DNA from: Dolichospermum flos-aquae CCAP 1403/13F
Lineage (GTDB): Bacteria > Cyanobacteriota > Cyanobacteriia > Cyanobacteriales > Nostocaceae
DNA length: 64,000 nucleotides
Direction of reading: 5' to 3'
Assembly (NCBI RefSeq): GCF_012516395.1
Contig: NZ_CP051206.1
Coordinates: 5,027,334-5,091,333 of the forward strand
Part shown: piece by piece, positions 1-64,000 of the stretch
Layout of the letters: every line of letters starts with the position of its first letter
Numbering within the stretch: position 1 is the first letter of the stretch
The notes under the pieces: model-generated
Told to the model about the DNA's origin: nothing
The model's database searches: none
What the model saw: only the letters and a program-made list of their open reading frames with translations
Program-made: the position numbers and the translations under genes

Positions 1-2
1 AG

Positions 3-716
3 GCAGAACTTCCTTGTGATGATGGTATCCCCATGGAGACGCAAAGACATAAATTCCAAATGGATATTTTAATTGATACCATTCAGCCTTGGTTAGAGCA
101 AAGGACTGATGGATACGTAGGTGGCAATATGTTTGTCTACTACAGTTTAGCACAATTGAAAAATCAAGATTTTCGCGGTCCAGATTTCTTTGCTGTTTTG
201 GGTGTACCGAAAACAGAACGATTGTCTTGGGTAGTTTGGGAAGAAGGAAAACCCCCAGATGTAGTAATTGAATTACTTTCAGAAAGCACAGCTAACAATG
301 ATAAAAATCAGAAAAAATTGATTTATCAAAATCAAATGCGGGTTTCTGAATATTTTTGGTATGACCCTTTTAACCCAGATGATTTTGCCGGTTTTGATCT
401 TAACAGTGGTGCATATCAACAGATTGCTCTAAATGATAAAAACCAACTGATAAGTAAAGTTTTAGATTTAGCTTTGGTACGTTGGGAAGGTAATTATAGA
501 GGCGTTGATGCCACTTGGTTACGCTGGGCAACTTTGGACGGTGATTTATTTCCCACTTCTCAAGAAATGGTAGGAATTGCACAACAAAGGGCAGAACAAG
601 CTGAATTGCAATTAAGGGCAGTTGCCATTAATTTGTTACAGAATGGAATGTCTATAGAACAAGTGGCACAGTTAACAAATTTAGATATTTTGGAGGTGGA
701 ACAATTGATGAATTAA
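3..716 (+). CDS. Uma2-family (DUF820) putative nuclease, 5' end outside window
   Basis: The reading frame is already open at the window edge, and the residues before the first ATG (position 33) look like the usual Uma2 N-terminus, so the true start probably lies upstream. The Uma2 core is recognisable: a PDFFAVLG strand, then PPDVVIELLSES, then a YFWYDP block, which form the PD-(D/E)xK-like fold. The last 40 residues are a Gln/Glu-rich helix followed by a short 'MSIEQVAQLTNLDILEVEQL' segment. Uma2 proteins are highly multiplied in cyanobacteria and their cellular role is not established. A second, divergent paralog lies at 6449-7231. The family call is firm; the function is not. Confidence 0.8.
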   Translation, partial: AELPCDDGIPMETQRHKFQMDILIDTIQPWLEQRTDGYVGGNMFVYYSLAQLKNQDFRGPDFFAVLGVPKTERLSWVVWEEGKPPDVVIELLSESTANNDKNQKKLIYQNQMRVSEYFWYDPFNPDDFAGFDLNSGAYQQIALNDKNQLISKVLDLALVRWEGNYRGVDATWLRWATLDGDLFPTSQEMVGIAQQRAEQAELQLRAVAINLLQNGMSIEQVAQLTNLDILEVEQLMN

Positions 717-738
717 TAGTAAAAATTCACTAAAGTTT

Positions 739-848
739 TTCTCGTTCCCATACTCTGTATGGGAATGAATTCCAGAAGGCTCTGCCTTCAATAACAGCAG
801 AGGCAGAGCCTCCGTTAAGTCATTCCCAGTCAGAGACTGGGAACGAGA
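739..848. repeat. Dispersed inverted repeat (TCTCGTTCCCA type)
   Basis: The outer arms TTCTCGTTCCCA and TGGGAACGAGA bracket two smaller hairpins, one around TCCCATAC/GTATGGGA and one around GGCTCTGCC/GGCAGAGCC. Just downstream (about 860-882) CTGGCTGACTG occurs twice. This is a typical cyanobacterial intergenic palindrome. It may also terminate the upstream Uma2 transcript. Confidence 0.6.
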
Positions 849-920
849 TAATTTATTCCCTGGCTGACTGGTGACTGGCTGACTGTATTCTCAAGTCTTA
901 CCTTTAATTTATTATGTTCT

Positions 921-1544
921 ATGCGTGACTCAAGCAGATTTTCTTTAATTCGTAAACTCTTAAAATTTTCGCAGTTTATTGACAATGGTGCTGATAAATT
1001 GGGATGGTTATCGAATTGGCTAGTTTTACTAACAATTGGAGTTGGTTTTTTTAATGTTGTCGCCCGTTATATGGGTCGCTTCATTGGCGTACAATTGTCT
1101 TCTAATGCCTTATTAGAACTGCAATGGTATTTATTTTCTCTAACTTTCTTATTCGGCTTTGTTTATATTTTACGTCATGGGGAAAATGTCCGCGTTGATT
1201 TTCTCTATACTAATATGAGTGAAAAAAAACGCGCCTTAGTTGATTTTGTGGGAACAGTTTTATTTTTAATTCCCTTTTGTCTACTTGGTATTTGGGTAAC
1301 AATCAATCCGGTTTTACAATCTTGGGGCAGATTAAGTGACGGTAGTTGGGGAACTTGGGAAATATCTTCTGACGCTAATGGTTTACCCCGCGCCCCAATC
1401 AAAACTATGGTTCCTATAGCCTTATTATTGCTGCTTTTGCAAAGTATTTCTCAAGCAATTAAGTATTTAGCAGTATTATTAGGCTATCAACAAGTAGAAG
1501 ATCAACTAAGGTTAGAGACTTCAGAAAATATCAATATTGAATAG
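921..1544 (+). CDS. dctQ: TRAP transporter small permease (DctQ-like)
   Basis: This is a 207-residue integral membrane protein with four hydrophobic segments (about residues 30-50, 72-92, 110-130 and 165-185), the usual DctQ topology. The segment ending [16 protein letters not shown] before the third helix matches the conserved DctQ loop. It is followed after 8 nt by the large permease at 1553, so the two are co-transcribed. In TRAP systems the small and large permeases form the membrane unit that takes up organic acids with Na+, fed by a periplasmic DctP protein. No DctP gene is visible in this window, so the substrate cannot be inferred. Confidence 0.85.
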
Positions 1545-1552
1545 GAGAAAAT

Positions 1553-2890
1553 ATGGGTTTTGAATGGTTAGCAATTTTAATGTTTGTCGGCTTTTTCTTT
1601 ATTCTCATGAGTGGCTTTCCTGTCGCTTTTTCTTTTGCCGGCACAGCCATTGTTTTTGGACTTATTGGTACAGTAGTTGGGGCTTTTAATCCGGCGCGTC
1701 TCCTCCTATTACCTAATAGTTGGTTTGGCACAATGTCGAATTTTACCTTACTTGCTATTCCCTTCTTTGTGTTTTTGGGCGCAGTTCTAGAAAAGTCAGG
1801 ATTAGCTGAAGAATTATTAGAAACTATTGGCATTGTATTAAGTCGTGTCAGAGGAGGATTAGCTTTAGCAGTTGTCTTAGTAGGAACTGTTTTAGCAGCC
1901 ACAACTGGAGTTGTAGCCGCCACAGTAATTGTGATGGGAATGTTATCATTACCGCTCATGTTACGCTATGGCTATGATAAAAAATTAGCTTCAGGAGTAA
2001 TTATTGCCTCTGGTACTTTAGCCCAGTTAATTCCTCCCAGTTTAGTTTTAGTGATTCTCAGTGATCAAATTGGTGTTTCTGTGGGAGATTTATTTTTAGG
2101 GGCATTAATTCCCGGATTAATGTTATCTACTTCCTATATTCTCTATATTTTAGGACTAGCTTTTTTTCAACCGGAAAAAGTGCCACTTATCCCTGATGAT
2201 GTGGTAATTCCTCAAGGTACTCAATTAATTAAACAAGTTTTTAAAGCTGTTGTTCCCCCAATTATTTTAATTTTTGCGGTGTTGGGAAGTATATTCTTTG
2301 GTGTGGCAACTCCCACAGAAGCCGGGGCTGTAGGTGCTGTTGGGGCTTCTATTCTCGCAGCTTTTAATAAACGTCTTACACCACAATTAATTCGTGATGC
2401 TGCCCATTCTACCGCAGTGATTACGGCTTTGGTGGTGATGATTTTATTCTGTTCTTCTATGTTTAGTTTGGTGTTTGATGCTTTAGGTGGAAAAACTCTG
2501 ATTACTAATTTATTAATAGGTTTACCCGGAGGATATTGGGGGTTTTTAATTGTTAGTAATATCGTGATTTTTATTTTAGGAGCTTTTTTAGAATTTATTG
2601 AAATTTGCTTTATTGCTATGCCTTTATTAGTACCAGCGGCACAGGCTTTAAATATTGATATGGTGTGGTTTGGTGTGGTAATGGCAGTGAATTTACAAAC
2701 CGCATTTATTTCTCCACCTGTGGGCTTTTCTTTGTTTTATTTACAAAGTGTTGCCCCTAAAGAAGTGAGTACATTAGATATTCATAAAAGTGCGATTCCT
2801 TTTATCGTTTTACAGTTTATTGTCTTGTTAATTGTCATTGCTTTCCCGCAAACAGTTCGCTGGTTAATTGATATTTCTGCAACAACATGA
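1553..2890 (+). CDS. dctM: TRAP transporter large permease (DctM-like)
   Basis: A 445-residue polytopic protein, the usual length for DctM. Recognisable family blocks are [20 protein letters not shown], the [13 protein letters not shown] stretch, [13 protein letters not shown], and the duplicated second half with [14 protein letters not shown] and [16 protein letters not shown]. The start ATG follows an AGGAGA ribosome site 8 nt after the dctQ stop. It is the transporting subunit, expected in the cytoplasmic membrane. It ends 55 nt before the convergent gene at 2945-3865; no strong terminator hairpin is visible between them. Confidence 0.88.
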
Positions 2891-2944
2891 GATTGCAAAA
2901 TATCGTGCGTTACATTTCATTCACGCAACCAACAGGAACGGCGG

Positions 2945-3865
2945 TTACAATTGCCTTGGTATTTTGATTAACTCTTCCTTCTCCAAAACAGGATCATACA
3001 TCTCTCGCCTGATTTCTCGGCAGTCAATGTCTTTCTTGACTCGCTTGAGAAATTCACTAAAGTCTGGACTGGTACTCGCCAATTTGTTGACTGTTTCCCA
3101 GTCTAGAAGATCCCTAGATTTTGCTGGTAAGATTACTTCAGACGAGTCGGGATCTTCAATATCAAGACGAATAACTCCAATTCCAAATGAGGCTGAAAGT
3201 CTGTCAAGTTCTAATAGAAAGTCGTTATCACTATCCACTTTGGCTGCTACTAGATAACCCTCATTTGCCCAAGATGAATTAGATACAGCCTGGAAAAATG
3301 CTTCTCGCAAATTTGCAAATGATAGTTCCCTTTTTAGTTCAAACGAATATAACTTAATAGCACTGCTACCCATCAGCGAACTCACTTCAAAAACTTCATC
3401 CTCCCAATCACCAAAAGGAAAGTAGCAACCCACAATATCAGGATGTAGCCACTTACTAAAAACCTTCTTGTTCGACTTCTGATGCTGAATAGTTTTTAGG
3501 TATACCTTGAGATAATAGAAACCATAATAAACAAGGAATGGGTGAAGGTCTTTTTCAAGATAGTCAGCCTTCTTATGTGTAGGGGGTGTGGGAACATCCA
3601 GAATATTGATGTCTGGACTGTCCTTGAGTGAGCGTAAGATGAATTTTTTTGGTCTTGTACCTGTGGTAATAAACTCTGATGTAAGATTGTCGCGGACTTC
3701 AACATACAATCTAGCACCGAGTGTAGCAGCAGGCGTTTTGCCTTTGGTCAGTAGCTCTTTGTCGTAATCTCTTAACTGCGCGATTTCCCATATTTCCGTA
3801 GGGGTCAGTGGGCGCTTTTCTTCTTCGATTACCTTTTTTGCAAGTTCAAGGAAAACACTTGGCAT
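2945..3865 (-). CDS. HARE-HTH domain protein with nuclease-like C-terminus (COG2958-like)
   Basis: A 306-residue soluble protein. Residues about 5-80 (LAKKVIEEEKRPLTPTEIW through RPKKFIL) look like the HARE winged-helix found in RNA polymerase delta subunit, ASXL proteins and restriction enzymes. Residues about 110-260 contain HPDIVGCYF, then KLYSFELKRE, then EGYLVAAKVD, which resembles a restriction-endonuclease-like strand order with candidate D...ExK residues. This architecture is known as COG2958. It stands alone, with no methylase or other defence partner beside it. Family assignment is by eye and nuclease activity is an inference. Confidence 0.65.
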   Translation of the reverse strand: MPSVFLELAKKVIEEEKRPLTPTEIWEIAQLRDYDKELLTKGKTPAATLGARLYVEVRDNLTSEFITTGTRPKKFILRSLKDSPDINILDVPTPPTHKKADYLEKDLHPFLVYYGFYYLKVYLKTIQHQKSNKKVFSKWLHPDIVGCYFPFGDWEDEVFEVSSLMGSSAIKLYSFELKRELSFANLREAFFQAVSNSSWANEGYLVAAKVDSDNDFLLELDRLSASFGIGVIRLDIEDPDSSEVILPAKSRDLLDWETVNKLASTSPDFSEFLKRVKKDIDCREIRREMYDPVLEKEELIKIPRQL

Positions 3866-3967
3866 AAATTCAATCCTGATACTTTCAAAGTAGGAAAACT
3901 ATTATACATAATTTTTACGATCTTTCTACGGGATAATTATAAAAGTTACTGTAACTGGAAAATCACA

Positions 3968-4147
3968 GTGATTAATGTTTTCGTGTATGGAACTCTCAAA
4001 CCAGGTGAAGTTAATTATCAAAAATACTGTGCTGGTAAAGTCATAAAAGAACAAAGAGCGATCGCAAATGGTAAACTTAATAATTCACCAATGGTCTATC
4101 CAGCTATAACTTCAGAAGATGGTTCAGTGACCACCTGCGTGGACTAA
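3968..4147 (+). pseudogene. Gamma-glutamylcyclotransferase (AIG2/GGCT-like) N-terminal fragment
   Basis: From a GTG the frame reads VFVYGTLKPGEVNY, the signature N-terminus of the GGCT/AIG2 fold, and continues for about 59 residues to TAA. Intact members are roughly 110-180 residues, so only the first third survives. The frame changes character after GKLNNSPMVYPAI and ends just before a dispersed repeat (4179-4219), suggesting that a deletion or insertion removed the rest. Probably non-functional. Confidence 0.55.
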
Positions 4148-4178
4148 CAAAAAATTCAGGATTTGAAACCCATGAAGA

Positions 4179-4219
4179 TGGGTTTTGCTTGTGTAGCTGC
4201 GGTTTCTAACCGCCAAGGC
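4179..4219 (+). repeat. Dispersed intergenic repeat, copy 1
   Basis: The core TGGGTTTTG..TGTGTAGC.G.G.TTT.TAA.CG.CA.G recurs at 41582-41621 in the same orientation with about eight substitutions. Both copies are intergenic. Confidence 0.6.
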
Positions 4220-4331
4220 GAAAATAACTGATTTTTCTTCAACTAAAACTACTACAATGACTATTGATGCTAGATAATGGGAAAGCCTTGACATTTACCC
4301 AACCTAGCCCGGAACCAAAAAACTAACAACT

Positions 4332-6119
4332 ATGCGAACTCACTATTGCGGCGAACTCCGAAAAGAACATATTGGTGAAACTGTTACCTTTTACGGATGG
4401 GTAGACCGTCGCCGCGATCACGGTGGTGTGATATTCTTAGACTTGCGCGATCGCTCTGGTATTGTCCAAATCGTCAGCGACCCCCAGCGCACCCCAGACT
4501 CCTATGAACAAGCTAACGCACTCAGAAATGAATATGTTGTGGCTATCACCGGTAGAGTTACCCAACGTCCTCCAGAATCCCTAAATCCCCGACTTCCTAC
4601 TGGCGAAGTGGAAATCTATGCGGATAAAATAGAACTACTCAACGCCGTCCGTAAACAATTACCTTTCCAAGTTTCCACCGCAGACACGGAAACAGTCAGG
4701 GAAGACTTGCGGTTAAAATATCGTTATTTGGACTTACGACGGGAACGCATGGCGCAAAATATGCAATTGCGTCATCAGGTCATCAAAGCCATGCGGCGCT
4801 ACCTGGAAGACTTAGAAGGTTTTATCGAGGTGGAAACCCCTATTCTCACCCGTTCTACCCCCGAAGGGGCGCGAGATTATATTCTTCCCAGTCGCGTGAA
4901 TGAGGGTGAATGGTTTGCTTTACCGCAATCTCCCCAACTTTTCAAACAATTATTGATGGTATCGGGAATGGATAGATACTATCAAGTGGCGCGATGTTTC
5001 CGGGATGAAGATTTACGTGCCGACAGACAACCAGAATTTACCCAATTAGACATGGAAATGAGTTTCATGTCTGAAGATGAAATTATTGAACTTAACGAAA
5101 AGTTAGTTTGTCATATTTTCAAAACCGTGAAAGGAATTGATTTACCTCGTCCTTTTCCTCGTCTTCCCTACGCGGAAGCGATGAACCGTTACGGAAGCGA
5201 TAAACCAGATACCCGCTACGGTTTAGAATTAATTGATGTTTCCGACATTTTAAAAGATTCCGGTTTTAAAGTTTTTCGAGAAGCTGTTGCTAATGGTGGT
5301 ATCATTAAAATTCTCCCCATTCCTAACGGTAACGATGCAATTTCTAATGTTCGCATTAAACCAGGTGGAGATATTTTCCGAGAAGCCGCAGAAGCAGGTG
5401 CGAAAGGTTTAGCATATATCCGCGTGCGGGAAAATGGCGAAATTGACACCATTGGCGCAATTAAAGATAATTTGACACCGGAACAAAAGCAGGAAATTTT
5501 AACAAGAACAGGTGCAAAAGCTGGACATTTGTTATTATTTGCGGCTGCTGATACAAACACCGTTAATAAAACTTTAGACAGAATTCGTCAATTTGTGGCT
5601 AAGGAATTTAAGTTAATTGAGAAAGACAAAATTAACTTCCTGTGGGTGACAGAATTCCCCATGTTTGAATGGAATGCTGATGAAAAACGTTTAGAAGCAT
5701 TACATCACCCATTTACAGCGCCTCATCCTGATGATATCAATGATTTAAAAACCGCCCGCGCTCAAGCTTATGATTTGGTTTTAAATGGGTTTGAAGTTGG
5801 TGGGGGAAGTTTGCGAATTTATCAGCGAGAAGTTCAAGAACAGGTGTTTTCAGCTATTGGTTTATCAACGGAAGAAGCACAAAGTAAATTCGGCTTTTTG
5901 TTAGAAGCTTTTGAATATGGTACTCCTCCTCATGGTGGTATTGCTTACGGTGTAGATCGTTTGGTAATGTTGTTATCTGGAGAAGAATCAATTCGTGATG
6001 TGATTGCTTTTCCCAAGACTCAACAAGCTCGTTGTTTGTTAACAGATGCTCCTGCAAGTGTAGACGCAAAACAATTGAAAGAGTTGCACGTTGCTTCGAC
6101 TTTTAAACCTAAGGTGTAA
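4332..6119 (+). CDS. aspS: Aspartyl-tRNA synthetase
   Basis: A full-length 595-residue bacterial-type AspRS. The N-terminal OB-fold anticodon-binding domain ([18 protein letters not shown], then [19 protein letters not shown]) is followed by the class II catalytic core: motif 2 [18 protein letters not shown] and motif 3 [13 protein letters not shown] with [11 protein letters not shown]. The roughly 120-residue GAD insertion typical of bacterial AspRS lies between them (about residues 290-420). It charges tRNA-Asp in the cytoplasm; many cyanobacterial AspRS are non-discriminating and also act on tRNA-Asn. A 52-bp piece of this gene (5843-5894) is duplicated at 8056-8107. Confidence 0.97.
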
Positions 6120-6213
6120 GGTTTGATTATGCCCTCTGCTTTTTGTGGGGGGTTTAATTTTGATTAAATTCTCACGCAAAGACGCAAAGGAAGAAGTTAG
6201 AAAGTTACATTTA

Positions 6214-6396
6214 TTAATTTTCGGTAAGAGTTCCTACTAAAAGCCAGTGCGGTCTTTGGGTCTCCCCAAGTAGAGCAACTGGCGGTATAAGCACGTACCT
6301 TTGTGTAAACGTACTGAGTTTGGGAACCTGTGCAAACAGGATATTAGGATTGCAAAATCTTAAGAATCCCCATGTCTTTAGACCGGGGAGTGTCAA
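6214..6396 (+). repeat. Solo right-end / omegaRNA-like relic of an IS200/IS605-type element
   Basis: The stretch ends with a hairpin, CCCC..GTC/GAC..GGGG (6368-6388), then GAGTGTCAA. That ending resembles the right end that follows tnpB genes in cyanobacterial IS605-family elements, where the guide RNA scaffold ends in TCAA. No tnpA or tnpB reading frame is present. The upstream part contains further small stems (GGTCTTTGGG...CCCCAAG). It fills most of the 329-bp gap after aspS. A related 17-nt end occurs at 33643-33659. Confidence 0.5.
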
Positions 6397-6403
6397 AGGA
6401 TTC

Positions 6404-6436
6404 TGTTGGGTTGCGCTGTTGCTTAACCCAACCTAC
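6404..6436. repeat. GTTGGGTT...AACCCAACCTAC hairpin repeat, copy 1
   Basis: An imperfect palindrome of 33 bp. Its reverse complement recurs at about 50517-50548 and a shorter relative at 53509-53539. All three are intergenic and may act as bidirectional terminators. Confidence 0.6.
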
Positions 6437-6448
6437 GGTGCTACAGTT

Positions 6449-7231
6449 TTACGGTTCTGGCTCAATTCCCAATTCCCTCAATTTAGCAGCTAATTTTTCT
6501 GCTCTTTGATATTCTCTATCTGCTCTTTGTCTTTCCTCCTTTGCTATTTGGCGTTCTTGTTCTGCTATTTGGCGTTCTTGTGCTGCTTGTTCTGAACTCC
6601 ACAGTAGTAAATTACCTGATTTATCCCACCAACGCAGCCAGTTCATGGTTTGTCCCAACCTTTCCCCAGACCAAATTCCCAGATATAATTCCAATTGTGG
6701 AATCCACACCTGTCCCTGGGTATCTACTGGATGTAAAATATATCTACCATCTTGCAAATAACGGACTTCTAGACTACTATCATAGGGATCATAAGTCACA
6801 TAAGTGGGTATTTGGAGAATCTGCTCGTAAAAATGCAGTTTACCATAGGGAGGTGTTGATCTAATGGATAGTTCTCCTCCCTCTGCTTCTGAGAGAAATT
6901 CCATCACAATTGTCACTGCTGCACCATCTGTATTAGGGGTATAACTACGACGAATTACCCCCTCTGGTACAGAATGTACTTGAGGAACATAAAACCAGTC
7001 TGGAGCTTTGACGACAATTTTTTTATTAACTGTTGCTACCAGCCCCAAATTCGAGCCAATCAACATTTCTGGCTGGATATATCCTGAACCTCCCAAAGCA
7101 TCGGTTAAAGCCGCTGCGAGGGCGGGTTGTTGAATATTTTCCACAGGATCATCTGGTAATATAAAATTAGCTGGTAGAGGTTCCCAGGTGATGGTTGTTT
7201 TAGCTTTGATAGACGGGGCTTCGAGTACCAT
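6449..7231 (-). CDS. Uma2-family (DUF820) protein with coiled-coil tail
   Basis: The Uma2 core is recognisable (APDWFYVP, then VTIVMEFLSEAEGG, then YVTYDPYD). It is followed by an LRWWDKSGNLLL linker and a charged helical tail of repeated QERQIAEQERQIAKEERQ type, residues about 215-250, predicted coiled coil. I chose the ATG at 7231 (MVLEAPSIKAK) over the one 11 codons upstream because the latter adds an unrelated leader. Uma2 proteins are proposed PD-(D/E)xK nucleases, but many lack proven activity. Confidence 0.8.
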   Translation of the reverse strand: MVLEAPSIKAKTTITWEPLPANFILPDDPVENIQQPALAAALTDALGGSGYIQPEMLIGSNLGLVATVNKKIVVKAPDWFYVPQVHSVPEGVIRRSYTPNTDGAAVTIVMEFLSEAEGGELSIRSTPPYGKLHFYEQILQIPTYVTYDPYDSSLEVRYLQDGRYILHPVDTQGQVWIPQLELYLGIWSGERLGQTMNWLRWWDKSGNLLLWSSEQAAQERQIAEQERQIAKEERQRADREYQRAEKLAAKLRELGIEPEP

Positions 7232-7440
7232 TATATTAACCCTCAACCAGAAATGTTTGTGCAAATTAACTAACAGTATATCAAGGGTTGAGACTTATTC
7301 TTTTGCCAAGTTAGTTCGCTCTTCCCTGTTCTGAAGATTAACCCATTGGTGCAGATTACTGAATCGTTTTCCTAAGTTATTAATTAAAGGTTTTTACTGA
7401 TGTCCACAATTAATTGATCTAGTTCGCTGATTTCACCTAA

Positions 7441-7609
7441 GAGGATGTTTGAAAAGTGGTATTCCGTAATTTTCATCACATTGCTACCCCCCTTTCCCCT
7501 TGTAAAGGGGGGAAACAATAAAAATCCAGTTCCCTCCCCTTTACAAGGGGAGGGTTAGGGTGGGGTAAAAAATATTTGATACATCAACGATAACTTTTCA
7601 AACACCCTC
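7441..7609. mobile_element. MITE-like element, GAGGATGTTTGAAAAGT family, copy 1
   Basis: A 169-bp element bounded by terminal inverted repeats: GAGGATGTTTGAAAAGT on the left, and on the right the complement of GAGGGTGTTTGAAAAGT. It is flanked on both sides by TAA, consistent with a 3-bp target duplication. The interior holds a long CCCCTTTCCCCTTGTAAAGG / CCCCTTTACAAGGGG palindrome and no gene. Another copy lies at 53229-53391 and a solo end at 35991-36007. No matching transposase is in the window. Confidence 0.75.
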
Positions 7610-7731
7610 TAATAACCCAAGTTGCGGGTAATAAAATGCTGGATTGTTTGTAGAGTTTGAATTGGGAAGAAAGGCATCAAAAACTAACGATAGCTCTAAA
7701 GTCGGTTAAAACCGACTGGGTGGTTCAAAAA

Positions 7732-8055
7732 TTATTGGAGATGTCTATTGAATTTACGTTTTGTCCAAACACCAATACCAAAAAGAATTGTACTACCTAA
7801 TACTGGCAAGGTATCAGTTTCCCAAGGAACAGCCTGAACTTGAACGTTACTTAGTGCGAGAGTTGATACCCCCATTGAATCTGTAACATCCAAAACGCCC
7901 ATTGCAACTTGATAATTGCCAGAGGTTGGAAAGGTATAGCTATAAGGACTACTACCAGACAAGACGGCGATCTCATTATTAATGGACACAAAAGCCTGAT
8001 CCTGATCTGATGTGTCAAATGTCCAGTTAAAGTTCAACTTATCACCCGCATTAAA
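7732..8055 (-). pseudogene. C-terminal remnant of an exosortase-type (PEP-CTERM-like) sorted protein
   Basis: The frame gives an Ig/PKD-like beta segment (NFNWTFDTSDQDQAF, then YTFPTSGNYQVAMGVLD). It ends with VPWETDTLPVLGST, a hydrophobic stretch and a basic KRKFNR tail: the tripartite layout of exosortase sorting signals. There is no plausible start. The coding resemblance stops at 8055, exactly where a stray copy of aspS DNA begins, so the 5' part was lost. Intact relatives would be secreted and anchored; this piece probably is not expressed. Confidence 0.55.
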
Positions 8056-8107
8056 GGTGTTTGCAGCTATTGGTTTATCAACGGAAGAAGCACAAAGTAA
8101 ATTCGGC
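8056..8107 (+). repeat. 52-bp duplicate of internal aspS sequence
   Basis: Identical to aspS positions 5843-5894 except for one base (T to G after GGTGTTT), same orientation. The copy joins abruptly to the exosortase-tail remnant on one side and, on the other, to a GGGTGCGGAATGTGGGATA segment that recurs at about 33671. Confidence 0.85.
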
Positions 8108-8202
8108 CTGGGGGGTGCGGAATGTGGGATACATTTTCGCAGTTTTTGACCCCTTTTTTTCTTTTCTTTATGAGAAATCCGGGCAAAAAGACAGAAAAAT
8201 TA

Positions 8203-8922
8203 TTATTGCAACTGTTCCCAAATTCTTTGACAGGGTTCCATAATTAGCCCCTGAAAAATTGATTGAGTTGATGGGTGAATGTCTACTTTGTACAAAGATA
8301 AAAGACCTGTAGGACTTTTAAGATTTAACTCTCTTCGGGTAAGAGATAATGCCTGCGCTCGATGGAGTTCCACGGCTTGGAGTAAACCTGGATAACTCAA
8401 ATTACGTAAAGCTAATTGACTATTTTTAGTGATATATATGGCATCATTTTGGAAAAGATATTCTAAGCTGATCAGGCTAGCATATACATCCACATCTTTT
8501 TCTATCCCTCCTAAACGGTGAGCATCTAAGCCAAAGCGAATGCAGAAATTGACAGCTACCAACTTCCCAGCTTCTTGAGCAGGTAAAGTGCAAGCTGCAA
8601 ACTCAAACCCTAGGCTATCAGATCGCCATTCCTCTACACCAGAATTGGTATAGTTTCGGAAAATTTTATGCTTTAACTTGAAGTTAAATCCCAAACCACT
8701 CGCATGTCCTGCTTCATAAACTTGAGTATCTAGGTGGCGATAGCGTTCACCATTGATTTCGTCTTCTAACGGACCTAATAGTAAATTAGCTGTTTCATAT
8801 TCAAATATTTTTTGGATACATTCGTGGCTGGAACCTAAAAAACGTCGTCGCTGCTCCTTTGCATTGTTTAATGCAGGACCACAAACACTATTAAGTCCCT
8901 TTAGGGCTGGGTTACTGACAAT
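8203..8922 (-). pseudogene. 5'-truncated unrecognised protein behind the NRPS operon
   Basis: The frame is open from directly after the SDR stop codon (8923-8925) for 239 codons but has no ATG or GTG in its first part. The first dozen codons are a dispersed repeat (8893-8920), so the original 5' end appears replaced. The remainder looks truly coding (for example RRRFLGSSHECIQKIFEYE, then YEAGHASGLGFNFK, then ELHRAQALSLTRRELNL). I do not recognise the family: there is no membrane segment, no obvious cofactor motif and no halogenase signature. A shorter product could start at a TTG at 8694. Confidence 0.5.
8893..8920 (-). repeat. Dispersed repeat (GTCAGTAAC.CAGCCCTAAAGGGACT), copy 1
   Basis: Read on the minus strand this matches 35779-35804 on the plus strand with few differences. 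It contains the palindrome AGTCCCTTTAGGGCT. It sits between the SDR stop and the truncated frame at 8203-8922. Confidence 0.6.
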
Positions 8923-9660
8923 TCAAAGTAAAGTTACACCACCATCCACAGGCAAAATCACCCCTGTGAGATAGGGATTAGTAATTACACTTAACACTGC
9001 TTGCGCGATTTCTTCAGGTTGACCAAGATGCTCGACAGGTAAGGCGGCGATCGCCCATTTTGTCAGGTCTGAGCGTTCAGATTCGCTTTGACTGCTCCAG
9101 ATACTTGTATCTTCTATCAGTCCAGGCGCAATCACGTTGACCCGAATCGGTGCAATTTCTAAGGCCAGTGAGCGCCCAAACACCGCAACAGCACCATTCG
9201 CTGCGGCGATAGCGGAAATCCCCCCCATTTTTGAAGATTTGAAGATAGTGACACTGGATGTGAGAGTAATAGAGCCGTCAGGCGCTATATTTTTCAACGA
9301 TCCACGCACAGCCAAGAACGTCCCCCAGAATTTATCCATCGCACCTTGAGCCGTTTGGGTGGTCATCTCTGCTAAAAGCGAGCGCGGCATATTTCTGTCT
9401 CCCATCGCCGTTACAATCAAATGATCGAAGTTGCCGATCTGCTCAAAAAAACCATTGACTGCATCCTCATTCAACAAATCAACAGTTTTACCCTCAATTC
9501 CCAGAGAAACCAACGCCATTGCCTCATTTAATTTCTCTTGAGATGAGTGGGAAAGTACAACTTTTGCCCCCATTTCTACCATTTTTTTGGCGATCGCCAG
9601 ATCAATCCCTGAGCTTATACCAATAATCACCACTTTTTTGCCTGATAGCAACTGAAACAT
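8923..9660 (-). CDS. Atypical short-chain dehydrogenase/reductase (ApdF-like)
   Basis: A 245-residue Rossmann protein. The nucleotide motif is GISSGID near the N-terminus, and the C-terminal part (RVNVIAPGLIEDT, then LTGVILPVDGG) is typical of SDRs. The catalytic YxxxK is absent: the aligned segment reads SAIAAANGAVAVFGRSLA, with I and N where Tyr and Lys are expected. This resembles a known class of SDRs lacking the YxxxK pair. A GAGGTAAG ribosome site precedes the ATG. It follows the methyltransferase by 35 nt, so it is the operon's tail. In anabaenopeptilide clusters a reductase (ApdF) occupies this place; equivalence is inferred from position. Confidence 0.8.
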   Translation of the reverse strand: MFQLLSGKKVVIIGISSGIDLAIAKKMVEMGAKVVLSHSSQEKLNEAMALVSLGIEGKTVDLLNEDAVNGFFEQIGNFDHLIVTAMGDRNMPRSLLAEMTTQTAQGAMDKFWGTFLAVRGSLKNIAPDGSITLTSSVTIFKSSKMGGISAIAAANGAVAVFGRSLALEIAPIRVNVIAPGLIEDTSIWSSQSESERSDLTKWAIAALPVEHLGQPEEIAQAVLSVITNPYLTGVILPVDGGVTLL

Positions 9661-9695
9661 TGTCTTACCTCATCAAATAAAAACAGAACAAAATA

Positions 9696-10487
9696 TCACA
9701 GTAAGTTTACTGGCTTCTTTACTGAAACCAACAAATAATCTATAGATGAAGAATCTAGCAAAGCATCTATAGCAACCACATTGAAATTATAAGTTTCTTC
9801 ATCTATCTTTCCTGTGTTAAATTCCTCTATAATCGAAGATTTTAAATCTCGGTAGTGTATTTTCCAGCATACCTCTGTCGCTTCCACAAATTCTATTGGC
9901 TGAAATCCTGCTTGTTGATAAAGACGTTTATAATCTTCAATATCTTTATCTTTGACAATATTTTCAGGAACAATCAAATCACCAAAATACTTTGTAGTGT
10001 CGAAAATGAGATCGGCGAGGATCAGATTTCCCCCTGGCTTCAATACTCGCATTGCCTCTTTCAGAAACTTCTCTCTTGTGTTAAAGTAAAAAGCAGCCTC
10101 CACACAGATAATGTTATCAAAAAAATCATCCTCAAATTCCATCTGCACAGCATCCATGCAAATAAATTTGCAGCCTGGCGCATTAACTATACTTCTTTCG
10201 ATTTGTTTTCTGGAAATATTAATGCCCACAACATCCGCAGGGGAATAATAGTTAAGGAGATGACTGGTAGTTGCTCCCAAACCGCAACCAACATCGAGGA
10301 TATTTCCCTGCTTTCTTGGAATAAATTCTAACAGCTTTTCCATCAGATTAAAACAGGCTTCATGCTGATTTTGAGTATCTGAGTGCCAATAACCCACATT
10401 GAAAAACTCTTTTTCACCATAGTAATCTCTAGTCGAGGTATTTAAAATTAAACTGTCAAATATACCGATAAATTCGTTTTTATCCAT
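9696..10487 (-). CDS. SAM-dependent methyltransferase (ApdE-like)
   Basis: A 263-residue class I methyltransferase. Motif I is NILDVGCGLGATTSHLL (about residues 63-79), followed by an acidic VVGINIS segment, IICVEAAFYF (motif II region) and MRVLKPGGNLILAD (motif III). The C-terminal third is divergent and probably sets the substrate. It lies 54 nt after the thioesterase fragment and 35 nt before the SDR, on the same strand, so it belongs to the NRPS operon. It may tailor the peptide, as proposed for ApdE in anabaenopeptilide clusters. It is intact even though the synthetase upstream is not. Confidence 0.85.
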   Translation of the reverse strand: MDKNEFIGIFDSLILNTSTRDYYGEKEFFNVGYWHSDTQNQHEACFNLMEKLLEFIPRKQGNILDVGCGLGATTSHLLNYYSPADVVGINISRKQIERSIVNAPGCKFICMDAVQMEFEDDFFDNIICVEAAFYFNTREKFLKEAMRVLKPGGNLILADLIFDTTKYFGDLIVPENIVKDKDIEDYKRLYQQAGFQPIEFVEATEVCWKIHYRDLKSSIIEEFNTGKIDEETYNFNVVAIDALLDSSSIDYLLVSVKKPVNLL

Positions 10488-10541
10488 TTTTACTCACACT
10501 TGTTTATATTGGTTTTCATTGTGATCAACCCCACTCATCAT

Positions 10542-11294
10542 TTAGATGTTTGCTTGTGCTTGCTGAATACAAGTTTTCAACTTTTCGGCTAAAACCTGGA
10601 CATGGGGTTCAACCATAATTGTGATATGGTTTCCGAGGACAAAATGAATATCAACTGGCTCGCTAGAAAACTCACTCCAGCCCAAGGATAAATCCTGTGA
10701 AACCTCAGCATTTAAATAACCATTAGGGTCTTCTGGTAGATCCTCATTAGCGCGGAGAATTGTCAATTTACCTGAATAAGGCTGTTTTGGTACATAATCA
10801 ACTAGACATAAACAACTATTTTTATAAGCTTGGACGATATTTGTCAACTGGGTAATTTCAGCATTTGGAGGCAGCATATTAGCCATTTTGAAATACTGTA
10901 AAACGTATTTTAGTTGCTCATCCACAGTCAAAGATTGCAGAGTATCATAAGAAATATCCACATTCTTTTCTAAATAAACTTCTATGCCTTTGCTCACTTC
11001 AACTAACCACCTCGCATGATCCCAATTAATATAATCAATCAGCATTTGTTTATCTTTATAGGTTGGTGCTGAAGAATCAACTATTGCCAACAAAGCAACT
11101 TCCTGTCCCTGGTTACGCAACTGTTGAGCCATTTCAAAAGCTACATTTCCCCCATAAGAATGTCCGCCTAAAAAGTATGGTCCCTGTGGCTGAACAGCTT
11201 GCATGGCTTCAATGTAAATACTAGCCATATCCTCAATATGAGTAATCGCACCTAATTCCTGATACAGATTATTTTCAAAACTGTATAACGGTTG
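10542..11294 (-). pseudogene. NRPS thioesterase domain, severed by a MITE
   Basis: About 250 residues of a type I thioesterase with GPYFLGGHSYGGNVAFEMA, the GxSxG nucleophile elbow, and LGNHITIM near the end supplying the catalytic His. In the ancestral frame it follows the fragment at 11413-12477 directly (LGDDQPLYSFEN across the junction), but a 126-bp element at 11305-11430 separates and frame-shifts the two. It would release and cyclise the peptide (Thr ester closure in cyanopeptolins). Alone, an ATG at 11228 could start a 228-residue free thioesterase, but function is doubtful. Confidence 0.8.
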
Positions 11295-11304
11295 ATCATC
11301 TCCT

Positions 11305-11430
11305 CAGGGCAAGCGCATCTTATTTTTAGAATGCTTACTGGACAAAGGTTTTGACGATTGTTAATTTTTGTAACTAAAGGTTGAAACCCTTGCTGGGCAT
11401 GGATTACAGAATTTAGGTGCGTTTGCCCTG
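11305..11430. mobile_element. 126-bp MITE inside the NRPS thioesterase region
   Basis: The termini are inverted repeats, CAGGGCAAGCGCATCT on the left and the complement of CAGGGCAAACGCACCT on the right; 17 of the first 21 positions agree. Both sides carry the same 10 bp, ATCATCTCCT (11295-11304 and 11431-11440), a clean target-site duplication. There is no coding capacity. Removing the element and one duplicate restores the thioesterase frame. I cannot name its parent family; a 10-bp duplication is compatible with IS4-type transposases. Confidence 0.9.
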
Positions 11431-12477
11431 ATCATCTCCTAAACAACGTCCTAAGTGATAGAAGTAAAAAGGTCTACCCCCTGCACCGGGAACACAGAAG
11501 AAAGGTAAGTTTGAACCATTGGGCTGAATTGCTACTAAACAAGATGGAGAAGAATCATCGGATTCTTTTTGGATAATTGCTGCTAACTGTTCTATTGTGG
11601 GGTTTTGAAACAGGTCTTTTACAGGAATATCTTTACCAATCTGCTGCTTAATTTGAGTCATTAAGTAGGGAGCTAAAAGAGAATGACCACCCAAATCAAA
11701 AAAGTTATCCTGTACCCCAATTTTGTCAACTTTAAGAATATTCGACCAGATTTGCAGCAGTTTCAATTCCAATTGATTACGCACTTCGATAAATCTATCG
11801 GAGTTACTGGTGTGAGCAGGTGCTTTCAAGGCGTGGCGGTCTATTTTACCATTAGGAGTAAGTGGTAAAGAGTCCAACATCACAAAAGCACTTGGTATCA
11901 TGTATCCAGGTAGTTTATTGCCAAGAAACTGACGCAGTTCGCTAGTTGTGAGTGTGACATCTTTTTGCGGCACAATATAGGCGACTAACTGCTTACTTCG
12001 GCTACGCTCAGTACAAGTCTCACCTGGGGTATCTTCGCGGACAATGACGCAAGATATTTGCACATCCTCATGTTGACTAAGTACGGCTTCAATTTCGCCT
12101 AATTCAATGCGGAAGCCACGAATTTTAACTTGATGATCAATGCGTCCCAAGTATTCGATATTGCCATCAGGTAAATAGCGTGCCAAGTCCCCGGTTTTAT
12201 ATAATTTTGAATGATCAAAAGGATTGGGGATAAATTTCTCTTGGGTTAACTCTGGTCGGTTGAGATAGCCGCGTGCTAAACCTGCTCCACCAACGTGTAA
12301 CTCTCCTGGTACACCAATCGGTACAGGTTGTAAGTTTTGGTCTAACAAATAGATTTGTGTATTAGAAATTGCCCGACCAATGGGGATTGTTGTGGCGATC
12401 GCCATCTGTCGAAATTGCGCCGTTTGTTCTTCTGTAGATAACCCCTGTAAATCCTCGATTTGCCAGGTTACTGTTGA
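11413..12477 (-). pseudogene. NRPS fragment: C scrap, A (C-terminal half), T, start of TE
   Basis: Begins with about 25 residues resembling mid-condensation domain (VTWQIEDLQGLSTEEQT) and jumps at about 12390 into an adenylation domain from motif A6 onward (IPIGRAISNTQIY, KTGDLARYLPDG, RIDHQVKIRGFRIELGE, NGKIDR). A carrier domain with DNFFDLGGHSLLAPY and a thioesterase start (FFCVPGAGGRPFYF) follow. It stops inside the inserted MITE. The pocket-forming half of the A domain is missing, so the last residue of the peptide cannot be read. A 24-bp dispersed repeat adds eight in-frame residues at 11994-12017. Confidence 0.8.
11994..12017 (-). repeat. 24-bp small dispersed repeat in an A domain
   Basis: The plus-strand text is TACTTCGGCTACGCTCAGTA followed by CAAG. 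It interrupts an otherwise conserved stretch of the A domain and encodes eight extra residues in frame. Copies lie at 16213-16236 (same module position) and 23462-23485 (a different domain). Confidence 0.8.
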
Positions 12478-13775
12478 GGGCGACTGCGGACATCCCCCAC
12501 GAATATCTTACCTTGAGAGGCGATCGCTGTCATTGCCCCTTCTAAAACCTGTAACAGATAGTCCACACTGGGAAAATACTGTACTACTGAGTTGACAACC
12601 ACCGTATCAAAGACTCCTTGGGGGATACCTTCAAAGTTATCTGCTGTTTTGTGTAGCAGGCGGACATTTTCTAGACCCTGGATCTCCCCACATAATCGCT
12701 CCAGATTGCGAATAGTTGCTGAGGAATAATCCGCTCCCCAATATTCTTGACAATAGGGAGCAACGCGAAATAGCAATAACCCACTACCGCAACCAATTTC
12801 TAACACTCGCTGTGGTTTCCCTAGCAAAATTCGGCTCACCGTACTCTCAACCCACTCCCGCATTTCTGAATCGGGAATGGCTTTGCCAGTATAACTACTG
12901 TTCCAACCACTAATATTGAAGGTGGGGTCATCTGTTGGGGTTTGCTGTTGGCTATAGGATTGTTCATAGAGTTTTTGCCAATCACTAACATACTCGCCTT
13001 GCCATTGCGCCAACTGTTCTGGTAAAACTTGACCCTGGAGAGCCGGAACTAAATAAGCCACCAGACGTTTATCACCAGGGATGTCTTCTCTTGCTATGAC
13101 GACACTTTCCTGTACTAAGGGGTGTTGGCTTGCAACTGCTTCAATTTCACCCAGTTCTATGCGAAAACCCCGAATCTTCACTTGATTGTCGATGCGTCCC
13201 AGGTATTCAATCGTCCCATCCGCTAAATAACGACCTAAATCCCCGGTTTTATACAATTTTGATGGGCCAAAGGGATTGGAGATAAATTTCTCTTGGGTTA
13301 ATTCTGGTCGGTTGAGATAGCCTCTGGCTACCCCAACGCCAGCAATATGTAATTCTCCTGGTACACCAATCGGTACAGGCTGTAACTGGGAGTCTAAAAT
13401 GTAAACTTGGACGTTGGCAATGGGACGACCAATGGTAACTTTTGGGTCGAAAGGGGTGCATTTTGCCAGAGTTGCACAGACGCTTCCTTCTGTCGGTCCA
13501 TAAGCATTAAAGAAATTGCGCCCCGCTGACCATTGTTTGATAAGTTCAACCGCACAGGCTTCTCCCGCGACAATTATGGTTTGCAGGGTAGTCAGTTCGA
13601 CTTTATGCAGAACAGCTAATGCCGATGGTGGTAGGGTGATATGGGTAATGGCATAATCTCGTAATCGCTCAATTAAGGGCGTACCGGGCATTAGAGAATC
13701 TTTGCTTCCTAGATAAAGTGTCCCTCCCGATCCCAAGGACATCAAAATTTCTGATATACAAGCATCAAAACTCAA
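12468..13775 (-). pseudogene. NRPS fragment: A(Tyr) with half an N-methyltransferase
   Basis: Continues the Tyr adenylation domain after a frameshift at about 13790-13798 (SFDACISE, TLPPSALAVL, INAYGPTE-type block NAYGPTEGSVCATL). After the A8 region KIRGFRIELGE it enters an N-methyltransferase insert, with SAM motif RVLEIGCGSGLLLFR and FDTVVVNSVVQYFPS. The frame ends abruptly in GDVRS, about halfway through a normal NMT domain. The rest of this module (end of NMT, end of A, T) is absent. Pocket residues read D-A-S-T-I-A-A-V-C, a tyrosine code; with the NMT this predicts N-methyl-Tyr. Confidence 0.85.
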
Positions 13776-16700
13776 GGAAGCAAACTGGAGAATCGACTAT
13801 CAGAATGCAAACCAAAAGCCTGAATCTGAGCTTGAGCTAGGTTGCACAATCCTTGATGCTCAACCATTACCCCTTTCGGTTTACCTGTAGATCCAGAAGT
13901 ATAAATTACATTGGCTAAGTTAGCAGCAGTGACGATTCCCGTGAGATTTTCTTGGCTGTTTTGGGCAATTTGTTGCCAAATTTCATCTAAAAATACAGTT
14001 TTGGCTGGATGTTGGGGTAATTTTTCAATGAGTGTCCATTGGGTCAGCAGTAACGAAACTTGACTGTCCTCTAACATCAAGCTCAGACGTTCTTGGGGAT
14101 ACTCAGGGTCAAGCGGCACGTAAGCACCGCCTGCTTTGAGAATTCCTAAAATTCCCACGAGCATTAAGGGCGATCGCTCTACACAAATCCCCACCAACTG
14201 CTCGGTTTTTAGCCCCAAAGACCGCAGGTAGTGAGCTAACTGATTAGCGCGATTGTTCAACTGTGCATAGGTCAGTTGTTGATTTCCACAGACTACTGCG
14301 ACTACATCGGGAGTCTGTTGTGCCTGTTCTTCTACTAATTGATGAATACACTTGTGGTAGGGATCATCGGTTTGGGTATCATTCCATTCCCTTAATAGTT
14401 GGCGATCGCCCTCTGTTAGCAAGGGTAGTAAAGCCACCGATTGTTGGGAATTGTCAACAATTGCCCCTAATAAAGTTACAAAATTTTGCATCATCCGGGC
14501 AATAGTTGTCCCATCAAACAAATCCCTGTTATACGAGCAAAAGCCTCCCAGACCTTCTGGTACGTCCCACAAGTAAACTTCTAGGTCAACTCGAACCGAG
14601 TCCAGTCCTGAAGGCATATCCTGGACCCTGACACCAGGAAAATCCCAAGGCGCAGTTGGCGCATTCTGGAGGGCAAATACCACCTGCGTCAAGGGATTGC
14701 GATCCAAGTTCCGCTCCAGTTGCAACTCTTCCACTAACATTTCAAAGGGTAAATCCTGATGCTCGTAGGCGTTTTGAGTAACTTTTCGCACCTGCGCTAG
14801 TAAGGCTTCAAAGCTCGGTTCTGGGGAAAGATCGAATCTTAGCGCCAATGTATTGACAAAAAAGCCAATTAATGGTTCGATTTCTTGGCGATTGCGATTA
14901 GCGATCGGTGAGCCAACCACCAAATCTGTTTGTCCACTGTAACGAGACAGTAACACCACAAAACCCGCCAACAGTGTCATAAACAGAGTGCTTCCAGACT
15001 TTTGAGAGAGCTTTTTCAGCTGCTGGGTTAGCTGGCTATCTAGTTGCAGTTGCTCTGTACCGCCTCGGAAAGTTTGTATAGCTGGGCGGGGGCGGTCTGT
15101 GGGTAATTCTAATAGAGGTGGCGCACCTGTTAACTGTTGCTTCCAGTAGCTTAATTGACGCTCTAATACCTGATTTGTCAGCCACTGACGCTGCCAGACA
15201 GCGAAATCGGCATACTGTATAGATAATTCTGGTAATTCAACAGAACTACCCATTGAAAAGCTGCGGTAATAGGCTGAGAGTTCATCGATCAAAATGCCCA
15301 TTGACCAACCATCAGCTGCAATATGATGAATTGCTAGTAGCAATACATACTCGTCGGGCGCAACTTGCCAAAGCTTGACTCGCAGCACTGAACCATTAGC
15401 CAAATCGAAGGGTTTACAGGCTTCTGCTGTCGCCAGTTCCTCTACTTGTTTGGTGGGGTCTTGGAGATTTTGTAAATCCACCACTGGTAGGGTGATGGTC
15501 ATACTGGGTGCGATCGCCTGCACTGGCTTATTATCCTTAATCTTAAACTGAGTCCGCAGAGGTTCATGGCGTTGCGCGATCGCCGCAAAAGCTTGCTCTA
15601 AAGCTTTGACATTGAGATTCCCCACCAGCCGCATGGTGAAATCTATTGTGTAAGCACTACTTTCACCTTCCAACTGATTTACAAACCACAGGCGTTCCTG
15701 CGCCCACGATAGAGGTATGTCTCTGTCTCGGTCAACAGGTGCGATGGCTGGCACCGTCAAACCTGAACCAGTTTCTAGCTGACTTAAAATCGCCTCACTT
15801 AACTGAGCAACTGTCGGTGATTCAAAGATATAGCGTAACGGTAACGAAATCTTAAAAGCTTCCTGCAAGCGAGAAATTACCTGAGTTGCTAGTAGAGAAT
15901 GTCCTCCAAGTTCAAAGAAGTTATCGTCAATGCCTACTTGCTCTAACCTCAGCACTTGAGTCCAAATGAGTGCTAATTTTTCCTCAATGGGGTTACGGGG
16001 TGCAACAAATTTGTCTGCTATTTCACTGTGTAAATCTGGTGCTGGTAGGGCGCGGCGGTCTATTTTTCCATTTGGTGTTATCGGTAAAGACTCCAGGATT
16101 ACAAAAGCCTGGGGCACCATGTATCCAGGTAGTTTATTGCCAAGAAACTGACGCAGTTCGCTAGTTGTGAGTGTGACATTTTTTTCCGGCACAATATAGG
16201 CGACTAACTGCTTACTTCGGCTACCCTCAGTACAAGTCTCACCAGGGGTATCTTCGCTGACAATGACGCAAGATATTTGCACATCCTCATGTTGACTAAG
16301 TACGGCTTCAATTTCGCCTAATTCAATGCGGAAGCCACGAATTTTAACTTGATGATCGATGCGTCCCAAGTATTCTATATTGCCATCAGGTAAATAGCGT
16401 GCCAAGTCCCCGGTTTTATATAATTTTGAATTGTCAAAGGGATTGGGGATAAATTTCTCTTGGGTTAACTCTGGTCGGTTGAGATAGCCGCGTGCTAAAC
16501 CTGCTCCACCAATGTGCAATTCTCCTGGTACACCGATGGGTACTGGCTGTAAGTGTGAGTCTAAGATGTAGATTTGCGCGTTGGCGATTGGACGACCGAT
16601 GGAGATTTTCTGATCAGCATCAGTACATTTTGCTACTGTAGAACAGACACTGGCTTCTGTCGGACCGTAGGCATTGAAGAAATTTCTGCCCACAGACCAT

Positions 16701-17521
16701 TGTCTGATGAGTTCACCAGAACAAGCTTCTCCAGCAACAATTATTGTTTGCAACGCCGGGAGTTCTTCCGTCGGGAGAACTGCCAGTGCTGATGGTGGTA
16801 AGGTGACATGGGTAATGCAATAATTGCGTAATCGCTCAATTAACGGCATACCCGGTAATAAAGAGTCTTTTGTTCCTAAGTAAAGTGTTGCCCCTGATCC
16901 CAGAGCCATGACAACTTCCCAGATAGAAGCATCAAAACTGAGGGAAGCAAACTGGAGAATGCAGCTATCAGAATGCAAACCAAAAGTTTGCATCTGAGCT
17001 TGAGCTAGGTTGCATAATCCCTTATGCTCAACCATTACACCTTTAGGTTTACCTGTTGAACCGGAAGTGTAAATTACATTCGCTAGATGAAAAGCCGTCA
17101 CCCCACTGGTAGGATTATCTTGATTATTTTGGACAATTTCTTCCCATATCTCATCCAAACAAACAAGCTGCGCTTGATGCGATTGTAATTTGTCCAGGAG
17201 TGACTGTTGGGTTAATAGTACCTTCACCTGGGCATCTTCAAGGATAAAGCTCAAACGCTCTTGGGGATACTCTGGGTCAAGTGGTACATAAGCTCCACCC
17301 GCTTTGAGAATTGCAAGTAGTCCCACGATCATTTCTAAAGAACGCTCTACACAAATACCCACCAGTACATCTGCTCCCACTCCATGAGAGCGCAAATAGT
17401 GCGCCAACTGATTAGCGCGACAATTCAACTCGTGATATGTCAGTTGTTGCTCTTCAAATACCACCGCCACAGCATCCGGGTTGCGCTCTACCTTCTCCTC
17501 AAACAAATGATGAATGCACAA
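13772..17521 (-). pseudogene. NRPS fragment: A(Phe)-T-C-A(Tyr, first half)
   Basis: 1249 residues. Order: an adenylation domain from its N-terminus (about 1-500; pocket D-A-W-T-I-A-A-V-C, a phenylalanine code), a carrier domain (DNFFELGGHSLLATQ, about 560), a condensation domain (about 600-1035, with intact HHIAADGWS) and the first 180 residues of the next A domain. Upstream, the frame fuses in DNA to the end of a condensation domain because T and C are deleted at about 17580. Downstream, one base is missing at 13790-13798 compared with the paralogous stretch at about 16960, which ends the frame. Confidence 0.85.
16213..16236 (-). repeat. 24-bp small dispersed repeat in A(Phe)
   Basis: Same element and same relative position as at 11994-12017, with one further substitution, so the two probably arose by module duplication. 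It adds eight residues in frame between conserved A-domain blocks. Confidence 0.8.
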
Positions 17522-17559
17522 ATCATGGGGATAGTCTACTTGTGTATCATTCCACTCAA

Positions 17560-17972
17560 TTAATAATTGCTGCTGCTCAACTTGTCTGTTCTGTTGCTGG
17601 ATAAATCTGGTGCTGGTAGGGCGCGACGGTCTACTTTGCGGTTTGGTGTTAGTGGGAGAAAGTCCAGAAATACGAAAGCCTGGGGCACCATGTAAAGAGG
17701 CAGATTCCTAGAGAGGAATTGACGCAGTTCGCTAATTGTGGGTATTTTTTCGGAATATGGTACTACGTAGGCAACTAAATATTTATCCCCTGGGGTATCT
17801 TCGCGGATGATCACACAAGATGTCTGCACATCAATATATTGGTTTAGTACCGCTTCAATTTCTCCCAACTCGATGCGGAATCCCCGAATTTTTACTTGAT
17901 TGTCGATGCGTCCAAAGCACTCAATATTACCATCTGGCAAATAGCGGGCTAAATCCCCGGTTTTATAAAGTC
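17560..17972 (-). pseudogene. NRPS fragment: C-terminal part of the Ahp-type A domain
   Basis: Reads RLYKTGDLARY, then RIDNQVKIRGFRIELGE, then RKVDRRALPAPDL, i.e. motifs A7 to A10 of an adenylation domain. It is cut from its own N-terminal part (17949-22781) by the 14-bp insertion at 17973-17986. It ends at about 17580, where the sequence passes from the post-A linker directly into the tail of a condensation domain (VEQQQLLIEWNDTQVDY) in another frame, so the T and C domains that should follow are missing. Confidence 0.8.
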
Positions 17973-20900
17973 GGGAACTGGGGACTGGGAATTAGGCAGA
18001 ATTTCTGCCCCGCTGAAGGGGTTGGGAATAAATTTTTCCTCCGTCAGTTCTGGGCGGTTGAGATAACCTCTTGCTAAACGAACACCACACAGGTGCAGTT
18101 CACCTTTGACTCCCACGGGTACTGGTTGCAGATGACGGTCAAGGATGTAGGCTTGTGTATTGGCAATGGGACGACCAATCAGCACTGAGTTGGCTGTTTC
18201 TGATTGGGGATGGAGTAGGTCATGAACTATGGCGGTTACAGATGCTTCGGTTGGACCGTAGACATTTAGACAATTGACGCGATCGCCTACTACTTGTCGC
18301 CATATTGTCACTGTTTCTGGGAGAACTGCATCCCCACCCACAGCCACTAACCTCAGACTTTGCGGTACAGTTGCATTGTCTTGAGATACCGCTACTGCCC
18401 ATTCATGCCAATAGGCTGGAGTAATATTTAAGACGCTGAGACTTTCTTGGGCAATAAATTGGGCAAAACTGGCAAAGTCAGGAAACATTTGTGTGGGTCT
18501 TAATACCACCGTTGCGCCTTTGTACCAAGTGGGGAATATTTCTTCCGCCGCTACATCAAAGCTGAAGGACGCAAATTGCAACACACGATCTGCGCTAGTT
18601 AGGGCAAATACTTCACTAATTGCACTGCTATGGTTAACTAAAGCAGCATGAGTCAGCATCACGCCTTTGGGTTTGCCGGTAGACCCAGAAGTGTACAATA
18701 GACAAGTTAAGTTTTCTGGTTTGACCTCACTGACCGGATTTGCTGGACTTTGATTCGTCAGCATCTCAGATTCTCTATCTAAGACAATGACTTTTACTCC
18801 TTGTACTGGTAGAGAATTGAGTAATTTTTGCTGTGTGATTAGCACAGAAAATTGTGAATCCTCAGATATGTCAGCTAAACGCTGCTGGGGATAATCAGGG
18901 TCGAGGGGGACATAACCGCCACCGGCTTTGAGGACGGCTAACAATGTGACGATGATGGATAGCGATCGCTCTAAATAAATCCCCACCAAAACTTCTGGTT
19001 TTACACCAATATCTTGTAAGTAGTGTGCTAATTGATTAGCTTGGGTGTTCAACTCACCATAAGTTAATTGTTGATTTTCAAATATTACTGCTACTGCATC
19101 TGGGGTAAACCTAACCTGCTGTTCAAACAACTGATGGATACATTTATCTTGGGGATAATCGGCTTGAGTATCGTTCCATTCTACAAATAACTGGTGTTGC
19201 TCAACTGCTGTTAGCATTGGCAATTGGTCAATTCGCTCACTGGGATTCGCCACAATTGCTGCCAGGAGTGTGACAAAATGACCCGCCATCCGGGCGATGG
19301 TGCTATGGTCAAACAAGTCGGTGTTGTACTCCCACACTCCCACCAGTCCATTACCTGTGTTCTGCATTCCTAAGGTCAGATCAAATTTTGCCGTTACGGT
19401 TTCTATTGGTAATGGACTGACAGTTAACCCAGTCAACTCTACGGTCGCTAGGGGATCATTTTGGAGGAGAAAATCTACCTGAAACAGTGGTGCATGGCTG
19501 AGGTCGCGTTCTGGCTGCAATACTTCCACCAACATTTCAAAGGGTAAATCCTGATGAGCATAAGCATCCATTGCCATCAACCGAACACGAGTGAGTAATT
19601 CCGCAAAACTGGGATTACCTGATAAATCAGTCCGTAAAACTAAAGTATTGACAAAAAAGCCAATTAACCCTTCTATTTCACTACGATGACGATTAGCAAT
19701 TGGTGTCCCTACCAAAATATCTGATTGTTCTGTGTAGCGATAAAGTAGGGTATCAAAGGCTGCCAACAACATCATGAACAACGTCACCCCTTGTTCCTGA
19801 CTCAGTTTTGTCAATTTTCGACTTAACTCAACAGAGAGTGCAAACTCATGATATGCCCCAGCGGTGGTTTGCACAGCAGGTCTGGGTCGGTCTGTGGGGA
19901 GTGATAATAGGGTTGGTGCATCTTTTAGTTGTTGTTGCCAATAACTCAATTGGTTTTGTAATACATCCCCGGCTAACCACTGTCTCTGCCATAAGGCGAA
20001 ATCTGCGTACTGAATCGGCAGTGGTGCGAGATTGGCAGGTTGACCTATTGAATAAGCATTGTACAGGGTCGCTAGTTCTTGGACAAACACCCCCATGGAC
20101 CAGCCATCAGAGACAATATGGTGCATACAAACTAAAAATAGATGCTCTGTTACAGACAGCACTACTAATGTCGCTCTCACTAATGCTTGTTTTTCTAGGT
20201 AAAAGGGTTGTAGAGCTTGTTGTTGTACTAATTGCTGTGCAGCTATTTCTTGTTCGGTTGTCGATAAATGCCTCAAGTCAACAACTGATACTGTCCAATT
20301 TGTTGCTGTTTGAATAATTTGTCTTGGTTGTCCATCAACTGTAATTAAATTGGTGCGTAAGGCTTCGTGGCGATGAATAATTTCTTGTAAGCTTTGTTCT
20401 AAGGCTACTTGATTGAGAGTTCCGACTAGACGTAAAGCTATGGGTATGTTGTATAAGGCACTGTTCGGCTCGAACTGGTCTAAAAACCACAGCCGATTTT
20501 GAGCAAATGATAATAGTAATTCTGCATTCTCTGCCCTTGGTAAGATGGGTGGGGAAGTTAGTTCTAAGTCTTGTTGTTGTAAATGCTGAATCGATGGCAT
20601 CAATTCGGCTATTGTCGGTGCAGCAAATAACTCCCGCAATGGTAGTTCCACTTGGAAAATGTTGCGGATGTGTGAAACCAGTTGTGTTGCTAGGAGTGAG
20701 TGTCCACCGAAGGTAAAGAAGTTATCTTGTATCCCCACTTGCTCTACTTTGAGGACTTGCGCCCAAATTTGTGCCAGCATTTCCTCAACTGGAGTGCGCG
20801 GGGCTACATATTTGTGTTTGAGTTCCCTGTGTAAATCCGGTGTGGGTAAAGCGCGGTGGTCGATTTTACCATTGGGAGTTAGTGGCAGAGATTCTAAAAT

Positions 20901-22781
20901 GACGAAAGCATTAGGTACCATGTATTCTGGTAGTTTGGCTTTTAGGAATTGTCGCAGTTCACTAACTGTCGGTGTCACTTCTTTTTGTGGCACGATGTAA
21001 CCAACTAGGCGTTTATCCCCGGTTATATCTTCGCGGACAATGACGCAAGATGCTTGGACATCGCCTAGTTGACTTAGTACTGCTTCAATTTCTCCCAATT
21101 CAATGCGGAAGCCACGAATTTTTACCTGATTGTCGATGCGTCCCAGGTATTCAATGTTGCCATCTGGCAGATAACGGGCTAAGTCCCCAGTTTTATATAA
21201 TTTTGAATTTTGTCCGTCTTTGGCGTTTCTGTAGGGTATTTTAAATTTTGAATTGTCAAAGGGATTGGGGATAAATTTCTCTTGTGTCAATTCAGGTCGG
21301 TTGAGGTAGCCTCGTGCTAACCCCGCACCACCGATGTGCAATTCTCCTGGTACACCGATGGGTACTGGTTGTAAGTGTGAGTCTAAGATGTAGATTTGCG
21401 CGTTGGCGATTGGACGACCGATGGGCGGTTTTCTTCCATTGGGTTGACAAATTGCTATCGTCGCCGCAACCGTAGACTCCGTAGGTCCGTAGGCGTTGAA
21501 AAAACGCCGTCCCGTTCCCCACCGTTCTACTAATTCTGCTGAGGAAGCTTCACCACCAACGCTTAGATATTGCAAATCGGGTAAGGTCGCTTGAGGTAAG
21601 ACAGACAACGCCGAAGGAGATAAAAAACTATGGGAAATCTTGTGATCAGCTAAAAAGTCAACCAAGACTTGACTTGGTAACAAGGTTTCAATGTTTGGAA
21701 GATATAAGCAAGCACCACTGACGAAGGTAGTAGCAATTTCAGCAACAGATAGATCAAAGCTAAAAGACCCAAACTGAAGCAAACGGCTTTGGGATTGAAC
21801 TTGAAAAGTTTTGCACCAAGCCAAGCTTAAATTTACCAGTGCCTGATGTTCAATCATTACACCTTTAGGTCGTCCTGTCGAACCAGAGGTGTAGATGACG
21901 TAAGCTAAATTATTAGGTGTACTTTGAGGACTGGGATTATCCGTTAACTCCGAACTAAAACTTTCCTGATCTAAACAAATTACTTGGCAGGGATTTTGCT
22001 GTTCAGCTATAGGTAATTGGTCTAGGAGGAAACTTTGGGTGAGTAACACCGATGTCCCAGAATCTTTTAGCATGAACTGAATCCGCTTTTGTGGATACTC
22101 AGGGTCAAGCGGCACATAAGCGCCACCTGCTTTGAGAATTCCTAAAATTCCCACGATCATCTCTAGCGATCGCTCTACACACAACCCTACCAGTACATCT
22201 GCTCCCACTCCATGAGAGCGCAAGTAATGTGCCAACTGGTTAGCGCGACAATTCAACTCATCATAGGTAAGTTGTTGATTCTCAAATACCACCGCCACAG
22301 CATCGGGTGTCCTCAAACACTGCTCCTCAAATAACTGATGGATACACTTATCTTGGGGATAGTCTACTTGTGTATCATTCCACTCAATTAATAACTGCTG
22401 CTGCTCAACTTCTGTCAGCAGAGGTAATTGGGAAATTCGCTCAAGGGGATTCGCCACAATTCCCTCAAGTAAGGTGACAAAATGACCAGTCATCCGCTCA
22501 ATAGTGCTTGTATCAAACAAGTCAGTGTTATACTCCCACACACCAATTAGTCCAGTACCTGTGTTCTCCATTGCTAAGGTAAGATCACACTTGGCAGTTA
22601 CACTTTCTACTACCAATGGACTAACAGTTAATCCAGTCAACTCTACTTGAGAGTTAGGAGCATTCTGAAGGCCAAACACTACCTGAAACAGCGGTGTATA
22701 GCTGAGATCCCGTTCTAGCTGCAATGCCTCAACTAGCATTTCAAAAGGTAAATCCTGATGAGAGTATGCATCCATTGCCAT
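17949..22781 (-). pseudogene. NRPS fragment: C(end)-A(X)-T-C-A(Ahp-type, truncated)
   Basis: 1610 residues. The end of a condensation domain (1-105) is followed by A(X) (about 130-640), T (DNFFTFGGHSLLATQ), an intact C domain (HHIVSDGWS) and most of a second A domain. Pocket of A(X) reads D-L-A-F-S-G-A-V-A, which I cannot assign with confidence. Pocket of the second reads D-V-E-N-A-G-V-V-T, which I recall as the code of modules that supply the Ahp residue of cyanopeptolins. The frame is shifted from its C domain start at 22819-22826 and ended early by inserted heptamers at 17973-17986. Confidence 0.85.
17973..17986. repeat. Two-heptamer insertion that frameshifts the Ahp-type A domain
   Basis: On the coding strand the inserted 14 bp are AGTCCCC AGTTCCC. 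Removing them restores PNSRLYKTGDLARY, exactly the sequence of the paralogous modules. Heptamers of this kind are typical tandem repeats of heterocystous cyanobacteria and also occur in mutS2 (44842-44964). Confidence 0.85.
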
Positions 22782-22795
22782 TAACCGAACACGAG

Positions 22796-23767
22796 TCAGT
22801 AATTCACTAAATCGAGGATTCCCTCCAAGTTGGTACGCATTACCAATGTATTGACAAAAAAGCCAATTAATGCTTCTATTTCACCGTAATTGCGGTTGGC
22901 TATAGGAGCCCCTACCACAATGTCTGATTGTCCTGTGTAGCGGTAAAGTAGGGTATCAAATGCTGCCAACAATGTCATGAATAGTGTTACTTCCTGCTCC
23001 TGACTCAGTTTTGTCAACTTTTGAGTTAACTCAACTGAAAGTGCAAACTTTTGATGTGCGCCAACGAAGGTTTGCACAGCAGGTCTGGGTCTGTCTGTGG
23101 GTAGCGATAATAAAGCTGGTGCATCTTTTAGTTGTTTTTGCCAGTAACTCAATTGGCTTTGCAGCAAATCCCCTTGCAAGAACTCTCTTTGCCAAATTGC
23201 AAAATCTGCGTATTGAATTGCTAATGGCTCTAACGGTGTTCGCTGACCTATTGAATAAGCATTGTACAGTGCCGCTAGTTCTTGGAAAAACACTCCCATT
23301 GACCAGCCATCACTGACAATGTGGTGCATACACACTAATAGTAAGTGTTCTGTCTCGGATAGTACGACTAATGTCGCTCTGACTAACGATTCACTTGCTA
23401 AATCAAAGGGTTGAATTGCTTGTTTTTGTGCCAATTGCTGTGCAGCACTTTCTTGTTCGGTTACTTCGACTTCGCTCAGTACAAGTGTAGATAAATGCTG
23501 CAAGTCAACAACTGATACTGTCCAATTTATTTCTGTTTGAATGATTTGTGCTGGTTGTCCATCAATTGTCATGAAATTGGTGCGTAAGGCTTCGTGACGA
23601 TCAATAATTTCTTTTAAGCTTTGTGCCAAGGCTGCTCGATTGAGAGTTCCTACTAGACGCAAAGCTAAAGGTATGTTGTATAAGGGACTGTTCGGCTGTA
23701 ACTGGTCTAAAAACCACAAACGCTGTTGAGCATAAGATAGTGGTAATTCTTCATTATGATTTTGCAT
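22796..23767 (-). pseudogene. Start of the second NRPS gene: condensation domain, frameshifted
   Basis: A real gene start: ATG at 23767 preceded by AAGGAAAAAGA and overlapping the stop of the upstream gene by 14 nt (ATGCAAAATCATAA). It encodes most of an LCL-type condensation domain (LPLSYAQQRLWFLDQL, then CMHHIVSDGWSMGVF, then IGFFVNTLVMRT). The frame breaks at 22819-22826, where one base is missing in a G-rich run (GGAGGGAATCC on the coding strand), and coding continues in the 17949-22781 fragment. A 24-bp dispersed repeat adds LVLSEVEV-type residues at 23462-23485. Confidence 0.85.
23462..23485 (-). repeat. 24-bp small dispersed repeat in a C domain
   Basis: Plus-strand text TACTTCGACTTCGCTCAGTA then CAAG. 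It splits the conserved QHLST/TEQE stretch of the condensation domain in frame. This is an insertion event independent of the copies in A domains. Confidence 0.8.
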
Positions 23768-25353
23768 TCTTTTTCCTTGGTAAGATGGGTGGTACTTTTA
23801 TTTCTATGTTTTGTTGCTGTAACTGCTGAATCAATGGTGCTAATTCGGCAACTGTCGGTGCCGCAAATAAACTACGCAACGGTAGTTCTACTTTGAAGCT
23901 AGTGCGGATGCGTGAAACCAATTGGGTTGCTAGTAGCGAGTGTCCGCCAAGTTCAAAGAAGTTGTCATGAATCCCCACTTGCTCTACTCTCAGGACTTTT
24001 GCCCAAATTTGTGCCAATTTTTCTTCAACGGGAGTGCGGGGTGCTACTAAACTCTCTTCTATTCCTGCGCGTGATTCTGGAACCGGTAGGGAGCGACGGT
24101 CTATTTTGCCATTGGACGTGAGGGGTAAAGACTCCAAGATGACTATTGCATTTGGTATCATGTAATCTGGTAACTTTTCCTTGAGGAAGCTACGCAGTTC
24201 TGCTGTTGTGGGAGCTTGTGCCACTTGCGGTACTACGTAAGCTACCAGACGTTTGTCGCCCGGTTCATCCTCCCTGACTACCACCACACTTTCCCAAACG
24301 GCTGGATGTTGTGCCAGTAATCCTTCAATTTCGCCCAACTCAATGCGGAAGCCGCGAATCTTTACTTGCTGGTCAATTCGCCCTAAATACTCTAACTCGC
24401 CATTGGGCAAATAACGGGCTAAGTCTCCTGTTCTATAAAGGCGTTCTCCTCCCTTACTTCTTTGGAAGGGGTTGGAGATAAACCTTTGTCCTGTGAGTTC
24501 GTCACGATGGAGATAGCCACGAGTCACCCCCTCACCACCAACGTACATCTCCCCTGGAACTCCAATCGGTACTGGTTGTAAATGCTGGTCTAGCACATAC
24601 ACTTGTAAGTCGGGAATCGGGCGACCAATGACACTAGCTGTGCGATTTAAATCGTCAAGGCTCAATGGACGATAGGTTACGTGTACAGTAGTTTCCGTAA
24701 TCCCGTACATATTCACTAACTGCGGTTTCTGGTCGCCGTGGCGCTCAAACCAGGGTTGCAAACTCTCGAGTTCCAGAGCTTCTCCACCAAAAATTACGAG
24801 ACGGAGGTTCAAATTGCTCATTCCGATTGACTGTTCTGCTTGAATTAACTGGCGGAAAGCTGAAGGCGTTTGATTGAGAATTGTGACCTGCTCTTGAGAT
24901 AATAATTTATAGAACGATTCAGGCGATCGCGTCAATAAATACGGCACTACTACCAGTCGTCCACCATAAAGCAATGCACCCCAAATTTCCCAAACAGAGA
25001 AGTCGAAGGCATAGGAGTGGAACATTGTCCACACATCTTGAGAATTAAATTTATACCAAGAGTTTGTGGCGGCAAACAGACGAGTTACATGATGGTGGTT
25101 GACTAAAACACCTTTAGGCTGACCTGTAGAACCTGAAGTGTAGATGACGTATGCCAGATTAGGCGATGTGGCAGTATTGACAGGGTTGGAGTTGCTGTTT
25201 TGGGTAATTTTTTCCAAGTCGGTATCTAAGCAGACAAGCTGTGCAGTATGGGCTGGTAGCTTGTTGACTAATTGCTGTTGGGTCAGTAGCACTTTCACCT
25301 GAGTGTCTGTGAGGATGAAACTCAACCGTTCAGGTGGATACTCAGGGTCAAGG

Positions 25354-26471
25354 GGCACATAAGCCCCACCCGCCTTGAGAATACCCAGTAATCCCACAAT
25401 CATCTCCCAAGAGCGCTCCACACAAATACCCACCAGCACATCGGCTCCCACACCCAAAGACTGCAAGTAATGCGCCAACTGATTAGCTCGACAATTTAAT
25501 TCATGATATGTAAGTTGTTGCTCTTCAAATACCACCGCCACTGCATCCGGTGTCCGCCGGACTTGCTGCTCAAATAACTGATGAATACACTGATCAACAG
25601 GATAATCTACCTGAGTATGATTCCACTCAATTAATAACTGCTGTTTCTCTGGTTCTGTTAACAAAGGTAATTGGGAAATCTGTTCCAGAGGATTAGCCAC
25701 AATTGACGAAAGTAGTGTCAGAAAATGACCAGTCATGCGCTCAATAGTGCTGGCATCAAACAAGTCAGTATTGTACTCCCACACCCCAATCAATCCATTA
25801 CCTGTGTTCTCCATTGCTAAGGTAAGATCAAACTTTGCCGTTGCACCTTCTATTGGCAATGAACTAATACTTAACCCACTCAACTCTACTTCTGACAGGT
25901 AAGGATTCTGGAGGGCAAACATCACCTGAAATAGGGGTGTATGACTAAGGTCGCGTTCTGGCTGCAATGCTTCCACCAGCATTTCCAATGGCAAATTCTG
26001 ATGAGCATAAGCGGATAAAGCCATAGACCGAACACGAGTGAGTAATTCCGCAAAACTGGGATTTTCCGATAAATTACTCCGCATCACTAAAGTATTGACA
26101 AAAAAGCCAATTAACCCTTCTATTTCACTGCGATCGCGGTTAGCAATTGGAGTCCCTACCAAAATGTCTTCTGTTCCTGTGTAGCGATACAGTAATACAT
26201 CAAATGCTGCCAACAGCGTCATAAACAGAGTACAATCTTGTTGCTGACTCAGTTGCATTAACCCTTGAGTTAATTCCACAGAAAGAGCAAAATCTTGATA
26301 TGCGCCTACGAAGGTTTGCACAGCAGGTCTGGGTCGGTCTGTGGGCAGCACTAACAGGGCTGGTGCATCTTTTAGTTGTTGTTGCCAGTAATTCAGTTGG
26401 CTTTGCAGTACATCTCCGACTAACCAGTTTCTTTGCCAAATTGCAAAATCTGCGTACTGAATCGGCAGTGG
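25354..26471 (-). repeat. 1.1-kb near-identical module repeat, copy A
   Basis: Matches 28561-29678 at a constant offset of 3207 bp with only a handful of substitutions seen by eye. It covers the end of a C domain and the start of an A domain. Adjacent module parts are much more divergent, indicating recent duplication or gene conversion. Confidence 0.85.
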
Positions 26472-28560
26472 AGTTAAAGGTATTCGCGTAGCGTCTGGCA
26501 GAGAAGGTAGACCTATTGAATAAGCATTGTATAATGCTGCCAGTTCTGCGACAAACACACCCATTGACCAGCCATCAGAGACAATGTGGTGCATACACAC
26601 ATTCAACAGGTGTTCTGTCTCAGAAAGCACTACTAATGTTACTCTGATTAATACTTCACTTGCCAAGTCAAAGGATTGAATAGCTTGTTTTTGTGCCAAT
26701 TGCTGTGCAGCTATTTCTTGTGCGCTGGTGGATAAATGCCTGAAGTTAACAACTGATACTGTCCAATTTGTTGCTGTTTGAATGACTTGCCTTGGTGTAC
26801 CATCAACTGTAATGAAATTGGTGCGTAATGCTTCGTGACGATGAATAATTTCTTCTAAGCTTTGTGCTAAGGCTGCTTGATTGAGAGTTCCGACTAGACG
26901 CAAAGCTATGGGGATATTATATAAGGCACTGTTCGGTTGTAATTGGTCTAAAAACCACAACCGCTGTTGGGCATAAGACAAGGGTAATTCTGCATTCTCT
27001 GCCCTTGGTAAAATGGGTGGGGAAGTCAGTTCTAACTCTTGTTGCTGCAACCGTTGAATATGTGGCGACAATTGAGCAACTGTCGGTGCAGCAAATAAAC
27101 TACGCAACGGTAGTTCTACTTTGAAGCTAGTGCGGATACGGGAAACTAATTGGGTTGCTAGTAGGGAGTGTCCGCCAAAGGTAAAGAAGTTATCATGAAT
27201 GCCTACTTGCTCTAGTTTAAGGACTTGTGCCCAAATTAGTGACAGGATTTCTTCGGTGGGGGTGCGTGGAGCTACGTATTTGTCGGTTCCTTGACCCTGT
27301 AAATCGGGAACAGGTAAAGCGCGGCGGTCTACTTTGCCATTAGGGGTTAAGGGGAGGGAATCCAGGATCACAAAGATATTGGGAACCATGTAATCTGGCA
27401 GTTTTGTCTTGAGGAATTGCGGTAATTCACTAACAGTACAAGTCATCTGGGAAGACGGCACAATGTAGCCTACTAGCCGTTTATTCCCAGGGTCGTCTTC
27501 ACGGGCGATAACACAAGCTACCTGTACATCATCTCTTTGGTTCAGTACCGCTTCAATTTCTGCTAATTCGATCCGGAAACCACGGATTTTTACTTGATTA
27601 TCAATGCGTCCCAGGTATTCTATATTGCCATTGGGCAAATAACGGGCTAAGTCCCCGGTTTTGTAGAGACGGGAATTAGGGTAGGTGCTAAAGGGATTGG
27701 CGATAAATTTCTCTTGTGTCAATTCGGGGCGATTGAGGTAGCCTCTGGCTAATCCGGCTCCACTTATATGCAATTCGCCTGGTACACCAACGGGTAATGC
27801 TTGTAAATTTTGGTCAAGGATATAAATTTGGGTATTGGAAATTGGGCGACCAATGGGGACAATTTGTGTATATATCTCTCGCTGACAATTGCAGAAAGTT
27901 GCATCGATACAAGTTTCCGTCGGTCCGTAAAGATTGTGTAAGTTCACATCTAGCTTGCTTAACAAGCCTTCAAGTAGAGCAACTGGTAAGACTTCACCTC
28001 CACAGAAGACGTGTTTGAGGGAGTGACAAGTTTCGATTCCTCCCTGCTCTAAAAGCATTTGTAACAAAGATGGGACAAGTTGAACAATCGTTACCTGCTG
28101 TTGGGCAATTAACCTTAACAGATAAGCACTATCAGTATGACCTCCTGGTTTAGCTATTAACAACTGTCCACCGGCTAATAATGGAGCGTAGAATTCCCAA
28201 ACTGACGCATCAAAGCCAAAGGGAGTTTTTTGCAATACTTTGTCTTTTTCCGTCAGGGGGAATGTTGCTTGCATCCAGGACATATGGTTGCAAAGGTTAC
28301 TGTGAGAGAGCATTACCCCCTTGGGTGTGCCAGTAGAACCGGAGGTATAAATCACATAAGCTAAGTTACCAGGTTGTACCTCAGTGATTGGACTCTCCTG
28401 ACTAGATTCACAGATCAGCAGCCAGTCGGTATCTAAGCAGACGACAGGCGCTTGATTTTCAGGTAATTTCTCGACTAAATGCTGTTGGGTTAATAAGACT
28501 GAAACTTGAGCATCTGCCCACATAAAAGTCAAACGCTCAGTTGGATAATCTGGGTCAAGC

Positions 28561-29678
28561 GGCACATAAGCCCCACCCGCCTTGAGAATACCCAGTAATC
28601 CCACAATCATCTCCCAAGAGCGCTCCACACAAATACCCACCAGCACATCGGCTCCCACACCCAAAGACTGCAAGTAATGCGCCAACTGATTAGCTCGACA
28701 ATTTAATTCATGATATGTAAGTTGTTGCTCTTCAAATACCACCGCCACTGCATCCGGTGTCCGCCGGACTTGCTGCTCAAATAACTGATGAATACACTGA
28801 TCAACAGGATAATCTACCTGAGTATGATTCCACTCAATTAATAACTGCTGTTTCTCTGGTTCTGTTAACAAAGGTAATTGGGAAATCTGTTCCAGAGGAT
28901 TAGCCACAATTGACGAAAGTAGTGTCAGAAAATGACCAGTCATGCGCTCAATAGTGCTGGCATCAAACAAGTCAGTATTGTACTCCCACACCCCAATCAA
29001 TCCATTACTTGTGTTCTCCATTGCTAAGGTAAGATCAAACTTTGCCGTTGCACCTTCTATTGGCAATGAACTAATACTTAACCCACTCAACTCTACTTCT
29101 GACAGGTAAGGATTCTGGAGGGCAAACATCACCTGAAATAGGGGTGTATGACTAAGGTCGCGTTCTGGCTGCAATGCTTCCACCAGCATTTCCAATGGCA
29201 AATTCTGATGAGCATAGGCGGATAAAGCCATAGACCGAACACGAGTGAGTAATTCCGCAAAACTGGGATTTTCCGATAAATTACTCCGCATCACTAAAGT
29301 ATTGACAAAAAAGCCAATTAACCCTTCTATTTCACTGCGATCGCGGTTAGCAATTGGAGTCCCTACCAAAATGTCTTCTGTTCCTGTGTAGCGATACAGT
29401 AATACATCAAATGCTGCCAACAGCGTCATAAACAGAGTACAATCTTGTTGCTGACTCAGTTGCATTAACCCTTGAGTTAATTCCACAGAAAGAGCAAAAT
29501 CTTGATATGCGCCTACGAAGGTTTGCACAGCAGGTCTGGGTCGGTCTGTGGGCAGCACTAACAGGGCTGGGGCATCTTTTAGTTGTTGTTGCCAGTAACT
29601 CAGTTGGCTTTGCAGTACATCCTCGACTAACCAGTTTCTTTGCCAAATTGCAAAATCTGCGTACTGAATCGGCAGTGG
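28561..29678 (-). repeat. 1.1-kb near-identical module repeat, copy B
   Basis: Partner of 25354-26471. The near-identity ends just before the deletion scar at 29715-29730. Confidence 0.85.
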
Positions 29679-29680
29679 GG

Positions 29681-32179
29681 CTAAGGGAGAAGGTAGACCT
29701 TGAGAATAAGCAAGGAACTGTTCGGTTGTAACTGGTCTAAAAACCACAACCGCTGTTGGGCATAAGACAAGGGTAATTCTGCATTCTCGTCCCTTGGTAA
29801 AATGGGTGGGGAAGTCAGTTCTAACTCTTGTTGCTGCAACCGTTGAATATGTGGAGACAATTGAGCAACTGTCGGTGCAGCAAATAAACTACGCAACGGT
29901 AGTTCTACTTTGAAGCTAGTGCGGATGCGAGAAACCAATTGGGTTGCTAGTAGGGAGTGTCCGCCAAAGGTAAAGAAGTTATCATGAATACCTACTTGCT
30001 CTAGTTTGAGGACTTGTGCCCAAATTAGTGACAGGATTTCTTCGGTGGGAGTGCGTGGAGCTACGTACTGGTCTGTGAGTTCAGCGTGTAAATCTGGTAT
30101 GGGCAAAGCGCGGCGGTCTACTTTGCCATTGGGGGTGAGGGGTAAGGAATCTAAAATGACGAAAGCCTGGGGACCCATGTATTCTGGCAGCTTTTGTGTG
30201 AGGAAGCTACGCAGTTCGCTGACAGTGGCTCTCTGCTCTTTTTGCGACACAATGTAGGCAACTAAGCGCTTGTCCCCAGGAATGTCTTCACGGACAATCA
30301 CGCAAGATGCTTGCACATGGGGATATTGGCTGAGGACTGTTTCGATTTCGCCCAACTCGATGCGGAATCCCCGGATTTTTACTTGATTATCGCTGCGACC
30401 CAAGTATTCGATATTGCCATCTGGCAAATAACGGGCTAAGTCCCCGGTTTTGTAGAGACGGGAATTAGGGTAGGTGCTAAAGGGATTGGCGATAAATTTT
30501 TCTTGTGTTAACTCTGGTCGGTTGAGGTAGCCGCGTGCTAATCCGACTCCACCTATATGCAATTCTCCTGGTACACCTACTGGTACTGGTTGTAAATTTT
30601 CGTCAAGGATATAAAGTTGGGTATTGGCAATGGGACGACCAATGGGAGGCAGCAGCGGCCAAGTTTCCACGGAATTAGTCAGAGTAAAACTGGTGACGAC
30701 ATGACTTTCCGATGGTCCATAATGATTGTGCAAAGTACAATCAGTTAACTGGCTCAACCATTGAGAAATGGCAGGAGTAATCTGCAACTGTTCCCCCGCA
30801 GTGATGATTTGGCGCAGATTACTAATAACTAATTCCCGCTCAATAGCCACCTCGGCTAGTTGCTGTAAACCAACAAAGGGAAGAAACAGTCTCTCAACAG
30901 CTTGTTCTTGGAGTAAACCTAACACAGCCAATGGTTCTCGGCGCAATTGCTCTCCAATCAACAGCAATGTCCCCCCAGAACACCAGGTTGAGAAGATTTC
31001 TTGGAAGGAAACATCAAAGCTAATCGGCGCAAATTGCAGGGTTTTTGCCCCACTAGAAATTGTGACATTTTGCCGTTGCCACAGGAGCAGATTGCAAAGA
31101 GCAAGCTGATTCATGGCCACACCTTTTGGTTGACCTGTAGAACCAGATGTGTAAATCACATAACCCAAGTTATGTCCTTGCACCTCAGAGATGAGATTCT
31201 CTGGACTCAACTGAGAAATTAGTTGCCATGCGGTATCTAAGCAGACAATATTTTCTTGATGGGTTTGTAATTTTTCAACTAATTTTTGTTGACTTAGTAA
31301 TACCGAAACTTGAGCATCTTCTAGCATGAAAGTCAGACGCTCTTGTGGATATTCAGGGTCAATTGGTACATAGGCTCCACCCGCTTTGAGAATGCCTAGT
31401 AGTCCCACTACCATCTCTAAAGAACGCTCTACACAAATCCCCACCAGCACATCCGCACCCACACCATGAGAGCGTAAGTAATGCGCTAATTGATTAGCCT
31501 GACAATTCAACTGACTATAGGTAAGTTGTTGATTTTCAAACACCACCGCCACTGCATCCGGGGTCAGATCAACCTGCGACTCAAATAACTGATGGATACA
31601 TTTATCCTGGGGATCATCCACCTGAGTATCATTCCACTCCAGCAAAATCTCCCGCCGCTGCTGCTCAGATAACAAAGGCAGGTAAGCAATACACTGGTCA
31701 GGTTCCGTGAGAATACCTTGCAGAAAAACAGTAAACTGCTCTTGCATTCTGGCAATACTGTCATCATTCAATACATCGGTGTTATAGAACCAACAACATT
31801 TCTTCCCATCTGAGGAAATTATGAAAGTTAGATCACTTCCCAACGGACTTTGGTAGTCCTCTAGTTTTTCCACACGCTCTACAACCACTGGGAAAAACTG
31901 CTCACTACCCCGATCGGACAACGAACGAAGAGATGGATACCTAGTCACCACATCCCGGACATAAGTTAGGGGAAGTTGGGTAAATTCGAACTGTTTTTTT
32001 AAAGCCGCAAAACTTTGCTCGTAATCTATATTTACCCGATAAGGAACAACTGACGCAAACAAGCTTTCGAGTCCGACCAACTGTCGTTGTAATTCAATAT
32101 CTTTAAATCCGATATCAAAACATCCGCTGCCACCAATTCGAGCCAGATAAGTAATAAAAGCAGCTGCGAGAAAATCACT
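29681..32179 (-). pseudogene. First NRPS gene, front part: C-like(end)-A(Pro)-T-C(start)
   Basis: Coding resumes immediately after an in-frame TGA (32180-32182): AAAFITYLARIGGSG is clearly condensation-like sequence in the same frame. The following A domain has pocket D-V-Q-F-I-A-H-V-V, a proline code, then T (DNFFTFGGHSLLATQ) and the first 25 residues of a C domain (LPLSYAQQRLWFLDQLQ). That C domain then loses about 400 bp and its frame. Proline as first residue with formyltransferase upstream matches a formyl-Pro starter. Confidence 0.85.
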
Positions 32180-33331
32180 TCAGTGCCATTGGGGATGGCG
32201 TTGTAACCATAAGGTAATTGCCTCATCGGGTACAAACATCCTGGCTCTGGCATACTGTGGTTCTTTCAGGTGTAATGATGCTGTCTGCTTTGCCTCAGGA
32301 ACAGTGATGGACTCTAAGGTTCCTAGCCTTTCTACCCAAAAAGCTTCATGCTTAACAATTGACTGATCAAACTTCTCAATCTGCTTGACCTGATTAGGCT
32401 CAAGATCACAAAACTGATACCCGACTTGCAAGCCAAATTTCTCCACCAGATATGAAATTGATAGTGCTTGACTATTAATAGCCAGTACCTGACGTAGTGC
32501 AATATCATAACTTGCTGTAGAAACTGTGATATAAGTAGGTTCAATGTTTGTGATCGTTCCCGGAGGGTAGTTGGACAAGTTACCCTGAACCTCAAGCTTA
32601 GAGACTATAAACAAATTGCTGTCTATAGCCAATTTAGTCCGACCTAATGGATTGGGATAAGAACCAAAATCTAAAGCCCTAATCAGGGCGTCTAACTCAT
32701 AAGCACAACGCTTCCATGAGATGATTCCGCCTGCCCTCAGCCTTTTGAAGCGGGAAAAATAGGTGCGCTCATTCAGGTTTACTTTGGTTGCTACAAATGT
32801 ACCAGAGGATAGCTCATCAACTATTTGAGCAAATGCATTAATAGCAGCTTCATAGCATTTCCCATTCAGAGTCAAAGCTGTCTCGTCATCAGCAATATCG
32901 ATAATTACCTGCTTCAGGATATCGCCCGCATCAACCATAGCGGCCATTATATGCCACGTCACCCCATGAGTCTTCTCCTGATTCATCAACGCCCAGGAAG
33001 TGGCATTGACTCCTGCATATCTTGGTAGGGGGGCATCATGATAGTTGATCGCAAATTGGCGTGGTAACTCTAGAATTTCCTGGGGTAAAACATACCTATT
33101 GACAATACTGAACAGGTAATCAAAAGGCTGCTGGCTTAAAAATTCTCCGAGATGATCTGTTGGCTTAATATAAGGTATGTTTTTCCCCTCAGCCCAGTTA
33201 ATTATCGATGCATCTGCGGAGATAATGCCGTAAATTACGTGACCTTGATTGATCAGTATTTCAGCACATTGAATCGGTAAAGTTCCCTCGCCAATAATAA
33301 AGCAATTAAATTTATTTTGATGATTAGCCAT
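32180..33331 (-). CDS. NRPS starter formyltransferase domain, truncated by an in-frame stop
   Basis: 383 residues. The N-terminal part is a methionyl-tRNA formyltransferase-like fold with FAINYHDAPLPRYAGVNATSWALMN, containing the catalytic Asn-His region. In such enzymes it uses 10-formyl-tetrahydrofolate to formylate the amino group of the starter on its carrier protein (as in LgrA and anabaenopeptilide synthetase). Residues 300-383 are the start of a condensation-like domain and end at TGA in ...QRHPQWH, after which homologous sequence continues in frame. A TGG-to-TGA change would explain this. It could still yield a free formyltransferase, but the fused enzyme is lost. Confidence 0.82.
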   Translation of the reverse strand: MANHQNKFNCFIIGEGTLPIQCAEILINQGHVIYGIISADASIINWAEGKNIPYIKPTDHLGEFLSQQPFDYLFSIVNRYVLPQEILELPRQFAINYHDAPLPRYAGVNATSWALMNQEKTHGVTWHIMAAMVDAGDILKQVIIDIADDETALTLNGKCYEAAINAFAQIVDELSSGTFVATKVNLNERTYFSRFKRLRAGGIISWKRCAYELDALIRALDFGSYPNPLGRTKLAIDSNLFIVSKLEVQGNLSNYPPGTITNIEPTYITVSTASYDIALRQVLAINSQALSISYLVEKFGLQVGYQFCDLEPNQVKQIEKFDQSIVKHEAFWVERLGTLESITVPEAKQTASLHLKEPQYARARMFVPDEAITLWLQRHPQWH

Positions 33332-33434
33332 AATAGCGAGTTTTTTAACTATTTTGTCTATTTTAGTTATTTAAAATGCTTACGTATGAGTTCAACAACT
33401 GATTACCGTATAAGAATTTTCCCTCATTTGTCAA

Positions 33435-33491
33435 TGCGTAAGTTATAAATATATTTTGTTCAATTTATGACTCACTCTTAGAACTTACGCA
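33435..33491. repeat. 57-bp segment with perfect 10-bp inverted ends
   Basis: TGCGTAAGTT on the left and AACTTACGCA on the right in an otherwise gene-free 710-bp stretch. It may be an internally deleted insertion-sequence end pair. No target duplication is evident. Confidence 0.45.
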
Positions 33492-33642
33492 AGTGTCACA
33501 CCAAAAATCTATTGTAGGGTGCATCAGATATCAACAATCTGTTTATTTGCTAGATTTTTGCGGTTTAATGCACCTTACAAGAAAGACTGGGAAGTTTGAA
33601 AGTCCCTGAGTAAGCATTGCGTAGCAATGCCTGACTTGCTTT

Positions 33643-33659
33643 AGACCGGGGAGTGTCAA
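33643..33659 (+). repeat. IS605-type right-end scrap
   Basis: AGACCGGGGAGTGTCAA repeats the end of the relic at 6380-6396, but its left hairpin arm is gone. It is followed at about 33671 by GGGTGCGGAATGTGGGATA, also found at about 8111. The rest of 33332-34041 shows no gene; a promoter for the LamG-patatin gene is presumably within it. Confidence 0.5.
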
Positions 33660-34041
33660 CAATGTGACAGTTAGGGTGCGGAATGTGGGATATAAAGATG
33701 CACCGTTAGATAGATAAGCATAAGTCTTACCTGCTATCTATTGCATTTTTTTGATAAAGCTGAGATTATTTAAAAGTCTAGGTTAAGTGCGTTGGAGTTA
33801 AAAATATATGGGACTCCTATGGGATTTTGGCACAAAACTACCATAGCATTGGGATCAGTGTACAAGTCTTATAGGAAAGAATGATCAGTCAGCATTTAGA
33901 AACTACGACACTTGTAGTGTGAGTATTGCAGCAACAGTCAATATATTTACCAACAAGCTATATTGCCTGATAGATAAAAATAAATTATGTATATAGTTCG
34001 TTGATTAATTACAAATTATATGATTTGGAGATGAAAATGTT

Positions 34042-35409
34042 GTGACAAATCAAGTAAATACCCAATCAGTTCTGACATTTGATGGTCAAGATGACTACAT
34101 AAATTTTGGCAAAAATGATATTGGTGGTGTGTTTGCTCAGGGGAGTTCAGCCTTTACGATTTCCGGATGGGTGAATCCGCATCAACTCACCAATAAAGCA
34201 ACTACATACGGGGCACACAATGTATTTTTTGCCCGTTCTTCAGACCGATGCAGTGATAATTTTGAATTTGGCATCAGTGAAGAAGGTAATTTAGATGTAT
34301 ACATTGATGAAAATATTGACAATGTTATTAAAACCTTTGGCAATGGAGAATTAACCATCGGACAATGGCACTTCTTTGCCATTGTTTTTAATGGCGGTCA
34401 ACTGACTATATATCTTGATGACCATGAATATACTGGGTCTTTGACAGGTTCTTCTTTGAACAAAGCAACTAGTCCTATAACCATGGGGGCGACTTTACAC
34501 AATAATGTATACTTTACAGGACAGTTGGCAAATATTAGCGTCTGGAATTATCCCTGCACTCAAGACCAAATCCAAACGCATCGCTCTAGTCCTCTAGTTG
34601 GAAATGAACCAGGATTAGTAGCCTACTGGAGATTAAACGAAGGAGAAGGAACAACTGTCCAAGACCAGAGTGGAAATACCCATAATGGAACCTTGTATGG
34701 TGATCCCAGTTGGAATTTAGCACAAGTTCTATTTGCGATCGCACAATCATCCAGCGAGGGACACAGACCAAGTAGTTCACCTGCAGAGATAGCCGAAATC
34801 GCCCAAACTACCGAATACCCAATCCCAGACAATATTCAACAACAGGAACAAGCGCAAACACCCTCTCAAGAGGAATCGAAACAAACTATGAATAATACAG
34901 CAAATCCCAAATATAAAATACTTGCTATTGATGGCGGTGGTATTCGGGGTATTATCCCCGCAATCATCTTGACTGAAATTGAAAAGCGGACACAAAAACA
35001 GATTTTTAGTTTGTTCGATTTAATTGCAGGTAGTTCCAGCGGAGGAATTCTCGCACTCGGACTAACTAAACCGCGATTAGATTTAGCAGGATCTGATAGC
35101 CCACCCGTCGCCCAATACAGTGCTGAAGAACTTCTGCAAATATATTTGGAATATGGGGCTGAGATATTTTACGAGCCATTCTGGGAACAATTACTCGGAC
35201 AGCTAGAGGATATATTCGTTCAACCAAAATATTCTTCAGAGGGGAGAGAAGAAATTATCAAGCAATATTTTGGCGACAGCCCTTTAGAAAATAATCTCAA
35301 AGAAGTTTTCGTAACGAGCTACGATATCGAGCAGCGAATTCCCATATTCTTTACTAATAAGCTCGAAAAACAACAGACTAAATCGAAAAAGTTTCGCAAG
35401 TTAGCATAA
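34042..35409 (+). CDS. LamG-domain/patatin-like phospholipase, C-terminally truncated
   Basis: 455 residues from a GTG with GGAGATG upstream. Residues 1-230 are a concanavalin-like LamG jelly-roll (LTFDGQDDYINFG, then WHFFAIVFNGGQLTIYLDD, then GLVAYWRLNEGEG). After a Ser/Gln-rich linker, residues about 285-455 are the N-terminal half of a patatin lipase: oxyanion loop DGGGIRG and nucleophile elbow GSSSGG. The frame ends at KSKKFRKLA. The second half of the patatin fold, with the catalytic Asp (DGG/DGA), is missing, so the Ser-Asp dyad is incomplete. There is no signal peptide. Probably a recent truncation; LamG fused to patatin is itself uncommon. Confidence 0.75.
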   Translation: MTNQVNTQSVLTFDGQDDYINFGKNDIGGVFAQGSSAFTISGWVNPHQLTNKATTYGAHNVFFARSSDRCSDNFEFGISEEGNLDVYIDENIDNVIKTFGNGELTIGQWHFFAIVFNGGQLTIYLDDHEYTGSLTGSSLNKATSPITMGATLHNNVYFTGQLANISVWNYPCTQDQIQTHRSSPLVGNEPGLVAYWRLNEGEGTTVQDQSGNTHNGTLYGDPSWNLAQVLFAIAQSSSEGHRPSSSPAEIAEIAQTTEYPIPDNIQQQEQAQTPSQEESKQTMNNTANPKYKILAIDGGGIRGIIPAIILTEIEKRTQKQIFSLFDLIAGSSSGGILALGLTKPRLDLAGSDSPPVAQYSAEELLQIYLEYGAEIFYEPFWEQLLGQLEDIFVQPKYSSEGREEIIKQYFGDSPLENNLKEVFVTSYDIEQRIPIFFTNKLEKQQTKSKKFRKLA

Positions 35410-35414
35410 TTCTC

Positions 35415-35753
35415 GTGGTTTTAGCAGTTTCATCAGCAGGTAGTAATGCTGCTATTGTTGCTACCCTCACATCTGTGGGAAGACCGTTTGGTATCCTCGG
35501 AGGTATAGGTCTGCTTGGTCTGACAACAGTTGTAGGGGATACTGTAGCAGGCTATGGAATTGAAGCTATTCTCAAGGCTATATATACAGAACGTAGCAAA
35601 ACCGAATCAGTCAGATTTCTGCTCAAAGAAATTAAAGATTTGCCCATTTCAGACGACCTAAAACTCAAACTGAAAAATCACCTCAGTCCCGAAGCCAATA
35701 CTTCTGCTGAAGCACCAGCAGAACCAAGGGAAGTGGAAATTGTCGAGGAATAA
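35415..35753 (+). CDS. Small hypothetical protein, possible remnant
   Basis: 112 residues from GTG, 5 nt after the truncated patatin stop and without a ribosome site. It has a Gly-rich hydrophobic segment (about residues 20-50), then a charged helix and an acidic Glu/Pro/Ala tail (SAEAPAEPREVEIVEE). I do not recognise it. Its abrupt, unsupported start right at the patatin breakpoint suggests the 3' part of a gene fused there by deletion. Confidence 0.4.
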   Translation: MVLAVSSAGSNAAIVATLTSVGRPFGILGGIGLLGLTTVVGDTVAGYGIEAILKAIYTERSKTESVRFLLKEIKDLPISDDLKLKLKNHLSPEANTSAEAPAEPREVEIVEE

Positions 35754-35778
35754 TTTCTGGATTTACCCATCTGTCACA

Positions 35779-35804
35779 GTCAGTAACTCAGCCCTAAAGG
35801 GACT
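35779..35804 (+). repeat. Dispersed repeat (GTCAGTAAC.CAGCCCTAAAGGGACT), copy 2
   Basis: Counterpart of 8893-8920 in opposite orientation. The surrounding 35754-36279 gap otherwise holds only a solo transposon end (35991-36007) and no convincing gene. Confidence 0.6.
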
Positions 35805-35990
35805 GAACTTGCAAGAAAAGCAGAAACTTACACAAATATAGTTCTGTTTCCCTTTTTCACGACCATTTTTATTAATTCATATTGGGCGTGAGTCAAGTGG
35901 TAGGGTATGCTTTACTCATGTTACTCTCTTTTGTGCTGTGTTCTTTCTATTCACAACTTACACTGGGAGAGCTTTTTTACTCACTCACCG

Positions 35991-36007
35991 ACTTTTCAAA
36001 CACCCTC
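35991..36007 (-). repeat. Solo terminal repeat of the GAGG.TGTTTGAAAAGT MITE family
   Basis: ACTTTTCAAACACCCTC is the right terminus of the elements at 7441-7609 and 53229-53391. I found no opposite end nearby, so this is a relic. Confidence 0.6.
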
Positions 36008-36279
36008 TTAAATTGTTGGGCATTTTGGCTCTACGTTTGGAGAAGAATGTTTGCTAAAAGACTTGTTTTTTAGTAAAAACTATGGAATACTCCTAATATA
36101 ATACGCTAATCCGACCAATAAACCGTAGTTAATTTAAAGCCCTGGTAGTTTACCAGTCGAAAATGTAAATCGTAGGAGTGAAATTGCTTCACTTCTATCT
36201 TTGGCTGTCATTTAACTTGCAATTTTTGCAATTAACTAAAAATTCAAACAAATCCCAATCAAGGAAAGGAAAGTATTTT

Positions 36280-36951
36280 ATGAGCAACATCCAACTTTAT
36301 TTCGCTAAAGCCTCTACTTTCTCCCAAAGAACCCGTGTGGTGTTGCTGGAAAAAGGAATTGATTTTACACCCATTGAAATTGATTTACAGAATAAATCAG
36401 AAGCTTTTACCCAAGTTTCTCGTTACGGTAAAGTTCCAGCGATTAAGCACGGAGATATAGAACTATACGAGTCTACAATTATCAATGAATATTTAGAAGA
36501 AGTATTCCCAGAACCCGCTTTATTACCTCATGATCCTGCTAAAAAAGCAGTTGCTAGGATTTGGATTGACTATGCTAATACTCGTTTAGTCCCAGCCTTT
36601 GGTAAATTGCTGCGTGGTAAAGATACACAGGAACAGGAACAGGGACGAAGAGAGTTTTTAGAATCTCTTTTGTATATTGAAGAAGAAGGATTAGGTAAGC
36701 TGTCTGGTAATGCTCCTTACTGGTTAGGGGAAAATTTGAGTTTAGTGGATATTAGCTTCTATCCTTGGTTTGAAAGATTACCAGTTTTAGAAAAGTTCCG
36801 TAATTTTACACTGCCAACAGAAACACCCAAATTGCAGCAATGGTGGGAAAATTTGCGCCAACGTGAATCCATTCAACAAGTTGCTAATCCTACAGAATTC
36901 TATGTAGAGAGATTTGCTAAAATTCTCGGTTTAACAGTCCCAACGGCGTAA
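36280..36951 (+). CDS. Glutathione S-transferase family protein
   Basis: 223 residues from the ATG at 36280, which has an AAGGAAAGG ribosome site; a longer frame from 36178 lacks one. The N-terminal thioredoxin fold has [20 protein letters not shown] with a Ser near the usual catalytic position, then [20 protein letters not shown], the cis-Pro and glutathione-binding ES motif. The all-helical C-terminal domain follows. The gene abuts the formylglycine-generating enzyme with a 1-nt gap, so the two are translationally close and likely co-expressed with the sulfatase. The substrate is unknown. Confidence 0.85.
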
Positions 36952-36952
36952 A

Positions 36953-37915
36953 ATGCGGTTTCTAATATTACTGCTGATTCAGGTAGTTGCACTCATATCA
37001 CTATTTACCAATTCACCAGCATTAGCAGATACCATTAATCCCTGTTCTCCAGGAATGATATTGATTTCTGGAGGTACATTCAAAATGGGAGCAGATGATT
37101 CTGGTTTTGAGGAAGAGCGAACAGGAGAAAACGTCACAGTTAGCTCCTTCTGCATTGATAAATATGAGGTGACAAACGCCCAATTTGCAGAGTTTGTCAA
37201 AGCCACAAACTATGTAACAGTTGCAGAACGCCCTTTATCAAAAGAACAGTTTCCCGACTTACCCGACGAGCAGAGATTACCAGGTTCACTGGTATTTCAA
37301 ATGCCAAAACAAGGCATTAAACAAGTTCAAATTCTCAGTTGGTGGCATTGGACTCCTGGTGCTAATTGGCAGCATCCCTTTGGCAGTGATAGCAGCATTA
37401 CAGAGAAAGAAAATTATCCAGTTGTACATATTGCCTACGAAGATGCTCTAGCCTACGCCCAATGGGTAGAAAAATTACTACCAACAGAAGCACAGTGGGA
37501 ATACGCCGCTCGTGGTGGATTGGATAGGGCAACTTATACCTGGGGAAATCAGTATTCAGCTAAAAAAGCCAATACTTGGCAGGGAATCTTTCCCTTTTTC
37601 AACACCAAAGCCGACGGTTATGTAGGAACTGCAAAAGTAGGCTCTTTTCCAGCCAATGGTTATGGACTTTACGACATGACCGGTAACGTTTGGGAATGGA
37701 CTTCCGACTTGTTCAACGATAGATACCCGACTTCTCAAAGAAGTCGTGTATCTGTTAACCCCACAGAAACTGCCCTGCACGTTATTAAAGGAGGCTCTTA
37801 TCTATGTGCGCCAAACTATTGTAGCCGCTACCGTCCAGCCGCACGAGAATCAGAATCTCCTGATACCGGAACAACCCATATCGGATTTCGCTTGGTAAAG
37901 AACTTACAAGACTAA
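36953..37915 (+). CDS. Formylglycine-generating enzyme (sulfatase-modifying factor), exported
   Basis: 320 residues with a clear signal peptide ending in SPALA at about residue 25. The FGE/SUMF1 fold is evident from MILISGGTFKMGADD, VTNAQFAEFV, LPTEAQWEYAARGG and NVWEWTSDLF. The copper-binding Cys pair is present in GGSYLCAPNYCSRYRPAAR, matching the active site of aerobic FGE. It oxidises the Cys of a sulfatase CxPxR motif to formylglycine. Its client, a CSPTR sulfatase, lies 132 nt downstream and is also exported, so modification in or on the way to the periplasm is implied. Confidence 0.93.
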   Translation: MRFLILLLIQVVALISLFTNSPALADTINPCSPGMILISGGTFKMGADDSGFEEERTGENVTVSSFCIDKYEVTNAQFAEFVKATNYVTVAERPLSKEQFPDLPDEQRLPGSLVFQMPKQGIKQVQILSWWHWTPGANWQHPFGSDSSITEKENYPVVHIAYEDALAYAQWVEKLLPTEAQWEYAARGGLDRATYTWGNQYSAKKANTWQGIFPFFNTKADGYVGTAKVGSFPANGYGLYDMTGNVWEWTSDLFNDRYPTSQRSRVSVNPTETALHVIKGGSYLCAPNYCSRYRPAARESESPDTGTTHIGFRLVKNLQD

Positions 37916-37942
37916 CGCAAAATATCTCTCGAACCCTCTTAT

Positions 37943-37972
37943 CTCCGTGTCCTCTGTGCCTCTGTGGTTCGT
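37943..37972 (+). repeat. Dispersed repeat upstream of the sulfatase gene
   Basis: CCTCTGTGCCTCTGTGGTTC core with flanks. The same sequence in the same orientation occurs downstream of the sulfatase at 40460-40491, so the gene is bracketed by direct repeats. Confidence 0.7.
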
Positions 37973-38047
37973 TAAAAGATTAAGTTTCGCGCAAAGACGC
38001 GAAGGAGCAAAGGCGCAAAGTTTTTAATTTTTATACAAGGTTATTGT

Positions 38048-40387
38048 ATGTCAAGTTCAATTCTACGGGTGCTGTCTCTATCTTTCCTCATCACATGGTT
38101 GATGGTAACAAGCCCCGCATTAGCAGATACGGGCAAAGTATTACCGATTAATCCACCATCTTTCCAAGGTAAAATCGGTTTAACTTACAAAGAATCAACA
38201 CCGGATTTTCCCGCACCAATTAAAGCCCCGGAAAAAGCCCCCAATGTACTATTAGTATTATTGGATGATGTGGGTTTTGGGCAAGCGAGTACCTTTGGTG
38301 GTGCTATAGAAACTCCGAATTTGACTCATTTAGCGGAAAAGGGATTACGTTACAACCAATTTCACACTACAGCCCTTTGTTCACCTACCAGAGCAGCTTT
38401 ATTAACTGGACGCAATCATCATTCCGTGGGTACAGGTGTAGTTGCAGAGTTAGCATCTGGTTTTCCCGGTTACACAACTATCTTACCTAAGAGTGCTGCC
38501 ACCGTAGCGGAAGTATTGCGGCAAAACGGCTATAATACCGCAGCTTTTGGTAAATGGCACAATACCCCAGATTATGAAACCAGTGCGGTTGGACCCTTTG
38601 ACCGCTGGCCAACAGGGTTGGGATTTGAGTATTTTTACGGTTTCTTGGGTGGTGATACTAACCAATGGAGTCCGGCTTTAGTCGAAAATACCAAGCGAAT
38701 TGCACCACCAACTAATAACCCTGATTACCATTTGACTCCAGATTTAGTAGATCATGCCATTAGCTGGATTCATTCTCAACAGTCTATAGCCCCCGATAAG
38801 CCTTTCTTTACCTATTTGGCTACCGGTGCTACCCATGCACCTCATCACGCTCCTAAAGTCTGGATAGACAAGTATCAAGGCAAGTTTAATCAAGGCTGGG
38901 ATAAATTACGAGAAGAAACCTTTGCCCGACAAAAACAATTGGGTGTAATTCCTGCTAATGCCCAACTTACTCCCCGTCCGAAAGAATTACCAGCGTGGGA
39001 TTCCTTATCTCCAGATGATCAAAAAATCTATGCCCATGAAATGGAAGTATTTGCGGGATTTTTAGCATATACAGACCATGAAGTAGGAAGATTAATTAAT
39101 GCCATTGACCAAATCGGGGAATTAGATAATACCCTAGTTTTCTACATCGTTGGTGATAACGGTGCTAGTGCTGAAGGTGGTTTAGCAGGTAGCGTCAATG
39201 AATTAAAAGTCTTCAATAAAGTACCCGAAAGTCGAGAACAACTGTTAGCTTCTTTAAATGACTTAGGTAGTCCCAAAACCTTTAATCATTATCATGCAGC
39301 TTGGGCTTGGGCTGGTACTACTCCCTTCCAATGGACAAAACAAATAGCCTCTCACTTTGGTGGAACTCGTAACCCCTTAATTATTGCATGGGGCGATCGC
39401 ATTAAAGATCAAGGCGGACTTCGTAGCCAATTCCATCATGTTATTGATATTACGCCAACTATTTTTGAAGCTGCGGGAATTACTGCACCTACAAAAGTTA
39501 ATGGAGTGAAACAACAGAAGATTGAAGGTACTAGCCTAGTTTACACATTTAATGATCCTGAAGCTGCTTCTGAGCGTAAAACTCAGTATTTTGAAATGTT
39601 CGGAAACCGGGCTATTTATAATAATGGATGGATAGCTGCGGCGCGTCATCCTCGATTACCTTGGCAGGGTACAATTAATGCTGACTTCGAGAAAGATCCT
39701 TGGGAACTATACAACATTGAGGAAGATTTCAGCGAAGCGAATAACTTAGCATCTGAGAATCCAGAAAAACTGGAAAAACTACAAAATTTATTTTTATCAG
39801 AAGCGCGTAAACACAAAGTTTTACCATTAGATGATCGCCTTTCTGAACGTTTTGATGTCCAAAGTCGTCCTTCCCCAGCCGCAGGGCGCACAACTTTTAC
39901 TTACTATTCTAGTGGAGTCAGGATTCCCGAAGGTAGCGCCCCAAGTCTGAAAAATAGATCTTTTAGCATTACGGCTGATGTGGAAATTCCCGAAAGTGGT
40001 GCTGAAGGTGTTCTCTTAACTCAAGGAGGACGTTTTGCTGGTTGGGGTTTTTTCCTAGAAGATAGTAAACCAACCTACGTTTATAACTTTGCTAATTCCG
40101 AACGCTATATTATTCAATCTCCTGAAAAATTAGCATCAGGTAAATCAACAATCAAATTTAATTTTGATTATGACGGTGGTGAAGTTGGTGCTGGTGGAAA
40201 TGGGAAGTTATTCATTAATGATCAACAGGTGGCTGAGGGTCGAATTGAAAAAACTTTACCCTACCGTTTGGCTTTAAATGAAACTTTTGATGTGGGTCGA
40301 GATACAGGTACTCCGATTGTGGAAACTTATCAAGTACCGTTTGCGTTCACAGGTAATTTACAGAAAGTTACTTTGAATTTGAAGTAA
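38048..40387 (+). CDS. Exported type I (formylglycine) sulfatase
   Basis: 779 residues with a signal peptide ending SPALA. The alkaline-phosphatase-superfamily core has [13 protein letters not shown] (metal ligands DD), [14 protein letters not shown] with the Cys converted to formylglycine, [17 protein letters not shown] and GDNGAS. A C-terminal beta-rich domain of about 160 residues (from [15 protein letters not shown]) resembles the extra domain of large arylsulfatases and may bind carbohydrate or another ligand. It removes sulfate from an organic sulfate ester outside the cytoplasm, possibly for sulfur scavenging. It is paired with the FGE gene directly upstream. Confidence 0.93.
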
Positions 40388-40459
40388 TTGTTTTCTCTCG
40401 CAGAGGCGCAGAGAGCAACACAGAGTATATTTTAAAAATCATACTCAATTATTTTCTTC

Positions 40460-40491
40460 TCTCTGTGTCCTCTGTGCCTCTGTGGTTCGTT
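40460..40491 (+). repeat. Dispersed repeat downstream of the sulfatase gene
   Basis: Direct copy of 37943-37972. It is preceded at about 40396-40426 by CGCAGAGGCGCAGAGAGCAA-type sequence, which could pair with it to form a hairpin. Confidence 0.7.
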
Positions 40492-40571
40492 TTAACAAAG
40501 ATTTTGAGGCTTAACAGAATCATATTGAATATTCTCTTCTTCTTTGCCTGTTGGCGCGAAATAAGAAATTT

Positions 40572-41447
40572 ATGAATGAAATTATCCCCATTCTTGACAA
40601 AATTGCATTTCTGGCTTTTGTTGTTGCCACTATGTTTGGTACAGGTTTAAAGTTAACTGTTCAACAGATTTGGCAACCTCTTCGTAATATTCGTTTGGTT
40701 GTTTTGTCGCTATTAACAAATTTTGTTTTAGTGCCACTTTTTGTATATTTGCTGCTGCAAGTAATACCTGTTAATGAACCTGTGAAAGATGGTTTGATCA
40801 TTATGGCATTAGCATCTGGTCCGCCAGCTTTACCTAAACTTGCCCAAATAGTTAAGGGGGATTTAGCTTTTGCTACAGGGTTGATGATGATGTTAATGTT
40901 CGGCACTGTTTTTTATATGCCAATTGTATTACCATTAGTTTTGCAAGGTGTAGAAGTCAATTCTTGGGATATTGCTAAACCTTTAATATTAATGATGCTA
41001 ACACCATTAGGAATTGGGTTATTAATTAAGGCAACATATCAGGATATCGCTTTAAATCTCCAAACAATTACTTTCAAAATATCTAATTTTGGATTGCTTT
41101 TAGGTTTAGGAGTGAGATTGATAGTACACTTTAATGAAATTCTTGTTTTATTGAAAACTGGAGTGATCTTTATTTGTGCTATTTTTATTATCTTCTCTTT
41201 TACTGTAGGTTATTTATTGGGTGGTCCTGGTATTGATACTCAAAGAGTTTTAGGAGTAGGAACTGCACAACGTAATTTTGCCGCAGCATTGTTAATAGGT
41301 ACGAGCAATTTTGATAATCCGAATGTGATCAGTGTGATTATGGTGACGAGTTTATTAATGATGGTATCTGTTCTGATTTTGGGTAAAAAATTACCAGAAT
41401 TAGATCAAGGACTGGGTGTAGATTTAGAAAAGGTAGAGGTTTCGTGA
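40572..41447 (+). CDS. BASS-family (bile acid:Na+ symporter-like) transporter
   Basis: 291 residues from the ATG at 40572, preferred over a TTG seven codons upstream. Nine or ten hydrophobic helices, with the family's crossover features: LASGPPALPKLAQ in the first half and the GTAQRNFAAALLIGTSNF stretch in the second. The BASS fold transports organic anions with sodium. It lies 184 nt after the sulfatase on the same strand, so it could import the desulfated product or a sulfonate, but that is inference. Other BASS members move pyruvate, bile acids or pantoate. Confidence 0.8.
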   Translation: MNEIIPILDKIAFLAFVVATMFGTGLKLTVQQIWQPLRNIRLVVLSLLTNFVLVPLFVYLLLQVIPVNEPVKDGLIIMALASGPPALPKLAQIVKGDLAFATGLMMMLMFGTVFYMPIVLPLVLQGVEVNSWDIAKPLILMMLTPLGIGLLIKATYQDIALNLQTITFKISNFGLLLGLGVRLIVHFNEILVLLKTGVIFICAIFIIFSFTVGYLLGGPGIDTQRVLGVGTAQRNFAAALLIGTSNFDNPNVISVIMVTSLLMMVSVLILGKKLPELDQGLGVDLEKVEVS

Positions 41448-41541
41448 TGACATAATTGCTGGTTATGGAGTTGGTTTTTTTGGCTGATGATATGTATGAC
41501 GATGCTTACAGCACATTTCGCTCTAATGAGGTACTTATGTA

Positions 41542-41558
41542 GCGGGCAAGATGCCCGC
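41542..41558. terminator. GC-rich hairpin between convergent genes
   Basis: GCGGGC AAGAT GCCCGC lies between the BASS gene (plus) and argS (minus), both ending here. There is no long T run, so terminator function is only suggested. Confidence 0.4.
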
Positions 41559-41581
41559 ACTACAAGAGTTTCATGATTCAA

Positions 41582-41621
41582 GTGGGTTTTGTCTGTGTAG
41601 CCGAGATTTATAATCGTCAGG
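41582..41621 (+). repeat. Dispersed intergenic repeat, copy 2
   Basis: Diverged copy of 4179-4219, here directly before the argS stop. Confidence 0.6.
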
Positions 41622-41629
41622 ACTTAATA

Positions 41630-43387
41630 TTACATCCTTTCTAAAACCTTAATTCCTAACAAAGATAATCCCAACTTGAGAGTTTTTGCAGTTAAATCAC
41701 ATAACATTAACCGCGAAGTTCTAGCAGGTTCTTCAGATTTGAGAACAGGACAATTTTCATAGAACTTATTAAACTTATCGCTGAGTTGATACAAATAATC
41801 ACACAAACGATTTGGTAATAAATCCTGTTCTACTTCCTTAATTACTTCATCAAGTTGCAGCAGATGTTTAGCTAAAGTTAATTCTGCATCTTCTTTCAGC
41901 AAGATTTGGCGATTTATTCCTAAGTTGGTAAAATCAATATTCCCTTGACGACTAATTCCTTGAATTCTCACATAAGCATAGAGAAGATAAGGGGCTGTAT
42001 TGCCTTTGAGAGATAACATTTTGTCATAACTAAAGACATAACTACTGGTGCGATTTTGGCTTAAATCTGCATATTTAACCGCACTAATCCCCACAACTTC
42101 CGCAACATTTTGCATAAATTCTTCTGTTTCTGTGCGTTCATCTTCTTGTAATCTATTTTCTATGTCTGCACGAGCGCGGTTAATGGCTTCATCTAACAAA
42201 TCTCGTAACCGCACAGTATCACCAGAACGAGTTTTGAATTTTTTGCCATCTTCACCTAACACTAACCCAAAAGGAACATGAACTAATTCCACATCTTCAG
42301 GAATCCAATTTGCTTTTCTTGCTACTTGGAAAAATTGGGCAAAGTGGTTAGATTGTCCTTCGTCTGTCACATAAACAATCCGCTTGGCTTCATCTTCTTG
42401 AATGCGATAACCTAAAGCTGCTAAATCTGTGGTTGCATAGTTATAACCACCGTCAGTTTTTTGCACAATTAAAGGTAAAGGATTACCTTCTCTATTTGTA
42501 AAACCATCTAAGAAAACACATTTTGCCCCTTGACTTGATTCTAATAATCCCGTTGTTGCTAGATTTTCTACGACTTTTGGTAATAATGGATTATAAAAAG
42601 ATTCACCTCTTTCTATTAATTCAACATTGAGTAAATCATAAATAATTTGAAATTCTTGTCGAGATTGTTCACATAACAATTTCCAAGCATGAAACGTATC
42701 TTCCGCACCAGCTTGTAATCTCACAACTTCTTGACGGGAAGTTTCTTGAAAAACTGGATCTTCATCAAATCGCTGTTTGGCTTTGCGGTAAAAATTAACT
42801 AAATCTCCAATATCTAAAGCGTTGGCTGTGGTAAGTGCGTCTGGATAAACTTCCCGCAAATAGGTAATTAACATCCCAAATTGTGTACCCCAATCACCAA
42901 CATGATTTAAGCGCAAGACATCATGACCACAAAATTCTAAAATTCGGGCAATGGAATCACCAATAATAGTCGAACGTAAATGGCCGACGTGCATTTCTTT
43001 GGCAATATTCGGACTAGAAAAATCAACAATTTGCTTTTGTGGATTTGTTGCTGTGGGTATTCCCAATCTAGAATCTAATTGAATGGCGTTAAGTTGTGCT
43101 TCTAAATAAGATGTTTGTAATTTGAGGTTAATAAAACCAGGACCTGCGATTTCTGGAGGTTCACAAATATCAGATACATCTAGTTTACTGACAATTTCCC
43201 CAGCGATAATTCTCGGTTGCTTTCCTAACTTTTTACTTAAAGATAAAGCCACATTAGCCTGATAATCACCAAATTTAGGATTACTGGCAGAAACCAAAAT
43301 TGGATCTGTATTGGTATAATCTGTACCAAAAGCAGCTACTAAAGCCTGTGTTAATTTTAGTTTTAGTTGTTCTTGTGTAGCGTTCAT
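41630..43387 (-). CDS. argS: Arginyl-tRNA synthetase
   Basis: 585 residues, full length. The N-terminal Add-1 domain ([13 protein letters not shown]), class I HIGH motif as [19 protein letters not shown], the GTQFGMLI block and [12 protein letters not shown] are all characteristic. As in most ArgRS, a canonical KMSKS is replaced ([16 protein letters not shown]). The C-terminal helical DALR anticodon domain ends LGIKVLERM. It charges tRNA-Arg. It is divergent from mutS2, with a 209-bp shared upstream region. Confidence 0.97.
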
Positions 43388-43596
43388 TATGTAAATTCTA
43401 TCTGTGTCAAAGGTGCTGTAATGCTTGATTTTAACTTGAAAATATAATCAATCAAAGAAAATTATCTAGGATAGATGGCAGCATTCAGCCAACGTCACCG
43501 TTTTTGTGACAACAAAACCTAAAAATTTTATCCTTGAAGATTTAGTCTGATGGCGGCTAAAATTGTTACGATAACTTCAGATTAGTTGTTGAAACC

Positions 43597-46080
<2,484 letters not shown>

Positions 46081-46250
46081 AGGGAACAGGGAACAGGCAA
46101 AATTATTACAACTAACAACTGTACGGGCGAAGCATTTGGAGAACTATTTTTGGCAATGACCGATAATTTATCTTCCCAATGCTTCGCCCCTACTAACAAA
46201 TCTCGTTTCCAAATAGGTAACAACACCAGCGTCTTTCAGCCTAATCATCT

Positions 46251-46853
46251 ATGCTAAAAGTTATGCACTCAACCGCTAATTCCACTATACCAAAATCAGC
46301 TTGGGAGGATTTAAGTCAACTCCCAGCCTCGAATACAATTCAATGGGAAAATATCAAAACTCAGTTAGATTTAGTGCTATTAGCCCTAGAGACCTTAACT
46401 GGCATTGGTTCAGAGGCAATGCTATCAGCCGCAGTTAGTCTGGATTTAGAATCAAAAGTACCAGATCGGGTAGCCCTGTGGCGATTGCGGCAATCGAATC
46501 CCCTTCGCAAAAGTCAAGGAGGACGAAAAAAATTAGATGTAGAAGAAGCGCGATCGCTAGTTTTAATTATCTGTTATCTCGCCAAGCAGCACCAGGAATT
46601 AATTCGCCGGGCTGTCGGTTTATTAGAGCAGATGACAGCAAATAAGCAACAACCTCACCAAACTGCGTTATTGGGAGATTATATAGATAGTTTTTGTAAT
46701 ACTTACCAAGAACGCATGGAAGAGGAAGAAGCCACTCCTGGGGATATACTTACCCACCTAGCCCTAAAACTGTTAATAAATTTACTCTTTTATAGTGCCG
46801 CCGGTGGACACCGTCGTTTGTGGTTAGCACTCATAGACCTTTCCACAAAATAA
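46251..46853 (+). CDS. DUF3038 domain protein
   Basis: 200 residues, mostly helical, soluble. The central part (QLDLVLLALETLTGIGSEAM, then DVEEARSLVLIICYLAKQHQ) matches what I know of DUF3038, a family restricted to cyanobacteria and plastid-bearing relatives. A second in-frame ATG lies four codons downstream. It is followed 71 nt later by a DUF4335 gene; the two are usual neighbours, suggesting a shared unknown role. Upstream (46081-46250) there are GGGAACA heptamers and no gene. Confidence 0.8.
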   Translation: MLKVMHSTANSTIPKSAWEDLSQLPASNTIQWENIKTQLDLVLLALETLTGIGSEAMLSAAVSLDLESKVPDRVALWRLRQSNPLRKSQGGRKKLDVEEARSLVLIICYLAKQHQELIRRAVGLLEQMTANKQQPHQTALLGDYIDSFCNTYQERMEEEEATPGDILTHLALKLLINLLFYSAAGGHRRLWLALIDLSTK

Positions 46854-46924
46854 TTTGTGATTTGCGATTTTCACTCCCAATCTAAAATCCAAAGTTCCCT
46901 ATTTTTTTCGTTGAAATTGTTGTT

Positions 46925-48466
46925 ATGTCTCTATCAAATCCTGTCATTCGTCGCTATACCCCCCCCACTTGCACACTAGAAATCTGGGCGGAAAACTCCC
47001 CTTTGTCCCGGTGGACAGACAAAACTATTATTAATGATCCTAGTTTTCGTCTGCAATTTGATGATCCACAACTACCAGAAGCACAGAAAATTATCATCCA
47101 GGGTGATCACCAGCAGCTAGAAGTTTTATGTAATATTGTTACTACTTACGTTCAAAAGCTGCTGCAACAATCTGCCGAAGATTTTAGTATCACTTTAGCA
47201 GGTAATGATTATCCCCATACAGGATCAGAAGCAGCTCCAGAATCGCCCGATATTCCCCCGTCTGCCTTTCCTACCCAAAATTTACGATCCTTTAACACTC
47301 AAATTCCCCAAACGAAAGTTTATTTAGAATCTAGTAGTAATTTAACTCACAAACTCTTTTTTGGTGATCTTGCTAACCAGACATCTGGACAGGTAATTAA
47401 ACTGAGTTTACTACAACTATTTGATTTAGCAACAGCTTTAGATGAATACACATCTGATATGATTGTTTTACCAACTACTAGTAGTCAAACTGTCAGGCAG
47501 AATCTACCTAAGTGGGCCCCTATAGCCGCAGTTTTGGTATTAGCAGCCGGTTTAACACCATTTACCTGGCAATATGCCAACAATATTCAGAAAAATCGGC
47601 AGAGAATAGCTAAAAATAGTTCTGAGTCCGTCAAACCAGTGGACATAGAACCTTCTGTACAAGACACTACAGCAACGCCGCCACTTCCTTTAATCACGCC
47701 TCAACCCCAACTGATACCACCACTTACTAACTTTAGTACGCCCTTACCGCCGCTTTCCGTTCCTAATACAACTATCCCTGGGACACCAACCACAACATCT
47801 CAGCCGGCATTAACCAAACCATCCAATACTTCTTCCTATCCTATTCCTCGACAAATTCTTGATAGCCCGAAAGTAGCAAAAGCCATACCAAATTCTTCAA
47901 GTATTCTGGCTAAAAAAGGCATGAATACCCCTAAATCTCAGAATTTGCCATCTAATATTTCCCCACCATCTCAGTCTGTTGCCACTATCCCCAACAATAG
48001 TTTTAGTAATCTTCCTAACATAATTCCCACTCCTTTTGCTCCGGAATTACCGCAGGATACTGTAGGTATCGCTACGCCAGATCAGCGATCTCCAGAGGAA
48101 AATAAAGAGAATTTAATTAGGAAATTAAGAACTGCAACTAAAACTACGTCAGGTACACAAGTTACTAATAATAAGACTTTATTTGATACACCTCAAGTAG
48201 CAGAAGCGAGAGAATACCTCAACAAACGTTGGCAACCACCAACTGGACTCTCTCAAGCCTTAGAATATAGTTTAACATTGGGTATTGATGGTACAATTGA
48301 AAAGATTTTGCCCTTAAATAAAGTTGCCAGAGAATACATTGATAGTAGTGGCATTCCCCAAATTGGGAAACCTTTTGTTTCTACTAATAAATCTGGGCAA
48401 AACTTGAGAATACGAGTTATTCTCAATCCTGATAGTAAAGTGCAAACATTTCCAGAAACACCATAG
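46925..48466 (+). CDS. DUF4335 domain protein
   Basis: 513 residues. The N-terminal 165 residues (RRYTPPTCTLEIWAENSPLS, then SFRLQFDDPQLPE) are the DUF4335 domain. A single transmembrane helix follows (WAPIAAVLVLAAGLTPFTW, about residues 197-216), then a long Pro/Thr/Ser/Asn-rich stretch (about 230-400), and a compact C-terminal segment (YLNKRWQPPTGLSQALEYSL, then GTIEKILPLN) like the proton-motive-coupled TonB-style tails seen on cyanobacterial membrane proteins. Function unknown; a membrane-tethered partner of DUF3038 is plausible. Confidence 0.8.
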   Translation: MSLSNPVIRRYTPPTCTLEIWAENSPLSRWTDKTIINDPSFRLQFDDPQLPEAQKIIIQGDHQQLEVLCNIVTTYVQKLLQQSAEDFSITLAGNDYPHTGSEAAPESPDIPPSAFPTQNLRSFNTQIPQTKVYLESSSNLTHKLFFGDLANQTSGQVIKLSLLQLFDLATALDEYTSDMIVLPTTSSQTVRQNLPKWAPIAAVLVLAAGLTPFTWQYANNIQKNRQRIAKNSSESVKPVDIEPSVQDTTATPPLPLITPQPQLIPPLTNFSTPLPPLSVPNTTIPGTPTTTSQPALTKPSNTSSYPIPRQILDSPKVAKAIPNSSSILAKKGMNTPKSQNLPSNISPPSQSVATIPNNSFSNLPNIIPTPFAPELPQDTVGIATPDQRSPEENKENLIRKLRTATKTTSGTQVTNNKTLFDTPQVAEAREYLNKRWQPPTGLSQALEYSLTLGIDGTIEKILPLNKVAREYIDSSGIPQIGKPFVSTNKSGQNLRIRVILNPDSKVQTFPETP

Positions 48467-48487
48467 GAATTAAAAATTACAAAAAAA

Positions 48488-48652
48488 GGGAACAGGGAAG
48501 AGATAAGAAACTAAAGTTTCACCAGTTTAAAGCTCAGTTAAAAAAAGATGTTTTTAAAAGATGCGTAGCCCGAAAAAAACAGTGTCATTATTTCAATCTT
48601 ATGTTTTTAAACATGAGTTTTTTCCATTCCCTGTTGCCCGTTCCCTGTTCCC
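48488..48652. repeat. GGGAACAGGGA / TCCCTGTTCCC inverted pair
   Basis: Heptamer-type sequences at 48488-48498 and 48642-48652 are complementary and flank an otherwise empty gap between the convergent DUF4335 and glycosyltransferase genes. Confidence 0.5.
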
Positions 48653-48709
48653 TCTGAACTAATAATTTTGCTTCGATTGCTCTTTGCTAAATTATAAAAT
48701 CTAAATAGG

Positions 48710-49420
48710 TTAATTAGAAGAGGACATTTTATCTAGGAAAATCTTGGTGGTACTATCTTCTACTCTCGTATAAATATAAGTTTCCGGCTCTTTGATTTTG
48801 TGAGTTTTGAAGATTTTTTCGGCACGCTCCCATAAATCTGCATCCTCGCCATAGGGAATATTATTAAATCCCTTTAATTCAAAAAACATCGGTCTTTTTC
48901 CAAAAAATGTAGCACCGACAACGCATTCTCTAATATTAATTGTTTGATCAGGTTGAAAATAATCAGGAACAGAAAATTCCTCCTCAATTTCACATCCACC
49001 TTCAATCAAATCAATCTCTGGATTAGCTTGCATAAATTCCAGCCGCGACTCTAGATGATGGGGTTTATAGGTATCGTCACTGTCAATAAACGTGATATAG
49101 TTACCAAAGGATGCTTGAATACCCGCATTTCTGGCGTAAGCGGCTTTCCGATTTTGATGTTTAAGATAACGGATATTATTAAATTTTTGTAAGTAACTAT
49201 TGACAATTTCAAAAGTATGATCTTGGCTACCATCATCCACTACAATTAATTCAAAATCCTGAAAAGTTTGTTGAAGGACGCTATTTATGCAGTCGTTTAA
49301 GTATTTTGCTCGATTGTAGGTACATAAAATAATCGAGATTGTCGGCTTAGGGTCAAAATTTATACTAGGCATTTTTTTGAGGTTGAACAAAAGTTCCCTG
49401 AAATTAGGTATAACTCGCAT
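48710..49420 (-). CDS. Family 2 glycosyltransferase
   Basis: 236 residues with a GT-A fold: ISIILCTYNRAKYLNDCINS, then ELIVVDDGSQDHTFE (nucleotide-sugar Asp), then ITFIDSDDTYKPHH (DxD-type metal site). It lacks membrane helices. The ATG at 49420 is used here; another 16 codons in (49372, MPSINFDP) fits the conserved start about as well. Divergent from a second glycosyltransferase at 49482. Sugar donor and acceptor are unknown; polysaccharide or glycolipid synthesis is likely. Confidence 0.85.
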   Translation of the reverse strand: MRVIPNFRELLFNLKKMPSINFDPKPTISIILCTYNRAKYLNDCINSVLQQTFQDFELIVVDDGSQDHTFEIVNSYLQKFNNIRYLKHQNRKAAYARNAGIQASFGNYITFIDSDDTYKPHHLESRLEFMQANPEIDLIEGGCEIEEEFSVPDYFQPDQTINIRECVVGATFFGKRPMFFELKGFNNIPYGEDADLWERAEKIFKTHKIKEPETYIYTRVEDSTTKIFLDKMSSSN

Positions 49421-49481
49421 ATTATACGTTATTTATGGATTACTATAAAAATCACCCATTTGTTCAAAATCATTAAATATT

Positions 49482-50480
49482 ATGAATCAAAATCAGCTTA
49501 TTCAACAAGAGTTAAATCCTCAAATTACAGTTGTCATGCCAGTGTATAATGGCGAGAAATATCTTGATACAGCAATAAAAAGTATTTTAAATCAAACGTT
49601 TACGAATTTTGAATTTGTCATTGTAGATGATGCTTCAACAGATAGCAGCGTAAGAATCATTAATTCCTATAAAGACAAACGCATCAAATTAATTCAAAAC
49701 AATGTTAATTTGGGGATACCCACAACTAGAAATAAATGTTTGCAAGAATCATCAGGTGAATACATTGCTGTTTTAGATTGTGATGATTATGCTTATCCAT
49801 CAAGATTAGCAGAACAATTTGAGTTTATGGAAAATAACCCAGATTTTGGTATGGTTGGATCTTGGGTTGAATTAATGGATGATCATGATAATTTGACGGG
49901 TGAAGTATGGAATGAGGAAGAACCCGATCAAAAAATTCCTTGTAGGCTGTTATTCCATAACTATTTTGCTCATTCAGCGGTTTTGATGAGAAGAAGTGCA
50001 ATCAACGCAGTTGAGATAAATGGAGAGGTTTATAGAAAAGATTATCCAAATGCTCAAGACTATGATCTATGGGTAAGAATATCAAAAAAATTCAAAGTTT
50101 GGAATCTTCCCAAAGTTTTAATTAAATATCGTGTACATTCTCATTGTATAAGTCTAAAAGCCGCAAATTTAGTTGAAAAATTGACCTGTAAAATAGTTAC
50201 TGATCAAATCAATGATTTAGGTATTCAACCCACGGATAAAGAATTAGCATTACATAGACAAATAGGATCTTATAATCCCCAGGAAATTGATACATCTATA
50301 GAGTACATGAAAGAAGTAGCAAATTGGTTGACAATACTCAGAAATGCTAATAATAAAACAGGTTTATACAATCATCATGATTTTAATCAAGTTCTAGCAG
50401 ATTTACAGTTATTTATATTTTGTCATTGTCTTAAACAACAAGAAATGGAACTACACAGATTAGAATTGATTACCTCATAG
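49482..50480 (+). CDS. Family 2 glycosyltransferase
   Basis: 332 residues. ITVVMPVYNGEKYLDTAIKS, FEFVIVDDASTDSS and IAVLDCDDYAYPSR are the GT-A hallmarks, and AQDYDLWVRISKKF is the conserved ED-like acceptor region. A C-terminal helical extension of about 100 residues is family-variable. No membrane segment. It shares a 61-bp divergent promoter region with the glycosyltransferase at 48710-49420, so the two may be regulated together. Confidence 0.87.
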   Translation: MNQNQLIQQELNPQITVVMPVYNGEKYLDTAIKSILNQTFTNFEFVIVDDASTDSSVRIINSYKDKRIKLIQNNVNLGIPTTRNKCLQESSGEYIAVLDCDDYAYPSRLAEQFEFMENNPDFGMVGSWVELMDDHDNLTGEVWNEEEPDQKIPCRLLFHNYFAHSAVLMRRSAINAVEINGEVYRKDYPNAQDYDLWVRISKKFKVWNLPKVLIKYRVHSHCISLKAANLVEKLTCKIVTDQINDLGIQPTDKELALHRQIGSYNPQEIDTSIEYMKEVANWLTILRNANNKTGLYNHHDFNQVLADLQLFIFCHCLKQQEMELHRLELITS

Positions 50481-50516
50481 CAATACCTTGTCCAAATTGG
50501 AAAAAGCCTTGATTTG

Positions 50517-50548
50517 TAGGTTGGGTTAAGCGATAGCGCAACCCAACA
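50517..50548. repeat. GTTGGGTT...AACCCAACCTAC hairpin repeat, copy 2
   Basis: Reverse complement of the repeat at 6404-6436. It lies between convergent genes and can form a stem, so it may terminate both transcripts. Confidence 0.6.
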
Positions 50549-50571
50549 CCCCATCACAAAAAGGCCTATGT

Positions 50572-51489
50572 CTATGGGGAAAAATGCAATATTCCTTGTT
50601 CAGCATCTAATATTGCTTTTACCCCCACAGGTAAAGCAGCATTGGGGCTATCATGACCAAAGGGGAGATTGGAAACTATGGGAATACCCAAATCACCCAA
50701 ACAATCGCGCAAAACTTCCTCTATAGTAAAACTAGGTATGTGAGGTGGGGCTTCACACTTGGTAAACCCTCCCAAAGCAATACCACGAACTTTAGATAAA
50801 GCCCCGCTCAAACGCCACTGTGTCAACATCCTATCAATGCGATAAGGTGTTTCTGTCACATCTTCCCAGGCTAATATTACACCATCGAGGTCGGGTAAAA
50901 TCGGTGTTCCTAAAAGATGGGTTGCTACTGTGAGATTACCAGGAAGCAAGATTCCCGTCACTGTACCACCACCCCAACCACAACCTTTTAAAGGTGCGAG
51001 GGGACGACCTTCTACTATGTCCAATAACCGCTTGATTGACCATTCTGACTCATTGGCTAGGGTAGTCATGACGGGACCATGTACACTGGCAATCCCGGCG
51101 TTATAGAGACTCCAAAGCATGGCTGTAATGTCAGAAAACCCGATTAACCATTTAGGGGTAATGGTATTTTCTTGCCAAGTCCAATCTTCTAAAATCCGGC
51201 TACTACCAAAACCACCTCTCGCGCAGAGAATACCCTGGCATTCTGAATCTTGCCATGCTGTGGCTAATTGCTGACGACGGTGGGCATCTGTACCAGCTAG
51301 ATAACCATGTCTATTATCTATGTTATCGCTGATTTTGATGCGGTAGCCGTGCGACTTCCAAATTTCCACACCTTGATTAAAAGCCTCAACTTCTCGTAAT
51401 GCACCACTGGGGGCAATGACGCGCAGTAAATCACCGGGTTTGAGGGGTGGGGGTAGGAGGGTAGATTTGAGATTTTGAATGTTAGACAT
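50572..51489 (-). CDS. S66-family LD-carboxypeptidase / MccF-like peptidase
   Basis: 305 residues. The opening PPLKPGDLLRVIAPSGAL, ILCARGGFGSSRIL, and KWLIGFSDITAMLWSLY with the nucleophilic Ser are diagnostic of peptidase S66. The C-terminal domain ending LPFGHDSPNAALPVGV supplies the His of the Ser-His-Glu triad. LdcA members cut the terminal D-Ala from muropeptide tetrapeptides during cell-wall recycling; MccF members cleave microcin C-type antibiotics. No signal peptide, so a cytoplasmic recycling role is favoured. Confidence 0.9.
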   Translation of the reverse strand: MSNIQNLKSTLLPPPLKPGDLLRVIAPSGALREVEAFNQGVEIWKSHGYRIKISDNIDNRHGYLAGTDAHRRQQLATAWQDSECQGILCARGGFGSSRILEDWTWQENTITPKWLIGFSDITAMLWSLYNAGIASVHGPVMTTLANESEWSIKRLLDIVEGRPLAPLKGCGWGGGTVTGILLPGNLTVATHLLGTPILPDLDGVILAWEDVTETPYRIDRMLTQWRLSGALSKVRGIALGGFTKCEAPPHIPSFTIEEVLRDCLGDLGIPIVSNLPFGHDSPNAALPVGVKAILDAEQGILHFSP

Positions 51490-51571
51490 CGAGAGAATTA
51501 CTGGCGGTTGTTAAATTTAAATTAGATAAAGAATCCACGGTAAAAGCCATACTGTAAGAGACTCTTAACTC

Positions 51572-52570
<999 letters not shown>

Positions 52571-52748
52571 GAGATGATTGTGGTTTTTATGAATAGATGA
52601 AAAAATTAGTTTAACTGATTTTACGGTTTTTGAAGTCTTGGTGAGTGGAAATAAGATTCTAATAATTATTAACCGCAGATGAACGCAGATGAACGCAGAT
52701 AAAGATGGATGAATTAAGGGATTTTAGGATGCTGTTAGGAGAATGTAA

Positions 52749-53228
52749 ATGATCACAACTAAACCCAGGGTTGAAGATAGTTTTGGGATGACATTAGCAC
52801 CATTGTCTGTGGAAGAAATCTACAGTCAGGCAGATAATCCTGCTAATGGTGCGGTGGTAGTAATGAGTGGTATGGTTCGTAATCAAACTGATGGTAAGTC
52901 TGTGGTAGCTTTGGAATATCAAGCTTATGAACCAATGGCTTTGCAGGTATTTTATCAAATTGCTGATGATATTCGTGATCAATGGCCTGATGTGAGTCGG
53001 GTGGTGATATATCATCGCATTGGTAGATTGTCTGTGGGGGAAATTAGTGTGGTTGTGGCTATCGGTTGTCCTCATCGTGGTGAGGCTTTTGCCGCTTGTG
53101 AGTATGCTATTAATACATTAAAACACAATGCGCCGATTTGGAAAAAGGAACACTATAGCTTGCTGGGTGAAGATGGTTCTCCAATAGCAGAGTCTAGTTG
53201 GGTATCTATTAAAGATTGTAAACACTGA
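52749..53228 (+). CDS. moaE: Molybdopterin synthase catalytic subunit
   Basis: 159 residues. VVVMSGMVRNQTDGKSVVALEYQAY and IGRLSVGEISVVVAIGCPHR, then KHNAPIWKKEHY with the catalytic Lys pair, are typical of MoaE. With MoaD thiocarboxylate it converts cyclic pyranopterin to molybdopterin. No moaD is adjacent. Upstream, about 52668-52700, a direct repeat (CCGCAGATGAACGCAGATGA) occupies the gap. Its stop codon TGA directly abuts the transposable element at 53229. Confidence 0.95.
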   Translation: MITTKPRVEDSFGMTLAPLSVEEIYSQADNPANGAVVVMSGMVRNQTDGKSVVALEYQAYEPMALQVFYQIADDIRDQWPDVSRVVIYHRIGRLSVGEISVVVAIGCPHRGEAFAACEYAINTLKHNAPIWKKEHYSLLGEDGSPIAESSWVSIKDCKH

Positions 53229-53391
53229 GAGGATGTTTGAAAAGTTTTTAATGTATAAATTGACCCCTCTCCAAACCTCTCCCCGACGCGGGGAGAGGCT
53301 CTGAAAACCCCATTCCCTGGTAGGGAAGGGGGGCAGGGGGGTTAGGTTTTTGGAGATTATGGGTTTCATCTGATACTTTTCAAACAACCTC
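53229..53391. mobile_element. MITE-like element, GAGGATGTTTGAAAAGT family, copy 2
   Basis: 163 bp with ends GAGGATGTTTGAAAAGT and the complement of GAGGTTGTTTGAAAAGT. Flanks are TGA (moaE stop) and TAA, compatible with a TNA target. The interior again carries a strong palindrome (CTCTCCCCGACGCGGGGAGAG) but is otherwise unlike copy 1. Confidence 0.75.
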
Positions 53392-53508
53392 TAAGAAACC
53401 AAGAAAAATACATTGGTTATTGATTTTAATATAGGTTGGTTTGTTCGCGTCAACGTTGCGAAGCAATGGAACTAAACCCCATATTAACCGTAAGATACCA
53501 ATAAATGG

Positions 53509-53539
53509 TGTTGGGTTTCCTTGGGTCAACCCAACCTAC
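53509..53539. repeat. GTTGGGTT...AACCCAACCTAC hairpin repeat, copy 3
   Basis: Shorter relative of the repeats at 6404 and 50517. The remainder of 53392-53659 shows no gene. Confidence 0.5.
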
Positions 53540-53659
53540 TTACTAGGTGAACACAATAAAACCAAACTGTGTAAAGAAATGTAAAATCGCTGAAAACTTC
53601 TTTACTCTTGCCTCTTGCCTAGTGCTATGACGACAATTTTCAACGCCAACCTACTAATA

Positions 53660-53974
53660 CTACTTAACGGGGATAGAATCAACATCCACAGTTTCGCCAG
53701 CCGCAGGGGCATGATTAGCCGGATTGCTGGTACTATTTTCTACAGTTCCTTTTTTGGCCTTCCAACCATCAAGAACTAAGGAAGAAACTTCGGAAACGAA
53801 TAAACTTAACAATAAAACATCATCAATTTGGCCAATAATAGGAATAAAATCTGGAGAAATATCTAAAGGACTAATTAAATAGGCTACCGTGCCGATAATT
53901 ATCCACCAACGGTATTTAGGATTGCGTAGAGTGTTCCGATACCATGTGTACAGGGATTGAATTGAGAAGTTCAT
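53660..53974 (-). CDS. DUF1232 (YkvA-like) small membrane protein
   Basis: 104 residues. YRWWIIIGTVAYLISPLDIS, then PDFIPIIGQIDDVLLLSLFV, is the DUF1232 signature (SPLD.IPDFIP.iG.lDD). One or two membrane segments and a hydrophilic C-terminal tail rich in Ala, Asn and Val. Molecular role unknown; widespread in bacteria. The gene stands alone, convergent with moaE and divergent from the ExbB gene. Confidence 0.88.
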   Translation of the reverse strand: MNFSIQSLYTWYRNTLRNPKYRWWIIIGTVAYLISPLDISPDFIPIIGQIDDVLLLSLFVSEVSSLVLDGWKAKKGTVENSTSNPANHAPAAGETVDVDSIPVK

Positions 53975-54162
53975 GTTCTTAACCTCCAGTGATTTTTTTA
54001 TTTTGGCAAATAATCCTCTAAACTCCCGGTGGGAATAACCGTCATATTGTGTATAGAAGATGTTACTCCTGAGTAATTAGTTAGAAAAGTTTGTGAGTAA
54101 TGCAAAACTCTCTAAAATGAAAATGCTTTGACTACTAGGAATGGAGAGAGGAAACCCACACA

Positions 54163-55005
54163 GTGGATATTTTAGATTTATTCAAGAAAGGCGGGCCCTC
54201 CATGTGGCCTTTGCTAGTTTTATCAGTCCTATCAGTAAGTGTGATTTTTGAACGGCTGTGGTTCTGGTTACGGATTCTTGCTCAGGAAAAAGAAATAGTC
54301 AATCGGGTTCTGGATGCTGCTGGTGAGGATTGGGGCATCGCTGAAGCAATAGCTGAACAAGCCAAAAATCAGCCCATTGGCAGATTTTTATACGCACCTT
54401 TAAGCTTACAAAAAAGTGATCCAGAAACCTTTAGATTAGCCCTAGAATCCACCGCAGCGGACGAAATAGCCGGAATGCGCCGGGGTGAAAAACTTTTAGA
54501 AGCGGTGATTGCCCTTTCGCCACTGTTAGGATTATTGGGTACAGTTCTGGGTTTGATTCGTTCTTTAGGTGCAATTCGCATTGGTGATTTGGGAACTGAA
54601 TCTACAGCCGGTGTCACCACGGGGATTGGGGAATCATTAATTAGTACAGCAGCGGGATTAATAGTAGCGATCGCCAGTTTAGTATTTTACCGCCTATTTC
54701 AGAGTTTTGTTGTTAACCAAGTTAAAATTTTCAACAAAGCTGGTAATGAAATGGAACTGCTTTACCGTCAATATCCTCCCGAACCTAAAACAATTAACAC
54801 AGAAAGATTCTCAAAACGCACCTCTAAAAATTTCGATTCATCTTCTCAGTTAGAATCAAAAACATTTATCCAAGAACCGGAAAATGAGCCAGATGATCCA
54901 ATTGATAATTACAGTTTAAATCTTGGAAATTCGGTAATTGAACCAGATCACACAGTTGATCATTCCAATTTGAAATCTGGAGAAAAACAAGAAGATGAAA
55001 GTTAA
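54163..55005 (+). CDS. MotA/TolQ/ExbB proton channel family protein
   Basis: 280 residues from GTG. A membrane segment at about 14-34 and two more around 110-135 and 155-180 surround the conserved [20 protein letters not shown] and [19 protein letters not shown], the proton-channel helices of ExbB/TolQ. The last 80 residues are a hydrophilic Asp/Glu/Asn-rich tail. It overlaps the ExbD-like gene by 11 nt, so the pair is translationally coupled and forms an inner-membrane energiser for TonB- or Tol-type transport. Confidence 0.92.
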
Positions 55006-55627
55006 GCTAGATACTCCCAGTGAAGACCTTCAGATTCAAATTATCCCCTTAATTGATGTTGTTTTTTGTATTCTGACATTCTTTCTCTTAGCAGCTTTAC
55101 AATTTACTCGTCAACAAGCAATTAATGTTGACTTACCCAAAGCTAGTACAGGCGAAAATTCTGCGGCTAATTCCCAAATTAAAAGCAAAATATTACCTGT
55201 AACAATTGATGCTATTGGATTGACTTACATCGAAAAAGAACCTGTGAAACAGGAAGAATTAGAAGCACGTTTAAAACAATATATCCAAGCCAATCCAGAT
55301 GGAATTTTAGTATTGAATGCGTCGCGGACAGCTACTTATAACGACGTGATTCAAACATTAGACGTGCTGAGAAAAGTAGGAGGGAATCGTGTATCTTTGG
55401 GAATTATTCCCGGTTCATCTCAACCAGTGACAAATTCACCCAATTTTCCCACTCCTCCCATAAATAATAATCCCACCATTCCAGGAATTAACTCACCTGA
55501 CAATTTGAGGTCTTTACCACCGGTTAACCCAAATCCCCTTCCCACAGCCGGGAACGGAATTAATCCCGGTACTTTACCTCAAGCGCCTGTAACACCAGAA
55601 ACAAATAATGCTTCTCCTCAAAATTAA
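54995..55627 (+). CDS. ExbD/TolR family biopolymer transport protein
   Basis: 210 residues. One N-terminal transmembrane helix within [20 protein letters not shown], which contains the conserved membrane Asp of ExbD. The periplasmic domain ([17 protein letters not shown], then [20 protein letters not shown]) is followed by a Pro/Asn-rich tail of 60 residues ([14 protein letters not shown]), longer than in typical ExbD. Coupled to the ExbB gene. The third component (TonB) is not visible here. Confidence 0.92.
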
Positions 55628-55740
55628 ACCCATTTTGTGAGAAATTTTGGATATTTCTTCCCCATATTTTCCTCAATAATTAGGAATTTATGGGGATATT
55701 TTTAGGTAAATTTAAATAAGTGCATTTAGGAGAAAAAACC

Positions 55741-56733
55741 ATGAAAGCGATATTAATGACAGCAGCGGGTAAACCGGAAGTTTTAGAATTACAAGAAGTT
55801 CCCCAACCCATACCCACAAATAAAGAAATTTTAGTGAGAATTTTAGCGGCTGGTGTTAATCCCATTGACACAAAATTACGTCAACGGGGGACATTTTACC
55901 CTGAACAAATGCCAGCTATCTTAGGATGTGATGGTGCAGGTATAGTGGAAGCTGTGGGTAATGATGTCCAAAAATTTGGCGTTGGTGACGAAGTATATTT
56001 TTGTTATGGTGGTTTGGGTGCAAAATCTGGAAATTATGCAGAATATACCATTGTTGATGAAAGATTTGTAGCCTTTAAACCCAAATCGGTTTCTTTCACC
56101 GCAGCAGCAGCAGCACCTCTGGTTTTAATCACTGCTTGGGAAGCTTTATATGAACGGGGAAGACTTGAACCAGGAGAAAAGGTATTAGTTCATGCTGGTG
56201 CAGGTGGTGTTGGTCATGTGGCTATTCAATTGGCTAAACTCAAAGGTACAGAGGTAGCGACTACGGTTAGTTCTCTAGAAAAGGCTAATTTTGTCACTCA
56301 ACTTGGTGCGGATAAAATCATTTTTTACAAAGAAACTGATTTTGTCGCATCTGTATTAGAGTGGACTAATGGTGAAGGTGTAGATTTAGTTTTTGATACT
56401 GTTGGTGGTGATACTTTTGAAAAATCTTTTCCCGCAGTGCGACTTTATGGGGATATTGTGACTATTCTTGAACCGAAAGCTAACACTGTTTGGAAAGTTG
56501 CTAGAAATAGAAATCTCCGCATTGGTTTAGAATTAATGTTAACACCGATGTTGTTAGGAAATGTGGAAGCGTTAATACATCATGGAGATATTTTACAAGA
56601 ATGTGCTAATTGGATAGATGAAGGGAAGTTAAAAATTGAAGTTAGTCAGACGTTCCCTTTAGCGTCAGCAGCAAAAGCACACGCTTTAGTGGAAACTGGT
56701 TCTGTGCTGGGTAAGGTTGTTTTATTAAATTAA
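55741..56733 (+). CDS. Zinc-independent quinone oxidoreductase / MDR-family dehydrogenase
   Basis: 330 residues from the ATG at 55741, which has TTAGGAGAAA upstream; the frame extends seven codons further without support. GroES-like N-terminal domain (GVNPIDTKLRQRG, GCDGAGIVEAVG) and Rossmann domain with VLVHAGAGGVGHVAIQLAKL. The structural and catalytic zinc ligands of alcohol dehydrogenases are absent, as in NADPH:quinone oxidoreductases. Likely NADPH-dependent reduction of quinones or enones in the cytoplasm; physiological substrate unknown. Confidence 0.88.
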   Translation: MKAILMTAAGKPEVLELQEVPQPIPTNKEILVRILAAGVNPIDTKLRQRGTFYPEQMPAILGCDGAGIVEAVGNDVQKFGVGDEVYFCYGGLGAKSGNYAEYTIVDERFVAFKPKSVSFTAAAAAPLVLITAWEALYERGRLEPGEKVLVHAGAGGVGHVAIQLAKLKGTEVATTVSSLEKANFVTQLGADKIIFYKETDFVASVLEWTNGEGVDLVFDTVGGDTFEKSFPAVRLYGDIVTILEPKANTVWKVARNRNLRIGLELMLTPMLLGNVEALIHHGDILQECANWIDEGKLKIEVSQTFPLASAAKAHALVETGSVLGKVVLLN

Positions 56734-56749
56734 TCATTAAGTAGGGAAT

Positions 56750-59038
56750 TTGTTGAGATTGTTTTGTCACTTTAGTTATTTACAAAGATGGGATTTTTCT
56801 CAACTTTGGCAAATAAAAAACACCGTTAAAAAAATAAACTTATTATCTGCGAAATTAGGAAAAATCATCATATCTAATTCCGCAGTAATATTGTTTATTT
56901 GTATATTTGCTATATTTTTATTTCCTATTCCTACTTTTGCAGTCCCAAATGAACCCATAACTTTAACTTGGGAATTATTACAAGAACGAGTTAAAACACC
57001 AATTTTGCGAGATGGTAATTTAACTGTAGATTTAAGGAAAATGGTAATTGATTTACGTCCAGAAAATGGTATTTTCCGGGATGATTTTTACCAATTACTC
57101 AGAAAAGAATTACAAAAAACTGGTGCGACGGCTTTAGGTTTAGATTTGAGTAATTCTGTAATTGAAGGTGATTTTTATGGGAGTGATTTGGGTTTAAGAA
57201 CTCCTGTTTATGCTCAAGGTATAGCCCAAATTTTCACACCTATGGAACGGGAACAGTTAGAAAGTTTACGTTCTGTATGTTTGCAATCTTTAACAAGGGC
57301 TTTTCCTAATTCTAAAGATTGTAAATCTTTGTTGAATAATCAGTCAAATAATTCTAGTAGTATTTCTGTGTTTCGTGGGGCTTTAATCATGGTAGAAAGT
57401 CGTTTTAATGGTGAGGTAAAATTTCCGAATACGTTCTTTCTGCAATCTGTAAATGTTCAAGGGGCAAATTTTTTAAAACCTGCTAATTGGGAGGAATCAA
57501 GATTTAGTAGAACTGTGAGTCTTAATGGGGCTATTTTTCACGCCCTTAGTAGTTTTCAAGGTAGCATTTTCTTTGACAAAGCTAATTTTCAAAATATCAA
57601 ATTTCTAGATGCTGCTAATTTCCAAGGTGATGTATTTTGTGATGATGCAAAATTTAATCAAGGAAAATTTCAACAAATAGTTAGGTTTAATAGTAGTTAT
57701 TGGCAAAAAAATGCTGATTTTTCTAGTGTGATTTTTAATAATCAAGTAAACTTTAATAGAGCTAATTTTCATCAATTTCTATTCATGAAAGATGCTATTT
57801 TTAAACAAGGACTAATTTTTCGAGAATCTGAGTTTAATCAATCTGTGGATTTGCAAAGTGCAAGTATTCTTAATCAAGCTGATTTTAGTGATGTTAACTT
57901 TGCAGAAACAGCATTTTTAAATGTTTCTGATTTGGTGTTTAATTCTAATCAAGCGAAAATTTTAGGTAATGTTGGAGAAATTGGCAAAAAGTTGATTGTC
58001 CCCACTTTACGCGGTAATCAAAATATTTTGCGGAATTTAAGTCAAAATTTCCGGTTACAACAGCAGGTTAGTGATGCAAATCAGTTAGAATATACAAAAC
58101 AACGGTTAAGGTTAATTGAATTAAGTCATCAGTTGATAGCTATTAATATTAATACTGCTGCTGTGAATAGGTTGATAAATTTAGGTTTTTCCGCAACCCA
58201 AGCGGCTGAAATTCATCAATATCGTCAAATCAAACATTTTCGGAATATTAGCGAGTTACTAGTTTTAGCAGATGTGGATTTAGAAATATATAATCAGTTA
58301 AGTGATAGAATTATTGCCACTGAACCTCTGGTTTTTAGTGGGTGGGTAGTTAGATCTTTAAGTTGGTTGTTATTGAGTTTATTATTGTTGTTAAGTGGTT
58401 ATGGGACAAACTTTTGGTTAGTATTTGGTGTGGGTGGTGTAGTTATTTCCTGTTTTGGTGTATTATTTTGGTTAGTTGATCGCTATCGTCGTTTGTCTCC
58501 TGTAGCAATTGTTCCTAGATATTATGAAACTGTTTGCATATTATTGAGTTTTATTTGTTTAATATCTGGTAGTTTATTAGCAATTTTTCGGAATTCTGGG
58601 AATCCTTGGTTAACTCTACTGTGTTTATTTTTCATTATTTTTCCCTTACCTGGAATTTTATTATGGCGACTTTATCAACAAGGACGTTATCATGATTTAA
58701 TGGATATTTCCTATTTTCGAGAAGATGGAACATTAAGACAATTGAGATTATTAATTGGGAGATTACCAGTTATTCCTAGAAATCCTAGTTTCCGGGAAAG
58801 ATATATGCCACTATTATGGGATAAACGTTGGAATTGGCTGAATTATTATGATTTTAGTTTGAATAATTTGGTGAGATTAGGATTTAATGATATCCGTTTA
58901 CGTGATGAACATTTACCAGGAATTATCTCTACTCTGGCTTGGTATCAATGGAGTTTAGGATTACTTTATATTATTCTCGCTGGTTGGACTCTCTCGCGGA
59001 CAATTCCCGGCTTGAATTTATTGATTTATCTCAAATAG
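56750..59038 (+). CDS. Pentapeptide-repeat/helix-hairpin-helix membrane protein
   Basis: 762 residues; the start at TTG 56750 is uncertain. A membrane or signal segment lies at about 43-63 (SAVILFICIFAIFLFPIPTFA region). Residues about 215-390 are imperfect pentapeptide repeats (FQGSIFFDKANFQNIKFLDA type, A(N/D)F core), forming a beta-helix. A ComEA-like HhH segment follows (NINTAAVNRLINLGFSATQ, about 470-520), then about five transmembrane helices and a C-terminal soluble part. This combination resembles cyanobacterial 'pentapeptide repeat-containing' membrane proteins of unknown role. Confidence 0.75.
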   Translation: MLRLFCHFSYLQRWDFSQLWQIKNTVKKINLLSAKLGKIIISNSAVILFICIFAIFLFPIPTFAVPNEPITLTWELLQERVKTPILRDGNLTVDLRKMVIDLRPENGIFRDDFYQLLRKELQKTGATALGLDLSNSVIEGDFYGSDLGLRTPVYAQGIAQIFTPMEREQLESLRSVCLQSLTRAFPNSKDCKSLLNNQSNNSSSISVFRGALIMVESRFNGEVKFPNTFFLQSVNVQGANFLKPANWEESRFSRTVSLNGAIFHALSSFQGSIFFDKANFQNIKFLDAANFQGDVFCDDAKFNQGKFQQIVRFNSSYWQKNADFSSVIFNNQVNFNRANFHQFLFMKDAIFKQGLIFRESEFNQSVDLQSASILNQADFSDVNFAETAFLNVSDLVFNSNQAKILGNVGEIGKKLIVPTLRGNQNILRNLSQNFRLQQQVSDANQLEYTKQRLRLIELSHQLIAININTAAVNRLINLGFSATQAAEIHQYRQIKHFRNISELLVLADVDLEIYNQLSDRIIATEPLVFSGWVVRSLSWLLLSLLLLLSGYGTNFWLVFGVGGVVISCFGVLFWLVDRYRRLSPVAIVPRYYETVCILLSFICLISGSLLAIFRNSGNPWLTLLCLFFIIFPLPGILLWRLYQQGRYHDLMDISYFREDGTLRQLRLLIGRLPVIPRNPSFRERYMPLLWDKRWNWLNYYDFSLNNLVRLGFNDIRLRDEHLPGIISTLAWYQWSLGLLYIILAGWTLSRTIPGLNLLIYLK

Positions 59039-59156
59039 ATTGAAAATTTTTCAACTTTTAGAAAAACAAGAACTTTATTTTTTACCGAATATTCTTGTAC
59101 AATATACAGACGGTAAAATTACTTATTAGTCCCATTCATCACAAGGTTGATAATTT

Positions 59157-60029
59157 ATGACAGTAGCTAAAATCGGCATCATTGGTGGCAGTGGGTTGTA
59201 TAAGATGGAAGCACTGAAAGATGTGGAGGAAATAGAAATTTCTACACCTTTTGGTTCACCCTCAGATGCGATTATTCTCGGAACTTTAGAAGGAACAAGA
59301 GTGGCTTTTTTAGCGCGTCATGGTCGTAATCATACGTTGTTACCTTCGGAGTTGCCATTTCGGGCTAATATTTACGCTATGAAGCAATTGGGTGTAGAAT
59401 ACCTGATTTCTGCAAGTGCTGTGGGTTCTTTGAAGGCTGAAGCTAAACCCCTAGATATGGTAATTCCCGATCAATTTATTGACAGGACGAAAAACCGGAT
59501 TTCGACGTTTTTTGGTGAGGGAATTGTGGCGCATATTGCTTTTGGTGAGCCGATTTGCCATAATTTAGCTAGTATTTTAGCTGAGGCGATCGCTTCTTTA
59601 AGTTTACCAGATGTCACATTACATAATGGTGGTACGTACGTATGTATGGAGGGACCGGCTTTTTCTACTAAGGCTGAATCTCATCTTTATCGGAGTTGGG
59701 ATGCTACAGTCATCGGGATGACAAATTTACCCGAAGCGAAGTTAGCCAGGGAAGCAGAAATCGCCTATGCAACCTTGGCGCTGGTGACGGATTATGATTG
59801 TTGGCATCCTGATCATGATAGTGTGACGGTGGAAATGGTGATTGGGAATTTACATAAAAATGCAGCAAATGCACAAAAGGTAATTCAAGAAACTGTGAAG
59901 CGGTTGAGTGCAAATCCCCCTGCTAGTGAGGCGCATTCGGCTTTGAAGTATGCGATTTTGACGAATTTGGAGAAAGCACCAGCAACAACTAAGGAGAAGT
60001 TGGCTTTGTTGTTAGAGAAGTATTTGTAA
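59157..60029 (+). CDS. mtnP: S-methyl-5'-thioadenosine phosphorylase
   Basis: 290 residues. [50 protein letters not shown] and [17 protein letters not shown] are the phosphorylase signatures; the active-site MTNLPEA form fits methylthioadenosine rather than inosine/guanosine phosphorylases. It splits methylthioadenosine from polyamine and SAM metabolism into adenine and methylthioribose-1-phosphate, the entry to methionine salvage. No other salvage gene is adjacent. Confidence 0.95.
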
Positions 60030-60420
60030 GGGAATAGGGGATGAGAACTGACTGACTAAATCGGTCTATTCTCTCGCCCATGATAGACATTCCCGCACTC
60101 GTTAATGTTCCACTCCTGAACCAGTGCGACGGCAACTGATTATCTGACTAAACCCTTTACAGTTCAAAAATTGCTAATGCTGATAGAGCAATATCTCAAT
60201 TTAGATTATTGTTCAGGTGTACAAACAGGATACAAGACTTGCTGATTGGGTGCAAGATGGGCTAAAAGATGTTATCACAAGAATAAAATAGTTGTCTAAC
60301 CAACTTCCATCTACGGTAAGGTAGTGAAACAATAGACTTAATTTATACAGTTAATCTTTGTCATGAGAGCAAATTATTTTCCTCAAGGGAAAGTCTAAAT
60401 CAGGAGGTAAATAGACATTT
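60030..60420. other. 391-bp gap upstream of the chemotaxis cluster
   Basis: No coding frame or RNA gene is recognisable. It must hold the promoter of the response-regulator operon. An AGGAGG core lies at 60402-60407, 13 nt before the ATG at 60421, a longer spacing than usual. Confidence 0.5.
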
Positions 60421-60792
60421 ATGAGCACAATTCTAATTGTTGAGGACAGTATCGTCCAAAGAGAGATGATCACAGACCTTCTGAAAGCTAGTGGCTTAAA
60501 AGTTACTCATGCAAGCGATGGCGCAGAAGCTTTAGAAGCCATTCACAAAGCACCTCCCGATTTGGTGGTTTTGGATATTGTCATGCCCCGCATGAATGGC
60601 TATGAACTCTGTCGGCGCTTAAAATCTGATCCTAAAACCCAAAATGTTCCTGTAGTCATGTGTTCTTCTAAAGGTGAAGAATTCGATCGCTATTGGGGGA
60701 TGAAACAAGGGGCAGATGCCTATATAGCTAAACCCTTTCAACCAATCGAGTTGGTAGGAACAGTCAAACAACTGCTGCGAGGACAAGGATGA
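60421..60792 (+). CDS. CheY/PilG-like response regulator
   Basis: 123 residues, a single receiver domain without output. The acidic pair is in ILIVEDSIVQ, the phospho-acceptor Asp in LVVLDIVMPRMNGYELCRRL, and the conserved Thr/Ser and Lys in VVMCSSKGEEFD and AYIAKPFQP. It starts the cluster RR-CheW-MCP, with 7 nt to the CheW gene. The order matches the hmpB-hmpC-hmpD genes for hormogonium pili and motility in Nostoc punctiforme and pil/pix chemotaxis loci in other cyanobacteria. Here the upstream neighbour is mtnP, not a PatA-like gene. Confidence 0.92.
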   Translation: MSTILIVEDSIVQREMITDLLKASGLKVTHASDGAEALEAIHKAPPDLVVLDIVMPRMNGYELCRRLKSDPKTQNVPVVMCSSKGEEFDRYWGMKQGADAYIAKPFQPIELVGTVKQLLRGQG

Positions 60793-60799
60793 AAATAAT

Positions 60800-61333
60800 A
60801 TGGTTAACAAACCAGATTTTTTAAATGGAAGTGGGCAAGATCAATTCTGTCCCGAATTACAATTAGAAAGTCCCCAAGGTGAGTTGCATTTGCGGTTTTA
60901 TCTGCCCTCACGTCAGGAATTTGCATTACAAGCTATGGGAATTCGGGAAGTAATTGAACTTAGTCCTGATCGGATTACACCAATTCCTAATACATCTCCC
61001 TTACTTTTAGGGACGCTAAATTTACGGGGACGCTTGATTTGGGTGGCTGATTTGGGGCAATTTCTCGGGGAAACAACCCCATTAAACACGGATTGCTCAG
61101 AAATCCCTGTCATTGCCATTGAAGATCAAGATACGATAGTAGGCTTAGGAGTAGAAGAAATTTGTGGGATGGACTGGCTTGATGTACAGTATCTAAAGCC
61201 ACAAAATAACGTACCAGATGCTATGGCTCCGTTTTTGCGGGGAGAGTGGTTATTTGATACAGAAAAAGAAAAAAAATATTTACGACTACTGGATCAAATA
61301 GCAATTTTGCGAAGTGCGCGGTGGGCAGAATGA
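60800..61333 (+). CDS. CheW-like chemotaxis coupling protein
   Basis: 177 residues. The CheW fold is shown by [40 protein letters not shown] and [18 protein letters not shown]. It would bridge the MCP encoded 16 nt downstream and a CheA kinase presumably encoded beyond the window. Probably cytoplasmic, at the base of type IV pilus machinery if the hmp/pil equivalence is right. Confidence 0.92.
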
Positions 61334-61349
61334 ACTAGGGAGGGAGGAT

Positions 61350-64000
61350 ATGGAAGCACGTATAGATAATCAAGAGCTAACTTATGATCGGGCAAGAATA
61401 GCTTATGAGCAACAAGACTATAAATTAGCCGCGGTATTAATTGATAAGTTGGTGCAAAATTCACCAACTGACCCTAACTTACATTTGTTAAAGGGACATA
61501 CATACTATATGTTGCAACAGTACGATGTGGCTAAAGATAGCTACCAAAGCGTATTGTATTTAACAAGCGAAGAAGAAGTTATTGGTCTTGTTAATAACTG
61601 TCTTGCAACTATAGATCAGTATATAGAGCCTTTTAGTGATTATGAATCTCCATCTCATGCTCTGGTGACAACTGGAGAATCTTTGGATTTGGGGATGATG
61701 GGGAATTTGCATAGCCGCAGTGTGGAAATGAACTCCTTTGCAGAATATGAACCACCCCTAGATCCTCTAGAACATAATCCGTTCACAAGTCATCCAGATA
61801 GTATGGAATTTGACAGCAATGCATTAGATGGTGTCATGAGTGATGATCCCTTTGGTGTACCTACCGAATATCTCACCAGTGATCCAATATCAGGTCAATT
61901 AGAGTTACCACCTTTTTGGCAAGAAGATATTTCTGGCGGTGATAATCAGGCTGTTATTAATGACAATTTAGCTAATGGAACTTCAGCAATTAGTGATGAT
62001 TCCAGCAGCTATTCACCTTTTGCCGCAACTACATTATCCCTTGATTATGACTCTGAAAATCAGACTGAGATATTGATGGGTGAAGATATAGACGACTTAA
62101 TGGATGATAACTTTGGAGACTTAACCCTCAGCCAAAACGATACATATTTAGAGATTAACGAACAGGCAATCAACAACAATCAGGATCAATCAATATCGGC
62201 ATCATTTACCAACAATTCTGCGCCACCACAACGGCAGTTTAATTTCAACTCTTCATCAGCAAAAAATAACTTTGATGATGATAGTTTTGACTTAGATGCA
62301 TTTGAAGCTGCTTTTGGGGCAGAGAATGAAGCAGATTTAGGTGCTGAAACCTTTATTTCCACTAAAGATACTAGTAATATCTCCAGTGGAGGCAGTAATA
62401 AGAATAATATAGAGTTTTTAAACGACTTTAATGAATTCGATGATCTCGGTGATATACCAGGATTTGATCTCACTGAAGATAGCAGTTTTGGCGATGGGGG
62501 AATGCTGTCAGAATCTCTAGATAGTCGGGGAAATTCGCTAAATCAATTTGTTGATGACTCATTCAATGATCAAGAAAGCGATGCTTATCAAGATCGCAGT
62601 TATCGTGATCAAGAACTATTCACAATTACTGGCGCTCAAGAAGCAGTTCCTGTTTTTACCCAATCAGAGGTGGCGAAGACAGAACCCAATGTAGCCTTTG
62701 ACCAAGGCCTATTTGGACCCTTTGAAAACGCCTCCCTAGAGAAAAAACAATGGTGGATAGCGGGAACTGTCGGCTTAGTATCACTAGTGGGTGTAGCTAT
62801 TGTGAGCGCGGTGGCAATTTCAATTTCACCGGCTCAACAACGGGAATCCGTGAAAAATACGGGTTTGTTAATGGCCTTAGCTGCAGGAGCTACAGGTGCA
62901 GCTACCGCTGGGTTTATGAGTAATCTCACTCTCAAACAAATTCGCCGGACTACTAAGGATCTGCAAAGTCAGTTTGATTCTGTCCGTCAAGGCAATATGA
63001 ATGTGGAAGCAACAGTCTATTCACAAGATGAATTAGGCTATTTAGCCACTGGCTTTAATGATATGGCTAGGGTAATTTTCACAACTACGAATGAAGCCCA
63101 ACGCAAAGCCATGGAGATGGAAGAAGCTAAAGAAAACCTGCAACGTCAGGTAATTCGCCTTCTGGATGACGTAGAAGGAGCAGCCAGAGGAGATTTGACA
63201 GTTCAAGCCGAAGTCACAGCCGACGGACTGGGAGCGGTTGCTGATGCCTTTAACCTGACAATTCAAAACCTGCGAGATATTGTTCAACAGGTAAAAGTGG
63301 CGGCACGGGATGTGACCAAAGGTTCAACTAATTCAGAAACCTTTGCGAGAGCCTTAGCTGGGGATGCTTTACGACAAGCAGAAGAGTTAGCTGTGACTTT
63401 GAATTCTGTACAGGTAATGACATATTCCATCCAGCGGGTAGCAGAAGCAGCCAAGGAAGCGGAAACTGTAGCCCGTGAAGCCAGTAAAATCGCTCAGAAA
63501 GGGGGAGAAGCGGTAGAAAATACGGTGGTAGGGATTTTGGAAATTCGGGAAACAGTGGCAGAAACTAGCCGAAAGGTGAAACGATTGGCGGAATCTTCCC
63601 AAGAAATTAACTCTATTGTTGCCATAGTTTCACAAATTGCTTCCCGTACCAATTTGTTAGCTCTTAATGCCAGTATTGAAGCGGCAAGAGCGGGAGAAGC
63701 AGGTAGAGGATTCGCTATTGTAGCTGATGAGGTGCGACAGTTGGCAGATCGATCTGCTAAGTCCTTAAAAGAAATTGAGCAAATCGTGATGCAAATTCAA
63801 AGCGAAACTAGCTCAGTTATGACAGCGATGGAAGAAGGAACACAACAGGTAATTCATCAAACTACATTAGCAGAAGAAGCCAAGCGATCGCTAGACAATA
63901 TTATCCAAGTAGCCGATCATATTGATATTTTGGTAAGATCAATTACCAGTGATACCGTAGAACAAACGGAAACTTCTCGTGCTGTGGCACAAGTAATGCA
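61350..64000 (+). CDS. Methyl-accepting chemotaxis protein (PilJ/HmpD-like), 3' end outside window
   Basis: Open from ATG 61350 (AGGGAGG ribosome site) to the window end, 883 codons so far. A TPR-like N-terminus (about 1-85: [20 protein letters not shown], then [20 protein letters not shown]) is followed by a long acidic low-complexity region (about 100-465). Two membrane segments flank a very short loop ([38 protein letters not shown]). Then come HAMP-like segments and the MCP signalling hairpin with [20 protein letters not shown]. Sensing is therefore likely cytoplasmic or intramembrane rather than periplasmic. It lies 16 nt behind CheW. Confidence 0.93.

What the first reader, a model, noticed from the sequence alone, without database searches (positions are those of the whole stretch)
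10542..33331. Decayed formylated cyanopeptolin (anabaenopeptilide-like) synthetase
Seen: domain order formyltransferase, (C-like)-A-T, C-A-T, C-A-T | C-A-T, C-A, A-T, C-A(NMT), A(part)-T-TE. Known: specificity pockets aligned to GrsA positions read as Pro, Gln, Thr, unassigned, the code I recall for Ahp modules, Phe, and Tyr with N-methyltransferase. Inference: the ancestor made formyl-Pro-Gln-[Thr-X-Ahp-Phe-NMeTyr-aa], an Ahp-cyclodepsipeptide protease inhibitor. The operon is now broken in many places while the MT and SDR genes behind it remain intact.
Basis: partly seen in the sequence, partly recalled or inferred. Interest (0 to 1): 0.8.

Follow-up and report, generated by a model that had tools for sequence, protein, structure and literature searches.

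The report
Broken eight-module formyl-cyanopeptolin synthetase
This is the wreck of an eight-step bacterial assembly line that probably once made a formyl-capped protease-blocking peptide, broken by deletions, a stop codon, frameshifts and a jumping-DNA insertion; a small gene damaged with it was found in the checked relatives that carry the same kind of line.

Summary
Window 10542-33331 (minus strand) holds an NRPS line, formyltransferase-A-T followed by seven more modules, with pocket codes Pro, Gln, Thr, (DLAFSGAVA), Ahp (DVENAGVVT), Phe, N-Me-Tyr and one unreadable residue. Ten lesions break it and its accessory genes: one in-frame stop, three small frame changes, four internal losses of about 0.4 to 2 kb, a 126-bp MITE in the thioesterase with a perfect 10-bp target duplication, and a truncated accessory gene. 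The MITE and large losses are hard to explain as sequencing error. The break at 23.76 kb is most likely a natural gene boundary. Eight related family clusters have the same Ahp-NMeTyr-TE order, seven on open frames as far as read; none gave a close formyltransferase match. Described anabaenopeptilide synthetase has seven modules; this one had eight, so it is a variant. Beyond the finding: the truncated accessory gene is DUF6014 with an HExxH motif. Of 388 order genomes, all 17 others with a confirmed Ahp code carry a strong DUF6014 match and none of 6 with the sister code DVETTGAVT does. It is a candidate for the Ahp-forming step; function untested.

The parts
32180..33331 (-). formyltransferase (F) starter domain, ORF of 383 aa ended by an in-frame stop
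   Evidence: Pfam Formyl_trans_N/C; 73-74% identical to F of L031 and L032, where the frame runs on
29681..32179 (-). C remnant, A1 (DVQFIAHVV, Pro-like), T1, first 29 positions of C2
29688..29711 (-). junction of a 418-bp loss inside C2
   Evidence: comparison with the 96% identical paralogous stretch at 25217-26480 and the 86% stretch at 26923-27857
23754..29747 (-). rest of C2, A2 (DAWQFGLID, Gln), T2, C3, A3 (DFWNIGMVH, Thr), T3; probable normal gene end
22796..23767 (-). start of second synthetase protein: C4 positions 1-303, then frame change near 22.8 kb
17949..22880 (-). rest of C4, A4 (DLAFSGAVA), T4, C5, A5 (DVENAGVVT, Ahp); frame change near 17.96 kb
17560..17991 (-). C-terminal subdomain of A5; T5 and C6 missing (about 540 residues) at about 17.58 kb
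13772..17600 (-). A6 (DAWTIAAVC, Phe), T6, C7, first half of A7; frame change near 13.79 kb
12468..13796 (-). second half of A7 (DASTIAAVC, Tyr) and first part of N-methyltransferase; MT end, T7 and C8 start missing
11413..12507 (-). 27-residue scrap of C8, A8 tail, T8, start of thioesterase; about 670 residues of C8-A8 missing near 12.40 kb
11305..11430 (-). 126-bp MITE inserted in the thioesterase, 10-bp target duplication AGGAGATGAT on both sides
   Evidence: ends resemble one end next to an ISAs1-like transposase gene of the same genome
10542..11303 (-). rest of thioesterase domain
   Evidence: Pfam Thioesterase E 2.7e-25
9696..10487 (-). intact SAM methyltransferase gene of the cluster
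   Evidence: 69-83% identical orthologues in 8 other of 208 family genomes; two further genomes have a 44-45% relative
8923..9660 (-). intact SDR (short-chain dehydrogenase) gene of the cluster
   Evidence: 71-89% identical orthologues in 9 other of 208 family genomes
8206..8892 (-). truncated DUF6014 gene: C-terminal 229 residues only; HEAGH motif reads YEAGH

Best explanation
A dead biosynthetic operon. Its ancestor was an eight-module Ahp-cyclodepsipeptide (cyanopeptolin-type) synthetase with a formyltransferase starter: module 1 would load and N-formylate proline, modules 2-8 would add Gln, Thr, a probable homo-aromatic residue, the Ahp precursor, Phe, N-methyl-Tyr and one last residue, and the thioesterase would close the ester ring on Thr, giving formyl-Pro-Gln-[Thr-X-Ahp-Phe-NMeTyr-X], a substrate-like serine-protease inhibitor. 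MT, SDR and DUF6014 genes behind it would tailor the peptide; the DUF6014 HExxH protein is a candidate for making Ahp. The line is now inactivated by nine lesions between F and TE and a tenth in DUF6014, including an insertion of a multicopy 126-bp MITE with ISAs1-like ends in the thioesterase. Shown: domains, codes, lesions, MITE with target duplication, related clusters on open frames, DUF6014 link. Inferred: the product, its activity, the order of lesions, the role of MT, SDR and DUF6014.
For: Domain order and pieces. Codes; Thr and Ahp codes as in oci (PMC2533009). Eight related clusters in the family with DVENAGVVT, DASTI-A(N-MT) and final C-A-T-TE, followed by MT and SDR, or SDR alone in G105; seven have open NRPS frames as far as read (L071 and L074 read only in part), while G105 (L072) is cut into pieces by frame changes. 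Formyl starters 73-74% identical and unbroken in L031 and L032. MITE: 40 matches scored of 57 candidates in the genome; of 30 loci checked, the main copy has an exact 9-10 bp duplication in 25. Three of the four sites of stop or small frame change have no homopolymer of 5 or more in the stretches looked at. Assembly 99.96% complete with 0 contamination, in 2 contigs. Literature passages: apd clusters occur in the Dolichospermum ADA-alpha group (PMC7232259), and MITEs interrupt genes in Anabaena sp. 90 and mcy clusters of brackish strains (PMC3542288).
Against: Reads were not available, so the small frame changes could still be errors. The apd cluster of Anabaena sp. 90 could not be compared base by base (not met in the collections searched). 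A8 cannot be read. Specificity codes are predictions. No intact relative with F plus eight modules was found: three of the four family genomes with a close F (G018, G017, G081) have it in other lines, the fourth (G076, 43%) was not resolved, and the six Ahp relatives whose start was fetched begin with a C domain or another loading unit.
Confidence: 0.9

Rival explanations
1. Assembly or sequencing error: the operon is intact in the strain, and repetitive NRPS modules were collapsed or mis-polished.
For: NRPS modules repeat (up to 96% over 1264 bp); small frame changes are typical of unpolished long reads, and the related cluster in G105 (L072) shows several frame changes; two other NRPS regions of the own genome (L075, L078) also have partial C domains or split frames.
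Against: MITE with exact target duplication; losses do not end at equivalent points of two modules, as a collapse would; three of four break sites looked at lack homopolymers; other long NRPS frames of the genome are open (2187, 2536 and 3105 aa).
Confidence: 0.07
2. The pieces still work as a shortened or split assembly line, or individual proteins (F, MT, SDR) have been kept for another use.
For: MT and SDR are intact; the two-module piece 23754-29747 is open; mcn operons lacking whole genes are reported to still make product (PMC12838216 passage).
Against: C2, C4, A5, A7 and TE are each cut, T5, C6 and T7 are absent, and the only release domain of the line is split by the MITE; no second Ahp A domain at E 1e-100 and no DUF6014 match elsewhere in the genome.
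Confidence: 0.03
3. The ancestor made a different formylated depsipeptide, not an Ahp cyclodepsipeptide.
For: A close sister code, DVETTGAVT, exists in six genomes whose product is unknown to me.
Against: A5 reads DVENAGVVT and is 85-88% identical to A5 of three related lines and 81% to a fourth; the following Phe, NMe-Tyr, aa-TE order matches.
Confidence: 0.04

Closest known systems
Anabaenopeptilide synthetase apd, Anabaena sp. 90 (Rouhiainen 2000; known here only through passages of PMC3252866, PMC2533009 and PMC8949500)
   Same: Formyltransferase in the initiation module, Ahp peptide, N-methylation; downstream methyltransferase and reductase genes (the last two recalled)
   Different: apd is described with seven modules and six C domains and a halogenase; here eight modules, no halogenase or ABC transporter hit in the window, and the line is broken
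Cyanopeptolin synthetases oci (Planktothrix) and mcn (Microcystis)
   Same: Thr and Ahp codes DFWNIGMVH and DVENAGVVT as printed for oci, methyltransferase present
   Different: No formyltransferase there (glyceric acid and sulfotransferase in oci, none in mcn); seven A domains in oci (PMC2533009)
Formyl starter NRPS of Amazonocrinis nigriterrae CENA67 (L009/L032) and of G018 (L031)
   Same: F 73-74% identical, same F-C remnant-A-T arrangement
   Different: Three modules in the stretch read, without the Ahp code; A1 codes DPWATGCID and DATKIGEVG instead of Pro-like
MITEs of Anabaena sp. 90 and the ISAs1 family
   Same: Many copies, inverted ends CAGGGCAA/TTGCCCTG, 10-bp target duplications
   Different: PMC3542288 calls its MITEs type II with no parent IS (passage); here the ends resemble one end of an ISAs1-like element of the same genome; whether the MITE families are the same was not tested

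Membership tests
Ahp-cyclodepsipeptide (cyanopeptolin) synthetase | Ahp-position A domain with code DVENAGVVT | tested here: met
   code printed for OciB-A4 in PMC2533009
Ahp-cyclodepsipeptide (cyanopeptolin) synthetase | Thr module two before Ahp, N-methyl aromatic module two after it, terminal TE | tested here: met
   A3 DFWNIGMVH, A7 DASTIAAVC with MT part, TE
Ahp-cyclodepsipeptide (cyanopeptolin) synthetase | Working, uninterrupted synthetase proteins | tested here: not met
   nine lesions between F and TE
Anabaenopeptilide (apd) synthetase | Formyltransferase in the starter module | tested here: met
Anabaenopeptilide (apd) synthetase | Seven modules, six C domains | tested here: not met
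   eight A domains, seven C domains inferred against PMC3252866 and PMC2533009 passages
Anabaenopeptilide (apd) synthetase | Halogenase gene and downstream ABC transporter | tested here: not met
   no tblastn hit in the window (E 1e-5) to the FAD-halogenase-like protein of L060 or its counterpart in L062, nor to the transporter-side neighbours of L060, L065, L067, L069, L072 and L074 (of these only the L060 halogenase-like protein and the L065 ABC transporter were typed by Pfam)
Anabaenopeptilide (apd) synthetase | Product is an anabaenopeptilide | not testable with these tools
   needs LC-MS; the line is broken
MITE (ISAs1-type) | Short element, inverted ends, constant target duplication, many copies | tested here: met
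   ISAs1 link rests on one end only
alphaKG-dependent HExxH enzymes (TIGR04267), considered for the DUF6014 protein | Profile similarity to TIGR04267 members | tested here: not met
   hhalign probability 1.6% and 0.6%, not at the HExxH motif; shallow alignments of 13 and 15 sequences
Zincin metallopeptidases, considered for the DUF6014 protein | HExxH motif plus significant family match | tested here: inconclusive
   HxAGH invariant in the 13 aligned; best PDB match metalloelastase E 0.64, matrixin E 0.0043 for one of 13 members in Pfam

The most novel reading that the evidence does not exclude
The accessory gene damaged here, DUF6014 (N-terminal DUF6014 domain plus an HExxH...EEWRxD half), is an essential part of cyanobacterial Ahp-cyclodepsipeptide pathways and is the unidentified metalloenzyme, or its helper, that turns the module-5 residue into 3-amino-6-hydroxy-2-piperidone.
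Probability: 0.3. Interest if true: 0.75.

Novelty: new variant of a known kind. Interest (0 to 1): 0.45.

Why it matters
Only three NRPS products with a cis formylation domain had been described by 2022 (PMC8949500 passage), so an eight-module formyl-Pro version widens a very small group, even as a fossil. It is also a clear case of a protease-inhibitor pathway lost by deletion plus a mobile MITE in what is probably a bloom-forming cyanobacterium. The larger point is DUF6014: how cyanobacteria make Ahp, the residue that defines more than 200 natural products (PMC8097286 passage), was said in 2011 to remain to be analysed (PMC3252866 passage). A gene found in 17 of 17 genomes with the confirmed Ahp code and in none of 6 with the sister code makes that question directly testable by one gene deletion.

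Tried and rejected
Frameshift between F and A1: rejected, same frame with one stop. C-like remnant as decay: rejected, present in unbroken relatives. Break at 23.76 kb as a lesion: rejected as unlikely, matching gene boundary in two relatives, though two others run through. Halogenase and ABC transporter in the window: no hit. Structure of the DUF6014 remnant: single-sequence model useless, pLDDT 30, so no fold search was made. DUF6014 relatives in viral contigs: none. DUF6014 as TIGR04267 member: no profile support. The three strong DUF6014 genomes without an A5 match (G440, G329, G450) were looked at: G440 lies on a 4.6-kb contig, G329 runs to a contig end, G450 unresolved. G076's F protein was not resolved. 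Papers: 10 searches used; of papers I saw listings, abstract starts and found passages only, no whole text. 'DUF6014' gave 0 papers. In these searches I met no paper that names the Ahp-forming enzyme of cyanobacteria, but they were not aimed at it alone (searches came closest), subscription papers are not held, and a gene such as mcnG may be this one (recalled, unchecked).
Full report
What is there. The window lies at 5,027,334-5,091,333 of a 5.15-Mb chromosome (second contig about 69 kb; assembly 99.96% complete). The genus is probably Dolichospermum: the MITE found here is 100% identical to one on a plasmid of Dolichospermum sp. UHCC 0315A, one of 4 plasmid records with a match; this is an inference. 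On the minus strand, from 33.3 to 8.2 kb, lie a formyltransferase, NRPS pieces of eight modules, a thioesterase, a methyltransferase, an SDR and the end of a DUF6014 gene.

Specificity. Codes were read by aligning A domains to A6 at the GrsA pocket positions (positions assigned by rule from recalled motif spacing; nine residues). Window: A1 DVQFIAHVV, A2 DAWQFGLID, A3 DFWNIGMVH, A4 DLAFSGAVA, A5 DVENAGVVT, A6 DAWTIAAVC, A7 DASTIAAVC; A8 lacks the pocket. DFWNIGMVH and DVENAGVVT are the Thr and Ahp codes printed for oci (PMC2533009 passage); the Pro, Gln, Phe and Tyr meanings are recalled, and the fourth letter of A1 depends on the alignment. A4 is closest (68%) to the A domain with DLGFTGCVT in the genome's own anabaenopeptin-type cluster, the next best being 64%, which suggests a homo-aromatic residue.

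Lesions. (1) One in-frame stop at 32180-32182 between F and module 1; in L031 and L032 the same protein runs on. (2) 418 bp lost in C2 against its 96% identical paralogue C3. (3) Frame change in C4 near 22.8 kb. (4) Frame change behind A5 near 17.96 kb. (5) T5 and C6 lost, about 546 residues by L071 and 536 by L069. (6) Frame change in A7 near 13.79 kb. (7) End of MT, T7 and start of C8 lost. (8) About 670 residues from C8 to A8 lost in frame, leaving a 27-residue C8 scrap (70% over 27 residues to L069; for 5, 7, 8). (9) MITE in TE. (10) DUF6014 without its first half. At the four sites of stop or small frame change, homopolymers of five or more occur only near the C4 site (one run of six). 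The switch at 23754-23767 is not counted: the ends and starts there match those of L059 and L070, while G103 and G129 have one continuous protein.

MITE. The 126-bp element has ends CAGGGCAA/TTGCCCTG and a 10-bp duplication AGGAGATGAT. The own genome gave 57 candidates, of which 40 were scored and matched (95-100% identity, window copy included); of 30 loci fetched, the main copy has an exact 9-10 bp duplication in 25 and none in 5. One end of the MITE (CAGGGCAAGCGCATCT) resembles the end CAGGGGAAACGCATCT found near an ISAs1-like transposase gene in L100 and L076; the family name of that transposase is recalled, and the other end of that element was not mapped.

Relatives. The F protein has close relatives (E up to 1e-65) in 4 other genomes of 217 in the family: G018, G017 and G081 in lines without the Ahp code in the stretches read, G076 not resolved. 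The MT gene has orthologues at 69-83% in 8 other genomes and a 44-45% relative in 2 (11 of 208 with the own one), the SDR gene in 9 other genomes (10 of 208). None of the 15 other genomes of the genus has either above these thresholds. Regions of nine genomes were fetched: eight hold an Ahp line; G107's MT-SDR region had no NRPS beside it, but a TE module lies beside its DUF6014 gene elsewhere. A second MT-SDR site of G129 was not fetched. Seven of the eight Ahp lines have open frames as far as read; G105 is cut by frame changes. None of the eight is among the F hits. So the line is sporadic in the family. PMC7232259 reports apd clusters in seven of nine ADA-alpha strains (passage); those genomes could not be read here.

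Against the known. The described anabaenopeptilide line has seven modules (PMC3252866) and six C domains (PMC2533009); this one had eight A domains. The two nearly identical stretches around C2 and C3 (96% over 1264 bp, then 86% over 936 bp) lie one module apart, so module duplication or conversion could have added the extra residue (inference).

DUF6014. Four relatives hold a ~400-residue gene beside or near MT/SDR whose last 229 residues match 8206-8892 of the window at 84-87%. Its first half is Pfam DUF6014; its second half has HEAGH...GVEEWRxDS, with H217, A219, G220, H221, E245, W247, R248 and D250 invariant in 13 proteins aligned, out of 19 loci fetched. The window reads YEAGH. In 388 genomes of the order, an A5-like domain (E up to 1e-145, five candidates scored per genome) occurs in 24: the own one, 17 with DVENAGVVT and 6 with DVETTGAVT. 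A second draw of 388, taken to be the same genomes, gave DUF6014 matches in 24 genomes; 20 are strong (E up to 1.7e-71) and 4 weak or partial (G460, G296, G521, G169) and left out of the count. The strong ones include all 17, none of the 6 (G002, G013 and G196 are listed as without a match; G102, G195 and G204 are absent from the hit list), and 3 more (G440, G329, G450) where the Ahp module was not found. In 12 of the 17 the two genes lie within 20 kb, in 2 at 46-47 kb, in 3 on different contigs; the 17 span four families (read). Four further Ahp genomes found through MT or SDR (G193, G129, G035, G105) also have it, and G202, found through DUF6014, has the Ahp code. Fisher p is 6e-27 for the strong matches, but genomes are related and the genes travel as a cluster, so it is no probability of function. 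An ABC transporter gene is a frequent neighbour too: of eight proteins near DUF6014 scanned, 5 are ABC transporters, 2 patatins and 1 a transposase; its universality was not tested. Linkage thus shows cluster membership, not an Ahp role. The Ahp idea rests on universality, the metal-site-like motif and the sister-code contrast. In crocapeptin the moiety is made by a P450 and a helper (title seen in the reference list of PMC10608790). The protein is not detectably a TIGR04267 alphaKG-HExxH enzyme.

Verdict. Decay and the cyanopeptolin ancestry are well supported; the exact product is inferred; nothing was shown about activity.

Noticed in passing
window 8206-8892 (-): DUF6014 remnant; DUF6014 genes accompany the Ahp module in all 17 other order genomes with the confirmed code and carry an HExxH-type motif in the 13 aligned
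   Followed up: partly
window 34042-35409 (+): LamG-patatin gene matching residues 14-488 of 669-residue proteins that sit near DUF6014 in G329 and G450 (57-58% identity); shorter here, perhaps also truncated
   Followed up: partly
L075:3554-9141 (own genome, anabaenopeptin-type cluster): The first starter protein pair lacks most of its C domain (only positions 326-447 found), while the second A-T-C-A-T-E-like protein (2187 aa) is open; another NRPS internal loss in the same genome
   Followed up: partly
L078:4781-11099 (own genome): A further NRPS with partial C domains and split frames
   Followed up: no
L012-L022, 11 of 15 other genomes of the genus: A different formyltransferase protein in open frames of about 1520-1760 aa, 31-36% identical in the formyltransferase part; an A domain follows in the three looked at
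   Followed up: no
L143, L145, L147, L148, L149, L150: NRPS module with sister code DVETTGAVT, 74-77% identical to the Ahp A domain, in genomes without a DUF6014 hit; substrate unknown
   Followed up: partly
window around 11.9, 16.1 and 23.4 kb: Short in-frame insertions in linkers and domains that look by eye like dispersed repeats; the 11.8-12.4 and 16.0-16.6 kb stretches are 90.5% identical over 570 bp, suggesting conversion between modules 6 and 8
   Followed up: no
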